Positions 1 to 64,000 of a stretch of DNA of 64,000 bases are shown here, one piece after another. The first letter of the stretch is position 1. Each line of letters begins with the position of its first letter. The translations under genes and the position numbers were made by a program. This DNA comes from Paratrimastix pyriformis (Eukaryota; Preaxostyla; Paratrimastigidae), in NCBI GenBank assembly GCA_027972325.1, contig JAPMOS010000008.1:744001-808000 (forward strand), given 5' to 3'. The notes below the pieces were generated by a model that was not told the DNA's origin, ran no database searches, and saw nothing but the letters and a program-made list of their open reading frames with translations.

Positions 1-66
1 CAGTCTTCTCACACCCACGGCCCATCCTCACCTCACCCGTCCCTTTTCCCCGCCGCTGCCCGGCAG

Positions 67-2789
67 CCGCTGTATTTTGCGGATGTCTGCGCAGGTCCTG
101 GTGGGTTCACGGAGTACCTGTGCTGGCGGACCAAGGGGTCGGCCGTCGGGTGGGGCTTCACCCTCCGAGGCCCCAACGACTTCAAGTTCGCGTGCCCTCC
201 CCCCCTCACCCCCTCACCCAAAATGGTGCCCATCGCGCGGGTGGGCTGTGGGGTGGTGGGAGCTGGGTCGAGAGGACGGGCGTGACGGTGCCATCGGGCT
301 GGAGGGCGGAGCTGCCGTGGCCGTGGCCGTGGCTGTGGTGGGCGTGCTGACGTCTGTGCGGGGGGCCTTGCGGGGCTGCAGGCTGGAGAAGTTCAACAAG
401 CAGTCGCCCCACCACAACTTCCACCCCTACTACGGCCCTCACGACGATGGTCAGCCCTCCGGCCCCTCCCCCCCATCCTCGCCCCTTCTCGCCCTCCAGG
501 CGGCTCTGCTTGCTCACAGGTTTCGGGGTGGCGCGTCTGTTGGCATGCGGGCGGGCGGGCGGGCGGGCGGGCGGGCGGGCGGGCGGGCGGGGGCAGGCGA
601 CGTGACCAACCCCGACAACGTGAGCGGCTTCCTGGGGCTGATCGAGCAGCACCGGCCGCAGGGGCTGGACCTCTTCGTGGCCGACGGGGGCTTCAGCACG
701 GAGGGCCAGGAGAACCGCCAGGAGCTGGTCATGCGCCAGCTCATCCTCTGCCAGTTCCTCATCGGCCTGGGCGTCCTCAGGCAGGGTCCGCCGCCACTGC
801 CCAGCCCGTCCCCACTGGGCTGACCTCGGCGGGTCGGATGATGGACAGGGGGCAGCTTCGTGTGCAAGATCTTCGACAACTACCTGCCCTACACGGTGGA
901 GCTGCTCTTCATGATGGGGCTCCACTTCGCCTCGGTCACCGTCATGAAGCCCCTCACCAGTCGCCCCGCCAACTCCGAGCGGTCCGCCAGGCCCCTCCCC
1001 CTCTCTCCACCCCACCCACGCGCTTTGTGGGAGCCTCTCCCCGTTCGTCCACCACCTGATGTCCCCTGGGTGGCGCGGGGCGCGATGCTGGCCACCTTTT
1101 AGGTACCTGGTGGGGCAAGGCCTGCTGCGGCGGAGCCCGCCCGTGGTGGGTTACATGCGCCACGTCAATGGCATCTTCAACGACCTCCAGGCGGCCATCA
1201 GGGCAAACGTCGACACGGCCCGCCTCACCCCACGGTCTGGCGCACATGTCCCGCCACGCCCCGCCGCCACCCCTCTGCCATCGGCCGGGATCGCTCACTG
1301 GGATCCGGGGGCCATCGCTGCCGTGGCGGGGTCTGATGGCGCGGGGCAGGGAGCCCGTGCACCTGTTCCCCCCGGAGGCCATCGGGGGCGGCTTCCTCGA
1401 GTACATCCGGCGGACCAACATCCGCATCGCCCAGCAGCAGCGGGCCGCCCTGGAGGAGCTCATCAAGTACATCCGCGACCCGTCCGTCCCGCCCGCCCGC
1501 CCAGCCCGCCAGGCGCCGAGCCCCGCCCATCGGGACGTTCGACTTGACCCCACGCTGCCGCTGGCTGCGGGATGTGTGTATGCGTGTGGCGACACAGGAC
1601 GCTCCAGCCGGTCCAGCAGGCGACCATCCAGGAAGACTGCTACCAGATGTGGGGCCTGCCCGTCTGCAGGCCACCCCACCCCCTCTCTGCCTCCCTGCCG
1701 ATCGTGGCCCCATCGCCCGACCTGACCTGACCTGACCTGACCTGACCTGACCTGACCTGACCTGACCTGACCTGACCTGACCCGACCCGACCCGACCCGA
1801 CCCTACCCGACCTGACCCGACCTGACCTGACCCGACCTGACTTGACATGGTCTTTTTCTTGTTCATTTGGCGTGGACACTGCGGCAGCCCCTCCGCCGCA
1901 ACCAGAGGGCGGCCATCGCACCGCCACCCTCGGCACGGCCCCCTCCGCCAGCCACCTCGACCGGCCCGCCGGCCACGGAGGGCCGCCCGCAGGACGGCCG
2001 GAGCAGCATGTACCGGGGCGACAACCCGTACGACGGCCCCTCGCCCTTCGCGCCCCCCGTCCAGCCCCCGGACATCTCCGCCGGCGCGGCCGCCGTGGAA
2101 TCGCCCGCCCCCACGCCCTCCCACCCGTCTCCCCAGCAGCCGCCCCCGTCGCAGCCCAAGCCGCGCCCGGCCCCCCCAAAGCTGCTCCAGCTCAACTCGA
2201 AGGCCCTCGAGGAGGCCGCGAAGCGGGCCGCGGCCGTCAACGAGCCCGCCAAGCCGCCCCCAGTCGAGCCCATGACCCAGAGCCTCAACCTGGCCCTCGA
2301 GGGCATCGGCCGGCACGCCCGCAACCCCACCATCAACGAGGCCGAGCCATCAAGCTCCCCGCCGCGCTCCGGTAAGCGCGCCCGGGTGGAGAAGCCCCAA
2401 CCCCAATGGGGCCAGCCTCAGCCCCCCCAGGCCCAGGCCCAGGCCGTGACCGCTCAGCAGCAGCAGATGCTGATGGGCCAGCTGACGGCCCCGCAGATGC
2501 AGATGCTCACCCCCCAGCAGCAGCAGCAGCAGCAACTCTTCCAGCAGCAATTCGCACAGCAGCAATTCGCACTGCAACAACCACAACCACAACAGCCCGC
2601 ACAGCAGCGGGGGATGTCTGTGGTGCCGATCATGACCGCCCCCACGGCCGTCCGGGCCGCGCCCGGCTCGGCAACAGTCGCTCCCCCGGCCTCGCCGGCC
2701 TCCCTGAAAGCCGGGCCCCCTGTGGCTCTGCCGGGCCAGAAGAAGAAGGTCATCGTCGACGACGACGACGGGGACAGCGACGAGGCCCC

Positions 2790-2824
<35 letters not shown>

Positions 2825-2901
2825 CCGCCCAGCAGCAGCAGCAGCAGCAACAGCTCGCCCAGCAGCAACTCGCCCAGCAGCAGATGCGGATGCTTGCCAT
2901 G

Positions 2902-2932
<31 letters not shown>

Positions 2933-3675
2933 TGGGCCCGGGGGTGGGGGGGCCCAAGTTCCCGGCCCTGTCCCAGCAGCCGGGGATGGGGGGCATGCCG
3001 CCCATGGGGGGCGTCATCATGGGGGGGATGCAGGTCCGCACGGGCGCCTCGATGCCGCCTGGCGGGGTGCAGCCGTACGCCATGTCCGCTCCGGGTCAGT
3101 GGAGGCCCTCGCCTCTGCAGCCGCAGCTGCAGCCCGCCGGGGGCGAGGAGGACGAGGAGGACGAGGAGGAGGACGAGGAGCCCCTCCAGCAGCAACCTCC
3201 ACGGGCCGCCTTCCCGTACAACTACCCCGGCCAGCCCCAGGCCGCCTTCCGCCCGGGGGGCTTCCCTGCGCCGGCGCCCATGTACAACCCGGCCATGGGG
3301 CCCCTCCCCGGCCAGATGATGTCCCCCGGGGCGGTCCCCCCTCAGGCCCTGCCGGGCGGTCCGCGGCCCCTCTACCAGCCCCACTTTTTGGCCGCTGGGG
3401 TACCGCCCCCGGCTGGGCTCGCCGGCGTCCCTCCTCCGGCCGGCCTGCGCCCCGTCACGCTGGGCGCGGCCCCCCTCATGCCGGCCTCCCCCATGGCCAT
3501 GCCCCCTGGCGCGGCGCCCCGCCCCCCGGGTGCTGCCCCATTGCCACCCGGGTTGGCCGGTGGCCCTCCGGCCATCGCCCCGGGTGGCGGGTTTTTGCTG
3601 CCCCCGGGAATGGCCCAGCCCAGCGTCCCGGTGCCCCCTGGTGCTCGCCCCGTGGTGATGATGCCCCCTCATTAA
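67..3675 (+). CDS. CMTR1: mRNA cap1 2'-O-ribose methyltransferase, 3' part (5' end outside window)
   Basis: FtsJ/RrmJ-type AdoMet-dependent enzyme that methylates the 2'-O of the first transcribed nucleotide of capped mRNA, in the nucleus. Exons 67-185, 382-449, 597-785, 849-981, 1103-1234, 1350-1481, 1598-1661, 1888-3675, all phase-consistent; bases 1-66 are the end of an intron. Motif [16 protein letters not shown] and LRGPNDFK lie in the first visible exon, [16 protein letters not shown] carries the catalytic Asp, GGSFVCKIF the catalytic Lys, and [16 protein letters not shown] follows. The N-terminal part with the first catalytic Lys is not in the window. After the methyltransferase and a helical region ending in CYQMWGLP comes an exon of 596 codons, rich in Gln, Pro and Met with runs of Q and E/D, which metazoan CMTR1 lacks. 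The WW domain of animal CMTR1 is not seen. Family call is secure; the role of the tail is unknown. Confidence 0.9.
1717..1843 (+). repeat. (CCTGA)n intronic pentanucleotide array
   Basis: Tandem CCTGA units drifting to CCCGA at the 3' part, filling the middle of the CMTR1 intron 1662-1887. It has no coding role; the CMTR1 frame resumes at 1888. Confidence 0.9.
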
Positions 3676-3893
3676 AGGAACGGAATCATTCCCTTTTTCC
3701 CCGATCTTCTTCCTTCCACCTTTCTTCTCCCATCGTCCCCCGGCCAACACGTTTCCCCCAACAAGAGACGACGCAGGGCAGGCCGTCAAATCCCTGTCAA
3801 AGCAAACCGATCCGCAGGGCCGTCAGCCTCTCCGTTCCATTCAAAAGCATCAAGTTTTTTTCCGAGCCGCTTCCCTCGAAACACTTGATTGCC
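3676..3893. other. intergenic spacer, CMTR1 to ARM/coiled-coil gene
   Basis: 218 bp with much lower GC than the flanking coding interior, containing CT-rich tracts (3686-3760) and T runs near 3857. It should hold the CMTR1 3' UTR and the promoter of the next gene. I see no TATA box or polyadenylation signal I would defend. Confidence 0.5.
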
Positions 3894-6800
3894 ATGGAAG
3901 GGGCTGCACAACAGCCAGTATCCCTGCAGGCTTTGCTTGTCACAATGAGTAATCCCGAAACACGGAGCGAACCCTTAAAAATTCTCTGGATGGCAACACA
4001 GCAAGGTCCGGTTTCTTCAGAAATCCAAGAGAGAAAAATGCATTGTTTAACTTGCGAGTAGACGATGTTCGCCGGGAATTCCGCGAACTTGGTGGCATCG
4101 AACCCATTCTGGAGATTCTGTGTGCCGAAAACGTTCCCCGAGAAGAGAAGGTTCTCGCACTGCGAATCTTATGCAACCTTTCGTTCGATGGTTCGCATGC
4201 ATGGACATCATTTTTCATTTCGCCCTTCTCACTGCTGGCATTTCTCCCCCCAAGATGAAAACAACGTGGTCATCCGAGCGCTCAACGGAGTGGGCCCGAT
4301 CCTTTCCTGCCTCCAGCCGGCGACCGATATTGACACCACCCGCGCGGCCCTGCGGACCCTCTGCAACCTGTCGATCAACGAGTCCAACAAAGACGAGATC
4401 CGCTCCCTGGGTGGGATCCCCGCCATCTTGGCCTGCCTCGACTCGAGCGACACCAAGACGCGCCGTGACGCCCTCCGAACCCTCTGCAATCTCTCGATTA
4501 ACCGTCCGTCCTCCTTTTGCCGGGGATTGCTCAGCCCCCCCCCCCCCCCCCCCCCCCCCCGTGATGCCCGGCCTCATTCACCCCGGCATCCTCTGGGCCC
4601 GTCTCTTCTTCTGCGCCCACCCCAGCCGAGAACAAGGCGGAAATCGTGCAGATCGGGGGCCTCCAGCCCGTCATTTCCTGCCTGACCCACGGGGATGTGG
4701 AGGTGCGCAAGTACGCCCTGGCTTCGCTGATTAACCTCTCCTCCGACGGTCCGGCCCGGCCGCCTCCCCCGCTGGGCCACCCACCCCCTCGCCCTTCATC
4801 TCCCACGATCATCCCTTTTCCGCTCGGACCCATGTCGCCGGTTCCTGCTTGCCCTTGCCCTTGACCCGTGCAGAGTCGAGCGGGGACGTCATCCGCGAGC
4901 TGAACGGGCTGGGCCCCATCCTGGAGCGGTGCAGCGAGCAGGACATCGAGGCCCGCCGGTTTGCCCTGCGCTCGCTGTGCAACCTCTCCATCAGCCGTCC
5001 GCAGTGCCCCCCCCCCCCCCGCGATCCTCGCTCCCATTGCTCATCTGGGTGTCCCCGCTCTCTCCCTGGCCGCCCTCGCAGCGCCCAACAAGGTGGCCAT
5101 CGGGGAGCTGGGCGGCATCCCCGTCATCTGCGCGATCTGCTCGCAGAGCGACGACGGCGAGCTGCGGTGCTACGGGCTGGCCACCCTGATGCACCTGGCC
5201 CTCAACGAGCAGAACAACACCGCCATCTGCCGGGCGGGCGTCCTGCCGGCCGTGCTGGACCACCTCGGGGCCGAGGACCCCGACACCCAGCGGTGCGCCC
5301 TGGGGGCCCTCTCCGTCCTCTGCAGCAACGGTCGGCTTCTGCAACCCCCTCCAGCCCCTCCCCACCAGCCCCTCCCCTCCACCTCCACCCCGCCGCCTGC
5401 GGTCTCACCCCCGGGTCGGCGGGGTTTTGTCTGACCTGCAGAGGAGGCCCGCCAGGTGGTGCTCCAGAGCCAGCGGGTGCCGGACATTGTGGCCCAGCTG
5501 GCCACGGACGACCTGACGGGGCAACGCCACGCGGTGCGGACGGTGCTGCACCTGATGGACAGCGAGGCCCTCGTGGCCGAGCTGCACCGGCACAACGCCT
5601 TCCAGTTGGTGGCCCCCTACTGCACCAGCCCCGACAGCGAGTCCAAGCACCTCGCCGCCGAGATCTTCCTGCGCCTCTCCCAGACCGGTCCGCGCCCCGC
5701 CCCTCCCCCGCCGGCCCCTGACGGCACGGCTCTTGCGGGTCTCATTTGGGGTCGTTTGGGGGCCGCAGAGGCGTGGCGGTCGATGGTGACCGGGGACAAC
5801 CTGAGCCTGCCCCCCATGTACAAGAGCCTCTTCGTGGACGAGGAGGCCCAGCGGGGCCAGGCCCAGGCCGCCCTGCGCGAGGCCATCCTACAGGAGCAGC
5901 AGGCCGAGGCCGAGGCCGAGGCGGAGCAGCCCCCCGAGGCCGAGCCCGAGCAGGGCCCCACCTCGGACCATGAGGGCGCCCCCCAGCAGCCCGCCGACGT
6001 GGCCTTCAACCCGGCCGAGACGCCCCGCTCGGCCCCGCCCCACCCCAGCGCCGCCGGGAGCGGCCTATCGCCCCAGCTGCGCTCCGACGAGGAGGGCACG
6101 CCCCTCCGCCCACGGCCGGCCCCCGTTTCCAGTCCGTCGCCGCACCCGCACCCCGCACCCGCCCCTCGACTGGACGCCCCTCATCGGCCCGATCGGTTGA
6201 CGTGTCGCTGTGGGCGTGTGCGATAGGCTCGGGCTCGCCCGGGGCGGGGCCCGACGAGGACCGGATGTACCGGGAGACCATCAACCAGCTCCAGCGCCAG
6301 GTGCAGGACCTCAAGGCCCAGCGGGCCGCCCTCGCCCAGCAGCTCCAGGAGGCCCGCCAGCAGGACCGCCAGTCGCCCCGCCCCCGCAATGGTCCGCGCC
6401 ACCTCGCCAGGATCCCTTTTCTTTGTCGGGGCGGAGGGAGGGGAGGCATGCGTGGCCATGCCGGCTGCTCTGCTTCATCACCCCGACCCCCGACCCCCGA
6501 CCCCCGATCCCCCGACCCCCGACCCCCGACCCCCGATCCCCGATCCCCGACCCCCGACCCCCGACCCCCGACCCCCGACCCTCTCCTCCCGGTGGCAGCG
6601 GAGCTGGAGGGGCTCCTGAAGGCCGCCCAGGACGAGCTCGCCCGCACCAAAGGCGACCTGGAGGCCCTCCAAGCCGCCCAGGTCCGGGCCCGCACCCCAA
6701 AGCGAAGCCCATCCGCCCAAGCCGCGCCATGGCCTCGTGATGACGCTCACCCCCTCCCCATTCCATTCCCCCCGGGCAGCATGCGTACCCCGACTCGAAG

Positions 6801-9800
6801 GCCGAGCTGGCCGAGCTGCGCGAGGAGGTGGCTCGCCTCCGGAGCGAACTGCAGGTTGCCGGTCCGCTTGCTCATGTCCCACATGCCCACATGCCCACAG
6901 GCCACCGACCGCATGCCGACCGGCCCGATTGATGCGCCCTTCCGTCCGGCGCCGCCCAGGGCCCGCGGGGGAGCCGATGGACGTGCAGTCGCTTGTGGCC
7001 CAGCTGGAGAACGCCCGGGCCATGAGCGACTCGCTGCAGGCCGAGGTGCGCGAGCTGGAGCAGGCCCGCAAGGGCCAGACGGCCCTCCTCAAGCGCCAGG
7101 GGGCCGACCTGGAGCAGCTCCGGGCCGCCCACGAGCAGCTCAAGGGCAGCCACGGCGCCCTGGGCGAGGAGGCCGAGGCGGCTCGGTCCAAGGTGGGCCA
7201 GCTCGAGGCCGAGCTCGCCAGCCAGCAGCGCAGCGCCGCCCTGGCCCTGGCCGCGGCCGAGGACCGCTACGCCACGGCCCAGCGGCAGGTGGAGGTCCAG
7301 GCGGCCTCGATCGCCACCCTCGAGGCCACCCGGGTGCCCGGCGAGGCCCACCAGCGGGCCCTGGACGAGCGCCAGGCCCAAGTCGACGAGCTCCGGGCCC
7401 AACTCGAGGGCCTCGCCGCCGAGGCGGACCAGCTCAGGGGCGACCTGGCCCACGCCCGCCAGGACCTCGCCGCCGCCAGCCAGCGCGAACATGAGGTCTG
7501 GGCCGGCCCGACCCCGGGGCCAGCGGTTGGGGTGGGAGGGCGCGGGTGTGTGTGGGACCATTCCATCGCAGCGGCATGACCCTTCGTCCGACCCGGGGGG
7601 TGCCTGGACTCGGCCGAGGGCAGGGTGTGGGCAAGGTCGCCGTGCTGGAGCAGGAGCGGCACACCCTGCAGGCGGCCGCGCAGGACGACCAGCTGCTGGG
7701 GCAGCGCCTGAAGGAGGCCGACCTGGTCCACCAGAGCGACATGGCCGAGCAGCTCCGCCTCCAGCAGCGTGTTGAGCAGCTGGGCCGCGACCTCACCCAG
7801 GCCACCGCCCTCGCTGCCCAGGAGCGGGCCGCCTTCGAGAAGTCCGCCCAGACCGCGGGCACCCTGCGGGAGGAGCTGACCGCCACCCAGGAGCGCGAGC
7901 GCCAGGCCACGGACAAGATCGGGGCCCTCGAGCGGGAGCTGGAGGCCCTCCACAAGACCCTCGCGGCCACCAGCCCCGCCTCGCAGGTGGCCGAGCTGCA
8001 GGCCCAGCTGGAGCGCCAGCGGGCCGAGCACGAGCAAATCTGCACTGCCGCCGAGGAGCGCCGGGCCGCCGAGGCACAGGCCCACAAGTCCGCCGCCGAT
8101 GCGGCCGAGGCCGTGGCCGTGGCCAACCAGGCGGCCCTGGCCGAGCGGGCGGCCCAGCTCGCCGACCTACAGGCCCAGCTCCACTCGGCCCAGGAGCGCG
8201 AGGACGAGGCCACCCGCAAGATTGCGGCCCTCCTGCGTGAGGTGGCCGCCCTGCAGCAGCAGCCCACTGAGGCCGCCCTGGCCGACCTGCGTACCCAACT
8301 GGCCGCCGCCCAGGCGCAGGCCGAGCGGCTGCAGGACCAGCTGGTCGAGGCCCAGCGGGCCGGCATGCAGCTCCGCAACGACCAGCAGACCGCCGAGGAG
8401 CTGGCCCAGGCCCGCCTCCAGGCGGCCGCACAGACGGCCAGCCACTGGGAGGCCCAGGCCCGCCAGGCCGAGGGCGACTTGGCCGCGGCCGAGGGGCGCG
8501 AGGCCGAGGCGGCCCTCAAGATCGGCCAGCTGGAGGCCGAGGTGGCCAGCCTCAACGCCACCCTCTCCGCCAGCGCGCCCGGGGCGGAGCTGGTGGCCCT
8601 GCGGGCCCAGCTGGAGGAGGCCCAGCGCGCCCACCAGGCCGCCCTGGGCGATGCCGAGGCCCGGGCTGCCCACGAGCAGGCCGAGGGCGATGCCCAGCTG
8701 GCCGCGGCGGCTGCCCGGCAGGTGGGGCTGGAGCATCAGTTGCAGGACCTTCACGGGGCCCAGGCCCAGACCCAGGCCGAGCTGGCCGCCACCCAGGAGC
8801 GCGAGCGCCAGGCCACGGAGAAGATCGGGGCCCTCGAGCGGGAGCTGGAGGCCCTCCACAAGACCCTCGCGGCCACCAGCCCCGCCTCGCAGGTGGCCGA
8901 GCTGCAGGCCCAGCTGGAGCGCCAGCGGGCCGAGCACGAGCAAATCTGCGCCGCCGCCGAGGAGCGCCGGGCCGCCGAGGCCCAGACGGCCGATGCGGCG
9001 TCCCGCGAGCACCAGAGGCGGGCCGGGGAGCTCGAGGACCGCATCCGCCAGCTGGACGAGGACCGCCGCGGGCTGCTGGCCGACCTGGCCGCCACACGGG
9101 ACCGCGAGGCCGAGGTCCGTTTCTGCTGCTGTTGGGGTGGTGGATGGGCGGTGGGTCCCGGGCAGAGGCCGCCTTTGGAACGGATGGTAGCGGGCCTGGG
9201 GGTGGACCTGGAGATGCGGTCGCTCACCCGCCTGCTCTGCTGGCCGGCACAGGGCGTGGCCAAGATCGGCCAGCTCGAAGCCGAGGTGTTCTCCTCCCTC
9301 GCCCTCCCCCTCCCTCCGCCATCTCCTCGCCTCCCCTCCCCTGCCCTCCCCTCCCTTTCTGCCTCTTGGGCTCCCCTCCCTTTCTGCCTCTTGGGCTCCC
9401 CTCCCTTTCTGCCTCTTGGGCTCCCCTCCCTTTCTGCCTCTTGGGCTCCCCTCCCTTTCTGCCTCTTGGGCTCCCCTCCCTTTCTGCCTCTTGGGCTCCC
9501 CTCCCTTCTGCCTCTTGGGCTCCCCTTCCCTTCTGCCTCTTGGGCTCCTCCCTTCTGCCTCTTGGGCTCCCCTCCCTTTCTGCCTCTTGGGCTCCCCTCC
9601 CTTTCTGCCTCTTGGGCTCCCCTCCCTTTCTGCCTCTTGGGCTCCCCTCCCTTTCTGCCTCTTGGGCTCCCCCTTTCTGCCTCTTGGGCTCCCCTCCTTG
9701 CTCCCCTTGGGCTCTCGGCTCCCACTCAACTCACCGCCTTTCTGCCTCTCCGCGCCGCCCAGCTGACGGCCGCGCTGACCGAGGTGCAGGGCCAGGTGGC

Positions 9801-12800
9801 CTCCCAGGAGAAGGCCATCGCCCAGGTGGCCGCCGAGAAGAAGGGCGCCATCGACGAGGGCCAACGGGCCATCGCCGGCTACCAGGCCGACCTCGACAAG
9901 GCCCGCCGCACCGTGGGGGCCCTCGAGGGCCAGCTGCAGGACGTCCGCGCCCAGCTGGCCGCCGCCCAGGAGCAGCTCGCACAGACCACCGAACGCGAGC
10001 GGGAGGTCCGCCGGCCCCCCGCCACCCCCCCACCCCCCCACCCCGGATCACCCCCCGTCCTGGCCTTTGCGCCGCCCCTTGTGCCCCTCGTCACGCTCTT
10101 CCCGAACAATCTCCGGGGCGGCGGTTTGGCTGGGCAGGGCGTCGGCAAGGTCGAGACGCTGCTGCGCGAGGTGAGCAGCCTCCAGGAGACCCTGGCGGCC
10201 ACCCCCGGGGAGCCCCAGCTGGCCCTGGTGCGGGAGCAGCTGCGCCAGTCGGAGGCCCGGGCCCAGACCCTCGGCGCCCAGGCCGACGGGGCCCGGACGG
10301 CCCTGGAGGAGCGCGACCGGCGCCTGGCCGAGCAGCGCCTGGCCGCCGACCGGCAGGCGGAGGCCCTGCGGGCCGAGGTGGACCAGTGCCACCAGGCCCT
10401 GGCCGCCATGAAGGACGAGCTTGCCGCCACGGCCGAGCGGGAGCGCCAGGGGGTGGCCAAGTGCGGGCAGCTCGAGGGCGAGCTGGCCGTCCTCAACCAG
10501 ACCCTGGCCGGCACCCCCACCGAGCAGGCTCTGACAATGCTCCGCAGCCAGCTGGCCGAGAGCGGCGACAAGCTGGCCGCAGCCGAGCGGCGCCTGGTGC
10601 AGGTCTCCTCCGAGGCGACCGAGACCCGGGTCCTGCAGGAGCGCCTGGCCGCCGGCCAGAAGGCCCAGGCCGAGGAGCGCATCGCCCAGCTCGAGCAGGA
10701 CGCCCACGACCTGCAGGCCCAGCTGGAGGCGGCCCTGGGCCGCGAGAAGGACGCCACCCACCGGATCGGGCTGCTCGAGGAGGAGCTGGCCACCCAAGGG
10801 CGCTCCGACGCCCAGACCAGCCAGACGGCCGCCGAGGGGCAGCGTCGCCTGGCTGAGGCCACCGCCCAGTTGGCCGCCGCCCGGCGCCAGGCCGACGAGG
10901 CCCAGGCCCAGCGGCAGGCAGCCGAGGAGTCCCTCCGCGCCGCCCAGGCCGAGCGCGACCAGGCCCGCAAGGAGGCCCAGGAGCAGGCCGCCGCCGAGGC
11001 GGCCGCCCAGGGCCGCTGCGACAAGCTGCGCGAGGAGGTGGCGGCCGTGACGGCCCGCGAGGAGGACGCCACCCGGAAGATCGCCGAGCTGCAGGACGAG
11101 CTGGCCACGGTCCTGGGCCAGCGCTCCGCGGCGGGCGAGTCGGCGGCCACCCTGACGGCCCAGCTGGCCGAGCGGGAGGCCCGCCTGCGGGAGGAGGTGC
11201 GCCAGCTGACCGAGACCCGGGCTGCCCTGACCCAGGACCTCGAGGCGGCCCGGGCCCAGCTTGCCCAGGGCCAGCTGGAGCTCTCCCAGGAGGCCGAGGC
11301 CCACCGGGGCACCAAGCAGACCCTGGCCGAGGTGCAGGAGCGCTACCAGCGCATGGTGGCCACCCTGGGGGACACCAACGCCACCTTGCAGGAGACCGAC
11401 GCCCGCGAGCGGGACGCGGCCGTGGTGATGGCCGCCCTGCGCCAGGAGCTGAGCATCCGCGACCAGCACGTCGACAGGCTGACGGCCGAGGGGGCCGCCA
11501 AGAGCCGCCGCCAGCTGGAGGTCGAGGCCCAGGTGGCCCAGCTGACGGGCGACCTCGAGGAGGCCCGCCAGGCCGCCCAGCAAGCCCAGGCCGAGGCCAC
11601 CCAGCTGGCCGGCCAGGTGGGCTCCCTCCGCGACGACCTACGCCAGTACGAGGCCCTCCGCCAGGGCGAGGCCGCGGCCCGGGCCAAGATCGACTCCCTC
11701 GAGCGCGAGATCGGCCGGCTGGCGGCCGCCGACCAGGCCCGGGAGGTGGAGCTGGCCGAGGGCCGGGCCGCCAAGGCCGAGGTGGGTCTGCTCAAGGGCC
11801 AGCTGGCCCAGGCCGACGAGCGCGCCAACGAGCGGCTCCTCGCCCAGGTGGCCCAGCTGACGGCCACCCTGCACGAGCGCCAGGACCAGCTCGTGGCCGC
11901 CCAGGGCCAGCTGCAGGAGCTGCAGGTCAGCTCGAAGGCCAAGATCGGGGCCCTCGAGGAGGAGGTGGCCCGCCAGACCAAGTACTCCGAGCAGGAGGTC
12001 GCCCAGGCGCGCGCCGGGGCCGCCCAGGCCTCCGAGGCCACCCAGGCGGCCACTGACGAGGCCCGCCGGACCCTCGAGGCCCAGCAGGCCGCCACGGCCG
12101 AGCTGCGGGCCGCCCTGGAGGCCCAGACCAAGCGGACGGGCGAGCTGGAGGAGGCACTGAAGCAGGCCCAGGCCGACCAGGCCACCGCGGCCCAGCGGAT
12201 CGACCAGCTCAACCAGGAGCTCCGCACCACGATCGGCTTCTCCCAGGGCGAGCTGCGCGAGTCCGAGGCCAAGGTCCAGGCCGCCCAGGCCGCCCGCCAG
12301 GAGGCCGCCCAGCGCTGCGAGGCCCTCGACAAGGAGCTGGCCCAGTGCCACGAGCAGCTGGCCAAGGTCGGCCGCACCTCTTGCCCCGCTGCCCACCCCC
12401 ACTGCCCGTCCTTGCCCCGCTGCCCCGCATCAAGATCGGGAAGGAGACTGAGGGTGACGGCACTCGTGGATGGGGTCAATGACCTTGGCTTGACTTCTCC
12501 CTGCTGTGCGGGCTGTGTGTGTGCGTTGGGTCGCCCAGGAGGCGCACGCGGCCGACCTGATGGTCGAGCTTGGGGCCGTCAAGCAGGAGCTCGAGGCGGC
12601 CCGGGCCAAGATCCGGGCCCTGCAGGAGGAGCTGCGCACGCAGATCCAGTACGGCCAGCAGGAGACCGACGGCTACCAGAAGCAGGTGGCCGAGCTGACC
12701 GAGGCCCTGCGCCAGGCGGGCGAGGAGGGCAAGCAGGCCCTGGCGGCCCAGATCGCCCTCGAGGAGAAGATCGTCGAGGTGACCTCGGGCCGGGAGAAGT

Positions 12801-15800
12801 CCCTGCTGAGCCTGCAGGAGATGAGCGCCCGCCACGACCAGCTGGCCGAGGCCCTCACGGCCGCCCAGGCCCAGGTGGCCGAGCTGCAGAGCCAGGGCCA
12901 GCAGAAGGGCGACATGGTCCGGGCGGGCGAGGCCAAGATGGACGAGCTGCGCACCGAGATCGAGCGTCTCAACACCCGCATCGCTGAGGCCGCCGAGGCC
13001 GAGCAGCGCAACCTGCTCCAGCTCAAGCAGCGCCACCAGGCCCAGGTCGCTCCGGCCCCCGCCCCGCCCCGCACCGCCCCGCCACGTCCCGCCCCGCCAC
13101 GTCCCGCCCCGCCACGTCCCGTCCCGCCACGTCCCGCCACGTCCCGTCCCGCCACGTCCCGTCCCGCCACGTCCCGTCCCGCCACGTTCCGTCCCGCCAC
13201 GTCCCGTCCCGCCACGTCCCGCCACGTCCCGCCCCGCCCCGCCACGTCCCGCCCCCCACTCTGCTCCCGTTCTGCCCTTGCTTTTGCTTCATCTCGGCTC
13301 TCTCTTCTGCTTTCGTGTCGGGGTGTGTGCGCGCGTCTGTGTGCACCTAGGTGGAGGAGCTCGTGGGCCGGCTGGAGCCCATCAACGCGGCCCGGGGTCG
13401 GGAGCGGGACCTGCTGCAGGCCGAGTTCGCCGAGAAGGACCGCCAGCTGGCCGCCCTGCGGGACCAGCTGGCCGCCCTGCGGGCCGACCAGACCCAGATC
13501 GCGGCCGCCGAGCAGAAGCTGGCCGCCCTGGAGCACGAGCTGCAGTCCCAGCAGGCCCACTGGGAGGACGAGCGGGCCCGGCTGGGCCAGGAGAAGGACG
13601 CCGCCGAGGCCCAGGCGGGCCTGCTGCAGGCCGAGGTGGACGCGTACCGGGTCAACAACGAGTCGGCCTCGGCCCAGCACAGCGGCGACCTGGCCGAGCT
13701 GCGGGAGGCCCTGCAGGTGGCCCGCCACAGCCTGGCCGCCTCGGAGGAGCGGGTGGCGGTGCTGGAGCAGGAGCACGTCAAGACCAGCGAGTATCTGCAC
13801 AACGAGAACGCCCAGCTGCACCAGGAGGCCGAGCGGCTCCGGGCCGAGCTGGCCGAGCTGGGGCCCTGCCGGGAGCAGATGAAGCACTACGAGGAGGAGA
13901 TCGCCCAGCTGGCCCGGACCCAGCAGCAGCAGGTGGGCGAGATGGACGAGCGGCTGCACGAGGCCATGCGCACCAGCCAGGACAAGATCGCCACCCTCGA
14001 GCAGGAGCTGCACAACCAGCTCGAGTTCGCCAAGGCCGAGGGCGCCCAGCACCAGCGCCAGGTCCACGACCTGGAGGAGCAGGTCGACGGGCTGCTGGGG
14101 CGCCTCCACCAGACCGTCGACGCGGCCACCGTCGACCGCCTCAAGGAGGAGAACGCACGCCTCCAGGCCGCCGCCGACGTCTGTCCCCCCTTCACGTTTC
14201 CCGGCCATTACCCCCCCTCCTCCTCCTCCTCCTCCTCCTCCTCCTCCTCCTCCTCCTCCTCCTCCTCCTCCTCCTCCTCCTCCTCCTCCTCCTCCTCCTC
14301 CTCCTCCTCCTCCTCCTCCTCCTCCTCCTCCTCCTCCCTCCTCCTCCTCCTCCTCCTCCTCCTCCTCCTCCTCCTCCTCCTCCTCCTCCTCCTCCTCCTC
14401 CTCCTCCTCCTCCTCCTCCTCCCCCAGCTTCACGCACCGCTCACTCCGGGGCGGGGTGCCTTTGCGGGCTGTCTGCAGGCTGCCGAGCAGAAGCTGCGGT
14501 CGGTCAGCGTCGACGGGACCGCCAGCGGGCAGCGGATCCTGCTGCTGCAGGAGGAGCTCGACAAGCAGGCCGCCAAGTTCGAGGCCGACACGGCCAAGCT
14601 CACCGCCCAGATCGGCCGCCTGCAGAACGAGGTCCTCGAGGCCCAGACGGCCGCCCAGGCCCACGCCGAGGAGGCCCGCCTGGCGGCCCTGCCCGACCCG
14701 GCCCTGCTGGAGCGGATCGAGGCCTCCGAGCGGCAGATTGTCGAGCTGCAGAAGGCCCACCTGGCCGAGGTGAAGCAGATCCAGGCCGCCAACGAGCGGG
14801 CCGCCCACAAGAACCTCGAGCGGCTCCGCCAGGCCCAGGACAGCGAGAAGGCCGCCACCAGCCAGGTGGCCACCCTGCAGCAGGAGCTCGAGCGGGTCAC
14901 CCAGGGGGCCGCCAACCCCGACCCCGAGCTGGGCGCCCTCCGGGAGGCCACCCGCGACCTGCAGGCGCGCCTCGAGGCCACCGCGGGCTCGCTGAAGGCC
15001 GCCCAGGAGCAGCTGGCCGAGGAGCGGGACGGCCACGCGCGCGAGCTGGACCGGCTGAAGCACGAGCTGGACCTGCAGGTCTCCTTCAACCACCAGTCGG
15101 CCCTGGAGAAGATCGCCCAGCTGGAGAACGAGCTCCGGGCCCAGAACGAGTACGCCGCGGCCGAGGTGGCCCGGGTCAAGGGCCTCGTCAGCCAGGAGTA
15201 CGACCGGCGCCTGCAGCAGGAGGCCGACCAGCACGCCCAGGCCGCGGGCGCCCTGCAGGCCGAGGTGGAGCGGCTCCGGGGCGAGCTGGCCCAGCAGAGC
15301 GACAGCCTCGCCCAGAAGATCCAGGTCGTGGCCCAGCTCGAGGAGGCCAAGCGCCACCAGCAGGTCCACTCGGCCTCGGGGCCGGCCCGGTCGCAGAGCC
15401 CCCTGGTGCGCCAGCTGGGCACCCTGAAGGCCGACCGGACGGCCGGCACGGAGATCGTCTCGGCCCTGGAGGTCCTCGCCGAGTGGGCCGCCCAGGCCCC
15501 CGAGAACCGCCAGACGGTGCGCCGGTGCGACGGGGTGCGGCACCTGGTGGACCTGCTGCACTTTGGCGAGGTGCCCGTCGTCAAGGCGGCCACCCAGCTC
15601 CTCGCGGCCCTCGCCCAGGACGACCAGACCGAGGTCTGCTGCGGCTCTTGCCTCGCCCGTTCCCCCTCCCTCCACCCCTCCTCCATCCGGGCGACCGATC
15701 CACCTGGACCCCACCCCGCCGCGCCGCCTCCGCCACCCTCACCACACTCCGCCACCCCTCGGGATGCTGCTCTCGCAGGCGGACGTGCGGGCCTTCCAGG

Positions 15801-16399
15801 GCTACCCGGCCCTGGCCGAGCTGCTCAGCAGCCCCGAGCAGGCCATCCGGGCCAACAGCCTGCAGGCCCTGCTCCACCTGGCCCGGCCCGAGAGCGTCCC
15901 GGACATGCTCCACGCGGGCGCGCTGCCCCCCCTAGTGCTGCTGCTGCACCAGCACCTGCAGACCCTGGCCCAGCTCGACAGCCGCGCCCAGCAGCAGCAA
16001 CAGCTCCTCGCCGCGGCCGCCGCGCCCGGTCGCCGGCCGGCCGAGGTGCAGAGCCTGCAGGCCCAGTACCAGCAGCAGATCCAGCAGCTGCAGCAGAAGG
16101 CCGCCAAGCACACGGGCCTCGTCCGGGCTGCGGTGGGGCTCCTCAAGGCCCTGGCCGGGCCCGCCGAGGCCAAGGTGCAGATGCGCAAGCTGGGCGGCCT
16201 GAAGGCCCTCGTCGACTGCCTCGCCGTGGCCGACGTGGAGACCGTCCGGGCGGCCATGCGGGCCATCTCGCTCCTCTCCAGCCACCGTCCGCCCCGCTTG
16301 CCCGTCTTGTCGCCCCCCGCTTGCCCCCCGCCCCCCGCTGCCGTGAGCAGCAGGCCGATCGTCGTCACTTCCACTTCCCTAATTCTTCTTGCTCACTCA

Positions 16400-16435
<36 letters not shown>

Positions 16436-19400
16436 TAGCCGACAACCGTGCCGAGCTCCGGGTGCTCAACGGGCTGGGCCCCATCCTGGGCACCCTGCGG
16501 GCGAGCGAGGACCTGGAGACCCAGCGGGCGGCGATGGGGGCCCTGATCAACCTCTCGGTCAACGCCAAGAACAAGGCCGAGCTGCGGGCCCTGGGCGGGC
16601 TGCAGCTGGTGGGGGCCCTCTTCCAGGAGACCCCCGACCCCGAGCTGCGCCGGTACGGGGTGCGCACCCTGTGCAACCTGGCCCTGAACGAGGAGAACAA
16701 GCTCGAGTTCGCCCAGCTGGGCATCGTGCCCGTCCTGGTGCGGGCCCTGGGCCACGAGGACAGCGCCATCTTCGTCTACGCCCTGCGGACCCTCTCCTAC
16801 CTGGCCACCCAGCCGGCCTGCCTGCAGGCCCTGGGCGAGTGCGGCATGGCGGGCCGCCTGGTGGGCCTGCTGGGCAAGTCCATCCCGCTGGAGTCCCTGC
16901 GCGACTGCGCCACCACCCTGGCTCTGCTGGCCGCCCGGCCCGAGCAGGCCGTCGAGCTGCACCAGGCCCGGGCCCTGGCCCCCGTGGTGCGCGTCCTGGA
17001 GACGTGCCTCGAGCAGGTCACCGCCCTGTCGGCCCCCGGCGCCGCCGCCCCCGAGACGGCGCCCCAGCAGCCCCCCGGCAGCCCCCAATCGGCCTCCGCT
17101 GCGGCCGCGGCCGCCGGACCAGCCTCCGCATCGGGGGCCGGGGCCGGGGCCGGGGCGGCCAAGCAGCAGCAGCGTGTGGGCATGATGCTGACCGTCCTGC
17201 AGAGCCTCTTCGCGGCCCTGCGGGCCCTGCTGGCCAGCCCGCTGACCCTCCGCGCGGCCACCCCGGCGGCGCCCGAGCACAACCCCGACGTGGCCGTCAT
17301 CACGGACATGCTCCAGCGCGAGAGCCGCGCCGAGCCCGGGGCCTCCCCCAAGGCGCCCGCCAACTACCTGGAGGCCCTGGTGCGGCTGCTCCTCGACACG
17401 ACCCACGCCCTGGCCGGCCGCTTCGTCGCCCTGCAGAGCGGGCCCGCCCCCCGGCAGCCCGCCGAGGGTCCCGAGAGCCCCGCGGGCGCCCTCCGGCCGG
17501 CGATGCCCAACACGCCGCCCCCCGACGGTCCGCCCTCCCGCGACCCGCCCCTGCCCCTCCCTCCCTCCCTCCCTCCATCCCATCCTGAATGGAGGATTCC
17601 CTTCAGGGCAGAAGCCAACAGCCCCCCGCACCAGCAGCATCCATTCATCATTATGCGATCTCTCCTGCCCTCCAGCCCTGCGCGGGGAGGGCCTGCCCAG
17701 CAGCATGGGGCTGCTCCGCATCCGGACGCCCACCCCGGACGTCCGCGGCCGGACGGGCGGCGCCCCGGGGCCCGACGGGGGCGAGCAGACCTTGGTCGTG
17801 GCCATGCTCCCCCGCTCCCCACAACGGGACATCGTTCTCAGGTCCGCCAGCGCCCCTCCCCACACGCACCTCGGCCCCTCGGCCGCCTCTGGACCTCATT
17901 GTCGGCGCGCCTTCGGTTCTCGGGTGCAGCGCCCTCGAGTGCTTCCTGATCCTGGTCGACGAGGGCCGCCAGTCGGGGCCCCTGCGCGACCAGATCGCGG
18001 CCATGGCCGCGGCCCAGGCGGCCCAGCAGGAGAGCCACCACGAGGTGCTGCTGGCCGAGTTCGACCGCCTCCGGCAGGCCCTCGCCCGCGAGAAGGAGGC
18101 CGCCTCGACCCGCGAGCTGGCCCAGATCGAGGAGCGCGAGCGGGCCCTGCCCCCGCCCGGCTTCTCGAGCGGCCTGCTGGCCGACCTGGCCTGCTGCCTC
18201 TTCGCGGGCAAGCCCACCCAGGCCGCCCCCGAGGGGGACCTGCCCCTGGCCCTGTGCGCCCTCAACTGCCTCCACTTCCTGGCGGCCCGGGGCCCCTCGA
18301 TGGCCCAGCGGGCCCTGGCCCAGCCCGCCCTGCTGCCCGCCGTGCTGCCCTACCTTTCCCCGGCCGACCTCGGGGCCGACATCATCGCCGCGCCCCCCGC
18401 GCCCGCTGCCCGCCCCGCCTCGGCTGCCGGCAACCCCGAGTCACCGGCCAGTGCTGCCGCGGCTGCGGCTCCGGGTGGTGGTGCCGGGCCCAGCAGCCTG
18501 CAGGCCCTGGTGGGCACGGCGGCCGAACCGACGGCCCTGGGGGCGCTGGTCCGGTGCGGGGCCATCCGGGTGGTGCAGCTGCTGAGCATGCTGCCCGAGG
18601 CCGAACGGACCCTGCTGATGCCCTCCGTCCTGCAGCCCGTCCTGGGCCTCCTCTCGGACTGCGCCGCCTACGGGGCGGCCCACCCCGCCCCGGCCGAGCT
18701 GCTGCCGCCCCCGCCGCCCGACCAGCCCCTGATGGCCGGCCTGCCGGGCACCCTGACGCCCCCGGGGACCCTGATCTGGGACCTGCTCACCGCGGTCGGC
18801 AGCCCCGCCCGGGCCCTGCAGCCCGTCGAGATGCAGCACGTCCTCTGGGAGACCGCCCGGCGGGCCTCAGTCACCCTGGCCAACGCCTGCTCGGGCCCCC
18901 TGGCCCAGGACGCCTTCCATGACCCCCAGATCCACGGGGTGGGGGCCCTGATCAAGTCGGTGCGCTCCGAGACGGACCCCATCGCCCGCCGCGAGGTGCT
19001 CCACGTGCTGCGGGCCCTGGCGACGGCCTCGGCCCCCATCCGGGAGGACATCCGCCAGTGGGGCGGGGTGGGGCCCCTGGTGGAGTGCCTCCGCACGGCC
19101 CGGGCCGACCCGGCCTCGATCAAGTACGTCATGCGGTGCCTGACGGTCCTCTCGGCCACCGCCGAGAACCGCCAGGTGATCGTCCAGGGCCAGGCCCTGC
19201 CCACCATCGTCGAGCTCATCGCCGCCCCGGCCCTGGAGCACGACCTGCGCACGGGGGCCCTGGGGGTGCTCATCAACCTGGCCCTGTCGGGCTCCAACAA
19301 GGCCCTCATCCGCGAGCAGGGCGGCCTGCCGCCCCTCGTCGGGCTGCTCCAGGATTCCGTCGGCCGCCTCGAGGCCGCTGAGACGCCCGGGGCCCAGCAG

Positions 19401-20630
19401 CAGCAGCAGCAGCAGGACGACCAGCGGGCTTCCGCCCAGGCCCGCGAGGTGCTCCGCTACGTGGTGCACGCCATCGCCAACCTCTCCTACGCCGGTCCGT
19501 GGCGACGGCTCCATCCCTGGCGCCCCCACCCTGGTACCCGGCACCCCTTTTTGAGAATCACCTTTTCTCTCCTCTTCCCCTTCGCCGCTCCCGCAGAGCT
19601 AAACGAACGCGAGTTTGTCAAGCTGGGCCTCCTGCCGGCCCTGTTTGGCCTGCTGCGGCACGAGCTGTCGCTGCTGCCCCGGCCGGCCCCTCTGGCCCCC
19701 ACCCCCTCCGGACGACGCGGCCAGCCGGCAGCCCCAGTGCAGCAGCCCTCTCTGCGGCTGCCTCTGGGCGAGCTGGAGACGCTCTGCCTGCACGCCCTGA
19801 GCAACCTCTCCCAGAGCCCCGAAAGCCGGGCCGCCTACCAGGACCCCAGCTGGGTGGATGTCGTGATGGGGCTCGGGCCTCGGGTCACCGACCCCGAGGG
19901 GGTCGCCGGGCCCCACGGGGCTCAGATTCTGATGGGCGCCAAGAAGGCCCGCAAGAACTACGCCAAGCTCTTGGCCGGCCTCGCCGCCGACGGTTCGCAC
20001 CCGCACCCGCACCCGCACCCGCACCCGCACCCGCACCCGCACCCGCACCCGCATCCCGCACCCCGCACCCCGCACCCGCACCCCGCACCCGCACCCCGCA
20101 CCCCGCACCCCGCACCCCGCACCCGCACCCCGCACCCCGCACCCCGCACCCCGCACCCCGCACCTCCTTCCCTTATGTGCCATGATCCCATCGTTGCCCG
20201 TGTGTTTTGTCACCTCCTTGCAGAACAAGCCCGGGTCAAGCTGCTCCAACGAGACGCCGTGGCCGTCCTGCGGGCCATGCTCGCCGCATGCCAGGCCCCC
20301 GACGAGGCCGAGGCCCTCGCGATGACCCTGCAGGCCATTTCCCGCTTCACGCCGCTCGGTCTGTTGCTAACTCTATCTTTGGACCGCCCTCAACGTTGCC
20401 ATTCTCCCCTTCCCACAGCGCCTGCCCGGCAACTCTACAAAAACAGCGGGCTGCTCGAAGATCTCATCCTCTTCACCCAACGGAAGGATGCCACCGCAGC
20501 CCTCCGACAGGAAGGCGCGACAATTATCACAGCCATGATGCAGTACAAGGAGAGTAAACGCGATGTTTTGCTGGTGGCCCGCGCGAGAGGAATCCCAGAA
20601 CCCAAGATGGCCTGGGAGATGGCTCCGTGA
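3894..20630 (+). CDS. giant armadillo - coiled-coil - armadillo protein (4339 aa, 26 exons)
   Basis: Not recognised as a named family. Exons: 3894-4005, 4059-4190, 4255-4503, 4626-4748, 4874-4996, 5082-5330, 5442-5687, 5769-6131, 6227-6391, 6599-6681, 6780-6861, 6960-7495, 7624-9114, 9253-9285, 9763-10005, 10138-12366, 12539-13045, 13351-14178, 14479-15633, 15779-16286, 16439-17527, 17676-17841, 17930-19494, 19597-19992, 20224-20358, 20419-20630; they total 13020 nt, exactly 4340 codons. Residues about 30-410 are armadillo repeats ([27 protein letters not shown]). An acidic E/A/P linker follows to about 530. Residues about 540-2900 are nearly uninterrupted Ala/Glu/Gln/Leu heptads. Residues about 2930-4339 are armadillo again ([41 protein letters not shown]). 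A long rod with globular ARM ends suggests a scaffold or tether, perhaps at the flagellar base or cytoskeleton; that is inference. The start is the first ATG upstream of the repeats; the 53-nt first intron is chosen by phase. Confidence 0.88.
6481..6582 (+). repeat. (CCCCCGA)n heptanucleotide array in intron
   Basis: Tandem CCCCGAC/CCCCGAT units inside intron 6392-6598 of the giant ARM/coiled-coil gene. Units differ only by C/T and C-run length, typical of slippage. Confidence 0.85.
7876..8081 (+). repeat. near-identical coding duplication, copy 1
   Basis: About 206 bp of coiled-coil exon (from the [19 protein letters not shown] stretch to EERRAAEAQ) recurs at 8782-8987, 906 bp (302 codons) downstream, with only a handful of base differences that I can count. 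The rest of the coiled coil repeats only at the heptad level, so this is a recent in-frame duplication or a gene-conversion tract. Confidence 0.85.
8782..8987 (+). repeat. near-identical coding duplication, copy 2
   Basis: Second copy of the 7876-8081 block, in the same reading frame. Visible differences include GAC versus GAG (Asp/Glu in the DKIGALE/EKIGALE segment) and ACT versus GCC (Thr/Ala after EQIC). Confidence 0.85.
9353..9712 (+). repeat. 25-bp intronic minisatellite
   Basis: About 14 copies of a 25-bp unit containing TTTCTGCCTCTTGGGCTCCC fill intron 9286-9762. Some units lack one to several bases. The intron is 477 nt (3 x 159) and has no stop in the host reading frame. Confidence 0.9.
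13067..13255 (+). repeat. intronic array of GTCCCGCCAC units
   Basis: Tandem 10-15 bp units built from CCACGTCCC and CGTCCCG inside intron 13046-13350. Confidence 0.85.
14218..14421 (+). repeat. (TCC)n triplet array, about 200 bp, in intron
   Basis: Almost pure TCC repeat with one phase slip near 14338, filling intron 14179-14478. The intron is 300 nt and stop-free in frame, so a retained copy would read as poly-Ser followed by poly-Leu. The strand asymmetry (all pyrimidine on +) makes it a triplex or R-loop candidate. Confidence 0.9.
19998..20164 (+). repeat. intronic (CCCGCA)n hexamer array
   Basis: CCCGCA and CCCCGCA units inside intron 19993-20223. The first part is regular hexamer and the later part mixes 6- and 7-bp units. 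Confidence 0.9.
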
Positions 20631-22801
20631 GACCGGAGTGATTGTATTATTTGGTGAAAAAGAGCGAGCGATGTACCCGACTCGACGAAGAGGCCCCCAA
20701 CGACCCGAAAACTGATGAACCTGGCAGGGCACTGAATGAATCCGTACTGCAGTAAACAGTACCCTGTTTCTGGTGTCACGAAATAATTCGACCCGCGCCT
20801 GTCCGGCAGATTTTCCCACACTGTTGTTGGCCGGAGGGTTACTTTGTTCAGCCCCCAAGGGACCGCACGTCAATGTGCACCTTGTATTATGGGTCGTTGG
20901 GGTCGTTCCCTATCCTGCGCGTTGGTGGTTGAACGCTATATCGCATGACATGATGACCTTTTTCCCGGTCACCACTTGTGCGCCGATTATCGTCGTTTGA
21001 GTTGGATAGGGAACCACCCGTGTCTTTTTGAAACCCCATATCATCGGGAGCAGCAGACCACTTGAAGGTTGTTTTCGACCCACCCGAGGCCAACTCACCT
21101 CCCCCGAAGGGGCCTTCGTCTGGTGTGTCGGGTTGCTCTTTCATTGGCCTCAGCCGCGACCTGCCCACTGGTTTCGACTCAGATGACGACCATTTCCAAG
21201 CAGCCACAGCGCACATGACGAACGAGGTCTGCCTGCCTGCCTGGCCGTTCTCACCACTGCCCGCCATGGAGCGGCCGTCCCCGCGCTTTTGCTCGGCTTT
21301 TACAGGTCAGATTTGGCTCGCTCTCTCCCTCCTCCAAGTAGAGGAAGCCCTGAACCATTGACACGACCCTCTACGGTGCCCTTTTTTGATCTCACCGCGT
21401 GACGGTTGATTTCCGGTCTGGACCCTGCCTTGCCTTCCTCCCCGTAGGTCCCTTCATTGGCTCGCTCGTTCGTGTTCGGTCGTTGTTCTGTTGGACGCAA
21501 GTCCTGGCGGGCCCACCAACCCACACGAAGCTGGCCCGGCGGGCAGTGGTTCGAGCAGGCCAGCACATGGGGCAGGTCCGTCTGGACGGAGAGGGTCGAC
21601 TGACTTGATGCCCGAAAATTGGCTCTTTACAAGGATTTCCGTTTTCATTTTTCTCTGGGTGACCGATGCCCCGAGCTCACTCTGTGCAGGAATCGAGCAC
21701 CGTGCCCTTTTTGACCGATGCTGTTCTGCGTGGGATTCACCCCTGTCATGTGCTCATTTGTGCGCTTGTGGGCGTTTTGATTCGCAGATTGGAGTTCAAC
21801 CATCGAAAGACAATTCCTCGACTGCCTCGGGCATCTCATTCGGCTGTTTCCTCGCCGGCAGCGCCCGAGTGCGCCCTTGTCGGCATTTTCGTCCTCCACC
21901 GGGTCGGCCCCAGGTCCCCGTCCCCATGCGCCAGCCCCTCGAGGGTGTCGATCCAGTCGGCCTCCTCCTCGGCCTTGGAGTCCTCGTCATCCTCCTAATT
22001 GCCCACCTCCTCCGGACAAGCCTCTTCGGCAGCCCTGGCTCCCCACCTCCGTCCGCGCTCCTGGTTGCTGCCGTCACTGTCGTTTTCTCCCCGATCGCAT
22101 CATTCCCATGATTTGATCAACCCCCTTCTCCTTGCTTGTTGTTTTCTATGGCCTTCTCCTCCTTTTCACTTTTTGCGGAACCACAGCGGAGTCAGTGCGC
22201 TTTCCCTATTCGATGCACATGTTCCCCAAAAGCTCAAAAAGTGTCAAATTCGCCAGAAAAGTTTTACTAAACGGCATAAAGTCGGTCCCTATTGGTTCCG
22301 ATGGTCTGGACCAACAGTTCGGTCCCTGGTTACCGACCTTGAATGCGCGATGTGGGCAGGGTTTTGTGAGACTGAAGAGATCTCTGACAACGTTGCAGAT
22401 GCTAAAATATGCAGCAGCAAGTCCCGGTGCAAATGGTCTCTCGATGCATAAACTGGGAGACAGGGCCAACGAAATAACATCTTCCGGGGAATGGTGGCCC
22501 CAAAAATCGTCGAGACAAGTACTGACGTCATTGAAAATAAACTGTGCGCTGTTTAGACGGGCTGTCAACTTTCGGAAAGCCGAAGGAGTTGACTGGATGG
22601 AGGGCTCCATGCGAAAGCACCCTCATCGAGCCCTTCCCGAATAGCCATGCCCGGTTCATTCGGCAGCTTGTTGGGTCTACTGTTCATATCCGGTGTGACA
22701 ACTCCGCCGGATCTGCTTTGCTGCAGGACGTCCTGCGCTTTGCCTCGCATGCAGGGGTTCTTGGCCCGTTTCTCTTGCCCGTCCAATTCTTGAGCTCTCG
22801 G
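20631..22801. other. low-GC intergenic region
   Basis: 2.2 kb between the giant ARM/coiled-coil gene and the USP47-like gene, clearly less GC-rich than the genes. It holds the 3' UTR of the former and the promoter of the latter. No tRNA or rRNA is seen. The only coding-like signal is the minus-strand group at 21677-22080. Open frames between 22100 and 22650 on both strands have no family resemblance and no splice logic. Confidence 0.5.
21677..22080 (-). CDS. possible 3' exons of a small acidic protein gene (tentative)
   Basis: On the minus strand, exons 21994-21900, 21850-21801 and 21681-21677 join in phase (introns 49 and 119 nt) into an acidic C-terminus containing EEEADWIDTLEGLAHGDG and NEMPEAVEELSFD, ending in TGA at 21679-21677. 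A 23-nt GTCCGG...TTAG segment (21995-22017) would join a further upstream exon in phase. Acidic composition in one frame and GC-rich third positions support coding. No start and no family was found; a PAPA-1/INO80B-like protein crossed my mind but I cannot support it. Confidence 0.3.
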
Positions 22802-25800
22802 ATGGCAACACCAGACAAAATTGCACAGCAGCGGCGTGACTTTGAGTCTGCCCTGGCCAACACGATTTCCCGGCTGCACACACTTGCTTCCCCCACTGGG
22901 ACCGATGTGAGTGCCATCACTGCTTACGTGTCGACCCTTCAATCCACAAATTCTCTGGCTTTGCCCGATTCGAACTGGAAAGATATTTTGGTTTCCCAGT
23001 TCAATAATTTTTGTCATCGTGTGACCGATGAGGTTGTGAAGCAGGGTATCTTGGCCGACCAGACCAAGTCCGACGATTCTGTTCTGCAAGATATTACACA
23101 AGTCTGTCTACATTGAATATAAACATTCAGATCGGCCCCCTATTTTTTTTTGGTTGGCGATAGGTTTGGGGTAAATTCGATAAGATCCTGAGCCTCTTCA
23201 AATTCGATGAGTCTTTTGTTCGCCCTCGTGCTGCTGATGTTTTCTATAAGGTCTGTGCTGTGAGGGCCAGGGAACTGACCCCTCCCGTTCCCTCCCAGGG
23301 CCTGACCTCGAGCCCCCGGTGGGCCACCGCCCAAGCGTCGCTGCTGCCCGGCGGCACCATTGGGACCTCCGTCACGGATATGCTGACCAAGCTGCAGAGC
23401 CTCCAGACCCGGTTCAAGACCTCCTTCCCGGGCTACGTCGAGCCCGCCGCCCCCGCCGACTCGGGCGCCCCCGCCGGGGACGCCACCACCGCCCCCGCCG
23501 CCAGCTCCACCGGCACCGGCACCGCCCCCGCCCCCGCCCCCGCCCCCGCTGCCACCACCACCACCGGCACCAGCCCCGAGGCCATCGAGGATGGCCCCTA
23601 CGTGAGCGAGGCCGATGCGGAGTTCGCCGAGAACACCACCAGCATCGTCCGGGTGGGCAACGCCCCCACCAGCAACGACGCTAACGTCTCGGCCGGGACC
23701 GGCACCGGGACCGGGGCCAACGACGGCTACACCAGCTCCTACGGGGGCGGCTACGGCTACTCGTCGTACGGCTCGGACTGGAACAAGCCCAAGAAGCGCG
23801 CCGCCCGGTCGTTCGCCGGCCTGCAGAACCAGGGCGCCACCTGCTACATGAACTCCCTCCTGCAGACCCTCTTCATGACCCCCGGTCCGCCCACGCACGC
23901 CCACGACCGATCCTGCTGGGTGGGGTGGCCCCAAGAGGTCGAATGGGCAGGGCTTTCCGCCATCGTGGGGCGCATTTCACTGGTGCGCTTCGCCTGGGGT
24001 TTGGGTGTGGGGGCCGCGGCTCGGGGCCTGGGCAGAGTTCCGGTCGATGCTGTACTCCTTCCGGCTGGACCGGACCCAGAGCAACCCCGAGATGAACATC
24101 CCCTACCAGCTCCAGCGCCTCTTCGCCCGGCTGCAGTGCGGCGAGCGGCCCGCCTATGAGACCAAGGACCTCACGCACTCCTTCAACTGGACCGTCCGTC
24201 CTGCCCGCCCCCCTCCGCCTTCCTGCCCCCCTCCGCCTTCCTGCCCCCCTCCGCCTTCCTGCCCCCCTCCGCCTTCCTGCCCCCCTCCGCCTTCCTGCCC
24301 CCCTCCGCCTTCCTGCCCCCCTCCGCCTTCCTGCCCCCCTCCGCCTTCCTGCCCCCTTCCTGCCCCCGGCGGCCTCCTCCTGACTGGCATCGGGCTGTGC
24401 TGTGCTGTGCTGTGGGGCTGCTGCGCTGGGCGCGCCGGTGGGGGGCTGTCTTGACAGGGGGCGGAGGCCTTCGAGCAGCACGACATCCAGGAGCTCAACC
24501 GGGTGCTCTTCGACGCGCTGGAGCACGCCTTCCGCAACAACGGCCAGGAGGACAACAGCAAGTTCGCCGACCGGCTCTACCGGGGCCGCCAACGGCACGA
24601 GATCATCTGCCAGGAGTGCCACACCGTCCACGGGCGCACCGAGGACTTCTACGACATCGGCCTGCAGGTGCAGAACGTGGGCGAGGACCTGGCGGGGGCC
24701 CTGCAGAAGTACCAGGCGGTCGAGATGCTCAACGGGGACAACCAGTACACCTGCGAGCACTGCGCCCGCAAGTGCGACGCCACCCTGGGCTACCGGCTGG
24801 TCGAGCTGCCCTACCTGCTGACCATCCAGCTGAAGCGGTTCGACTTCAACTACGAGACCATGCAGCGGGTCAAGCTCGACGACATGTTCCGCTTCCCGGT
24901 CCGCATCGACATGGCCCCCTTCGTGGCGCCCCCCGAGGCCGGCGCCCCCGCCGCGGCCCAGGAGTACGACCTCTTCGCGGTGCTCATCCACTCGGGCGGC
25001 GCCATGGGCGGCCACTACTACGCCTACGTGCGCTCCTTCGAGGTCCGCCGCCCCGCCCCCCCCCCCCCCCCTGCCCGCCATCCCATCGTTGCGCCGCCTG
25101 GGGGGGGGGGCGCTCTGGTGGGGCTCTCTCGGCGCTCCATGGCCGCCCCTCGCCGCCCCTCACCTGGGCTGGCGTTGGGCTTGGGTGGCGGGCAGCTGAA
25201 CAAGTGGTTCGAGTTCAACGACTCGACCGTGACGGAGATCAAGGAGGCCGACATCTCCAAGACCTTCGGCTCCAGCCCCCGGGCCGCCTCCGACTCGTAC
25301 TACAGCAGCAGCTACTACTGTCCGCCCCACACGTCCCCTCGCCTGCTGTTGCTCGGCCCCGCCCGCTCCCGCTCCCGCTCCCGCTCCTTGCCTCTCCGTC
25401 GGCTGACCGGCGCTCCGACTCAACTGGGCTTCGCTGCTCTGCCGGGCTTGGGGGCTGGGCTTGGGGGGCTGGGATCGGGGCAGCCTCGTACTACTCGGGC
25501 CACTCTGCGACGGCCTACATGCTGGTCTACCGGCGGGTGGACCCGGCCCGGAACGTGATGGCCGTGCCCGACACGGAGATCCCCATCGGGGTCAAGGAGG
25601 AGGTCGAGGAGGACAACCGCAAGCTGACCGGCGAGCTGGCCGAGTGGGAGGGCACCAAGGACAACGTCACCGTCAAGGTGCTCTACCCGCAGCGCCACGG
25701 GGCCCAGTACTCGGTCGAGTTCAACCGGACCCGCAGCACCCAGGAGCTCTTCGACCAGCTCTACGAGGAGGTCGTCCTGGGCAAGACCCCCAAGAAGGCC

Positions 25801-28385
25801 AAGAAGGACAAGGAGGCCGACCCCAAGAAGGACCCCGCAGCCGCAGCCGCCCCCACGGCCGATGCCTCCGCCGGCCCCGCCGCCGCCGCCGCCGGCCCCG
25901 CAGCTGGCCCCGCAGCCGCCGATGCCTCCGCCTCCCCGGCAGCCGGGGCCGCGGCGACGCCGGCGCCCGAGGAGGAGGACGAGGAGGAGGAGCGTCTGGT
26001 GCGGCCCGAGCGGACCGGGCCGGCGCCCTACATCCCCAGCCGGGAGCACATCCGCATGCGGGTCTGCAGCAGCACCTACTACCAGGTGCCCGGCGAGGTG
26101 ATCGCCCCCTCGGCGACGCCCCTGTCCCACTACAGCTCGGTCGTCTCGGCCTACGCGGCCGTCCTGCTGGAGCACAAGCAGCCCGGGGCCGAGTGGGCCC
26201 CCTACGACCCGGCCAAGATGCTCATCCGGGTGGAGGTGCTCAACCCGCCCCCCGTGCCCATGTCCACCGACCCCATGAACCCGCCCCCGACCCCACCGCC
26301 CCCACCGCCCCCACCGCCCCCACCGCCCCCACCGCCCCTTCGCACATCTGGTTGCTGACTGTGAACTGGGGGTGGCGCCTGGCCTGGCGGCTGCCGCAGA
26401 TGCTGGACTTCACCGAGCCGTACAGCGTCTACGTGCCCCGGACGGCCACGGTGGGGGCCCTCCGCCAGGCCATCGCCGACACGGTCTGCCCTCGCCTCGC
26501 CTCCCTCGCATCCCCGCATCCCCGCATCCCCCTCCCATCGCATCCCCCTCGCCTCGCATCCCCTCGGCTCGCCTCTCCCCGTGTGGTGGGACATGGACCT
26601 GACCCATGGCTCCTGCTGCCGCCTCCCCAGACGGGCGTGCCTCTGGCTGAGATGCTGGTGCTGCGGTGCGAGTCGTACCGGGACGCGGAGCCCTTCATCG
26701 ACGACGCCAAGGAGCTCAGCTACCACCTGTACGTCTACGAGGGCTCCACCCTGCGGGTCGAGCGGCTCCCGGACCCGCTCCACTGCCACTCGCGCATCAT
26801 CGCCTGGCACCGGCTCACCCGGAACTACATCACGGTCACCTTCAACAAGCCCGCCTCCAAGACGGAGAAGCTCCGCCTGCGGCTGGACAAGAACACCACC
26901 CTGCAGGCCTTCAAGGCCAAGATCGCCCCCATGATCGGCCGCCCCGACCCGGCCTCCTTCCACCTGCTGCGCTCCTCGTACTACGGCGTCTCGGTGCTGA
27001 AGGACGAGACCCTGTCGCTGTACATGGCCGGCATCGGGGACAACAGCGAGCTGATCGTCAAGGACGGCGCCCCCAAGGGCACCAGCGGCATCTCGATCAA
27101 CTTCACCCTCTACCAGCCCAACGTGGCCTCGGCCGTCCCGGCAACCCCGACGCCCACCCCGACCCCGGCCCCGACCCCCGCCGCCACCCCTGCCGCCACC
27201 CCCGCCTCGGAGGCGGCCCCCGCGGCCCCGGCGCCCGACGCGGTCTCGCCGGCCCCCTCGGCCACCCCGACCCCGACCCCGGCCCCCACCCCGGCCACCC
27301 CTGCGATCAGCTACCACGAGGACTTCGTGACGCTGTCCAAGGTGGAGGTCAACGTGGCCATGACGGCGCCCCAGGTCAAGGAGCTCATCCTCGAGAAGTG
27401 TCCGTCCCTCCCTCCCGCCCTCCCTCCCTGCCTCGCCACCCACAGGACCCTACATACCCCCCCCCCCCCCCCCCCCCCCCGCGCTCCTCTTGACCATGGG
27501 ATGGGACCTTCTTCCTTGGGGGCTGTGCGACTGTGCAGGCACGCACCCCGATCTGGATGCGCTGCTGGGGCCCGTGCGGCCCGTGCCTGCGGATGTGATG
27601 GCCGCGGCCAAGGCCCGACTGCGGCTGCAGGAGAAGAAGTACTACCACGGCTGCGGCCGGGTGCTGCGCGACACGGACAACATGCGGTCGTACTACATCT
27701 ACGACGGCTGCAAGATGGCCGTCGAGGTGCTGCCCGCCCCCGAGCACCTGGCCGCCGACGACCTGGTGGTGCGCGAGCAGCGCTGGGACCCGGCCACCCA
27801 GGCGCTGGGCCCCATGGGGACGGTGGTCCTCAAGGGCACCTCCACCCGGGCCGACATGGTGGCCCAGCTGGCCCGCACCCACGGCATCGAGGCCGACCAG
27901 ATCACCCTCTGGCAGCCCTACGAGTTCGACCTGGCCGACGTGCACCTCCCCGGCAAGTCCGCACACGCCCCCGCACACGCCACCCCCGCCCACCACCCCT
28001 CACCCACCACCCTCACCCCGCTCACACGCTTTCTGGCCCCCGTCTGGCGGGCCTGTCGGTGCCCAGGTGGGACAGCGAGATCCTGAAGAGCAACCCGGGG
28101 GCCGTGGGCGGGTACTACTACGGCCAGGTGTACTACTACGGCTTCCGGCCCATCGAGGGGGACGTCGTCGTGTGGAAGGACGCCCGGCTGGCCGACCGGG
28201 AGGTCAAGGGGGCCAAGGTGGCCCGCTCGCAGCGCTACTACCACGCCGAGAAGTCCCTCAAGATCGACTACAACGCCGATCGCAAGACCCCCACCCCGGC
28301 CGCCACCCCGCGGGCGGCCCCCAGATCCCCGCCCCGGCCGCGGCCCCCGCAGCCGCCGCAGCCGCAGCCGCAGCCACCTCGGTGA
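22802..28385 (+). CDS. USP47: USP47-like ubiquitin-specific protease (1364 aa, 10 exons)
   Basis: Cysteine deubiquitinase of the USP47/UBP64E group, removing ubiquitin from substrate proteins; animal USP47 acts on DNA polymerase beta and beta-catenin. Exons 22802-23101, 23299-23884, 24036-24193, 24458-25042, 25196-25319, 25484-26235, 26400-26483, 26631-27399, 27539-27956, 28067-28385 sum to 4095 nt. The Cys box QNQGATCYMNSLLQTLFMTP puts the nucleophile at about residue 282; HDIQELNRVLFDALE, CEHCARKCDATLGYRLVELP and IQLKRFDFNYETM follow; the His box HSGGAMGGHYYAYV puts His at about residue 534. A ubiquitin-like C-terminal half follows, as in USP47, and total length matches the family. The N-terminal 100 residues are lower-GC and unrelated to known domains. 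The last codons are uncertain: another frame gives an Ala-rich tail ending at 28444 (see findings). The donor at 26236 (GTGCTC) is atypical and chosen by phase. Confidence 0.85.
24203..24362 (+). repeat. 18-bp intronic minisatellite
   Basis: About nine copies of an 18-bp unit (TCCTGCCCCCCTCCGCCT) within USP47-like intron 24194-24457. Confidence 0.9.
26282..26338 (+). repeat. (CCCCCACCG)n array in intron
   Basis: Short 9-bp tandem array inside the USP47-like intron 26236-26399. Confidence 0.75.
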
Positions 28386-29605
28386 CCGCAGCCGCCGCCA
28401 CGGAGGCGAGCTCGCCCAGTGCGGACCGGCCCAAGCAGGAATAAGAAGAACCGGCCCAAGCAGGAACAAGAAGAACCGGCCCCCACCCGCATGCCGCCGC
28501 CCCGTGGGGGGCCCGAGGAGCGGACCCCTTTGTAAAGTGCGCCGCCCCCGCCCCGCCCCCCGCCCCGCCCCGACTTGTTTCATATCCTGTGCATTCTTCC
28601 CCGCCCGCCCCCACCGTTTGCGCCGATCTGATCCCCCGGATGGTCGGCGGATCCCATGCGGGCCTCTTTCTTGGCCATGGCCGCCCAACATGCGCCGAAA
28701 CACCAACATGCGCTGACCAACAGGGGTCGTTCGTCGGTCGACCATCACCCAACCGGTCTTGATCCGATCGGCAAACCGCGTGAATTCCAGTTGGCCCACA
28801 CCCGGGGCAACCTCAAACCATCGCGCAATCGGGTCCCCGAGTGAGTGGTTCATGGGTGGGGTCAGTCGGCAGGGTACCCTTCCCTAGAGGGATGTGCACT
28901 GACGCCAACATGCGCCGACACCAACATGCGCCGACACCAACTCACCAACTCACGTCAACCCACTCCAACCCACACCCACACCCACACCCACACCCACACC
29001 CACACCCACGGGGGCGGGGCCAGAGAGTCTTCGAGGGCAGGACGATGGTTATTGGGAGGCAGCGAGAAAAGAAGGGGATGGTGGGGACGGACGGATAGGG
29101 ATGCCGCGAAGAGGGAGGGTGAAGACCCTACGAAAGACCGGGGGGGGGGGGGGGGGGGGGAAAACAAACGACAAGAGGAACAAGATGGTAATGGGGGGGC
29201 GATGCACGGGGTGGCGTGCAGGCGAGGCGACGCGGAGAAGGCGAACGCAAGGCGAACGACGATAAAAAGCCCCGAAGAAGAAGAAACACCAAACAGGAAC
29301 CCCGAACGAAGGGCGGCACGGCCAACAGGATCACAGGATGGGCGCTGGGGGTGGGGTGAGAGGGAGGGAGGAGGTCGGGGGCGAGGAGATCCCAGGCGGG
29401 GGCATGCCGCAAGGGAGACATACCGAGACATGCCGCATGCCGCAAGGGAAGGGGAGACATGCCGCAAGGGAAGGGGAGACATGCCGCAAGGGAGACCCAA
29501 GGTCGACGCCGCGCCAGGGGGTCCTGGGGGGGGACCCATCACAGCGAAATGGGCCCGCGCCCCCCGGGCGAGGGGCACGCGGCATGGAGGCGTGCCGGGG
29601 CGGGC
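28386..29605. other. repeat-rich intergenic region
   Basis: 1.2 kb between the stops of the convergent USP47-like and PX genes. It contains a 24-bp direct repeat around AAGAACCGGCCCAAGCAGGA (28425-28480), copies of ACATGCGCCGACACCA (28687-28935), a (CCCACA)n array (28970-29008), a G tract (29142-29160) and purine-rich copies of CATGCCGCAAGGG (29403-29495). Open frames here are low-complexity and I do not call any gene. Confidence 0.6.
28970..29008 (+). repeat. (CCCACA)n telomere-like hexamer array
   Basis: Six or so units of CCCACA/CACACC. It resembles a short interstitial C-rich telomere-type array, but the unit is not a standard telomere repeat and similar hexamers occur in introns here. 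Confidence 0.7.
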
Positions 29606-30167
29606 TCATCGAGCGGGGGGCGCCTCGGACCAGGGCCGCTCCGAGGAGGCCGAGACAACCATCATCACCCGCCCCGACCGGCACCGCTCCGCCCCGCCCG
29701 GGGGCTGCTGACCCGGGGGCTGCTGGCCCGGGGGGGCCGCGGGACCGGCGACCGAGGAGGCCCTGGCCGAGAAGGCCGAGGGCTCGGGGGTGAAGTTGGA
29801 GCAGAAGTTGGTCCGGCTGAGGAAGGTCACCAGGGCGGGGCAGCTGCGCAGGCCCGTCCGCCGGGCGCAGAAGTTCAGCAGGTCCTGGAAGGCCTGCCGG
29901 CGCTCCTCCACCACGGCCGCGTCGAAGCGGCCTGGCCGCGGGCACGGGGAGAGCAGACAGTGTCAGGCAGCAATCCAAAGGCGGCGGGGCCAAAAGGGAA
30001 GCTGGGGCAGCTGGGGCAGCAGCGGGGGGCGGACCGAAGGGCTTCTTCTTGGGGAAGGGCGGCAGGCGGATGTGCTGCCGGGCGGCCAGCTCGGAGAGCT
30101 CCTGGTAGAGGGCCGCGAACTCGGTGTACCGCTTCTGGACCCTGTTCCCCTGGTGGGCCCGACGGGG

Positions 30168-30201
<34 letters not shown>

Positions 30202-30888
30202 GGGAGGGAGGGAGGGAGGTGAGCCCACGGAGGCAGGGGGCAGCGGGGGGGGCGGACCAGGTGGCTGAGCTCGGGCAGGACCGAGGCCGTGAGCAGCGAG
30301 TAGATGGTGAAGGCCTTGCCCGTCTTGGGGTCGACCACCTTCTGGGGGTCGATCACCCGAAAGGACAGCGCCCCCGAGCCCAGGAAGGACGAGGGCGCCT
30401 GCAGCTGGGCCCCCAGGTGGATCTCCAGGGGGCTCCCCCCCGGCGGTGCCACCAGGCCGATTTTGCTCTCGGGGCCGGCCCTCACCACGGTCATCCGACT
30501 GGACTGTGCCAGGTGGTCGGTCATTTCGGTGGGCAGTTCGTGGGTCACCATCATCGACAGGACCGGGGGCGCGGCGAAGAGGGCCTGACCAGGCTGCGGA
30601 AGGGGCGCCTCGGGGAGCGCGCTATTTTGGGGAGGGTTGGGCGAGGGCTCGATGCACGAGAGCTCCTCCAGGCTGCTGCTCAGGCACTCCCCTGCCAACT
30701 GGGAGGTCAGCAGAGAGCGACCGCCGTGCCATTCGACGACACCCCCTGGCTCTTCACCTTGTTGCAAACCCGTAGATTCTGGGCTCTCCGTTTGGAGGGG
30801 ACTGGAACAAACGGAACGTTGTTGGGAAGAAACATGGGAAAAAAACAGACGCGCAAGAATTTTCTCAACCGGGGGCTTTACCGCTCAT
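29606..30888 (-). CDS. PX (phox homology) domain protein, 326 aa
   Basis: Phosphoinositide-binding PX domain protein, likely an endosomal sorting-nexin-like factor. Exons (minus) 30888-30870, 30778-30258, 30149-30035, 29931-29606 sum to 981 nt. The domain occupies roughly residues 115-265: LSFRVIDPQK, then across an intron VQKRYTEFAALYQEL with the Arg-Tyr-x-Glu-Phe lipid-binding core, then LPPFPKKKPF with the basic/Pro loop, then across an intron VEERRQAFQDLLNFCARR. No BAR or transmembrane segment; the tail is Pro/Gly-rich. The first exon (7 residues) is inferred by phase from an ATG only 6 bp from the divergent SRP72 start, so the start is the weakest point; a downstream start in the SMMVTHELP region is possible. 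Confidence 0.75.
30167..30221 (+). repeat. G-tract and (GGGA)n in PX intron
   Basis: Long G homopolymer followed by GGGA units inside the PX-gene intron 30150-30257; on the transcribed strand it is the C-rich 3' part of the intron. Homopolymer length may be unreliable. Confidence 0.8.
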
Positions 30889-30894
30889 TTCGAA

Positions 30895-33800
30895 ATGGAT
30901 CCGAAAAAGCTCGAACTCGTCCAGCAAAATTTCGCGAGTCTTGAGACAGCTCTTTCCGAGGAGGATTACGAGGTTGCGTTGACGATTTGTGATCGGATTC
31001 TCGCCGAGATCCCCAATGATCCTGATGCCGTCAACTGTAAGGCAAAGTGCCTTGTGAAAGACGGAAAGTTTGCCGATACACTGGCCTTTATTGAAACTCT
31101 TCCGGCTGGATCGTTCCTCTTTGAGAAGGCATATTCACTGTATCGCCTTCAGAGAACCCCTGAAGCGCTGACAACTCTTCAGGCTATCCCAGCTGCCGAA
31201 AAGTCTAACTCCGTTCTTCACTTGGAGGCCCAATTGGTTTGTGCTCTGCGTATTCACCCTTGTACGATTGAACCCGTCCCGATTCAGGCCTACCGGTCCC
31301 AGAAGTACGACCAGGCCGTCTCAATCTACGAGTCCCTCTTCGAGAAAGACCCCAAGAATGCGGAGCTTCAGGCGAACCTGCTTTCGGCCATTGCCCTGAG
31401 CAACCGGCCTCAGGATTCCACGCGCTTCCTGCCCAGGGTCCGTGTGGCCCCGCACTCCACCCCCGGTGCTCACTCTGGTCCCACAATAGCCGTCTCCCGA
31501 CTCGGCCTATGAAGTGCTCTACAACGGGGCGTGCGCTCTGGCCCGGGGCGATCAGCTCGAGCAGGCCCTGCAGTGCCTCACCTTCGCCGAGCGTCCGTCG
31601 GGCTGCCCTCCGTGCCTGCCCTCCGTCAGGCTGCTCCTCCGTGCCTGCCCTCCGTGCCGTCCCACGGGTCCTCACGCGCCTCTGGGTGCGGGTTCTCTCC
31701 ATAGGCGCCTGCCAGCGGCACGCGGAGGAGGACCCCGAGGAGGCCGCGGCGGAGCTTGCGGCCATCCAGACCCAGCGGGCCTTCGTCCAGCAGCTGCTGG
31801 GCCGCGAGGAGGAGGCCCTCCGCACCTACCAGGCCGTCATCCAGGCCAAGTCCGCACCCGCCACACCACACCACACCACACCACACCACACCACACCACA
31901 CCGCATCGCATCGCATCGCATCGCATCGCACCGCATCGCACCGCATCGCACCGCACCGCACCCCGCCACCCCGGGGTGTCTTCCGTCTCGTCACCCGTGC
32001 CCGCGCTCACCGCCCCGTCACACCTGTCTGCCGCGGGCCACAGGCCGGCGGATGTGGTCCTGCTCGGGGTGGCCACCCACAACGCCGTGACCCTGACCGC
32101 TGGGGAGCGTGGGCCCATCGAGTCCCTCAAGCAGGTTCGCACCCGGCTGCTTCCCCGGGCCGCCGCTCTGCCCCTGCCGCCCTTCCGGGGGCTCCGTCTC
32201 CTCATCTCATCGTGGGCTGCTCCTCGCTTCTCATCGGGTGCGTCCCGGGCGGCGCCGGGCAGCTGCGGGGGATCACCTCGGAGGCGGTCATGGCCAAGCT
32301 CACCGCCGCCCAGCGGACCGCCCTCCACTGCACCCGCGCCCTGCTGCACATTGGCGCCCGCAAGGTCCGCCCGCCGGGGCCTCTGCCCTCCCATCCCACA
32401 CCGCCCGTCCCAACTCCCCCCCACCTCTGCTCCGTCGACTGTCCCGTCTTGCTGGCCGCCCCTCCCATGGCACCATTCCCATTCCATCGCCCGCTGGCCG
32501 CAGCTCGACCAAGCCCGCGAGGCCCTCCGGCAGGCGGAAGAGGCCGACCCCGAGAACGAGCAGGTGCCCCTGGCCAAGGCCCTCCTGGCCATCCGCGAGA
32601 AGCGCCTCCCCAAGGCCGAGGAGTGTCTCAAGGTCGCCGCCACCGCCCCGCCACCCCGCCACCTCATAAGGACTCCGTTCTGTGACCCCGCCCCGCCCCG
32701 CCCCGCCCCGCCCCCAGGCTGCCAACCTGCGCCACCCCGAGCACAGCCGGGTTGCCTTTGCGCTTGCCCAGCTCTACCTGAGCATGGCCGCGGCGGTGCC
32801 CCACACGGCCGCCCGCTCCCTCGAGCAGGCCGCCCGCATCATGGCCGCCCTGCCGCCCGCCCAGAAGTTCGCCCCGGGTCTCATGGGCATCCAGGTCCGC
32901 GCCCGCCTCATCATCTTGCCCGCCCGCCCGCCTCATCATCTTGCCCGCCCGCCCATCGGGGCATCTGGCCGCATCGCACTCACACGAACGCACGAACTCA
33001 TACGCACCCATACGCACACCCACACCCATACGGGCGCCAGGTGGCCATTCTGGAGCGGTGCGGCCTGGTGGCCGAGGCTGCCCAGCTGCTGGATGATGCC
33101 CTGGCCCATTGGGAGAAGGCCGGGCCCAAGGTCTGCTGCGGCCCTGGAGCCTTCCGCCCCCTCTTCCTCCTCCGCTGCTGCTGTTCCTCCGCTGCTGCTG
33201 CTCCTCCTCGCCGCGTGGTGGTTGACCTGGTCTCTCTCGACCCCAATCCGGGCCGCCCCGCAGGCGGTGGGGAGTCCCTACCACACCTTGCTGCAGGCCG
33301 CCTCGCGGTTCCGGCTGCAGCACGAGCAGTGGCGCCAGGCGGCCCAGCTGTGGCGCGCCATCCTCCAGCTCGACCCTGCCGACCTCGCCGCCCAGGCGGT
33401 CCGCCCGCCCGCCCCCTTCCATTCCCCGGCCCGCGCCTGACATGTTCTTCATCATTGCGGCATCTCATTCGTCGGCATCTGGCGTGGGGGCGCAGGGGCT
33501 GGTCATTGCCGAGAGCTACTTCGACACGGCTGCCGCCGAACGGTCCGTCCACCATCCCCACCGTCCTCCATCCCCACCGTCCTCCATCCCCACCGTCCTC
33601 CATCCCCACCGTCCTCCATCCCCACCGTCCTCCATCCCCACCGTCTTCCATCCCCACCGTCTTCCATCCCCACCGTCCTCCATCCCCACCGTCTTCCATC
33701 CCCAACGTGCTCGGCGGCTCCTCGTCAGGGCTCCTCCTCACCCTTTGATCCGGGTGGGGGCTGCTGGGTGCAGGGACAGCCAGGGCCTGCCGGCCGGCGA

Positions 33801-34420
33801 GGCGGCGGGCGCCGAGGCCATCGACCAGCTCGAGCTGCGCGCCGACGGGCGCAAGGTCAAGAAGCCCGAGGCCCCACCCGCGGCCCCGGCCCCCGCGGCT
33901 GGCCCCGCCAAGGCCGCCGCAGCCGCCGCAGCCGCCGATGCGACCGAGGTCGGCCCCCAGCCGCCTGCCCTGCCCCGGATGTTCATGCCCTCGGGTCCTT
34001 CCTGCCTCCATCCCGCCTCATCTCCTCCACAGAAGAAGAAGAAGCGCAAGCGGAAGATCCGGCTGCCGGCCCGGTACGACCCCTCCAAGGCCCCCGACCC
34101 GCTCCGCTGGCTGCCCATGCGCGACCGCGACCCGAAGAGGAAGGGTGTGTGCTGTCCCCCTGATCGGTCCCTTTTTCACACCCTCCTGTAGCCCGCCAAA
34201 TCACTGGCACAAATTATCAGAAGGTCACTCAGGGCTCGGTCTCCGTCGCCGCCGTGTCTGTGGTCCAGTGTCCTTTTGTCCTTGTAATTTTCGTCTCCCG
34301 TTTTTCAGGCACGTGCCGACTGCAAAAACAAGCGAACAGGAGGCCCGAGAAACGGAGGCCAAAGTTCGGGCTGCGGCCGCGACCCACGGCAAGCCCAAAA
34401 AGGGTGGCCGTCGCCGGTAA
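30895..34420 (+). CDS. SRP72: signal recognition particle subunit SRP72 (637 aa, 14 exons)
   Basis: TPR protein that binds SRP68 and 7SL RNA in the signal recognition particle, for co-translational targeting to the ER. Exons 30895-31236, 31288-31437, 31490-31592, 31705-31849, 32044-32134, 32263-32364, 32504-32632, 32718-32894, 33041-33130, 33264-33398, 33496-33542, 33774-33948, 34033-34148, 34309-34420 sum to 1914 nt. TPR helices run through most of the protein (CDRILAEIPNDPDAVNCKAK, FEKAYSLYRLQRTPEAL, REEEALRTYQAVIQAK). The diagnostic SRP72 RNA-binding motif is at about residues 563-600: KKKRKRKIRLPARYDPSK and DPLRWLPMRDRD, followed by a basic tail KPKKGGRRR. Length is close to the human protein. 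The donor at 34149 (GTGCTG) was chosen because it alone joins the motif to the basic tail in frame. Confidence 0.92.
31859..31966 (+). repeat. (ACACC)n then (CGCAT)n pentamer arrays in SRP72 intron
   Basis: Two adjacent pentanucleotide arrays in intron 31850-32043: ACACC units to about 31901, then CGCAT/CGCAC units. Confidence 0.85.
33551..33712 (+). repeat. 16-bp minisatellite in SRP72 intron
   Basis: About ten copies of CCATCCCCACCGTCCT, some with CTTC for CCTC, inside intron 33543-33773. Confidence 0.9.
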
Positions 34421-34629
34421 GAAGCGAGCGTCTCGAAGAGCTGTTTTTGTTCGTCTCTTCTGTCTCCCCCAACATTGTCACCGTGTAATTCCGCTGGCCT
34501 CGCTTGGACGTACCCCGGCGAGTTGCCCGCGCCTTTTTTGGGCCAGGGAGGCGGCGCTCGCAAGTAAGCACTCCCGAACCTGGTCGTCGGTGGTCTGGTC
34601 ACTGGCGACACGAAAAGGTGCGCCTGGGA
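34421..34629. other. convergent intergenic spacer
   Basis: 209 bp between the stops of SRP72 (+) and the phosphoribosyltransferase (-). Low GC; both 3' UTRs must lie here. Nothing else seen. Confidence 0.5.
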
Positions 34630-35379
34630 TCAACAAAAGTTGCTCACGGACAAATGGGAGTACCACTGGCCGACGGCTGAAAAGAAGCGTGGGATGTTGG
34701 GGCAAACGACTTCGCTCACACCCTCCTCGGCCCTCAAAGTCACGACCGCCTCTCGAGAGGCCACCGGGACTGCCACGACAATGCGCGCAGGATTCAATTC
34801 CCGGATGGCCCGGACTGCAACGCGCATGCTGGCCCCGGTTGCCAGCCCATCATCTACAAGCAGAACCGTTTTGTTTCGAAGGCTGCAACAAAAATGAGTG
34901 CGACAAATTGCTCCAAAAACGGACTCAGGAAATGGCCGCGTTCCTCGGTATTCTACTTCGCGGCGTGCCAATTCAGCGTGTTCTCGAGCCACGATCTCGT
35001 TAATGGTGTCCCGATTCAAGCGGAGGCGTTCAATGACGGACTCGTTGAGGAACGGCGGTCCCCCGCTCGCAATGGCGCCGATTGCAAACTCCTCCTGACC
35101 TGGACAACCGATCTTTCTGACAACTACGACGTCGAGAGGGCACTCCAGTGCTCTGGACACTTCGAGGGCCACCGGCATTCCGCCGCGGGGGAGTCCCAAA
35201 ACAATCATGTTGGTGGTCCCTTCATATCTTGAGAGTGACCTCGCGAGGGTGCGGCCGCCATCCGTCCGATCAACATAGATCTGAGTGTGATGTGATGCGA
35301 TTAGGTTGTGGGCAGGAGGGAGGGAGGGTGCGTGGGTGAGTGGCCCCGAGGGTGCAATTCAGACGTTAGCCGCGAGCAT
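34630..35379 (-). CDS. prokaryotic-type phosphoribosyltransferase, 207 aa
   Basis: Type I phosphoribosyltransferase of the stand-alone bacterial/archaeal family often annotated only as phosphoribosyltransferase; substrate unknown. Exons (minus) 35379-35365, 35280-34925, 34882-34630 sum to 624 nt. Hallmarks: YVDRTDGGRTLARSLSRY at the N-terminus, VLGLPRGGMPVALEVSRAL, LDVVVVRKIGCPGQEEFAIG, then the PRPP-binding loop VLLVDDGLATGASM. The 42-nt second intron (34883-34924, GTCCGT...GCAG) is needed to give the family-like RPFPDLRNKTVLLVDDG. The first exon encodes only MLAAN and is placed by phase. The protein is prokaryote-like in sequence, but its two host-type introns show it is a resident nuclear gene, so any transfer is not very recent. 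Regulation is not evident. Confidence 0.85.
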
Positions 35380-35467
35380 AGCACAGTTCAATTCCGGCAC
35401 TCTCCCGCTCAACCGACCCCTCCCCTAAGGAGATCATTCCAATGCCACTGTCATCGTGTTTCGCGAA
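35380..35467. promoter_or_regulatory. short spacer upstream of the phosphoribosyltransferase
   Basis: 88 bp between the CMSS1-like stop and the phosphoribosyltransferase start, both on the minus strand. It must serve as 3' UTR of one and promoter of the other. No recognised motif. Confidence 0.4.
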
Positions 35468-36917
35468 TTACAACAAAAGCAAACGAGGAGGATTCGGCTG
35501 CGTTTGGGCAGGGAGAAAATGTTCCGCAATGAGCTTCACAAGATCTGAGACAGATATGAGAGATGGTGAAAGGAATTTCAATGAATGACCTTTCTGAGTT
35601 TCTGGATATTCGAAGATATTGCGTTTCTTCGAATCATGTGCCAAGTCAACCACAACGAAGGATGATGCGTTCATCGAGATAGCACCCTATTTAAGACAGC
35701 CGATTGAACTGTGCGTCAACGCAAGAAAGGGACAACAGACCGAGACAACCATTTGAAGCAAACGGCTGGGCGTGCCAACAGCAATAGTTGCTCCGCCTTT
35801 GCGGAGGTGTGCGGCTTGCTTGGCAACGTCAAGGTGCTGCCCCTTCAGGTGGCGGCCGACCAGTTGCACGACGGCCAGCCCTTCGCGGATGGTTTGCTTG
35901 GGCAATGGGACTCCCTTGATGGCTGTCGGGCCGCCCTTCTTGGGCTTGGAGATGGCCAGGCGGGCGCGCGAGGCTTCCACGAGAGCCTCGGCAACGTCGC
36001 GGACGCGGGTGACGTTGGAACAGACGAGCAGGATCGGGATCTGGGCGGGCTCCACCACCCTAGGCTGCTCTTCATCCTCGCTGTGATCGTCCCCTTCGGC
36101 CTCTTTGCCATCTTCTTCGTCGGCCAGCTTCCCCTTTTCCTTCTTCTTGGCAGCGCGGGCCTTCTTGGGCTTGGCTTCCCCGGGCGGGGCGGGGCGGCGC
36201 TGGTGCCACCCTGGGAGCAGTGTATCCAACAAAGTGGCCAGTGATGGCAAGGGGTGCTCCTGGGGGCTCTCGGGATTCTCGGGGAACGTGCAGAGCATCT
36301 CGGGCGAGATTTCCAGGGCCGGGGTCGCTTTTTTGGCAGCAGCGCCATCGGCGGGGGCCGTCTGGGTCGGGTGCGCGAGACTGGATCGCGTTCGGCTGCA
36401 CTGGTCCACCAAGAACCTGGCCTGGTCGTCCAGCGAGGCAAATGCAATGCCCTCGTCGCGACTCACACGAGCATGAATTTCCTGACTCCGCTTTTCCTTC
36501 CGCCTCGCGCGCAACTGGGCCAGGCGGGCCTGAGGGAGAAAAAGATGGGATGATGTGAAGATCATCCCATGAGTCCCATGAGCAGACCTTTTGCTTCGCC
36601 AGCTTGGGCGCGGCAGCAGGGGCAGCTGTTGTCGTGGCTTGAGGAGTCGATTCTTCGTCCTCTGCGGAGCTGACCTCCGAAACGCTAGCCTCTGCAACGA
36701 GTGATTCCTCTTCCGTGGTGGGACGCAGCTTTTTTGAGAGAGAAACCAAAGCGTCGTCATCATCATCGCCACCTGTCAACGGTGCTCCCCTGTTGGGGGC
36801 TGGGCACAGGGTGAAACAATGCCTGATTTGAAGCAGACCTTGGCGCTTCTGCTGGAGGGCCTTCTTTGGGGCAGGCTGCGGAACACCCTTCTTCGGCGAA
36901 GCCTCCCTTTTTTGCAT
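35468..36917 (-). CDS. CMSS1: CMSS1/Cms1-like ribosome-biogenesis protein, 405 aa
   Basis: Cms1 family: a helicase-like fold without helicase motifs, linked to small-subunit ribosome biogenesis in yeast and human. Exons (minus) 36917-36839, 36772-36588, 36529-35750, 35686-35590, 35544-35468 sum to 1218 nt. N-terminus is basic, then acidic (GGDDDDDALVSLSKK) and Lys/Glu-rich. The conserved half has IPILLVCSNVTRVRDVAEAL, VQLVGRHLKGQHLDVAKQ, the family signature IAVGTPSRLLQM and, across an intron, SSFVVVDLAHDSKKRNIFEY then DLVKLIAEHFLP at the C-terminus, in the order found in CMSS1. The last two introns are 63 and 45 nt with weaker donors (GTTGTC, GTCATT), chosen because they alone give the family C-terminus. 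GC is lower than in neighbouring genes. Start is the first ATG in frame, 39 bp from the divergent SSRP1 start. Confidence 0.82.
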
Positions 36918-36956
36918 CACGAACCTGGGATCACCACCCTTTTCGCGAGTTCAAAT
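36918..36956. promoter_or_regulatory. 39-bp divergent promoter region, CMSS1 / SSRP1
   Basis: Only 39 bp separate the two start codons. The genes must share a bidirectional promoter and their 5' UTRs must be tiny or overlap the other coding region. No TATA-like element is convincing. Confidence 0.5.
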
Positions 36957-39900
36957 ATGGAACAGGGCTCCGTGACAGCCACCGTCCCTTCGGCTTCTGC
37001 ACCCGTCCCACCTGCTCCTGCCACACAAATTCAAAATATTGTCCACGATTGCAAGAACGGCGATGGCAAATCCGGCCGTCTTGCTCTCGGCCAGGAGGGC
37101 TTGGCATGGAAGGACAAGGAGAGCGGTGCCGTTACAGTTTTTAACAAATCAGAGATACAATCTCTCGTTTGGACGCGCGGGATCAAGAGCTACCTGTGCA
37201 AACTCTTTATGAAAGGGGGCGCGACAGCCTCATTTCAGGGTATGAAGCGCGAGGTCTGAATCTGTTCGTGAAAACCACCGATTTTTTTTTCTTTTGGACA
37301 GCACGGCTCAGCACTCAAGACATTCTGCGAAATCGAAAGAATTGCTTTCAATTCGACCCAACATCACATCGCCGGCTGGAACTGGGGCGAGCTCGCTGCC
37401 GAGGGTCTGCTGCCTTCACCGTCACCTTCTGTTGATGGGTGCCATGGATCCTCATAGATGAGATTGTCTTCAACGCCGGTGGCCAGTCCATGTTCAGCCT
37501 GCCCTACGGGGCGGTGGCGCAAGCCACGGCCAACAAGAACGAGGTCATCCTCGAGCTCGCTCCCGAAGAAGGCGCAAACCCAGAGGACGACATGCTGACT
37601 CAACTCCGGTTCTACATCCCCGGCACCGATGAGGCCGGCATCGCCAAGTCCGAGGTCCGTCCGGCGCCGCCCAACCCGCGCCTTGAGGGGACTCGACAGG
37701 CGGATGGTCTGACGCGCCCGGGACGGCTTCCCGGCGGGACGGGTGGCTGGATGGCTGGATGGCTGGACGGGGTGTGCGTGCAGGCCGTCATGAAGCGCAT
37801 CATCGAGCGGGCCGACATCCAGACCGTCTCCGGAGACGTCATCACCACCTTCCGCGACCTGGCCTTCGTCGTGCCCCGGGGCCGGTACGACCTGAACCTG
37901 TACGGGAACATGCTCAACATGCACGGCAAGACGCACGACTTCCGGATCTCCTACAAGAGCATCTCCAAGATCTACGCCCTGCCCCGGCCCGACAAGCGCT
38001 CCATCTTCATCGTGGTCCGTCCCCCACCGCCGCCCATCCCCCGGCTGCTGCCGCCACCCGCTCCGGGTCTCCGCGCCACCGTCTCACCCCGCTTGGCACT
38101 CTGCGATGCTGGGCTCTGTGCCTGGGGGCGCGATGGCACTCTGCGGTTGTTTTCGGGCAGCTCGCCCTCGAGCCGCCTGTGCGGCAGGGGCAGACCCGCT
38201 ACCCGTACGTCATCATGCAGCTGGCCTCGGAGGAGCGCACCACCCTCGACATCAAGCTGTCCCCGTCTGCCCCGCCCCCCGCCCCTCCACGCTCGCATCT
38301 TGCCCTATCATCGCCCCTCTGCCCCTTCGGCAGACCGAGAGAGCGCGATGGACCCACAGGGGACACTGGACGTGCCGCCGCAGCTCCTCACATTCCTTGG
38401 GACTGGCGCGGGGGTTGTGGGTGCGGGTGGCGGCGCGGGGGTCAGGGAGGACCTGACCAAGTACAAGCTGCAGGCCCAGCTGCAGGGGGACACGATCACC
38501 CTGATGACCCGCCTGCTGCACTCGCTCACCGAGCGCAAGGTCACGACCCACTCCAAGTCCTTCTGGTCCGCCCTCGCACCCCCGCCCGCCCGCCCGCCCG
38601 CCCGCCCGCCCGCCCGCCCGCCCGCCCGCCCGCCCGCACCGTCCGTTTCCACGGTCGTCACCCCGGCGCGGGGCACGGGTCGGGGCTTGGCTGCAGCAAC
38701 GAAAACGAGCGCAACCCGGGTGCGGCCGCGGTGAAGTGCTCCTACAAGGCCAACGAGGGGCTGCTCTTCGTGCTGGAGCGGTCCTTCCTCTTCCTGCACA
38801 AGCCCACCCTCTGCCTCAAGTTCGACGAGATCACCGGCCTCGAGGTCCGCCGCCCCCGGACACAGCCCATGTCCCCGGGCACAGCCCATGCCCCCGCCCA
38901 TCCCATGCCCCCGCCCAGCCTGTGCCTCCCCGGCCCAGCCCGTGCCCCAGCCCATGCCCGGGCTCAGGGGCCGGACCATCTCGACGGGCGCGCCTGTCAC
39001 CACCTCGCTTGCGCCAGCCGTTCTTCCGTCCGATGCTGATCCACCATGCCGGGGTGGGCGGGGGCGGCGGGGTGCTGGGGGCGGGGGCTGCTGGGCGGGG
39101 GCTGCTGGGCGGGGGCAGTTCCACCGGGTGAGCTCGGACGGGGGCAGCCGCACCTTCGACCTGACCATCCACGTGCGGGGCAAGGAGGGCCACCTCGAGT
39201 TCACCAACATCCCCCGGGACGAGTACCCGCGCCTGTCGGACTTCCTCTGCGTCAAGAAGGGCATCAAGCTGCTCAACCAGGCCCAGATCAAGAAGGAGAA
39301 GGTCCGCACAGCCCCCGCATCGGTCCTGCTCTCCGACCCCATACCAGGCCCCCCGCCCCCGCTGTCGCATTTGGTGCTGAGCGATTCTGCGGGTTCCTCC
39401 CGGTCTGTCTGTGCGGCGGGGCGGGGCGCTCATCAGGCCCAGGCCGACTCGGCTGCTGCTGCGATGGCGGCCGGGAGCGGCTCCGAGTTCGCCAAGCAGC
39501 TGGCCCAGGCGGGCGGCGAGGACGAGGAGGAAGACGACGATTACAAGCCCGACGAGGAGGCCGCATCCTCGGGGCCCGATGAGGAGGAGGACGAGCACAA
39601 GGAGCACAAGGAACACACGGAACACACGGAACACACGGAACACAAGGAACACAAGGAGCACAAGGAGCACAAGGAGCGGAGGCCCATCCAGGACGATGAC
39701 CACGACGAGCACAGGGACGAGCCGGAGGGCCCGGCCCCCATCGTGCCCGAGGACGATGCCCGCCTGGCCCCGCCCAAGGCCCGCCTCCTCTAGCCTCGCC
39801 TCGCTCCTCTAGCCTCGCCTCGCTCCTCTAGCCTCGCCTCGCTCCTTTGCCTCGCCTCGCCCGCCCCAACCACGCCCGGCACCCGGCAGTCTGACGCGAC

Positions 39901-39986
39901 TGTCCCCCCCCTGCCCCGGCTGGCTGCAGGAGAAGCGGGCCGCCCCGGAGGCCGCCAAGGACGAGACCAAGAAGGCGCGTCTCTGA
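36957..39986 (+). CDS. SSRP1: FACT complex subunit SSRP1/Pob3, 579 aa, without HMG box
   Basis: Histone H2A-H2B chaperone subunit that works with Spt16 to move polymerases through nucleosomes. Exons 36957-37253, 37302-37404, 37458-37654, 37784-38014, 38161-38258, 38446-38565, 38697-38844, 39119-39301, 39437-39742, 39930-39986 sum to 1740 nt. Family motifs in order: N-terminal PH-like region with LAWKDKES and IQSLVWTRGIKSY, GWNWGELAAEGDEIVF, NEVILEL, ITTFRDLAFVVPRGRYDLNL, HDFRISYKSISKIYALP, LALEPPVRQGQTRYPYVIMQ, EGLLFVLERSFLFLHKP, TFDLTIHVRGKEGHLEF. The tail is acidic with an EHK/EHT repeat, then basic. No HMG box, as in yeast Pob3. The last splice (39743-39929, donor GTGCCC) is chosen because it adds the Lys-rich end KDETKKARL; without it the ORF stops at 39793. 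Confidence 0.9.
38579..38638 (+). repeat. (CCCG)n tetranucleotide array in SSRP1 intron
   Basis: About 14 CCCG units inside intron 38566-38696. A matching (GCGG)n array sits in CMTR1 intron 450-596. Confidence 0.85.
39784..39866 (+). repeat. 19-bp array in the last SSRP1 intron
   Basis: Four copies of a 19-bp unit (CCTCGCCTCGCTCCTCTAG), each of the first three carrying TAG, so it could supply either a stop or decoy splice acceptors. Confidence 0.85.
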
Positions 39987-40433
39987 GCCCCTTCCCCGCC
40001 CCCGCCCCCGGCCCCATCCGGGCCCTTCGTGCTTCGTGGGCCGCACCGCCTGGCGCCCCCGTGGCGCTGGGCTGGCCGGCCATTGGGGCGGCCCGGCTGT
40101 GGCCCCTCCCGTGGAGGGAGCGGCCGCCGAGCCATGCCCCCCCTTCCCTTCCCTTCCCTTCCCTGCTCCCCTCCGGCCCCGTCCAGCCGTCCTCCTCCGT
40201 GTCCTTGCCCGCCCCTGGCACCCCCGGCCCCTGGTTTTGGGGGTCCCTCGGTCTCCGTCTGGGCAGAGCCAAACCCCCTCTCGGTGGGCGGGCATGCGGG
40301 CTGTTCTTCTGGCAACAGGCGCACCCGCTCGCCAAGCAATCGACACAGGCGACACGGGGCAGCAGGGGCAGAGGGTGGGAGGGGAGGCAGGGACCCTCGC
40401 GGGGGTGCGGGCACCCCAGGAGCGGATGCCCCC
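39987..40433. other. convergent intergenic spacer
   Basis: 447 bp between the SSRP1 and BAAT-like stops, containing CCCTT repeats near 40142-40165. GC remains high, unlike divergent spacers. No gene supported. Confidence 0.5.
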
Positions 40434-43400
40434 TCAGTAGCGGAGGCCCAGGAACTCCCCCACGAGGCGCCAGGCCTCCCGCTCGCCCTGGGCGTGGCCG
40501 GCCCGGTCCTCGGGGTGCTGCACCGAGGGGGCGCTGGTGTTTGCGGGCATGTTGGGCGGGCAGATGTCGTGGCCGCACCGCTCCAGGCAGTGGTGCTGCC
40601 AGCTGAGGGCCGGGCCCCGGTGGCGCCGGCCCGAGGAGGCCGAGGCACCCGCCCGGGTGCGCCGGGTGGCGGTCTTCTCGAGGCGCCGGACGAGCTGGGC
40701 GGCCATCTCCTTGCTGGGCCACTCCTGGTCGGCCCCCGCGCTGATGAGCAGCAGCGGCCCGTTGATCTGCTCCACCCGGATGGCCGCCTGGTCCAGGTCG
40801 TCCGGCCTGCAGGCGCAGCAACACCCGGGGCGGATGGAGGGGGGCGGGCGGGTCGGAAGGGGTCGGATCGATCGGCCCGGCGGGTGGGGAGGGGGGCCAG
40901 GCCAGAGGGGCCAGGGCGGGGCTGCGGGGGCGGGACGGACGAGGCCTGCTTGAGGGTGTCCTCGTAGTAGGCCGAGTGGGGGATGGCGTACGGGTCGGGC
41001 GACTGAAAGTAGACGTCCGCGAACCGGACGGGCAGGAAGGGCACCTCCTCGTCGCGCCGCGTCCAGGGGCTGGTCGCCTCGGCGGGGGCGGGGCTCGTCC
41101 GGGTGGGCGCCTCGAAGACCACGCAGGGCGGCACGATGGCCACCACCCGGCGGATCTCCTGCGGGTACACTGCGCCCACCCCCGCCCCGCCCGGCACACA
41201 GCGAGGAGGATGGTTGGGACGACGATGGAGGGGCGGGGCGGAGGGGGCGGAGGGGGCGGAGGGGGTGGGGACGGACTGCCCGCGAGGAGGAGGGCCGCCT
41301 CGGCGCCGCGGGAGATGCCCACGACGGCCACGCCCCGGTCGGGCCCGCAGAAGTTGATGCGCTCCTCGTAGGGGGCGGTCCGCTTGAGGTAGCTCAGCAC
41401 CGCGTGGACGCCCTCGAGGGCCACCATCTGCAGCTTGGCCGGCAGGGCGAACCGGTAGGGCGCAACCCCATCCGCGTTTGGAGCCAACGGGGTCCCGGGC
41501 GCGGCAGGCGGGGCGGCGGCCGTGGGCGGTGGGGCGGTGACCGGGTCGGCCGGGTCGGTCGGCTCGAGGCGGGGCGAGGCCTCGGGGGCCGCCTCAGCGG
41601 CCTCGGGGGCCCGGGGCTGCGGCTGGACGTCGCCGGGCTGGCGGGGGTCGCGGGCGGGGCGGCCGCCTCGGGGATGGTGTCGTACAGGGCGATCGCGCAG
41701 GCGGCCCGGCCGTGGGAGGCCAGCAGGGCTGCCACCGGGCCCCGGGAAGGGCGGGATGAGGCGTCGAGCCCCCCAGCCAGTCCGCCACTCCCCCTCCCGC
41801 CCCCCCCCCTCCCGCCCCCCCTCCCGCCCTTCTCGGCACGCAGCCGGTGGCCAAGTCAACGTCGCCCCATCAGGGAGCAGGCAGGCTGGCGGGGAACAGC
41901 AGACCAGCAACGTGCACCGCCCAGGCGAAGCCGCCGTCGCGGCAGCTGCCCGACCCGCCGGCGGCCAGGACGAGGACAAGGGGGGCGCCCTCGGGGTTGT
42001 CGCGGGGCCCCTGCGAGCGGGACGAGCGGCCCGAGCGTGCCCGGGCGGAGCGGCCCCGCTCGGTGGTGGTGGGGCTGCGGCCCCGGGGGGCGGGCCGCTC
42101 CTCGTCGGACTCGTTGTCGCTGCGCTCGCTGCGGCGCCCCGAGCGGGCCGTCACCGAGTTGCGCGCCGAGCGGGTCGAGTTGTGGGCGCTGGAGAGGGCC
42201 GCCCGGGAGGCCCGCGGCCGCTCGGTCTCCTCGCCGCCCGAGGGCTCGGGCTCGTCCTCGGGGCAGGGCGGCACCGCCAGCGGGGCCGGGGGCGCGGCCG
42301 GCAGGAAGACTCGCGCCCAGATGGGGGCCCCGATGGCCGCGGGGGGCAGGTCGTACTGCTCGACGGCCTGCAGGGGCACCGGCACGTTGGTCAGGGCGGC
42401 AGCAGCCGCGGCGGCGGCGGCGGCACTGGCGGCGGGCTGCTGGGCGGCGGGGATCATGCCTCCGGGCAGGGGCGGCAGGGCCGGGGCCGGGCTGCCGGCC
42501 TCGCTGCGGCCCGCGGGCTGGTCGGCCTGGATGGCCTTCAGGTGGGTGACCCACTGCTGGTGCAGCAGGGCCGGGCTGATGACCCAGTGGCGCAGCAGGG
42601 TGCACTGGGCCACCACCGCCCGGGCCACCTCCACCTCGACCTGCACCCGCAGCGGCTGCAGCGCGCACAGGGCCCGCAGCAGGGTCTTGGGGTGCCCCGG
42701 GCTGGGCTCGGCCCCCTCGGCCGGCACGCCCACGCCCTCGGGCTCGCCGCCCTCGGGGACGTCGGAGAGCGAGGTCTCGGTGGCAGGCCCCGGGCTCCCC
42801 GAGCGGCGCCCCGTCAGGGCGCCCGACCGCTGGGTGGAGAGCTGGGAGCGCTGGGTGGCGGGCTGCTGCGGGTCGGCGAGCCCGTCGGGGGCGGTGGGGG
42901 GCCGTGAGGCGCCCGGCGAGGGCAGCTGGAGGGTGTGCACGGCGGCCGCGTGGCCGTCGGCGGGCACCATCGACCAGAAGATCCCCATCGGGTCGCCCCC
43001 CCGGTAGGTGCTGTCCTCCCCCAGCGGCGCCGCCGTGCTCAGGTTGACGCATCCCTTCCCGTCCGTGATGAACCGGGCCGTGCTCCGCCACAGCTGCCGC
43101 ACAGCCACCCCACATGCCGGGCCAGGCCAAGGGCAGGGCGCGTGAGAACAGGGTGCGAGAGCAGGGCGGAGAGGCCCCCACCACCGAACGGGGGCTGCCA
43201 AGAGGTGGCGGCGGGCTGTGGGCTGTGGGCTGTGGGCTGTGGGCTGTGGGCTGTGGGCTGCGGGGCGGACCCTGTTGTCGTCGTCGGCGAATGAGGTGCG
43301 GAGGGTCACCTGGACGGCCGGGTCGAGGTCGCACAGCCTCAGCACGACGGGCGTGTCCATCATCGTCCCGGCCGGCCCGGCGGCCCCCAGGGGCAGGATG

Positions 43401-43483
43401 TCCAGCCGGGGCCCGCCCTTCTTGGCCCGGACGCGACTCCGGGGGATCTGCGGCCCGCCCAGCGCCTCCGTGACGTTGTCCAT
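40434..43483 (-). CDS. BAAT / acyl-CoA thioesterase family alpha/beta hydrolase, about 820 aa
   Basis: Member of the family that includes bile acid-CoA:amino acid N-acyltransferase and type I acyl-CoA thioesterases; expected to hydrolyse or transfer acyl-CoA thioesters. Exons (minus) 43483-43271, 43093-41905, 41728-41277, 41169-40941, 40806-40434. N-terminal BAAT domain: VVLRLCDLDPAVQVTLRTSF, then MGIFWSMVPADG. Catalytic domain: GAPLVLVLAAGGSG, ALLASHGRAACAIALYDTIP, the nucleophile elbow VAVVGISRGAEAALLLAG (Ser), LLLISAGADQEWPS (Asp) and CGHDICPP (His). Two Pro/Ala/Ser-rich insertions absent from animal members sit in the large second exon. Within 41728-41277 the reading frame changes between the TIPEAAAPP end and the LQMVALEGVHAVLSYL segment, and no GT-AG intron fits by phase, so that exon has an indel, an assembly error or a non-canonical intron. 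The start is the first ATG after a possible acceptor at 43502. Confidence 0.8.
43208..43262 (+). repeat. (GGGCTGT)n heptamer array in BAAT-like intron
   Basis: Seven or so heptamer units within the intron 43094-43270 (minus-strand gene). Confidence 0.85.
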
Positions 43484-43558
43484 GGCCGCCGACAGGTCCG
43501 CCTGCACGCACACGCCCCCCCGGGACCACCACCAGCGCCCGCCCGTCCCGCCATGGCG

Positions 43559-43585
43559 TCACGGTGCCCGATGATACACGGCGCA

Positions 43586-43619
<34 letters not shown>

Positions 43620-46600
43620 GCAGAGGGCGCGGGCGATGCCGGCGAAGGGCGTGCGGGGGGCGTGGGACGGGCCTCGTCGCTCTTCATGAGGCTGGCCAGC
43701 AGCCCGAGCGGCCCGGGCTTGGCGGGGGCCCCGCTGTCCTCCTCAGGGGCGGCCGCCAGAGCGCGTGCGGTCCCCGCGGCGGGGGCGTCGCCCCGCTGGA
43801 CGGCGGCCATGAAGGCGGCCAGGGAGCGGTTGGCCTTGGCGATGCCCAGGTTGACGCGGGCCTTGTCGATGATGGCCGCCTGGTTGGGGCACAATCTTCA
43901 CCCCCGAGCCGGCCGTGGCCCCAGGGCGGCCCGGTCGCCCCCTCGGTGGCCCCCAGCCGGCTCGTCTGGGCCGGGCCGGGCCGGATGGCGGCCTGCTGAG
44001 CCAGGTGGCGGGGCAGGAAGGGCGAGGCGGGCCCCAGCGAGCTGGCCGGGTCCATGGGCAGCCCCAGGCCCTCGTCCCCATCCGCTGGCGGCACGGCGAT
44101 CCCCCCCCCCCCCCCCCCCGCCCCCCCCGGCAGCGGAGACAGTATGCGGCGTGTGTGAGTGTGAGGGCAATCGGTGAGGGGATGGAACGACCGCTGGCCC
44201 GCAAGCAAGCGGTTCCTTCGGGAGGGAGGGAGGGAGGGAGGGAGGGAGGGGAGGAGGAGGAGGGGGAGGAGGAGGAGGAGGAGGAGGAGGAGGAGGGGCG
44301 GCCGAGGTGGTGCAAGGGGGTCGGGGGAGGCCTCTGCGGACCGGCGAAGGAGGCCGCCAGGTTGCGGGAGGTGCCGGCCAGGGCGGGGGCGTCGGCCTTG
44401 GCGGCGCCCTGGCGGAGGGAGGCCAGCACCCCCACGAGGGGCGTGCTCGAGGTGGCCGCCAGGGCCACCAGCATCCGGCGCTTCTCCGAGGCCTCGGCCA
44501 TCCGCTGGGCCTGCGTACGGCTGATGTCGAAGTTGTGCTCGAAGCACCGCACCGCCTCTCCGTACTGGCCCTGCCGGTGCAGGATGGCCCCCAGGCTCGA
44601 GCAGGCCTCCCGCACCTGCACACGCACACGCACACACCACCGCGCGGGGGGCCCGAGGATGGCGGGGTGGATCAGGTCGGGCCGACCATGGGGCCGGACG
44701 GCCAGGCGAGCGCACGTGGGGTGTGCGTGTGGAGCAAAGGGACTGATCGTATGGGGTGTGTGTCTGTGTGTCTGTGTGCTGACGGGATGGGACGGGGTGC
44801 GTGTCCGACCTGGGCCGCGTGGATGCCGTCCATGTCGGCCATGTCGGACTCGTCCTTCTCCACCCGGGCCGCGGCCGCGTCGGCCACGTCCACCACGGCG
44901 GCCGGGCTGGCGTCCCCCTCCCCGGGGACGGAGGGGCCCTCCTTCGCCTCGGCTGCGAGCATGAGCATGAGCATGAGCATGAGCACGAGCACGAGCACCG
45001 GCGGGCAAGCGGATGCCGGATTCTCGGGGCAGCCGCCTCATGGGCGGGGCGACCTCGTCGCCAGGCTTTCCCGACCCGAACCCCAGACGGACCGCCGCCC
45101 CACAGGTCATGCGCGCATCCGAGACAGCACGGGGGCCAGGGGAGCGAGGGCAGCGGGCAGGAGGCGGACCGGGGTGGGAGGAGAGGGTCAGGTGGGTCTG
45201 CAGATACTTGATGGCGTTGGGGTAGTCGCCCAGGGCCTGGTGGGCCTTGGCCAGCGACTGGCAGGCCACCCCGGCGCCCGCCTCGTCCCGGCTGGCGATG
45301 CACATCTGCAGGTACTGCTTCTGGCACTGCAGGGCAGGGCAGGGCGGGGCAGGGCAGGGCAGGACGGGCCGGCCAGGGTGGATGGGCGGGCGGGCAGGAT
45401 GCGTGAGCTGGGCCGGGGGGGGGGGGGGGGGGGGGGGGTGCCGGGGCGGCACGGACCTCGATCGACTGGTGCAGGTCGCCCAGCTGCTCGTAGCACAGGC
45501 CCAGCCGGTGCAGGGCAAGCGCTGCGTCACACAGGTGCGCGTGGACGTTGAATGGAACCCCGGTTGCACCCGCCTACACGGGCACCCACACACCCGGACA
45601 CGGGCACCAGACACACACCCGGACACGGGCACCAGACACACACCCGAACATGGGCACCGGACACACAGAGACGCGCCAGCGGGGGCCAGGACGAACCCTC
45701 CTGGGGGGCGGTGGCCCTGTTGTGGTGTGCGGCCTGCTGGCACTTCTGGAGGTACTCGACGATCTTTGGCAGGGCCCCCCGGGCGGCCGTGGAGGAGGGC
45801 AGCCCGGCCGGCCCGGCCTCGGCCTGCAAGCGGGCCTCCTCGGCGGCTGTCAGCGGCTCGGGCGGGTTGAGGGCCTCCAGCATGCTCGCCATGGCCTCGT
45901 AGATCCGCACCAGGCACACCCGCCCGTTCATCACCACACCGTCCGGCGACTGTGCCGGGGGGCACACCCACCACCACCACCATCGCCACCGCGACCCGTC
46001 AACGGCAGCGGGGGCGGCGGCGGCTGGGGTCGGGGCGGCCCGCCGCGAGGCAAGGGGAGGGGACGGGCGGCGACGCGGACCTGGGCCACCTGGGCCCTGT
46101 GGAGGTGCTCCTCGTAGAAGTGCATGGCCTGCTCGAGCAGGTGCAGCAGCCGCGACTGGGTGGGCGACTGGGTGGGGGCCTTGCTGCTGGGGGCGGCCCC
46201 GGCCCCGTCGAGGTCGATCTCGTCGTGCCCCTCGGGCGACAGCGACGACAGCGACGAGGCCTGCTGCAGCTCGTACTGCTCGTAGGCGGCCCCGATGCTC
46301 AGGCTCACTTCAACCTGCCGGGCCGGGCCCAGACGGAAGGGCGAGGGGATGACGATCGGGGTCGTGGGAGACGGAGGGGCCGGACCTGATGGGTCATATT
46401 CCCGCTCTGTTGAGCAGTTTGATGGCACTTAGTGTGAAACCGAATTGCATTCACATAGTTGTTGCATCCCTCAAAGAACTGGGCAATGTTGCGATTGGCC
46501 ACAAAAACATCATCCAGCCGGCCTGCGGTGCGTCGAATTCGATGGGTGTCCAGCAAAGCGATTCCAGACCTTGGCGGGTTGCCATTTCTGCCTCGCAAAG

Positions 46601-46840
46601 CTGCTCCTTGAGGAACTCCAGATTCTCGAAGAGAGCCTGATTCATTTGTTCCTCCAATGGAACAGTCCCGGTTTTTTCGGAAACAAGCTTCTCAGCAGCA
46701 CTGTCCATTCGGTCGACCTCCTTGGTGAGGTTAAAGAATTCCACAAACGATTCGACGCAACCACGGATGAGAATCTCCAGGCAGAGGTTGTGCCGTGGTG
46801 TGAAATTATTAATTACATTGACGGTATCTGATTGCATCAT
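43559..46840 (-). CDS. TTC29: ciliary TPR protein TTC29-like
   Basis: Tetratricopeptide protein needed for motile cilia and sperm flagella in animals, associated with axonemal dynein assembly or transport. Exons (minus) 46840-46570, 46522-46386, 46314-46081, 45949-45697, 45521-45457, 45326-45170, 44952-44810, 44615-44342, 44084-43902, 43879-43559. TTC29 landmarks in order: RHNLCLEILIRGCVESFVEF, RQGRLDDVFVANRNIAQFFE, FHTKCHQTAQQSG, LHRLGLCYEQLGDLHQSIE, SLAKAHQALGDYPNAIKYLQ, SLGAILHRQGQYGEAVRCFE, and AIIDKARVNLGIAKANRSL. Inserted between TPRs are Ala/Glu-rich loops longer than in animals. The join between the last two exons is unresolved: the only GT-AG segment (43880-43901) is 22 nt and out of phase by one. 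The C-terminus after KSDEAR reads into a Pro run and may instead be spliced. The 5' exons are low-GC. Confidence 0.78.
43587..43619 (+). repeat. G homopolymer tract
   Basis: About 30 G (C on the coding strand) near the 3' end of the TTC29-like gene. Such C tracts otherwise occur only in introns here, which hints at an unmodelled terminal intron. Confidence 0.8.
44219..44297 (+). repeat. (GGGA)n and (GGA)n purine arrays in TTC29 intron
   Basis: Polypurine tract within intron 44085-44341; on the sense strand it is a CT-rich array. A C homopolymer lies at 44101-44120 in the same intron. Confidence 0.85.
45583..45668 (+). repeat. about 25-bp minisatellite in TTC29 intron
   Basis: Three to four copies of a unit containing CCGGACACGGGCACCAGACA inside intron 45522-45696. 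Confidence 0.8.
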
Positions 46841-47183
46841 GGGCAGCGTGGGCAAGGGCGGAAGAACACTCGTTTTGTGCCCTTTTTGCTGCGGGAGCCG
46901 TTGCATCCTGAGCGAAATTATTCGTATTCCGGTTCTGAAGGCTATCCGATTATTTGAATCTCTTGCCGGGTTCGGTTCTCTTCGAATGTTCTCGGGGCTC
47001 CGAGAGCTCTTTGTTACGCGCGTCATATCACAAATAGAATCCGAATGGGCTCACCACATTGAAACTGACCTGGCGATCTCCATCACAGATCTTTGGAGAC
47101 CACCTCCTCCGCTCCAACCACCGCCCAAGAAGGTCTCTGAAATTCCGGCCCTTTTTGTACACAATATAACTTCTAATTAGGGG
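46841..47183. promoter_or_regulatory. divergent promoter region, TTC29 / 4,970-aa gene
   Basis: 343 bp, AT-richer than anything around it, separating two divergent starts. It contains TATAT/AATATAAC-like stretches at 47025-47036 and 47160-47178 that could be core promoter elements, but none can be assigned. Confidence 0.45.
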
Positions 47184-50100
47184 ATGGCACTTACTCCTCC
47201 CCCGGCCACACTCCATCCCATTGGCACTGACCATGTCAAAACCTTCTGCGACCGCATCACAAAGCAGGCATCCTTCGAGCAGCTCCTCATGGAGGACGAC
47301 CCTGATGCTGCCTGCGGGGTTTTATTAGACTGGCTGCCCCTCTTCAGCGCACGGTTCTTCGACCGGGCCCGTGCCGAGGCCTCGAGCCGGCTGGCCCAGT
47401 GGGGCCCCAGCTCCGTCTCGCGGTCACCCACGGGCTTCGACTCGTTTTGCGCAAGCCTCCTTCAACGATCCTCTCGGGTTGCAGAGGCTCGGGCAGCCAT
47501 GGAGGGGCTGTCCCCCACCCCCCTGACGGACAGCCACCGGGAGCAGTTCTGGGATGTGCAGGCCTGCCTGGTGAGCACCCTGGTCCCCACACTTGTGGCG
47601 GCGGTCCTGGGGTCAAACCCCACTGGGGCTTCTGTGTGCTGCACGGCCCTCGAGCCCCACACCCAGCCCGCGCTGGCGTGGTCCCGTCGACCGAAGCGAA
47701 GAGGCAGCCCTCCTCCGCCTGAACCTCCACAACATGACGACGACAATGGCCTGGACACGGAGCCGCAGCAGCCTTGGGTGTCCCCATTCGTGGGAAATCT
47801 CTCCGAGGGACAGCTGGGGCAACTGGCGGGCATGGCTCTGTTCCACCTGGAGAACCCGACCCTCTTTCGGGCGATGTTTCGGTCCGTTCTGCCGCCCTCC
47901 GAAAGCCGCGTCGTTATGGGGTCTTTTTTGTTCCATCAGGACTGTGCCGCAGCCCTTCAGGGCCCATTGCCAGCTGGAGGCCCTCCGCCAATGGGGTGCC
48001 GTCTTGGCGGCGCTGGGTACTCGCTGGTCAGTCGCCCGCTCTGCTCCTTCCTTCCTTTTCCTCCGACTCGCCTGACACCTCAACAATGGATGATCGCTTC
48101 GTGTCCATCGCAGCGCCAGCCGACTCGACGGAGCCACCCTGGCCGTGTTGGCCCCCACCCCCGCCACCCCGAGCCCCGGAGCGGCGGACGGCCTCGTTCA
48201 GGGGCCCCTGCCGCCATCGCATCTGCTCTTCTTGCTCGGCCTCTCCTCGGCCGCCACCATGAGCCCGGTCTGTGCCCCGCCACGACCCGCACGCCACTTG
48301 CCGCAACGGCTCTTTCCGCTTCCTTTGCGTTTATTGGATCTGTCTTCACTTTCTCAACGGGCCGCCTCAGGAAATGGCCGTCGAGGTGGCCGATCGGACC
48401 TGCAACACAGCCCTCCAACTCCGCCAGTGGCTCGCGGGTGGCGCTGCAGCAGCCTTGCTTCCCCCGCGGCCCGCTCTGAGCGTCCTCCCGCCCCTGACTC
48501 AGCCGCCCAGTCGCGCGGCTCCCCCGGCTCCGGGGTACCTGGTGGCATCCCCAGGCTCCGCGTCGCCGGCCATGGCTGCCCTGGTGCCGCCCTCGCTCCG
48601 GACCCCATCGCCCGATGGCTGCCTCTGCGGCGACCCAACTTGCCCCCAGCGGGGTTGCCTGGCCCAGGGCGGGAGCGACCTGTGGTGCGTGGCCCCCGTG
48701 CTCCTCTCCATGCAGCAGCAGCTCCCCCAACAGCCAGACCAACAGGCCCCCGGTTTGGGCGGCGCACCGGACCCGGGGCGGCTCTTTCTGCAGCTGGTTG
48801 TGCTGGCCCGGCTGCTGGTAGCGGGGCTGCTGAGCCCGGGTGACCCGTGCGACGATGCCCCCGGGGTCGACGGGGCCCTGTGGCGGCCATTCCCGCCCCT
48901 GGTGCGCACAACCCCGCTGAGGGAGCAGCTGGACCTGCTCGCATGGGCCGCCCAGCAGCTCTGGGTCGCCGGCGATGGCGGCGGGGGGGCGCCCTTCCTG
49001 GAAGAAGTGCGTCTGCTTGCGGTCCAGCTGCAAGCGCTCGTGTGCTTCTGCCGGGCCGCGGGCCGCCTGGAGAGACTCGAGCCCGCCGCCCCCGACGCGG
49101 GGTCGGCCGAGGCTGCTGCCTCGGAGCGGAGCTGCCCCGAGTGCGAGGTGCCCCTCCACATGCTGGACGTGCTCTTGGCGGGGCTGCTCCGCGACCAGTG
49201 CACCCGACACTTCGCCGACGCGGGGCAGGGCCTCGCCGAGCCGGGCCGGGGGCCCCACTTGGGCCGTGTGACGGCGCTGCTCGACCTCCTCCTTGTGAGC
49301 CTCCGCATACACACGGCCCTGGCTCAGGCGCACAGTCTGGCCCGAGGGCGGGCCCGGCCGGCCCTGGGAGGGCCCGAGGTTGAGGCCCCGCTGCTCTCGC
49401 TGGCGCGCCGGTCGCTCTGGCTGGCCGAACGCATCTTTGGGGTCGACCCCAACATGCTCCCCCCCCCGCACCGGACCCTCTCGCTGGCGTCTCCCCTCGA
49501 CCGAGCCTCGCAGAGCCTGCCTGCCGGCCTGATGGCCCACCTCTCGGCCGTCGCGGTGCCGGGGGCCTCGTCCCTGCCCACCGGGATGGCCGCCATGGCC
49601 CGCCAGCGGTACCATCCGGGAACGGCCTTCATCTCCGAGGGGGTCGGCGGGCCGACGGGCGGCCTGATGGAGTTCCCGCAGGCGGCGGCTCCTCTGGGCA
49701 TGCCGCTTCCCCTGCACAGCGCCGCCTGTCTGGAGATGGCCGGCCGCCTGGTGGGGACGATGCTCCTGGGGGTGGCGCCCATCGGCCGAGGGGACGGGCT
49801 CGGGGACGCCTGGCGCCTGGTGGCCGACTATTGCCGGATGCGCCTTGTGCCGGCCCTGCTCGCCCCCTGGGACGATCGGCTGTCCATGGGGCCCCTGCAC
49901 CGGGCCAGTTTTGCGGGGCTCGGCCGCCTGGCCGTGCTGCTTCTCGACGGGCTGGCCGTCCTGGGACAGGCCGGCCCCGGCACGGGCATGGAGGACCTCA
50001 TCGCCCGAGGGGGCCCTGTTCCCGATCCCGAGGCTCCTGTTCTGCTCCACCCTCTGCTGGGGCTGCCCCTGCCCTGCGGGCTTCCCAGATCCTCGTCCGG

Positions 50101-51978
50101 GGTCTGCTGGCTGGCTGCTGGGCAGGAAGCGATCCCCTGCGAAGCCCTGGTGGGGGCCCTGGACCGGAGCTGCCGCGCCACCGTCGAGGCGGCCTTGGCT
50201 CGCCTTCGTGCTCTCGCTCCGTCTTTGTGGGAACTCCCCGTGACTCAGCCAGCCGAGCCCCCACAACAACAGCTCCTGCAGCAGCAACAACAACAGCTGC
50301 AACTGCAACAGCCGCTTGCCGAGTCATCCGATCGTGTGCCCTCTCTCCTGGCCGAGGCGAGCGCCCTCCTAGCAAGCCTCGAGGCCTTGCTGCCCTTGCT
50401 GCCCTGGTTTGCCCTGGCGCCGCTCCTCGCGGATGACGGGGCCTTGCCCTTCGGACTCCCGGGTCTGGTGCAATTGGGGCTGATCGACCCGGGCTCTGCC
50501 CTGGGCTCCGACGCTGCGACCGAGGGCACCCCGACCATGGCCCAGCTGGCCTGTTTGCGCCGCCACCAGTCCCTCGTCCGGGCCGCCTGCTGGGCGCGGC
50601 TGGGGAGCCTCTTCAGGCGCCTGCTGGGCACGCGGGTGCCCCTCGGGGCGGAGGGTGACGGCCAATTGGTGCTGGTCTTGCCGTCTCCGCCTCGACCCCC
50701 CAGCCTTACCCCTCCGTTCGGCGGCAACGCCGGGGCTGCCCCACCTGCGGTGGATTGCACTCGGTTGGTCTTGATCATGCGCCGGGCTCTGACTTGCGCT
50801 CTGGCCGCCGAGCGGCCGTCGGGTGACGATGCCATTGAAGGGACCCTGGCAGCCATGGGGGACCTGCTGTCCCAGTGGCACTGTGCCCTTTCGGGCTTCG
50901 AGCGCAGTGCGAAGGCCCTGGCCGACCGAGATCACCAACAGGGAGGCGGCGATGCCGGCTCCGATGACAAGGAGGAGGAAGGAGAGGACGAATCAGACGG
51001 ACAGGATGAGGCCCGATGGGGGGCAGACGAAGAGGCTGATGGAGAGGCTGCCCTGATGGGCGGCTATGTGTCCCAGGTCCTCGTCCGCGGACCCGACGAA
51101 GCGCGCCAGGCCTTCGCCGGAGCCTGTGCCGCCGTGCAGTGGCCGCTGCTCTTCTGCCTGTTGCTCCACCCCAAAGACTCCACCACACCCGCGGCCGGGC
51201 TCCCCGGGGCGGCTCTGCTGGCACGAGCTTGCCGCTGGGCGCGGACTGCAGGATCATCCCCTTGCCTCGGCCAGGCGCTCTTGGAGTGGGCCGCCGACCA
51301 CCCTGCCGGCCCTGCTATTGCCCAAACCAACGCCACCTCCGACCCGGCAGAGGCTGTGGCTCGCCGACCCGCGCCTGCCGCTGACGGCCACCGCACACCT
51401 GGGGCCGACGTTTTCGGCCAGCTGACCGGCGGCACCTCCACCGACTGGGCTCGGCTGGGCAGCCTGGCCAGCTGTGTCTCCATTCATGGGGCGGGGGCCT
51501 CCAGCGACGAGCGCCAGAGCTACGAAGCCTTCTGGGAGGCCCTCTGGGGCCGCCAGTCGGCCCAGCTGGCCAAGGTGGCCGCCCGGGCACAGGCTTTTCG
51601 GCATGCGGTCGCCCTCCGTACCGCGGAGCCCCCCGCTGACCTTGCCGAACGCACCCTCCAGGGCTGGCTCGCCGGCGCCCCCGCACCTGCCCCCACTCCG
51701 GCCTCGGAAGTCCACAGGCCGAGCATCTCGGCATCCACCCGGGACTGGCTCATGCGCGAGTGCTTCCTGCTGGCCCTCTGGCCACCCCCGTCGGCCGTGG
51801 CCCGGCAGCCGCAGGGCTCCACACCCTCGGGCGGGCGACTGGAGCAACACCTGGGGTGCCTTTGGCCCGCGGGGCATGGATTCCCGCTGCTGGCTCAGGC
51901 CCTGCCCGAGGTGGTGTCGTTCATCCACCCACTCATGCGCGGCCTGGCCTTACACTCTCTGCTCCGGTGGCACAACGG

Positions 51979-52036
<58 letters not shown>

Positions 52037-55000
52037 CCAGAGGGGGAGTCGCCCCACGAGCGGCGGGTCGGCTGGTACGTGGCCCTGTGCGATCGGCTGG
52101 ACGAGCTCCTCAGGCAGCAGTGCTCCTTGGCCCGGGCGGCGCTGACCTCAGGTCAGGCCAAAAAGGGTTCCGCCCCTGCCGGGGGTCAGCCGGCTGCCGT
52201 GCCCCCTCCCCTGGCGGCCTTGGTTCAGGCGCCCCCGCAGACCCAAGCGGCCATCCTGCAAGATCTGCACAGCCGACTGGCCGCAGCCCTCTTCCCGGCC
52301 ATCGAAGCCTCGTCCTCGCCGCAACCCGCCGCCCTCGTGGACGCCCCCGTGACCGAATGCTGCCTGCTGGACGGGGCCGCGGTCCGCTACCTGACAGACC
52401 GGCTCGTGGCGGGGCTGCTGACCCCCTGGGCTGGCCAGCCGTGCCCTGACGACGCGGTGGGGCTGCTGCTTCTCCGCACTCGTCCCCTGCTCGCGATGCT
52501 GGGCCGCTGGGTGACCGACGAGCTGAGCGCCCTCCGTCACGACCTGGTCGACGTGCTGTTGGCGGCCCCGCCTTCCCCTTGGTGCCCCGCCTGCGAGCAG
52601 CCCCAGTCCTGGATGCCCTTCCCGCCCCTCTATCGGCCCGCGGCCCCGACATTGGGTGACGAGCAGCAGCAGCAGCAGCAGCAGCAGGTCGGCCCTCCGC
52701 GGGAATACGCGACGGTTGGGGACTGGGCTCTGTGCCTGGAGGGCTGCATCCATGTGCTGCAAGCCGCCGGTGCCCTGGCGCGGGGGCTGCAGGGGATCCT
52801 CTGCCACGTGGCCCAGGCCGCCGACCGGGCGGCTAGTGGGCTGCAGCTCCTGGGCGAGTCTGTCTCGATCGATGAAGCCGCCGCCCTCTTGCGGCTCGTG
52901 CGGCGGGAGCGGGGCACGGGGCCCACCCTGGAGCAGGTTCAGGAGGCAATCCAGCTGCAGCGGCTTGCCGAGGCTCGCATGCGGGGAGACCTCCTCGCCC
53001 CCGAGCAGCAGCCTCGCCTGCCCACGATGGAAGCCGAGGGCGATGACGCCGCGCCCCCCGAGGCCGAAGGGTGGCCCGCGAGTGCTCGCCAGGAGGCCCT
53101 CCGCTTCGTCCTCGCGTGGATCTTGCCCCTGGTCGAGGGCCCCCCCGCCCCCGTCCCCGCCTGGGGATCCGCCATGGCCCTTGGGCTCGACCCGGGCTGG
53201 CCCTTCCGGCCTGCCCAGCCGCCCGCCCCGGCCGATCTGGTCGCGCAAATCGTCGGCCGGCTGGGTTGGCTGGCACACGACCCGCGCGCCTTTGGCGGCC
53301 CCCTTGGGGACCCTCCGGCCGAGGCCCTTGGGCCCGAAGGCGCCGACCTCACGGCCGCCGCCGAGCGGGTGGTGGGGCTGCTCCGCGATCTACAAGGACC
53401 CGTCGGCCACCAGTGCGGGGCGGCTCTGGTGCTACTGCAGAGCCGCCTGGCCCAGCAGGACTCACCCGATGGTCGCCAGCAGGGAGCCCAAGCGGGGCGC
53501 CCGCCCAAGTGGCCCATCGTCCCCGGTGACGCGGCTCGGTCCTCGTCGCGGCTGGATTTGTGGCCGGCTCTGATCGAGCCCTGCGCAGAGGCCCTCGCCC
53601 AGCGGGATGCCATCCAGGGCGCCATCGCGGGCCCCCAGGCGGCCGCCCGCCTCTTCGGGATTGAGGGGTCCGACTCGGCAGCCCGACCGAAAGCACAGCA
53701 GGGCGGCTGTGACAGCGAGACCTTGCTCCTCCTACCCGCCTTGCGTGCCCCTGCCCCCCCGACGAGCTGCCCCGCCGCCGGTGGGCAGGCGACTCTGCCG
53801 CTCCTCGCGCTTCTCATCCCCACGGCCCGGCCGGGCGAGGATGCAGGGACGACGCTGCTGCTCTCCGCCAGTGGCGGCCCGGGCGGCCCCCCGGTGCCCT
53901 CGCCGGGAATGGGCGACCTCTTGGATCGGCTGGGCGAGGTGCAGCCGGCCGGGGACGGGTCCCCCGACCCGCTCCTCTGGGCCTTGCTGGACTGCCATCC
54001 GACCGTGGCCCTACCCCTCCTCGCCCAGCGGGCCATGGGGCTGGCCCTCCCGACCACCCCCGCCGCCACCGCCGCCCCGCCGTGCGCCTGCTGTTGGATC
54101 CCGGCAGCCCCGACCCAAGGCGGCGACCAGGCTGCGGCCTGCCCAAGCGCGGGCCCTTGGTTCGAGTGGCTGGCGGGCTGGGTCATCCAGCGGTGCCGAG
54201 ACTTCGAGGCCGACATGAGCCGGCCTCTCGCACCCGCCCTCCGCTATGCAGTGGGTCCCGAGCGGCTGGCGGGGCTCCTTTGGGTGGCCCTGCTCCACCT
54301 CGCCTCCCGGCGCGAGGCCGCCTGGGCCATGCTGGCCGCCCTGCTTCCTTGGCTGTGCGTCGAGCTGGCCCGGCCCCAGCCCGGGTCGGCTCTGGGCCTG
54401 CCGATCGCCCTCCCAAGCTCCCCCCGTCCGGCCGAGGGCCTCGCCGCAGGGCCGGCTGATGTCCGACAGCCCAGCCGGGACCGGGTGTTGGCCTTGTGCC
54501 ACCAGGCGGCCCTGAGCCTGGTCGCTGGGCTTGGCCGGCCCGGTGACCCCAACCTACAGGCCGGCCGGCTGCTGCAGGACTTGGCCGGCCTCATGGGGCC
54601 CCTCCGCACCCAGTTGGCTGACGACCTGGCCGCTGCCTGCCCTGAACTACCTGGGGCACCATCCGGCCCCGGCCCCGCCCTCGGGGCCCTGGCCGGTTGG
54701 GTGGCCAATGCCCTGGCGCCGTTCTGCTCGGTGTCCACCCGCAACATCCTCGTTCGACTGGGACTCCGCTGGCTGGGGGTCGTCGACGCAGCCGCCGGCA
54801 CCAGCCCCTCGGCGGGGGGGAAGGCCGGCTCGCTGCCTGGGGCCCGCCATCATGAAAGTTCCCACCCCCACCCAACCCGTCCCTGGGCGGCCCGGCTGTT
54901 GGAGGAGCTGCTGCCACAGGTGGACGTGGCCGCGGGGCTGCCTTGCACTCCGTCTGCTCTCGCCGCCTCGAAGACGCCGCTCTCGGCGGCCCGGCTGGAG

Positions 55001-56127
55001 AGCCTCAGCGCCCTGCTGAGATGCCCCGACGCGACCCGCTTCGTGTTGGGCTTCGGCCGGCTCCCTGGGGTGGGCTGGCCCGAACCCCTGCCCGGGGTCG
55101 CCCTCGAGACGGCCCTCGCCTACGCGGACGACCTCTGGGCCGCCACCCGGGCCGCCGCCTTCGCCGAGCCAACTGCCATCGGCCTGTGGGCCGCCACGGG
55201 GGCGTGCCCACCGCCCGCGACGCTCGGCATGCCCCAAACCGAGCCCCAGCCGCCGCCCGTGCTGCCTCTCCGCCTGTGCCGCTACCCGTCCGCCCTGGAC
55301 CAGTTCCTCTGCAGCGGCGCCCTCCGGGGCCAGCCCGACCAAGCCGGGCTCCATGTTCGGGTCCGCCGCCGCCAGGCGACCTCCCTGGGGCTCGGGCCCG
55401 GCTGTGAGTGGGTCCCGATGGGTGTACGCCACCCCAGAGGGTGCGGGCTGCTCCCTTTCGGGCTGCTGCGCGCCCTCGAGTGCCTCCTGCGCCCCGGCCC
55501 GCCACAGGCACAGGCGCAGGCACAACCCACGGCCGCCCCCTGGCCCGCCTTCGCCCAGCAGCAGGTTCAACCCGGCGGGGATCTGGGGCCCCTGGCCGCC
55601 GCCGTGGCCCCGGGCATGTCCATGGGCGGCATGCCCTTCGCTGGGGGTCCTCCCGACAACAATCCATCTTCTTGGGGCCCGGACCCAGTCCACCTGCATG
55701 TCGCCCGCTTGGCCGGGGCGCCACCCCGGGTGGCGTCGGGGCAGCCCGATGAGCGTTGGCGCGCCTTCCCGAGCCCTGTCCACCGGCAGGCGGCCCGGTG
55801 CGTGGATGTGCTCTTCCGGGTGGCCCCCGAGCTGGTGTCGGGGGCCCTGGTGCGCGCGCTCGTGGGGTTCGACCCCGCCATCCGCGGCCAGGCCGCCCTC
55901 GCCCCCGGCCAGCCGACCGACGGCTCGGGCGCCAGCCGGAGGGTCGTTGCCACGGCCCCCCAGACTCAGGGGGCGCCCACGACCCGGCCATCGGAGGGCG
56001 CCACCGAGGAGTACCCCCCCACGGGCAGCCAGCCCATGTGGCCCCAGCAGCAGCCCTTCCTGCAGGCCTCGCGTGATCCGTCCCAGGAGTGGGTCTGCCC
56101 CGCCCGCCCAACTGCCCCTTCGCTGAA

Positions 56128-56164
<37 letters not shown>

Positions 56165-59100
56165 ACGCACGCCCAGTGCCAGGAGCAGCTCGCCTCCTAC
56201 GAGGCCCACGAGCGAGTGGTGATTGTCCTCTCGGGGCTGCTCCACCGCGAGGGGGCCACGGGGGCCTTGACGCCCTACCTGCCCTTCATACTCGCGCACG
56301 CCTTGGCCATGCCCCACCGCCCGCTGCCCACCGTCAGCCTGTCTCCCTCCGACCCGGTCGTCTCGTCGGCGGGCTGGGCTGGCTCGCCTCCCCCGGCGGG
56401 TGCCCTTTCGGCGGATCCGATGGCGTCCGACCAGCAACAGCTACTGGCGGCAGGGCCCTCGGTGAGCGCCAGCCAGACCAACTTACTGCGTGCTCAGCGG
56501 TGGCTTCGCCTGGCCTGCGACGGCCTCGCGGCGGCCTGCCTGACCCTGGTGGGCGGCTCCCTGCCCAGGCCGGCCCGGCTCCTCGAGGGGACCGTCGCTG
56601 CCCGCGGAGGGGGTGGCCTCATGGGGTGGGTCGAAGCGGCCCTCGGGGCAGGCCCGGCCGCCCGAGCGGCTGCCCCGCTGGCCTTCCACTGGCTCGCCTG
56701 CTCCCAGGTCCGTCCCGTGCACTGCAAGACATCTCCTGTGATACCAGATCATGTGCGATGCTAGGAGGGACCTCTCCGCGCGATAGCCTGCATGCTGGCC
56801 GGAGCCCTGCGGCAGGCCCCCGCGGCGCAGCTGCAGGGAGCCTTGGTGGGGACCGTCCTCCGCTGGCTGGGCCATCCGCTGCGGTCCCTCCTCCGAGCCG
56901 ACCAGCTCCCCGATCGGGGCGCCCCCACGGCCTTCCACGACGGGGAGCAACGCGCCGCCTGCGCCATGAACACCATTCTCACGGTCCGCACAGGGAAAGC
57001 CCGCCTCTCAATGCTCTGTCACCCCAACAAGAACGCGTCATTCGCGGGGGCGAACAGAGTGCCGGGGCTGTAATATCGGGGGGGAGGGGGAGGGAGGGGG
57101 TTGTGGCGACGGACGCTTCCCGGTGGCGGGTTGGGGGCAGGGCGGTTTGTGATGCCATCGTCTGCACCGCTTGCATGTGCAGCCCATGGTCCGGGCGCTG
57201 CCTTTCGGCCAGCGCGCCCAAGCGGCCTCCTTCTTCTGGCTGGGCGTGGCCCTGCTCCACTCGGGCCAGGGTGGCCTCTACGGGGCCGCCCTCGGGCTCG
57301 TGGGGGCCTTCTTCGAGGACCCTCAGGGCGTGCCGTCACCTCAGGGCGACCCCGATATGCCTCCGGCCGCCTACTGGGCAGCCCTCATGGGGGCCTTTGG
57401 CCGACCTGACGTGCCCGAGACCGGGCGCGCCCCCCCGCAGTTTGGCGGCTCGCCGGCGGTGACAGGCGCCGAAGCAGCAACCCCGAGCTGGGGCTCCGTG
57501 CACAGGCACCCACAGCGCGCCCCGCCTTCTCCGCCCCAGACAGCGGGCAGTCGTGGCGCCCCTCCGGCCCCTGCGACTCACCCGGTCTTCTCCAAGCAGC
57601 AGCCCCCGCCGCCGTCCCCGATCCCCACCAAGCGCGGCTCGCGGCCCCCGCCACCCTTGCCGCCCACCACAGGGGTTGCCAGTGGGTCTCTTGCCTCGAT
57701 GGGGCCCCCACCCCAGCCCTTGCCGCCCCTCGGCAGCCCCAGCCCCCCGGTGGGAGCCCGGCCCAAGTCACCGACCCGCTTCAAGCGGGTGGCCACCGGC
57801 GACCCGTGGGGAAGCGGCGCCCCTTCAGGCGGCCCGACGGGCGGAGCGGGAAGCCCCCTGCTGGCGGCAACGGCCCAGGGGCCCGTCTGGATGGGTGCTG
57901 CCTCCTCGCGGGCGGGCGGGCGGCTCGGGCCCCTGGCCGCGGCCATGTTGGGCACCGCGCCCGGCATGGGCGCCTCCGCGGGCGCCCCGGAGGCGAAGCG
58001 CGGGCCTGATGGGGACAGCGAGGCCGCGTCCTTGGGCCGGGGCGGCTGGGAGGGCTTGCTGGGCCTTCTCGTGCCGGTCTGGTTGCGCCCCCTTCGGCAG
58101 GGAACCGACTCGGGTGGCCTTGAGGCTGCCGACTCGGCCTGACCTTGGACCATTGTATGGGCTGCTGGCGGGGGGTGCAGGCCCTGGTGCAGCTGGGCGA
58201 CGACCGGGCCCAGGTCGAGGGGCCCCTGAGCGGGCGCGCCACCGGCTTGCTGCTCCGCATCCTGGGCACGTGCCCCGACCCCGGTCCGCTTGGCCACGCC
58301 TCTGCCCACGCCTTGGCTCACTGAGCTGCCTGTCGGGCGGCGGCGCAGGTTTGGTGGATCCCACCGCGGTGGGTGCGGGCGCCCTTGACCGCGGGACTGC
58401 CCCGGAGGGTCAGACACCAACGAGCGGTGCGGCCCTGCTGGCCCTGATCTGCCTGCTGCCCAGCATCCTGGCCGACGACCGCGATGACCGAGCCCCCATC
58501 GACCAAGCCGTGCCCGTGGCCCCCACCCGACCGCGCGCCGTGTGGAAGCGGTGGGCCCGCCTGGCGGGCTTCGAGGGGCCGCTGCCGACGACCTGGCCGA
58601 CCCTGCCGGCCGCCGGAAAGGCAGCGGAACTCCCCGAGCTTGAATGGGAGGCCCTGGCACAGTGGATGTTCGCCGGCTTCATGCCCCGCCACGGCCTCGA
58701 GGCTGCAGGTCCGCCCGCCCCCGAACCACTCGCACGCTGGCCCCTGGTTTGGCGAGCTGGCGGCGTCATCTCTCTGGGCGTGACCTGGGCTCTGCGGGAT
58801 GGGGGTTGTGGCGTCCGGACAGCCCTCTCGGTGGTCCTGCTGCGCGGGGCATCGGCGCGCCACCAAGAGGCCCTCGGGTGGCTCTGGGCGGCCCTGTATG
58901 CCTCACCTGTGGGCGTCCAGGCTGCTCAGTGCACCCGCCCCATGGTCGAGGTCCGCCGCCACTCACGCCCGGCCGCCGCCGCCGCCGCCGCTCCCCCCCG
59001 CGCGCCCTTGTTCCCCGACTGACGCGCCCAACCTCGGGTCTCCCGGGTCCTGCACTTGCAGTATGTCAGCGGCTGCAGCCGGCCACTGTTCGAGCAGGGG

Positions 59101-60309
59101 AGAGCCCCCAGCTGGGCCCTGCTCGCCCTGCAGTCTGCGCTGGGGCGCCTGCTGCCCCACTTGGGGCCCTCCGCCGCCCCGAGCCCGGGACTGATCCCTC
59201 CGGGGGCTGCCTCGACCATCCCGCCCGCCGGGGCCACCACATCTCCCCGCCGCCGGCGCACGGGAACCCTGTCGCCCCGTCAACGGGGGGCCTCCTCTCC
59301 GCCCCCTGGCCCTGGCCTCAAAGCTGGCCTCCGGTCGGCCTCCTTCTGGGAAGCCCGGGTCCCGGCCGCCCTGCCCGGCAGTCCCGCCGCCGCCCTGCCG
59401 GCCCCCAAAGCCAAGCCGCCCCCTCCGCCACCGCCCGTGCCGGCGGCTTTCCTGGGCATCTCGGCCGGGAGCCACACCCAGCCCACGGCCCAGCCACCGC
59501 GCCGTCCCGCTCCTCCGGTCGGGCGGCGGGGTGGCCTCTCGGGCTGGGTGGGGCCGGCCGTGGGGCCTCCGGACAGCTTCTTCGATGACCTCGTCGCGGA
59601 CCCGTTCGCCTCGCCGCCCACGCCCCCGTTCCTGAGACCCGGCTCGCCCGGCCGCCTCGCCACGACCTCCCCCATGCCCAGCACTGCCTCCCTCCCGGGG
59701 CTGGGGGGGCCCGCCTCCGGCCCCACCAGCCCGCGCCCGCTGGGCCTCGTGCTGCCACCAGCCTCGGCCGACCAGCGAGGGGCTATGGATGGGTCAGGGT
59801 CGGTGGCTCCCTACCCGATGCGGCCCTTCTTCGAGAACATCCTGCAGGCCTGCCGGCTGGGCCAGGCCGACCCGGCCGCGGGGCTGGTCGTCTTCCCGAG
59901 CACGTCTGTCACCTGCGCCTGTCTCGGCCTTGCCGGTCACCCGGACCCGCCTTTGCCGGCCACCCGTGCTCACTCGCTTCTGTCGGCCCCCCACCCACCC
60001 GCGCCCACCCCCACAGACGGCTCCACGAGTGCCTGCAGGCCCTGGGCGACCACCTCCGCCAGATGCTTCTCCGCTCGACCGGCGCCCCATCCGCTCCCGC
60101 GGCACCGGCCGGCCTGCGCCTCGTGGGCCCGACGCCGCCCTGGCGCTCGCTGACGACTGGACCTCCGGCGGCCCTCTGGGAGCAGGGCACCTCGTCTGGG
60201 CCGCTGTCGATCGCCCTCTGCAGGCCGCCCCCTCCGGCCCCGGCCCCGGCGGCCCTCATCCCACAGCAGCCGCCCCAACCGACGGGCGCCTACACCCCGT
60301 TCGAGGCCT

Positions 60310-60345
<36 letters not shown>

Positions 60346-63081
60346 TCCAACAAGACCAGCAGCAGGTGCCCCGCGAGCCGTCCGATGTGGTGCTTGTGAC
60401 CCTCGCGGCAGCCACGCCCTCCCACCCGGCCCTGCCCGGCCTCGCCCTGCCCGACCCCTTCGAGGCGTCCCTCTCCCTCGCACCCCCTGCCGCTGCCCCT
60501 CCGAGCCCCACCCCCGCGGCGGTCCCCGAGCAGCCCGTCGGGTCGTCGCTGACCCCCGAGCGGACGGGGCCTGAGTCGCCGCACGCCCCCGACGACGGTG
60601 TGGCGCTGGAGCTGGGGCTGGGGGCGCGGCCGGGATCTGCGGCCAGCCTCGACCTGACGCCCACGCCCACCCCGCCCCTGGATCTGCCCCCATTCCGGCC
60701 GCCGCCTGCTGAGAGCCCTGCCACGGCCGCCCCCCCGCAGTCGCGTCCGGAGCCTCTCCTTGGCTCACAGCCCCACGGCGAGGAGGAGGAGGCACAGCCG
60801 CCTTTGGTCCCGCCGGGGCCCCCGAATGGCGGCCGAGCCCCCATCTCCGAGACCCCGCGGCCCCCGCAGCCAATCGGAGAGCGTCTCCCCGGCCCGAGCC
60901 TTGCCCACCGTGCGGCTCCGCCGGTGGCTCCCGACCCCGACCCCGCTCTCGAGAGAGGGCCGACAAACGCCCCCGCGTCATCACCGCTCCAGTCGGCCTC
61001 TGCGCCTGACGTCCTGACAGGCGCTGCTCCCGCTGCCTCGGATCGACCCCAGCCGGTACACGCCCCCCAACCTGCCCCCCAACCTGCCCCCCAACCTGCC
61101 CCCAACCTGCCCCCAACCTGCCCCCCAACCTGTCCCCTCTGGGGATTCCGCCCTCCCCACGGGGCCTTCGCCCTCGCACCCATCGTCGCCTGTGGAGCCC
61201 GAGTGGGGCGACGCCATCCTCCCCGCCGGAGAAAGCTTCGCCCTGCTGGGGGGCGTCGGCGAGTCTCTGCTGCTGGACCAATCCCTGGCTGGGCTCACCG
61301 TTCCGCCCACGGCCCCGGCGGGGGCTCCCTCTGGGCCGAGCGGGAGCGACACGGGGCTGGGCGACGCCCCGACCACTGCCCAGGGCGAGACCGCGGCGGT
61401 CAAGCCCCCGGTGGCCCCCGGTGGGACTCCGGCCCCCCCTCCAGGCGAGCCTCCTGCCCGGGCTGACGAGCCACCGCCCCAGTCCCAGGGGGTGCCTGCA
61501 CTGGGTCACAGCCGGTCGTTTGCCCAGACGACCGGCGGTGGCCCCAAGCCGGCCGAAGACGAGGCCGCCCCGCCGCCCCGGCCCAGCACCACACCGCCTC
61601 TCCTGCCTGCCCCTGGTCGTGCAGCACCGCCGCCGCCGCCCCGGCCATCCTCCCGGGCGCCCACCCTCCGACGGGAGCCACGCGATGCGATCCTGGCCCT
61701 CCGCCGTCAGCTGCACCAGGGCCGGCTGGTCCCGGGCCCGGCACAGACACCCCCCCAGCAGCCTCTGGGCCCCTGGGGGGGCGAGGTGCCCCTGGCCGCC
61801 CCATCCGCACCCGGGCCCCCCGAGGCAGCGGCGCCCCTCGAAGAGGACCCGCGCGCCCAGCAGGTCGCCCGACAGAGCGCCATGGCAGCCCTGCTGCCCC
61901 CCGTGCCCAGCATCCCGGTGGCTCCCAAGGCGGCCCCGGCGGGGATTGCGAGCGAGTCTGCCCTGGGGGCGCTACTGGCTTCGTACATCACGGCCCGCGA
62001 CCGCGCCGCTGCCCCGCCCACGAGCGCCGGCCCCGAGGATCCGCTTGGCGCTGCCCAATCCGCGCCGGCGACTCCCATCCTTGCGCCTGAGGCCGCAGGC
62101 GCCCCTCCGGCGCCACTGCCATCCCTTGGGCCGACCACTCCCGCGCCCCCCATGGGCCCCGCTGGGGCACCGACTGTGCCCGCGACAGCTCTCGGCGTCT
62201 TCCGTGGCCCATCGGCTGGCGCTGGGGCACCGGCATTGGCACCGGCGCCAGTTCCTCCAGCCCTCGCAACCCTTCCAGCCCTTCCAGCTCCCCCGGCCCT
62301 CCAGGCCCTCCCGGCCCTCCCGGCCCTCGCCTCGGCAGCCGGCCCGGTTCCAGTCTCTGGCGCTTTGCTCCAGGGCCCCGGCCCGCTTCTGGCAGGCCCC
62401 CGCAATAGCAACTCGCTGCTCTACCCGCTGGCCGTGCCGGCGCCCCTGGCCAGTGTCGACTCGCTCCGGCCCGCGATGCCGGCCCCCAGCCTGCTCGCCG
62501 TGGCGCAGCATCCACCGCCCCGCGGCGCGCCTTCGATCTCCCTGCCCCTGCCCCTGCCCCTGCCCCTGTCCCTGTCCCTGCCCCCGTCCCCGGACTCGGC
62601 TCCGACTCCCTCCTCGGACGCCCCGAGCCCTCTCGCCACGCCCAACCCATTGGGCAGCTACACCCCTCTTGCCCCGCTCCGCTTCACCCTGACCACCGAC
62701 GGGTTCCACGGGCCGCAGCCGCCCCCCACCCCGACTTCCGCAGCCGCCGCCTCCACGACCCTCCCATTTTCTCCATACGAACCCATCCCCGCACGACCAC
62801 CTCGTGGCTCGGGCCTCCCTCTCCCCACAGGGGGCAGTCAGCCGCACCCGGCCCCCCGGAGGCCGCCCTCGGGGTTGAGCATGGCCCTCCCATCCCTGCT
62901 GAGCTTCGAGTCCCGCGCCATGCACTCCCCACCACATGACCACAGGGGTCGCCCTTATGCCGCCGAAGAGCCTGCCCTGTCGCCATCTCGGCAGGGTCGC
63001 CTGCCCGCCCCTCCCGCTGCATCTTCCCCTCGACATCGGCACCACTCGCTTCTTCCAACATCACGCCGGGCCCTTAGATGA
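47184..63081 (+). CDS. unrecognised giant helical and Pro-rich protein, about 4,970 aa
   Basis: No family recognised. Exons 47184-47909, 47974-48026, 48120-48267, 48371-56092, 56177-56707, 56765-56983, 57183-58076, 58181-58283, 58349-58950, 59062-59903, 60017-63081. One exon is 7.7 kb. The first two thirds are Ala/Leu-rich helical segments resembling HEAT-like solenoid (PLREQLDLLAWAAQQLWVAG, PAELVSG-type hydrophobic helices, AAYWAALMGAFG) with poly-Gln tracts at 50265-50310, 51984-52031 and 52663-52688. The last quarter (from about 59200) is Pro/Ala/Ser low complexity. An acidic stretch lies at 50950-51030. In the last exon the frame moves by one at a 12-bp tandem repeat (61064-61137): two units are one C short, or an intron (donor near 61017 or 61048, acceptor near 61203) removes it. 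No catalytic motif or transmembrane segment seen. It may be a large scaffold, but that is inference only. Confidence 0.7.
51984..52031 (+). repeat. (CAG)n coding poly-glutamine tract
   Basis: Sixteen CAG codons in a row within the large exon of the 4,970-aa gene, flanked by GHN-type sequence and GPEGESPH. Almost pure CAG, so prone to length change. Confidence 0.95.
56121..56164 (+). repeat. C homopolymer in intron
   Basis: About 35-44 consecutive C immediately upstream of the acceptor of intron 56093-56176, forming its entire polypyrimidine tract. Similar tracts occur at 4539-4560, 16399-16435 and 27461-27480. Confidence 0.9.
61064..61137 (+). repeat. 12-bp tandem repeat at a frame change
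   Basis: Units of CCCCCCAACCTG, two of which have one C fewer. Upstream coding reads one frame and downstream coding reads another; restoring the two C would restore the frame exactly. Confidence 0.85.
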
Positions 63082-63196
63082 TTCTCGTGGGCGGCGGTTG
63101 TGTTGGAGGCTCGCGTGGGCGTTCTCCACCGAATGCGTACGGTTTCTCTTTGACAGTATTCATGTCTCCCACACCCTCGGCGAGGCTGCTATTCGG
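63082..63196. promoter_or_regulatory. short spacer and promoter of the last gene
   Basis: 115 bp between the giant gene stop and the next ATG, low GC with T-rich runs. It must act both as 3' UTR and as promoter. Confidence 0.45.
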
Positions 63197-64000
63197 ATGG
63201 AAAACCCTTTTTGTTGTGATGATGAAAAAAAGGGAAGCGAGAGTCAGCCTTCACGCAACGAATCCGGAAGTGGAAAGGTTCAGCAATCTTCAACTTCAAC
63301 GCCAGCGACTCGGTCGATCGATGATACCAATACACTCTTCTCGGAGTCTCTCTTCACGGAGGTCACAAAAGCGGCCACCTTGGAAGTTTGTCTGGCAGCC
63401 CTGAACCCGGCCCTCGCCAAGATCGAGGCCATGTTCCATGTCACCACCGAAGGGGCCCCGGTCCCGCCCCAGTTCCTCGAGCCGCTTGCCCGGCGGTGGT
63501 GCGCCATCTGCGGGCCCTGGGCAGGCGGAGTCCTCCACTTCTTGGTGGCCGACCCATCGCCGTTGGCTCCGGGTCAGGTGGGGCCCGTGAGCAGCTGCGT
63601 GGGGGCGCTTGATCGGATCTCGACCAAAGTCGGGGCCGCCTCGGGCCGGGTCTGCCTCTGCCTCTGCCTCTGCCTCTGCCTCTGCCTCTGTCTCTGCTCT
63701 GCCTCTGCCTCTGCGATCGACTGACCCGACTCGGGGGCTGCGGCTGGGCCGGCCGGCGCAGGGTTTGATGCCGCTGGTGCCCTCGTCGGCCTCCGCCTGG
63801 GTTGGCCTCTTCACCGAGGTCTACAAGCGCCGCGGTCAGCTGGAGGCGACCCTGAGGCCCACCCTGCAGGCCCGCCACCTGCCATCGCCCTTCGAGCCGC
63901 CCCTCTCGTGCCCTCCTTCAAGGCTGCCTCCCTCCTGACACGTCCCCTCCACTCCCGCTCGTTCCAGGCCGCCTACATCCGAGCCCTGGGCAGCGGGCTG
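63197..64000 (+). CDS. unrecognised gene, 5' part (continues past window)
   Basis: First exon 63197-63628 (144 codons) starts MENPFCCDDEKKGS and is Ser/Thr-rich and low-GC, then helical (TKAATLEVCLAALNPALAKI, PQFLEPLARRWCAICG). Intron 63629-63761 (GTCGGG...GCAG) leads to exon 63762 onward (GLMPLVPSSASAWVGLFTE). The next acceptor is near 63967, before a stretch that reads AAYIRALGSGL. The donor pairing with it is unclear; GTCTAC at 63823 fits by phase. No family recognised. The hydrophobic helical pattern resembles the neighbouring giant gene, but I see no shared motif. Confidence 0.6.
63651..63715 (+). repeat. (CTCTGC)n hexamer array in intron
   Basis: About ten hexamer units inside intron 63629-63761. 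Confidence 0.9.

Follow-up and report, generated by a model that had tools for sequence, protein, structure and literature searches.

The window analyzed here, a stretch of 64,000 nucleotides from Paratrimastix pyriformis, carries genes whose introns seem to begin with GTCCG rather than with a canonical donor. This raises two questions: is such a donor class genuine, and what in the spliceosome would read it? The ACUUACC of U1 snRNA is usually treated as fixed, because altering it would be expected to disrupt thousands of introns in one stroke.

Donor Sites in the Window

The initial annotation had listed 12 example donors, and all of them indeed read GTCCG at the places given. It had also counted, over about 95 introns, 83 C, 8 T, 4 G and no A at position +3, a tally that fits the window counts of two gene models. 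The flat model, in which GT...AG is the sole requirement and no motif is supplied, gives 72 introns that are 30 nt or longer, with C at +3 in 58, G in 8, T in 6 and A in none; 39 of the 72 begin with GTCCG. With trained splice-site weights, 80 introns are called, and the 77 that remain once three below 30 nt are dropped show C in 65, G in 6, T in 6 and A in none, with GTCCG in 45. The flat model calls seven of the 12 examples and the trained weights call ten, missing 4504 and 10006. On the forward strand, both models call the two GTCCGC donors of an FtsJ-family methyltransferase gene (786..791, where the FtsJ match spans the junction, and 982..987), GTCCGC at 17528..17533, GTCCGT in the USP47-like gene at 27400..27405 and GTCCGC in the SRP72-like gene at 33399..33404; on the minus strand, they call GTCCGC at 45164..45169. 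The forward-strand donors GTCCGT at 56708..56713 and GTCCGC at 58284..58289 are called by the trained model only.

Protein homology was used to score the junctions of 11 window introns in two genes, both on the forward strand. In eight introns with usable scores, no GT-AG junction scores above the predicted GTC(C/T)G donor, and six of these eight donors come no more than 1 bit short of the top junction obtained without constraint. In the USP47-like gene, GTCCGC at 23885..23890 (intron 1) is the sole GT-AG solution among the four junctions that come to 0.5 bit or less from the unconstrained optimum; GTCCGT at 24194..24199 (intron 2; 114.9 bits vs 115.0 for the best unconstrained) and GTCCGC at 25043..25048 (intron 3; 107.1 vs 107.3 bits) are the top GT-AG junctions, as is GTCCGC at 25320..25325 (intron 4), yet 8.7 bits under the best. 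In the SSRP1-like gene, the top GT-AG junctions are GTCCGT at 37655..37660 (intron 1; 2.5 bits under the best unconstrained), GTCCGT at 38015..38020 (intron 2; 0.9 bit under), GTCTGC at 38265..38270 (intron 3; 0.7 bit under) and GTCCGC at 38845..38850 (intron 5; 0.6 bit under). The three remaining introns fail to support the call. GTCCGC at 38566..38571 (SSRP1-like gene, intron 4), called by both models, is uncertain, another GT (GTCCTT at 38557) being favored by 2.7 bits; the score at 39302 is too low; and 26254, whose donor reads GTGCCC, is weak.

The Prp8 gene provides a further set of 16 junctions, placed by homology with any dinucleotide allowed. Their best GT-AG donors have G at +5 in 16/16, with C at +3 in 15 and T in one, and they lie no more than 0.5 bit from the best any-dinucleotide junction in 14 cases, the other two being 2.0 and 4.1 bits below. 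The GT...AG ends of major (U2-type) spliceosomal introns are therefore found here. Read by eye, a junction of the SNRNP27K gene is AAAG/GTCGGG. As for the proteins themselves, identity reaches 79% for Prp8 (among the best 120 of 3051 matches), 50% for the USP47-like protein (best 120 of 4717) and 39% for the best match of the SSRP1-like protein (best 120 of 1037); no close relative shows up among these matches.

Donors Elsewhere in the Genome and Their Consensus

We sampled 20 regions outside the window, of which 12 yielded introns and eight none. C occupies +3 in 120 of the 136 introns obtained, so that the GTCCG-type preference does not vanish beyond the window. Three of the four sampled contigs bearing U1 genes also carry such donors, with GTC in 57/60, 25/28 and 5/8 introns; the U1-bearing contig C212 gave no introns. 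A gene model for lower-GC regions, seeded with Prp8, called 10 introns, nine with C at +3; four of these ten belong to a locus overlapping Prp8 itself, and the whole set is not counted as independent evidence.

Taken together, the 208 introns (72 from the window and 136 from elsewhere) lead the unsupervised model, without any donor motif, to a GTCnGY consensus. C is present at +3 in 178/208 and A in 0/208; G is present at +5 in 158/208 (76%). Measured against the intron background (positions +11 to +40), both excesses are strong, with p = 2e-18 at +3 (background 0.572) and p = 6e-71 at +5 (background 0.189). On the sequence evidence, this non-canonical donor class is real and extends far outside the window.

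The introns are rich in C, which makes up 57% of the background, and an artefact has to be weighed, in which a gene model simply favors C-rich sequence after GT. Position +4 lends itself to this reading: C, at 147/208, exceeds the background of 0.572 (p = 8e-5) by just 0.09 bits, and the share of T there drops with rising intron GC. The excess seems larger against GT decoys within introns (C at +4 in 0.37), and there may be a weak preference besides composition. However, G at +5 stands at 76% vs 19% in the background, and the share of C at +3 stays between 83 and 87% across all four intron-GC quartiles (83% in the lowest, 87% in the highest). The Prp8 junctions, placed by homology and not by composition, read GTYnG in 16/16. 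Moreover, when seven alternative dinucleotides were given the donor role, in content models that had been trained with GT, they gave no such motif or landed one base off the same GTCCG. As an account of the whole preference, the artefact is extremely improbable: composition is ruled out as the cause at +3 and +5, and accounts for much, perhaps not all, of +4. The GTCCGY class first proposed thus stands for the C at +3 and the G at +5 but not for a fixed C at +4, and the site is better written GTCnGY since +4 carries so little information.

On the exon side, A at −3, A at −2 and G at −1 are enriched at donors over decoy GTs. G at −1 is positively coupled with G at +5 (Fisher p = 1e-4), and C at +3 with G at +5 (p = 7e-9). 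Usually, the coupling of −1G and +5G in donors is a trade-off, unlike what we see here, and these positive couplings suggest that part of the donors lacking C or G are misplaced introns. Near the 3' end, CTGAC and TGAC are present, but k-mer enrichment gave no convincing branch point. Minor (U12-type) donors read RTATCCTT; judged from the donors alone, the introns do not fit this type, A being absent from +3 in all 208.

A Changed U1 snRNA

A compensating U1 change had been predicted from the donors, and it was encountered in the U1 genes. All eight that we found begin AUACAGACCUUG rather than the canonical AUACUUACCUG, with AG instead of UU at nucleotides 5–6, i.e., ACAGACC where the canonical sequence is ACUUACC; none of the eight carries the latter. 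They start ATACAGACCTTG, keep GATCAC at nucleotides 28–33 and present a loop of the U1-70K type (GAUCA), and their 5' end contains AUACAGACC. The prediction missed in its detail: U1 was expected to contain RCGGAC and contains ACAGAC, so that C at +3 is compensated and C at +4, which faces A5, is not. The best copy is a full-length Rfam match (positions 1–166, E = 3.7e-13, 60.2 bits), and scores range from 50.8 to 60.2 bits, under the Rfam gathering score of 69.5. One copy has a predicted multi-branched fold in which part of the 5' end is paired. A CCATAA element lies 50–66 nt upstream of the 22/22 snRNA copies examined, and at 58–59 nt for both U1 and U2. The U1 copies are 98% alike overall and their differences lie outside columns 1–58; this invariance weakly suggests constraint, but recent duplication could also explain it, given how alike the copies are.

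Could the assembly lack, or the searches have missed, a further U1 of canonical sequence or a U11-like minor RNA, the AG-type U1 serving only a subclass of introns? The assembly, in 495 contigs, may be incomplete, and covariance-model scoring covered 41 of 992 first-look U1 candidates. Against this, an exact-pattern search found no canonical U1, and the covariance-model matches are of the AG type in 8/8. Since no donor has A at +3, the sampled introns also leave no donor class for a canonical U1 to serve. We consider this possibility very unlikely.

We then compared pairing energies, the register being left free. The observed U1 pairs better than a canonical U1 with 198 of the 208 donors (mean −5.85 vs −2.72 kcal/mol), and for the 16 Prp8 donors the values are −7.85 and −3.97 kcal/mol, respectively. 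In these helices, G6 pairs with C at +3, while A5 faces +4, mostly unpaired. The complementarity between U1 and donor expected of U2-type introns is thus found with the organism's own changed U1. Better pairing is also seen for 498 of 680 decoy GTs, as C-rich sequence would produce it. In separating donors from decoys, the observed nucleotides 3–6 rank 8th of 256, and G at nucleotide 5 would do better than A (AUC 0.816 vs 0.766).

Other Components of the Spliceosome

The other snRNAs show the standard motifs of the U2-type machinery in the copies read: U6 has GATACAGAGA in 4/4 copies, U5 has GCCTTTTAC in 7/7 and U2 has GTAGTA in the three copies read out of ten matches. The U6 ACAGAGA box, whose state had been asked for at the outset, is unchanged in all four copies. 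A shift of recognition to a changed U6 or U5, envisaged at that stage, is disfavored because the copies read keep these motifs. METTL16 is present (a Methyltransf_10 exon with CMCNPPFF, whose best PDB match is annotated as a U6 A43 methyltransferase), as is SNRNP27K (a SNRNP27 domain with YMNRKG); loss of either or both as the cause of the donor change is thereby ruled out. In the search for U1-C, the sole zf-U1 match is WBP4-like and matches WBP4 best.

The donor could nonetheless be chosen by U6, by U5 or by proteins, the U1 change being neutral drift. UCnGY is also complemented by the U6 ACAGAGA box, METTL16 and SNRNP27K are both there, and A5 of U1 is mismatched to C at +4. Against this, the new base in U1 is the partner that the new donor base requires; differences among the U1 copies spare columns 1–58, a hint as weak as stated above; A at −3, A at −2 and G at −1, enriched over decoys, are pairable by U11, U10 and C9 of U1; and every U6 and U5 copy read has its standard motif. 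We regard such drift as quite unlikely.

A Proposed Re-Coding of the 5' Splice Site

The reading we prefer, with high confidence from these comparisons of sequences, is that of GT-AG, U2-type introns whose 5' splice-site code would have shifted to G/GUC(n)G(U/C), together with the U1 that reads it. With the 5' end AUACAGACCUU, C8 and A7 would keep their usual partners G+1 and U+2; G6, which replaces a U, would pair with C+3, C4 with G+5 and A3 with U+6. A5 would stand opposite the weakly constrained +4, interrupting the helix there, as in yeast, and U6, with its retained ACAGAGA, would then take over the same donor. It is likely that the U1 genes are expressed and used, that this hand-over takes place and that U1 and donors evolved jointly.

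Nucleotides 1–7 of U1 are the U6 7-mer AUACAGA, and C+3 could consequently also pair with the G of the U6 ACAGA. It is tempting to propose that U1 converged on U6, UCnGY being read twice by identical probes, first in U1 and then in U6, and the donors of an entire intron-rich genome having moved to a C at +3 that suits both, and, more boldly, that A5 is an inosine: deaminated, it would pair with C at +4, which would explain why G at nucleotide 5 fits the donors best. We put this forward tentatively, as a rather unlikely extension.

Given the matching U1 change, a component of splicing that is generally considered close to invariant seems to have been re-coded. If true, the joint change of U1 and donors would amount to a genome-wide suppressor experiment performed by nature, showing that the U1–donor code can be rewritten. 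It would also help to separate the demands of U1 (+3, +5) from those of U6 and m6A (+4), METTL16 and SNRNP27K still being there. In practice, a genome of this kind would be wrongly annotated by gene finders that had learned GTRAG donors.

Comparison with Known Systems

The system resembles the canonical U2-type spliceosome (U1 AUACUUACCUG with AG/GURAGU) by its GT-AG ends, its U1 covariance-model match and GAUCAC loop, and by the GUAGUA of U2, GCCUUUUAC of U5 and ACAGAGA of U6. It differs from it by AG, not UU, at U1 nucleotides 5–6 and U, not G, at nucleotide 11, and by donors with C at +3 and rare A at +4. In the parts of the open-licence PMC literature available to us, we found no description of GTCCG donors or of a natural genome-wide switch of U1 nucleotides 5–6.

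Several lineages offer partial parallels. In Saccharomycotina, +4 switched from A to U, a lineage-wide donor change linked to METTL16 and SNRNP27K, with U6 ACAGA invariant as here; U1 ACUUACC is reported to be invariant there in all species that yielded a U1, whereas here U1 is changed and METTL16 and SNRNP27K are both present (Parker et al. 2023, PMC10581693). In Cyanidioschyzon merolae, also a natural change in a donor-facing snRNA segment, it is the U6 ACAGA box that changed, at the base facing +4 (PMC10581693), and not U1, without which this species is reported (PMC6461891); a cryptophyte nucleomorph keeps U1 ACUUACC (PMC6461891). Fritillaria borealis likewise left the usual intron signals genome-wide, but by abandoning GT/AG, with a U1 5' end reported as strictly preserved and a change in U2AF and m6A (Soo et al. 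2026, PMC13326754), while here GT-AG stays and U1 changed. Giardia, another divergent eukaryote, combines an unusual donor with a mismatch in the U1 helix, yet its U1 keeps ACUUAC (PMC3510501). Finally, an altered U1 5' end is described in diplonemids, where a single species has, next to a conserved U1, one variant carrying a C run (PMC12621601); here, on the contrary, all eight U1 copies found are changed, and the donors match.

Donor Consensus in the Window and the Sampled Regions

The assembly comprises 56.06 Mb in 495 contigs, the window being bases 744001-808000 of contig C474. In the initial annotation, about 95 introns of this window were described as mostly GTC introns, around half of them GTCCG, and all 12 donors listed there as examples do read GTCCG. 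Our gene model was unsupervised, without any imposed donor motif: coding statistics were bootstrapped from long open frames, introns were only required to start with GT and end with AG, and every donor and acceptor received the same score. The motif was already visible in the first pass (+3 C at 0.83 among 36 usable introns). After removal of introns under 30 nt and of duplicates from overlapping chunks, the converged model yielded 208 distinct introns: 72 from the window and 136 from 12 of the 20 sampled 10 kb regions, the remaining 8 regions giving none. Among these 208 donors, we counted at +3 C 178, G 18, T 12, and A 0; at +4 C 147, T 31, G 22, and A 8; at +5 G 158, C 32, T 17, and A 1; and at +6 C 120, T 49, G 32, and A 7. 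GTCnG is found in 149 donors and G at -1 in 125, and 177 introns end in CAG. These gene models are drawn from GC-rich, gene-dense regions, the lower-GC evidence coming from Prp8 and SNRNP27K.

When the donor dinucleotide was swapped, with content models that had previously been trained with GT, GT gave 1.15 bits at +5, while CT, GA, TC, AT, CA, GC, and GG gave at most 0.24 bits anywhere from +3 to +8; with TC and GG, the model is drawn to the same GTCCG, displaced by one base. The +3 C is steady at 83-87% across all quartiles of intron GC, and +4 T becomes rarer as GC rises (23% in the bottom quartile, 10% in the top one). Position +4 carries 0.09 bits: C is in modest excess (0.71 vs. 0.57 in the intron background, p 8e-5) and A is scarce (background 0.099, p 0.0016). 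Since C reaches 0.37 in GT decoys inside introns, against which the donor excess looks larger, we call +4 weakly constrained rather than free. The proposed GTCCG class is thus real in its +3 C and +5 G; its +4 C is the part that does not hold as a fixed position, and the consensus is best written GTCnGY. Among the called donors, -1 G is positively associated with +5 G (p 1e-4), and +3 C with +5 G (p 7e-9), unlike the trade-offs between positions described for donors in the consulted part of PMC10599564; hence, some of the deviant donors are probably mis-placed introns.

On the acceptor side, the GC-rich introns of the window and of the sampled regions (L013-L032) lack a pyrimidine tract, C being about as frequent as G; several introns of lower-GC genes, e.g., Prp8 and SNRNP27K, have a T/C-rich tract before the acceptor. 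Lower-GC stretches (0.55-0.62; L017, L018, L021, L022, L026-L028, and L030) show almost no coding in the gene model and adjoin GC-rich, intron-dense ones (0.70-0.76; e.g., L013-L015, L025, and L031), an isochore-like layout that training on GC-rich genes may exaggerate. The window carries genes for an FtsJ-family methyltransferase (545-3658), a USP47-like protease (23380-28385), a PX-domain protein (29606-30494), and SRP72-like (31509-34191) and SSRP1-like (37490-39793) proteins. Two long simple repeats, of CCTGA/CCCGA units (1720-1850) and of CTCCCTTTCTGCCTCTTGGG-like units (9300-9700), lie inside predicted introns.

Homology Test of the Junctions

For Prp8, a highly conserved gene, we took 10 kb around the PROCN match, picked 16 exon pairs by eye, and scored all frame-keeping, stop-free junctions within about 25-45 nt, whatever their dinucleotides (17,829 candidates), using an HMM trained on a one-in-three subset of 118 homologues. 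The GT-AG solution lies at most 0.5 bit from the best junction in 14 of the 16 introns, near-ties arising from shifts of the junction by a few bases. For intron 3 the deficit is 2.0 bits, and for intron 13, in which an exon may have been overlooked, it is 4.1 bits. All 16 top-scoring GT-AG donors have G at +5, with C (15) or T (1) at +3, C (11), T (4), or G (1) at +4, and T (9) or C (7) at +6.

In SSRP1 (6 introns) and USP47 (5 tested), the predicted GTC(C/T)G donor gives the best GT-AG junction, with a usable score, in 8 of 11 cases, 3 of them at most 0.5 bit and 6 at most 1 bit short of the unconstrained best. The SSRP1 donor at 37655 and the USP47 donor at 25320 lie 2.5 and 8.7 bits, respectively, under the best unconstrained junction. 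The SSRP1 donor at 38566 is outscored by GTCCTT at 38557, that at 39302 has a homology score too low to judge, and the USP47 donor GTGCCC at 26254 is weak. Among the matches listed for SSRP1, Prp8, and USP47 in protein searches, none came from a close relative. In SNRNP27K, the junction, read by eye, is AAAG/GTCGGG.

U1 snRNA Genes

Scoring 41 of 992 first-look candidates, we found eight full-length U1 copies on eight contigs, at 50.8-60.2 bits, under the 69.5 cut-off of the Rfam U1 model. All eight begin with ATACAGACCTTG and are identical over columns 1-58. The pattern ATACNNACCTTGCTTGGCCAG matched these same eight copies and no other letter pair, and the canonical pattern (ATACTTACCT, 14-20 bases, GATCA) had no match in the pattern search. 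The copies look like genuine genes, since they have a U1-type loop and, 58-59 nt upstream in all eight, CCATAA. A CCATAA-type element, probably an snRNA promoter element, precedes all 22 snRNA copies examined (L001-L012, L033-L039, and L047-L049, including 3 of the 10 U2 matches) by 50-66 nt, i.e., 58-59 nt for U1 and U2, 50-52 for U5, and 65-66 for U6. Four of the eight U1-bearing contigs were sampled: GTC donors occur in 57/60 introns of C24, 25/28 of C441, and 5/8 of C388, so U1 and GTC introns share contigs; on C212, the gene model gave no introns. In an in-silico fold of one copy (L003, 1501-1658), CAGAC of the new 5' end pairs with GUUUG near the Sm-like site, a fold that, without proteins, may be meaningless.

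Pairing between U1 and the Donor

U1 nucleotides 6, 5, 4, and 3 face donor positions +3, +4, +5, and +6. The canonical U at nucleotide 6 would pair with +3 A, which none of the 208 donors carries; the new G6 pairs with +3 C, present in 86% of donors and, among GT decoys up to 60 nt away, in 49%. To the question of whether U1 had changed to suit these donors, the altered 5' end of all eight copies found and this pairing give a positive answer for +3. With the register left free, the observed U1 gives a better duplex energy than the canonical one in 198/208 donors (means -5.85 vs. -2.72 kcal/mol). Decoys favour it too, as expected in C-rich DNA, with a smaller gain (498/680; -3.83 vs. -2.13 kcal/mol).

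On the other hand, A5 is mismatched with +4 C, which counts against the strongest form of the co-change hypothesis. G at nucleotide 5 would separate donors from decoys better than A (AUC 0.816 vs. 0.766); the observed AG at nucleotides 5-6 ranks second of 16, and ACAG at 3-6 eighth of 256. In one reading, +4 would be left unpaired, as in yeast, keeping a C-rich donor from binding U1 too tightly for release; with GG at nucleotides 5-6, the mean duplex energy would be -9.6 kcal/mol. Nucleotide 11 is U, not G, and -3 A is found in 27% of donors vs. 11% of decoys.

Other snRNAs and Splicing Proteins

A shift of recognition to a changed U6 or U5, U6 and U5 being among the alternatives suggested initially, is not favoured by the copies read: the four U6 copies (96.7 bits) keep GAUACAGAGA, and seven U5 copies keep the GCCUUUUAC loop. 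U2 has 10 matches, with GUAGUA in the 3 that were read. In the consulted part of PMC10581693, the +4 change of Saccharomycotina is linked to the loss of METTL16/SNRNP27K; this cause is ruled out here, both proteins being present. U1-C was not found, the one zf-U1 match being most similar to WBP4. U1 nucleotides 1-7, AUACAGA (L001-L008), are identical to the part of U6 that contains the ACAGA box (L009-L012), possibly a coincidence because the two RNAs already share AUAC and A at nucleotide 7, only AG at 5-6 being new.

Comparison with Known Systems

From its sequence, this is very probably a U2-type intron system in which the donor code and U1 changed together. The sequence facts are direct observations, from which we infer U1 expression, U1 use, and the evolutionary order. 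In the open-licence literature, we found no described natural case of such a joint change. As far as the consulted parts of these sources go, the 5' end of U1 is conserved in other unusual genomes (PMC13326754, PMC3510501, PMC6461891, and PMC10581693), whereas it is changed here; another genome adds one variant U1 copy (PMC12621601), whereas all eight copies found here are changed; and C. merolae has a changed U6 (PMC10581693), whereas in P. pyriformis U1 is changed and U6 is kept.
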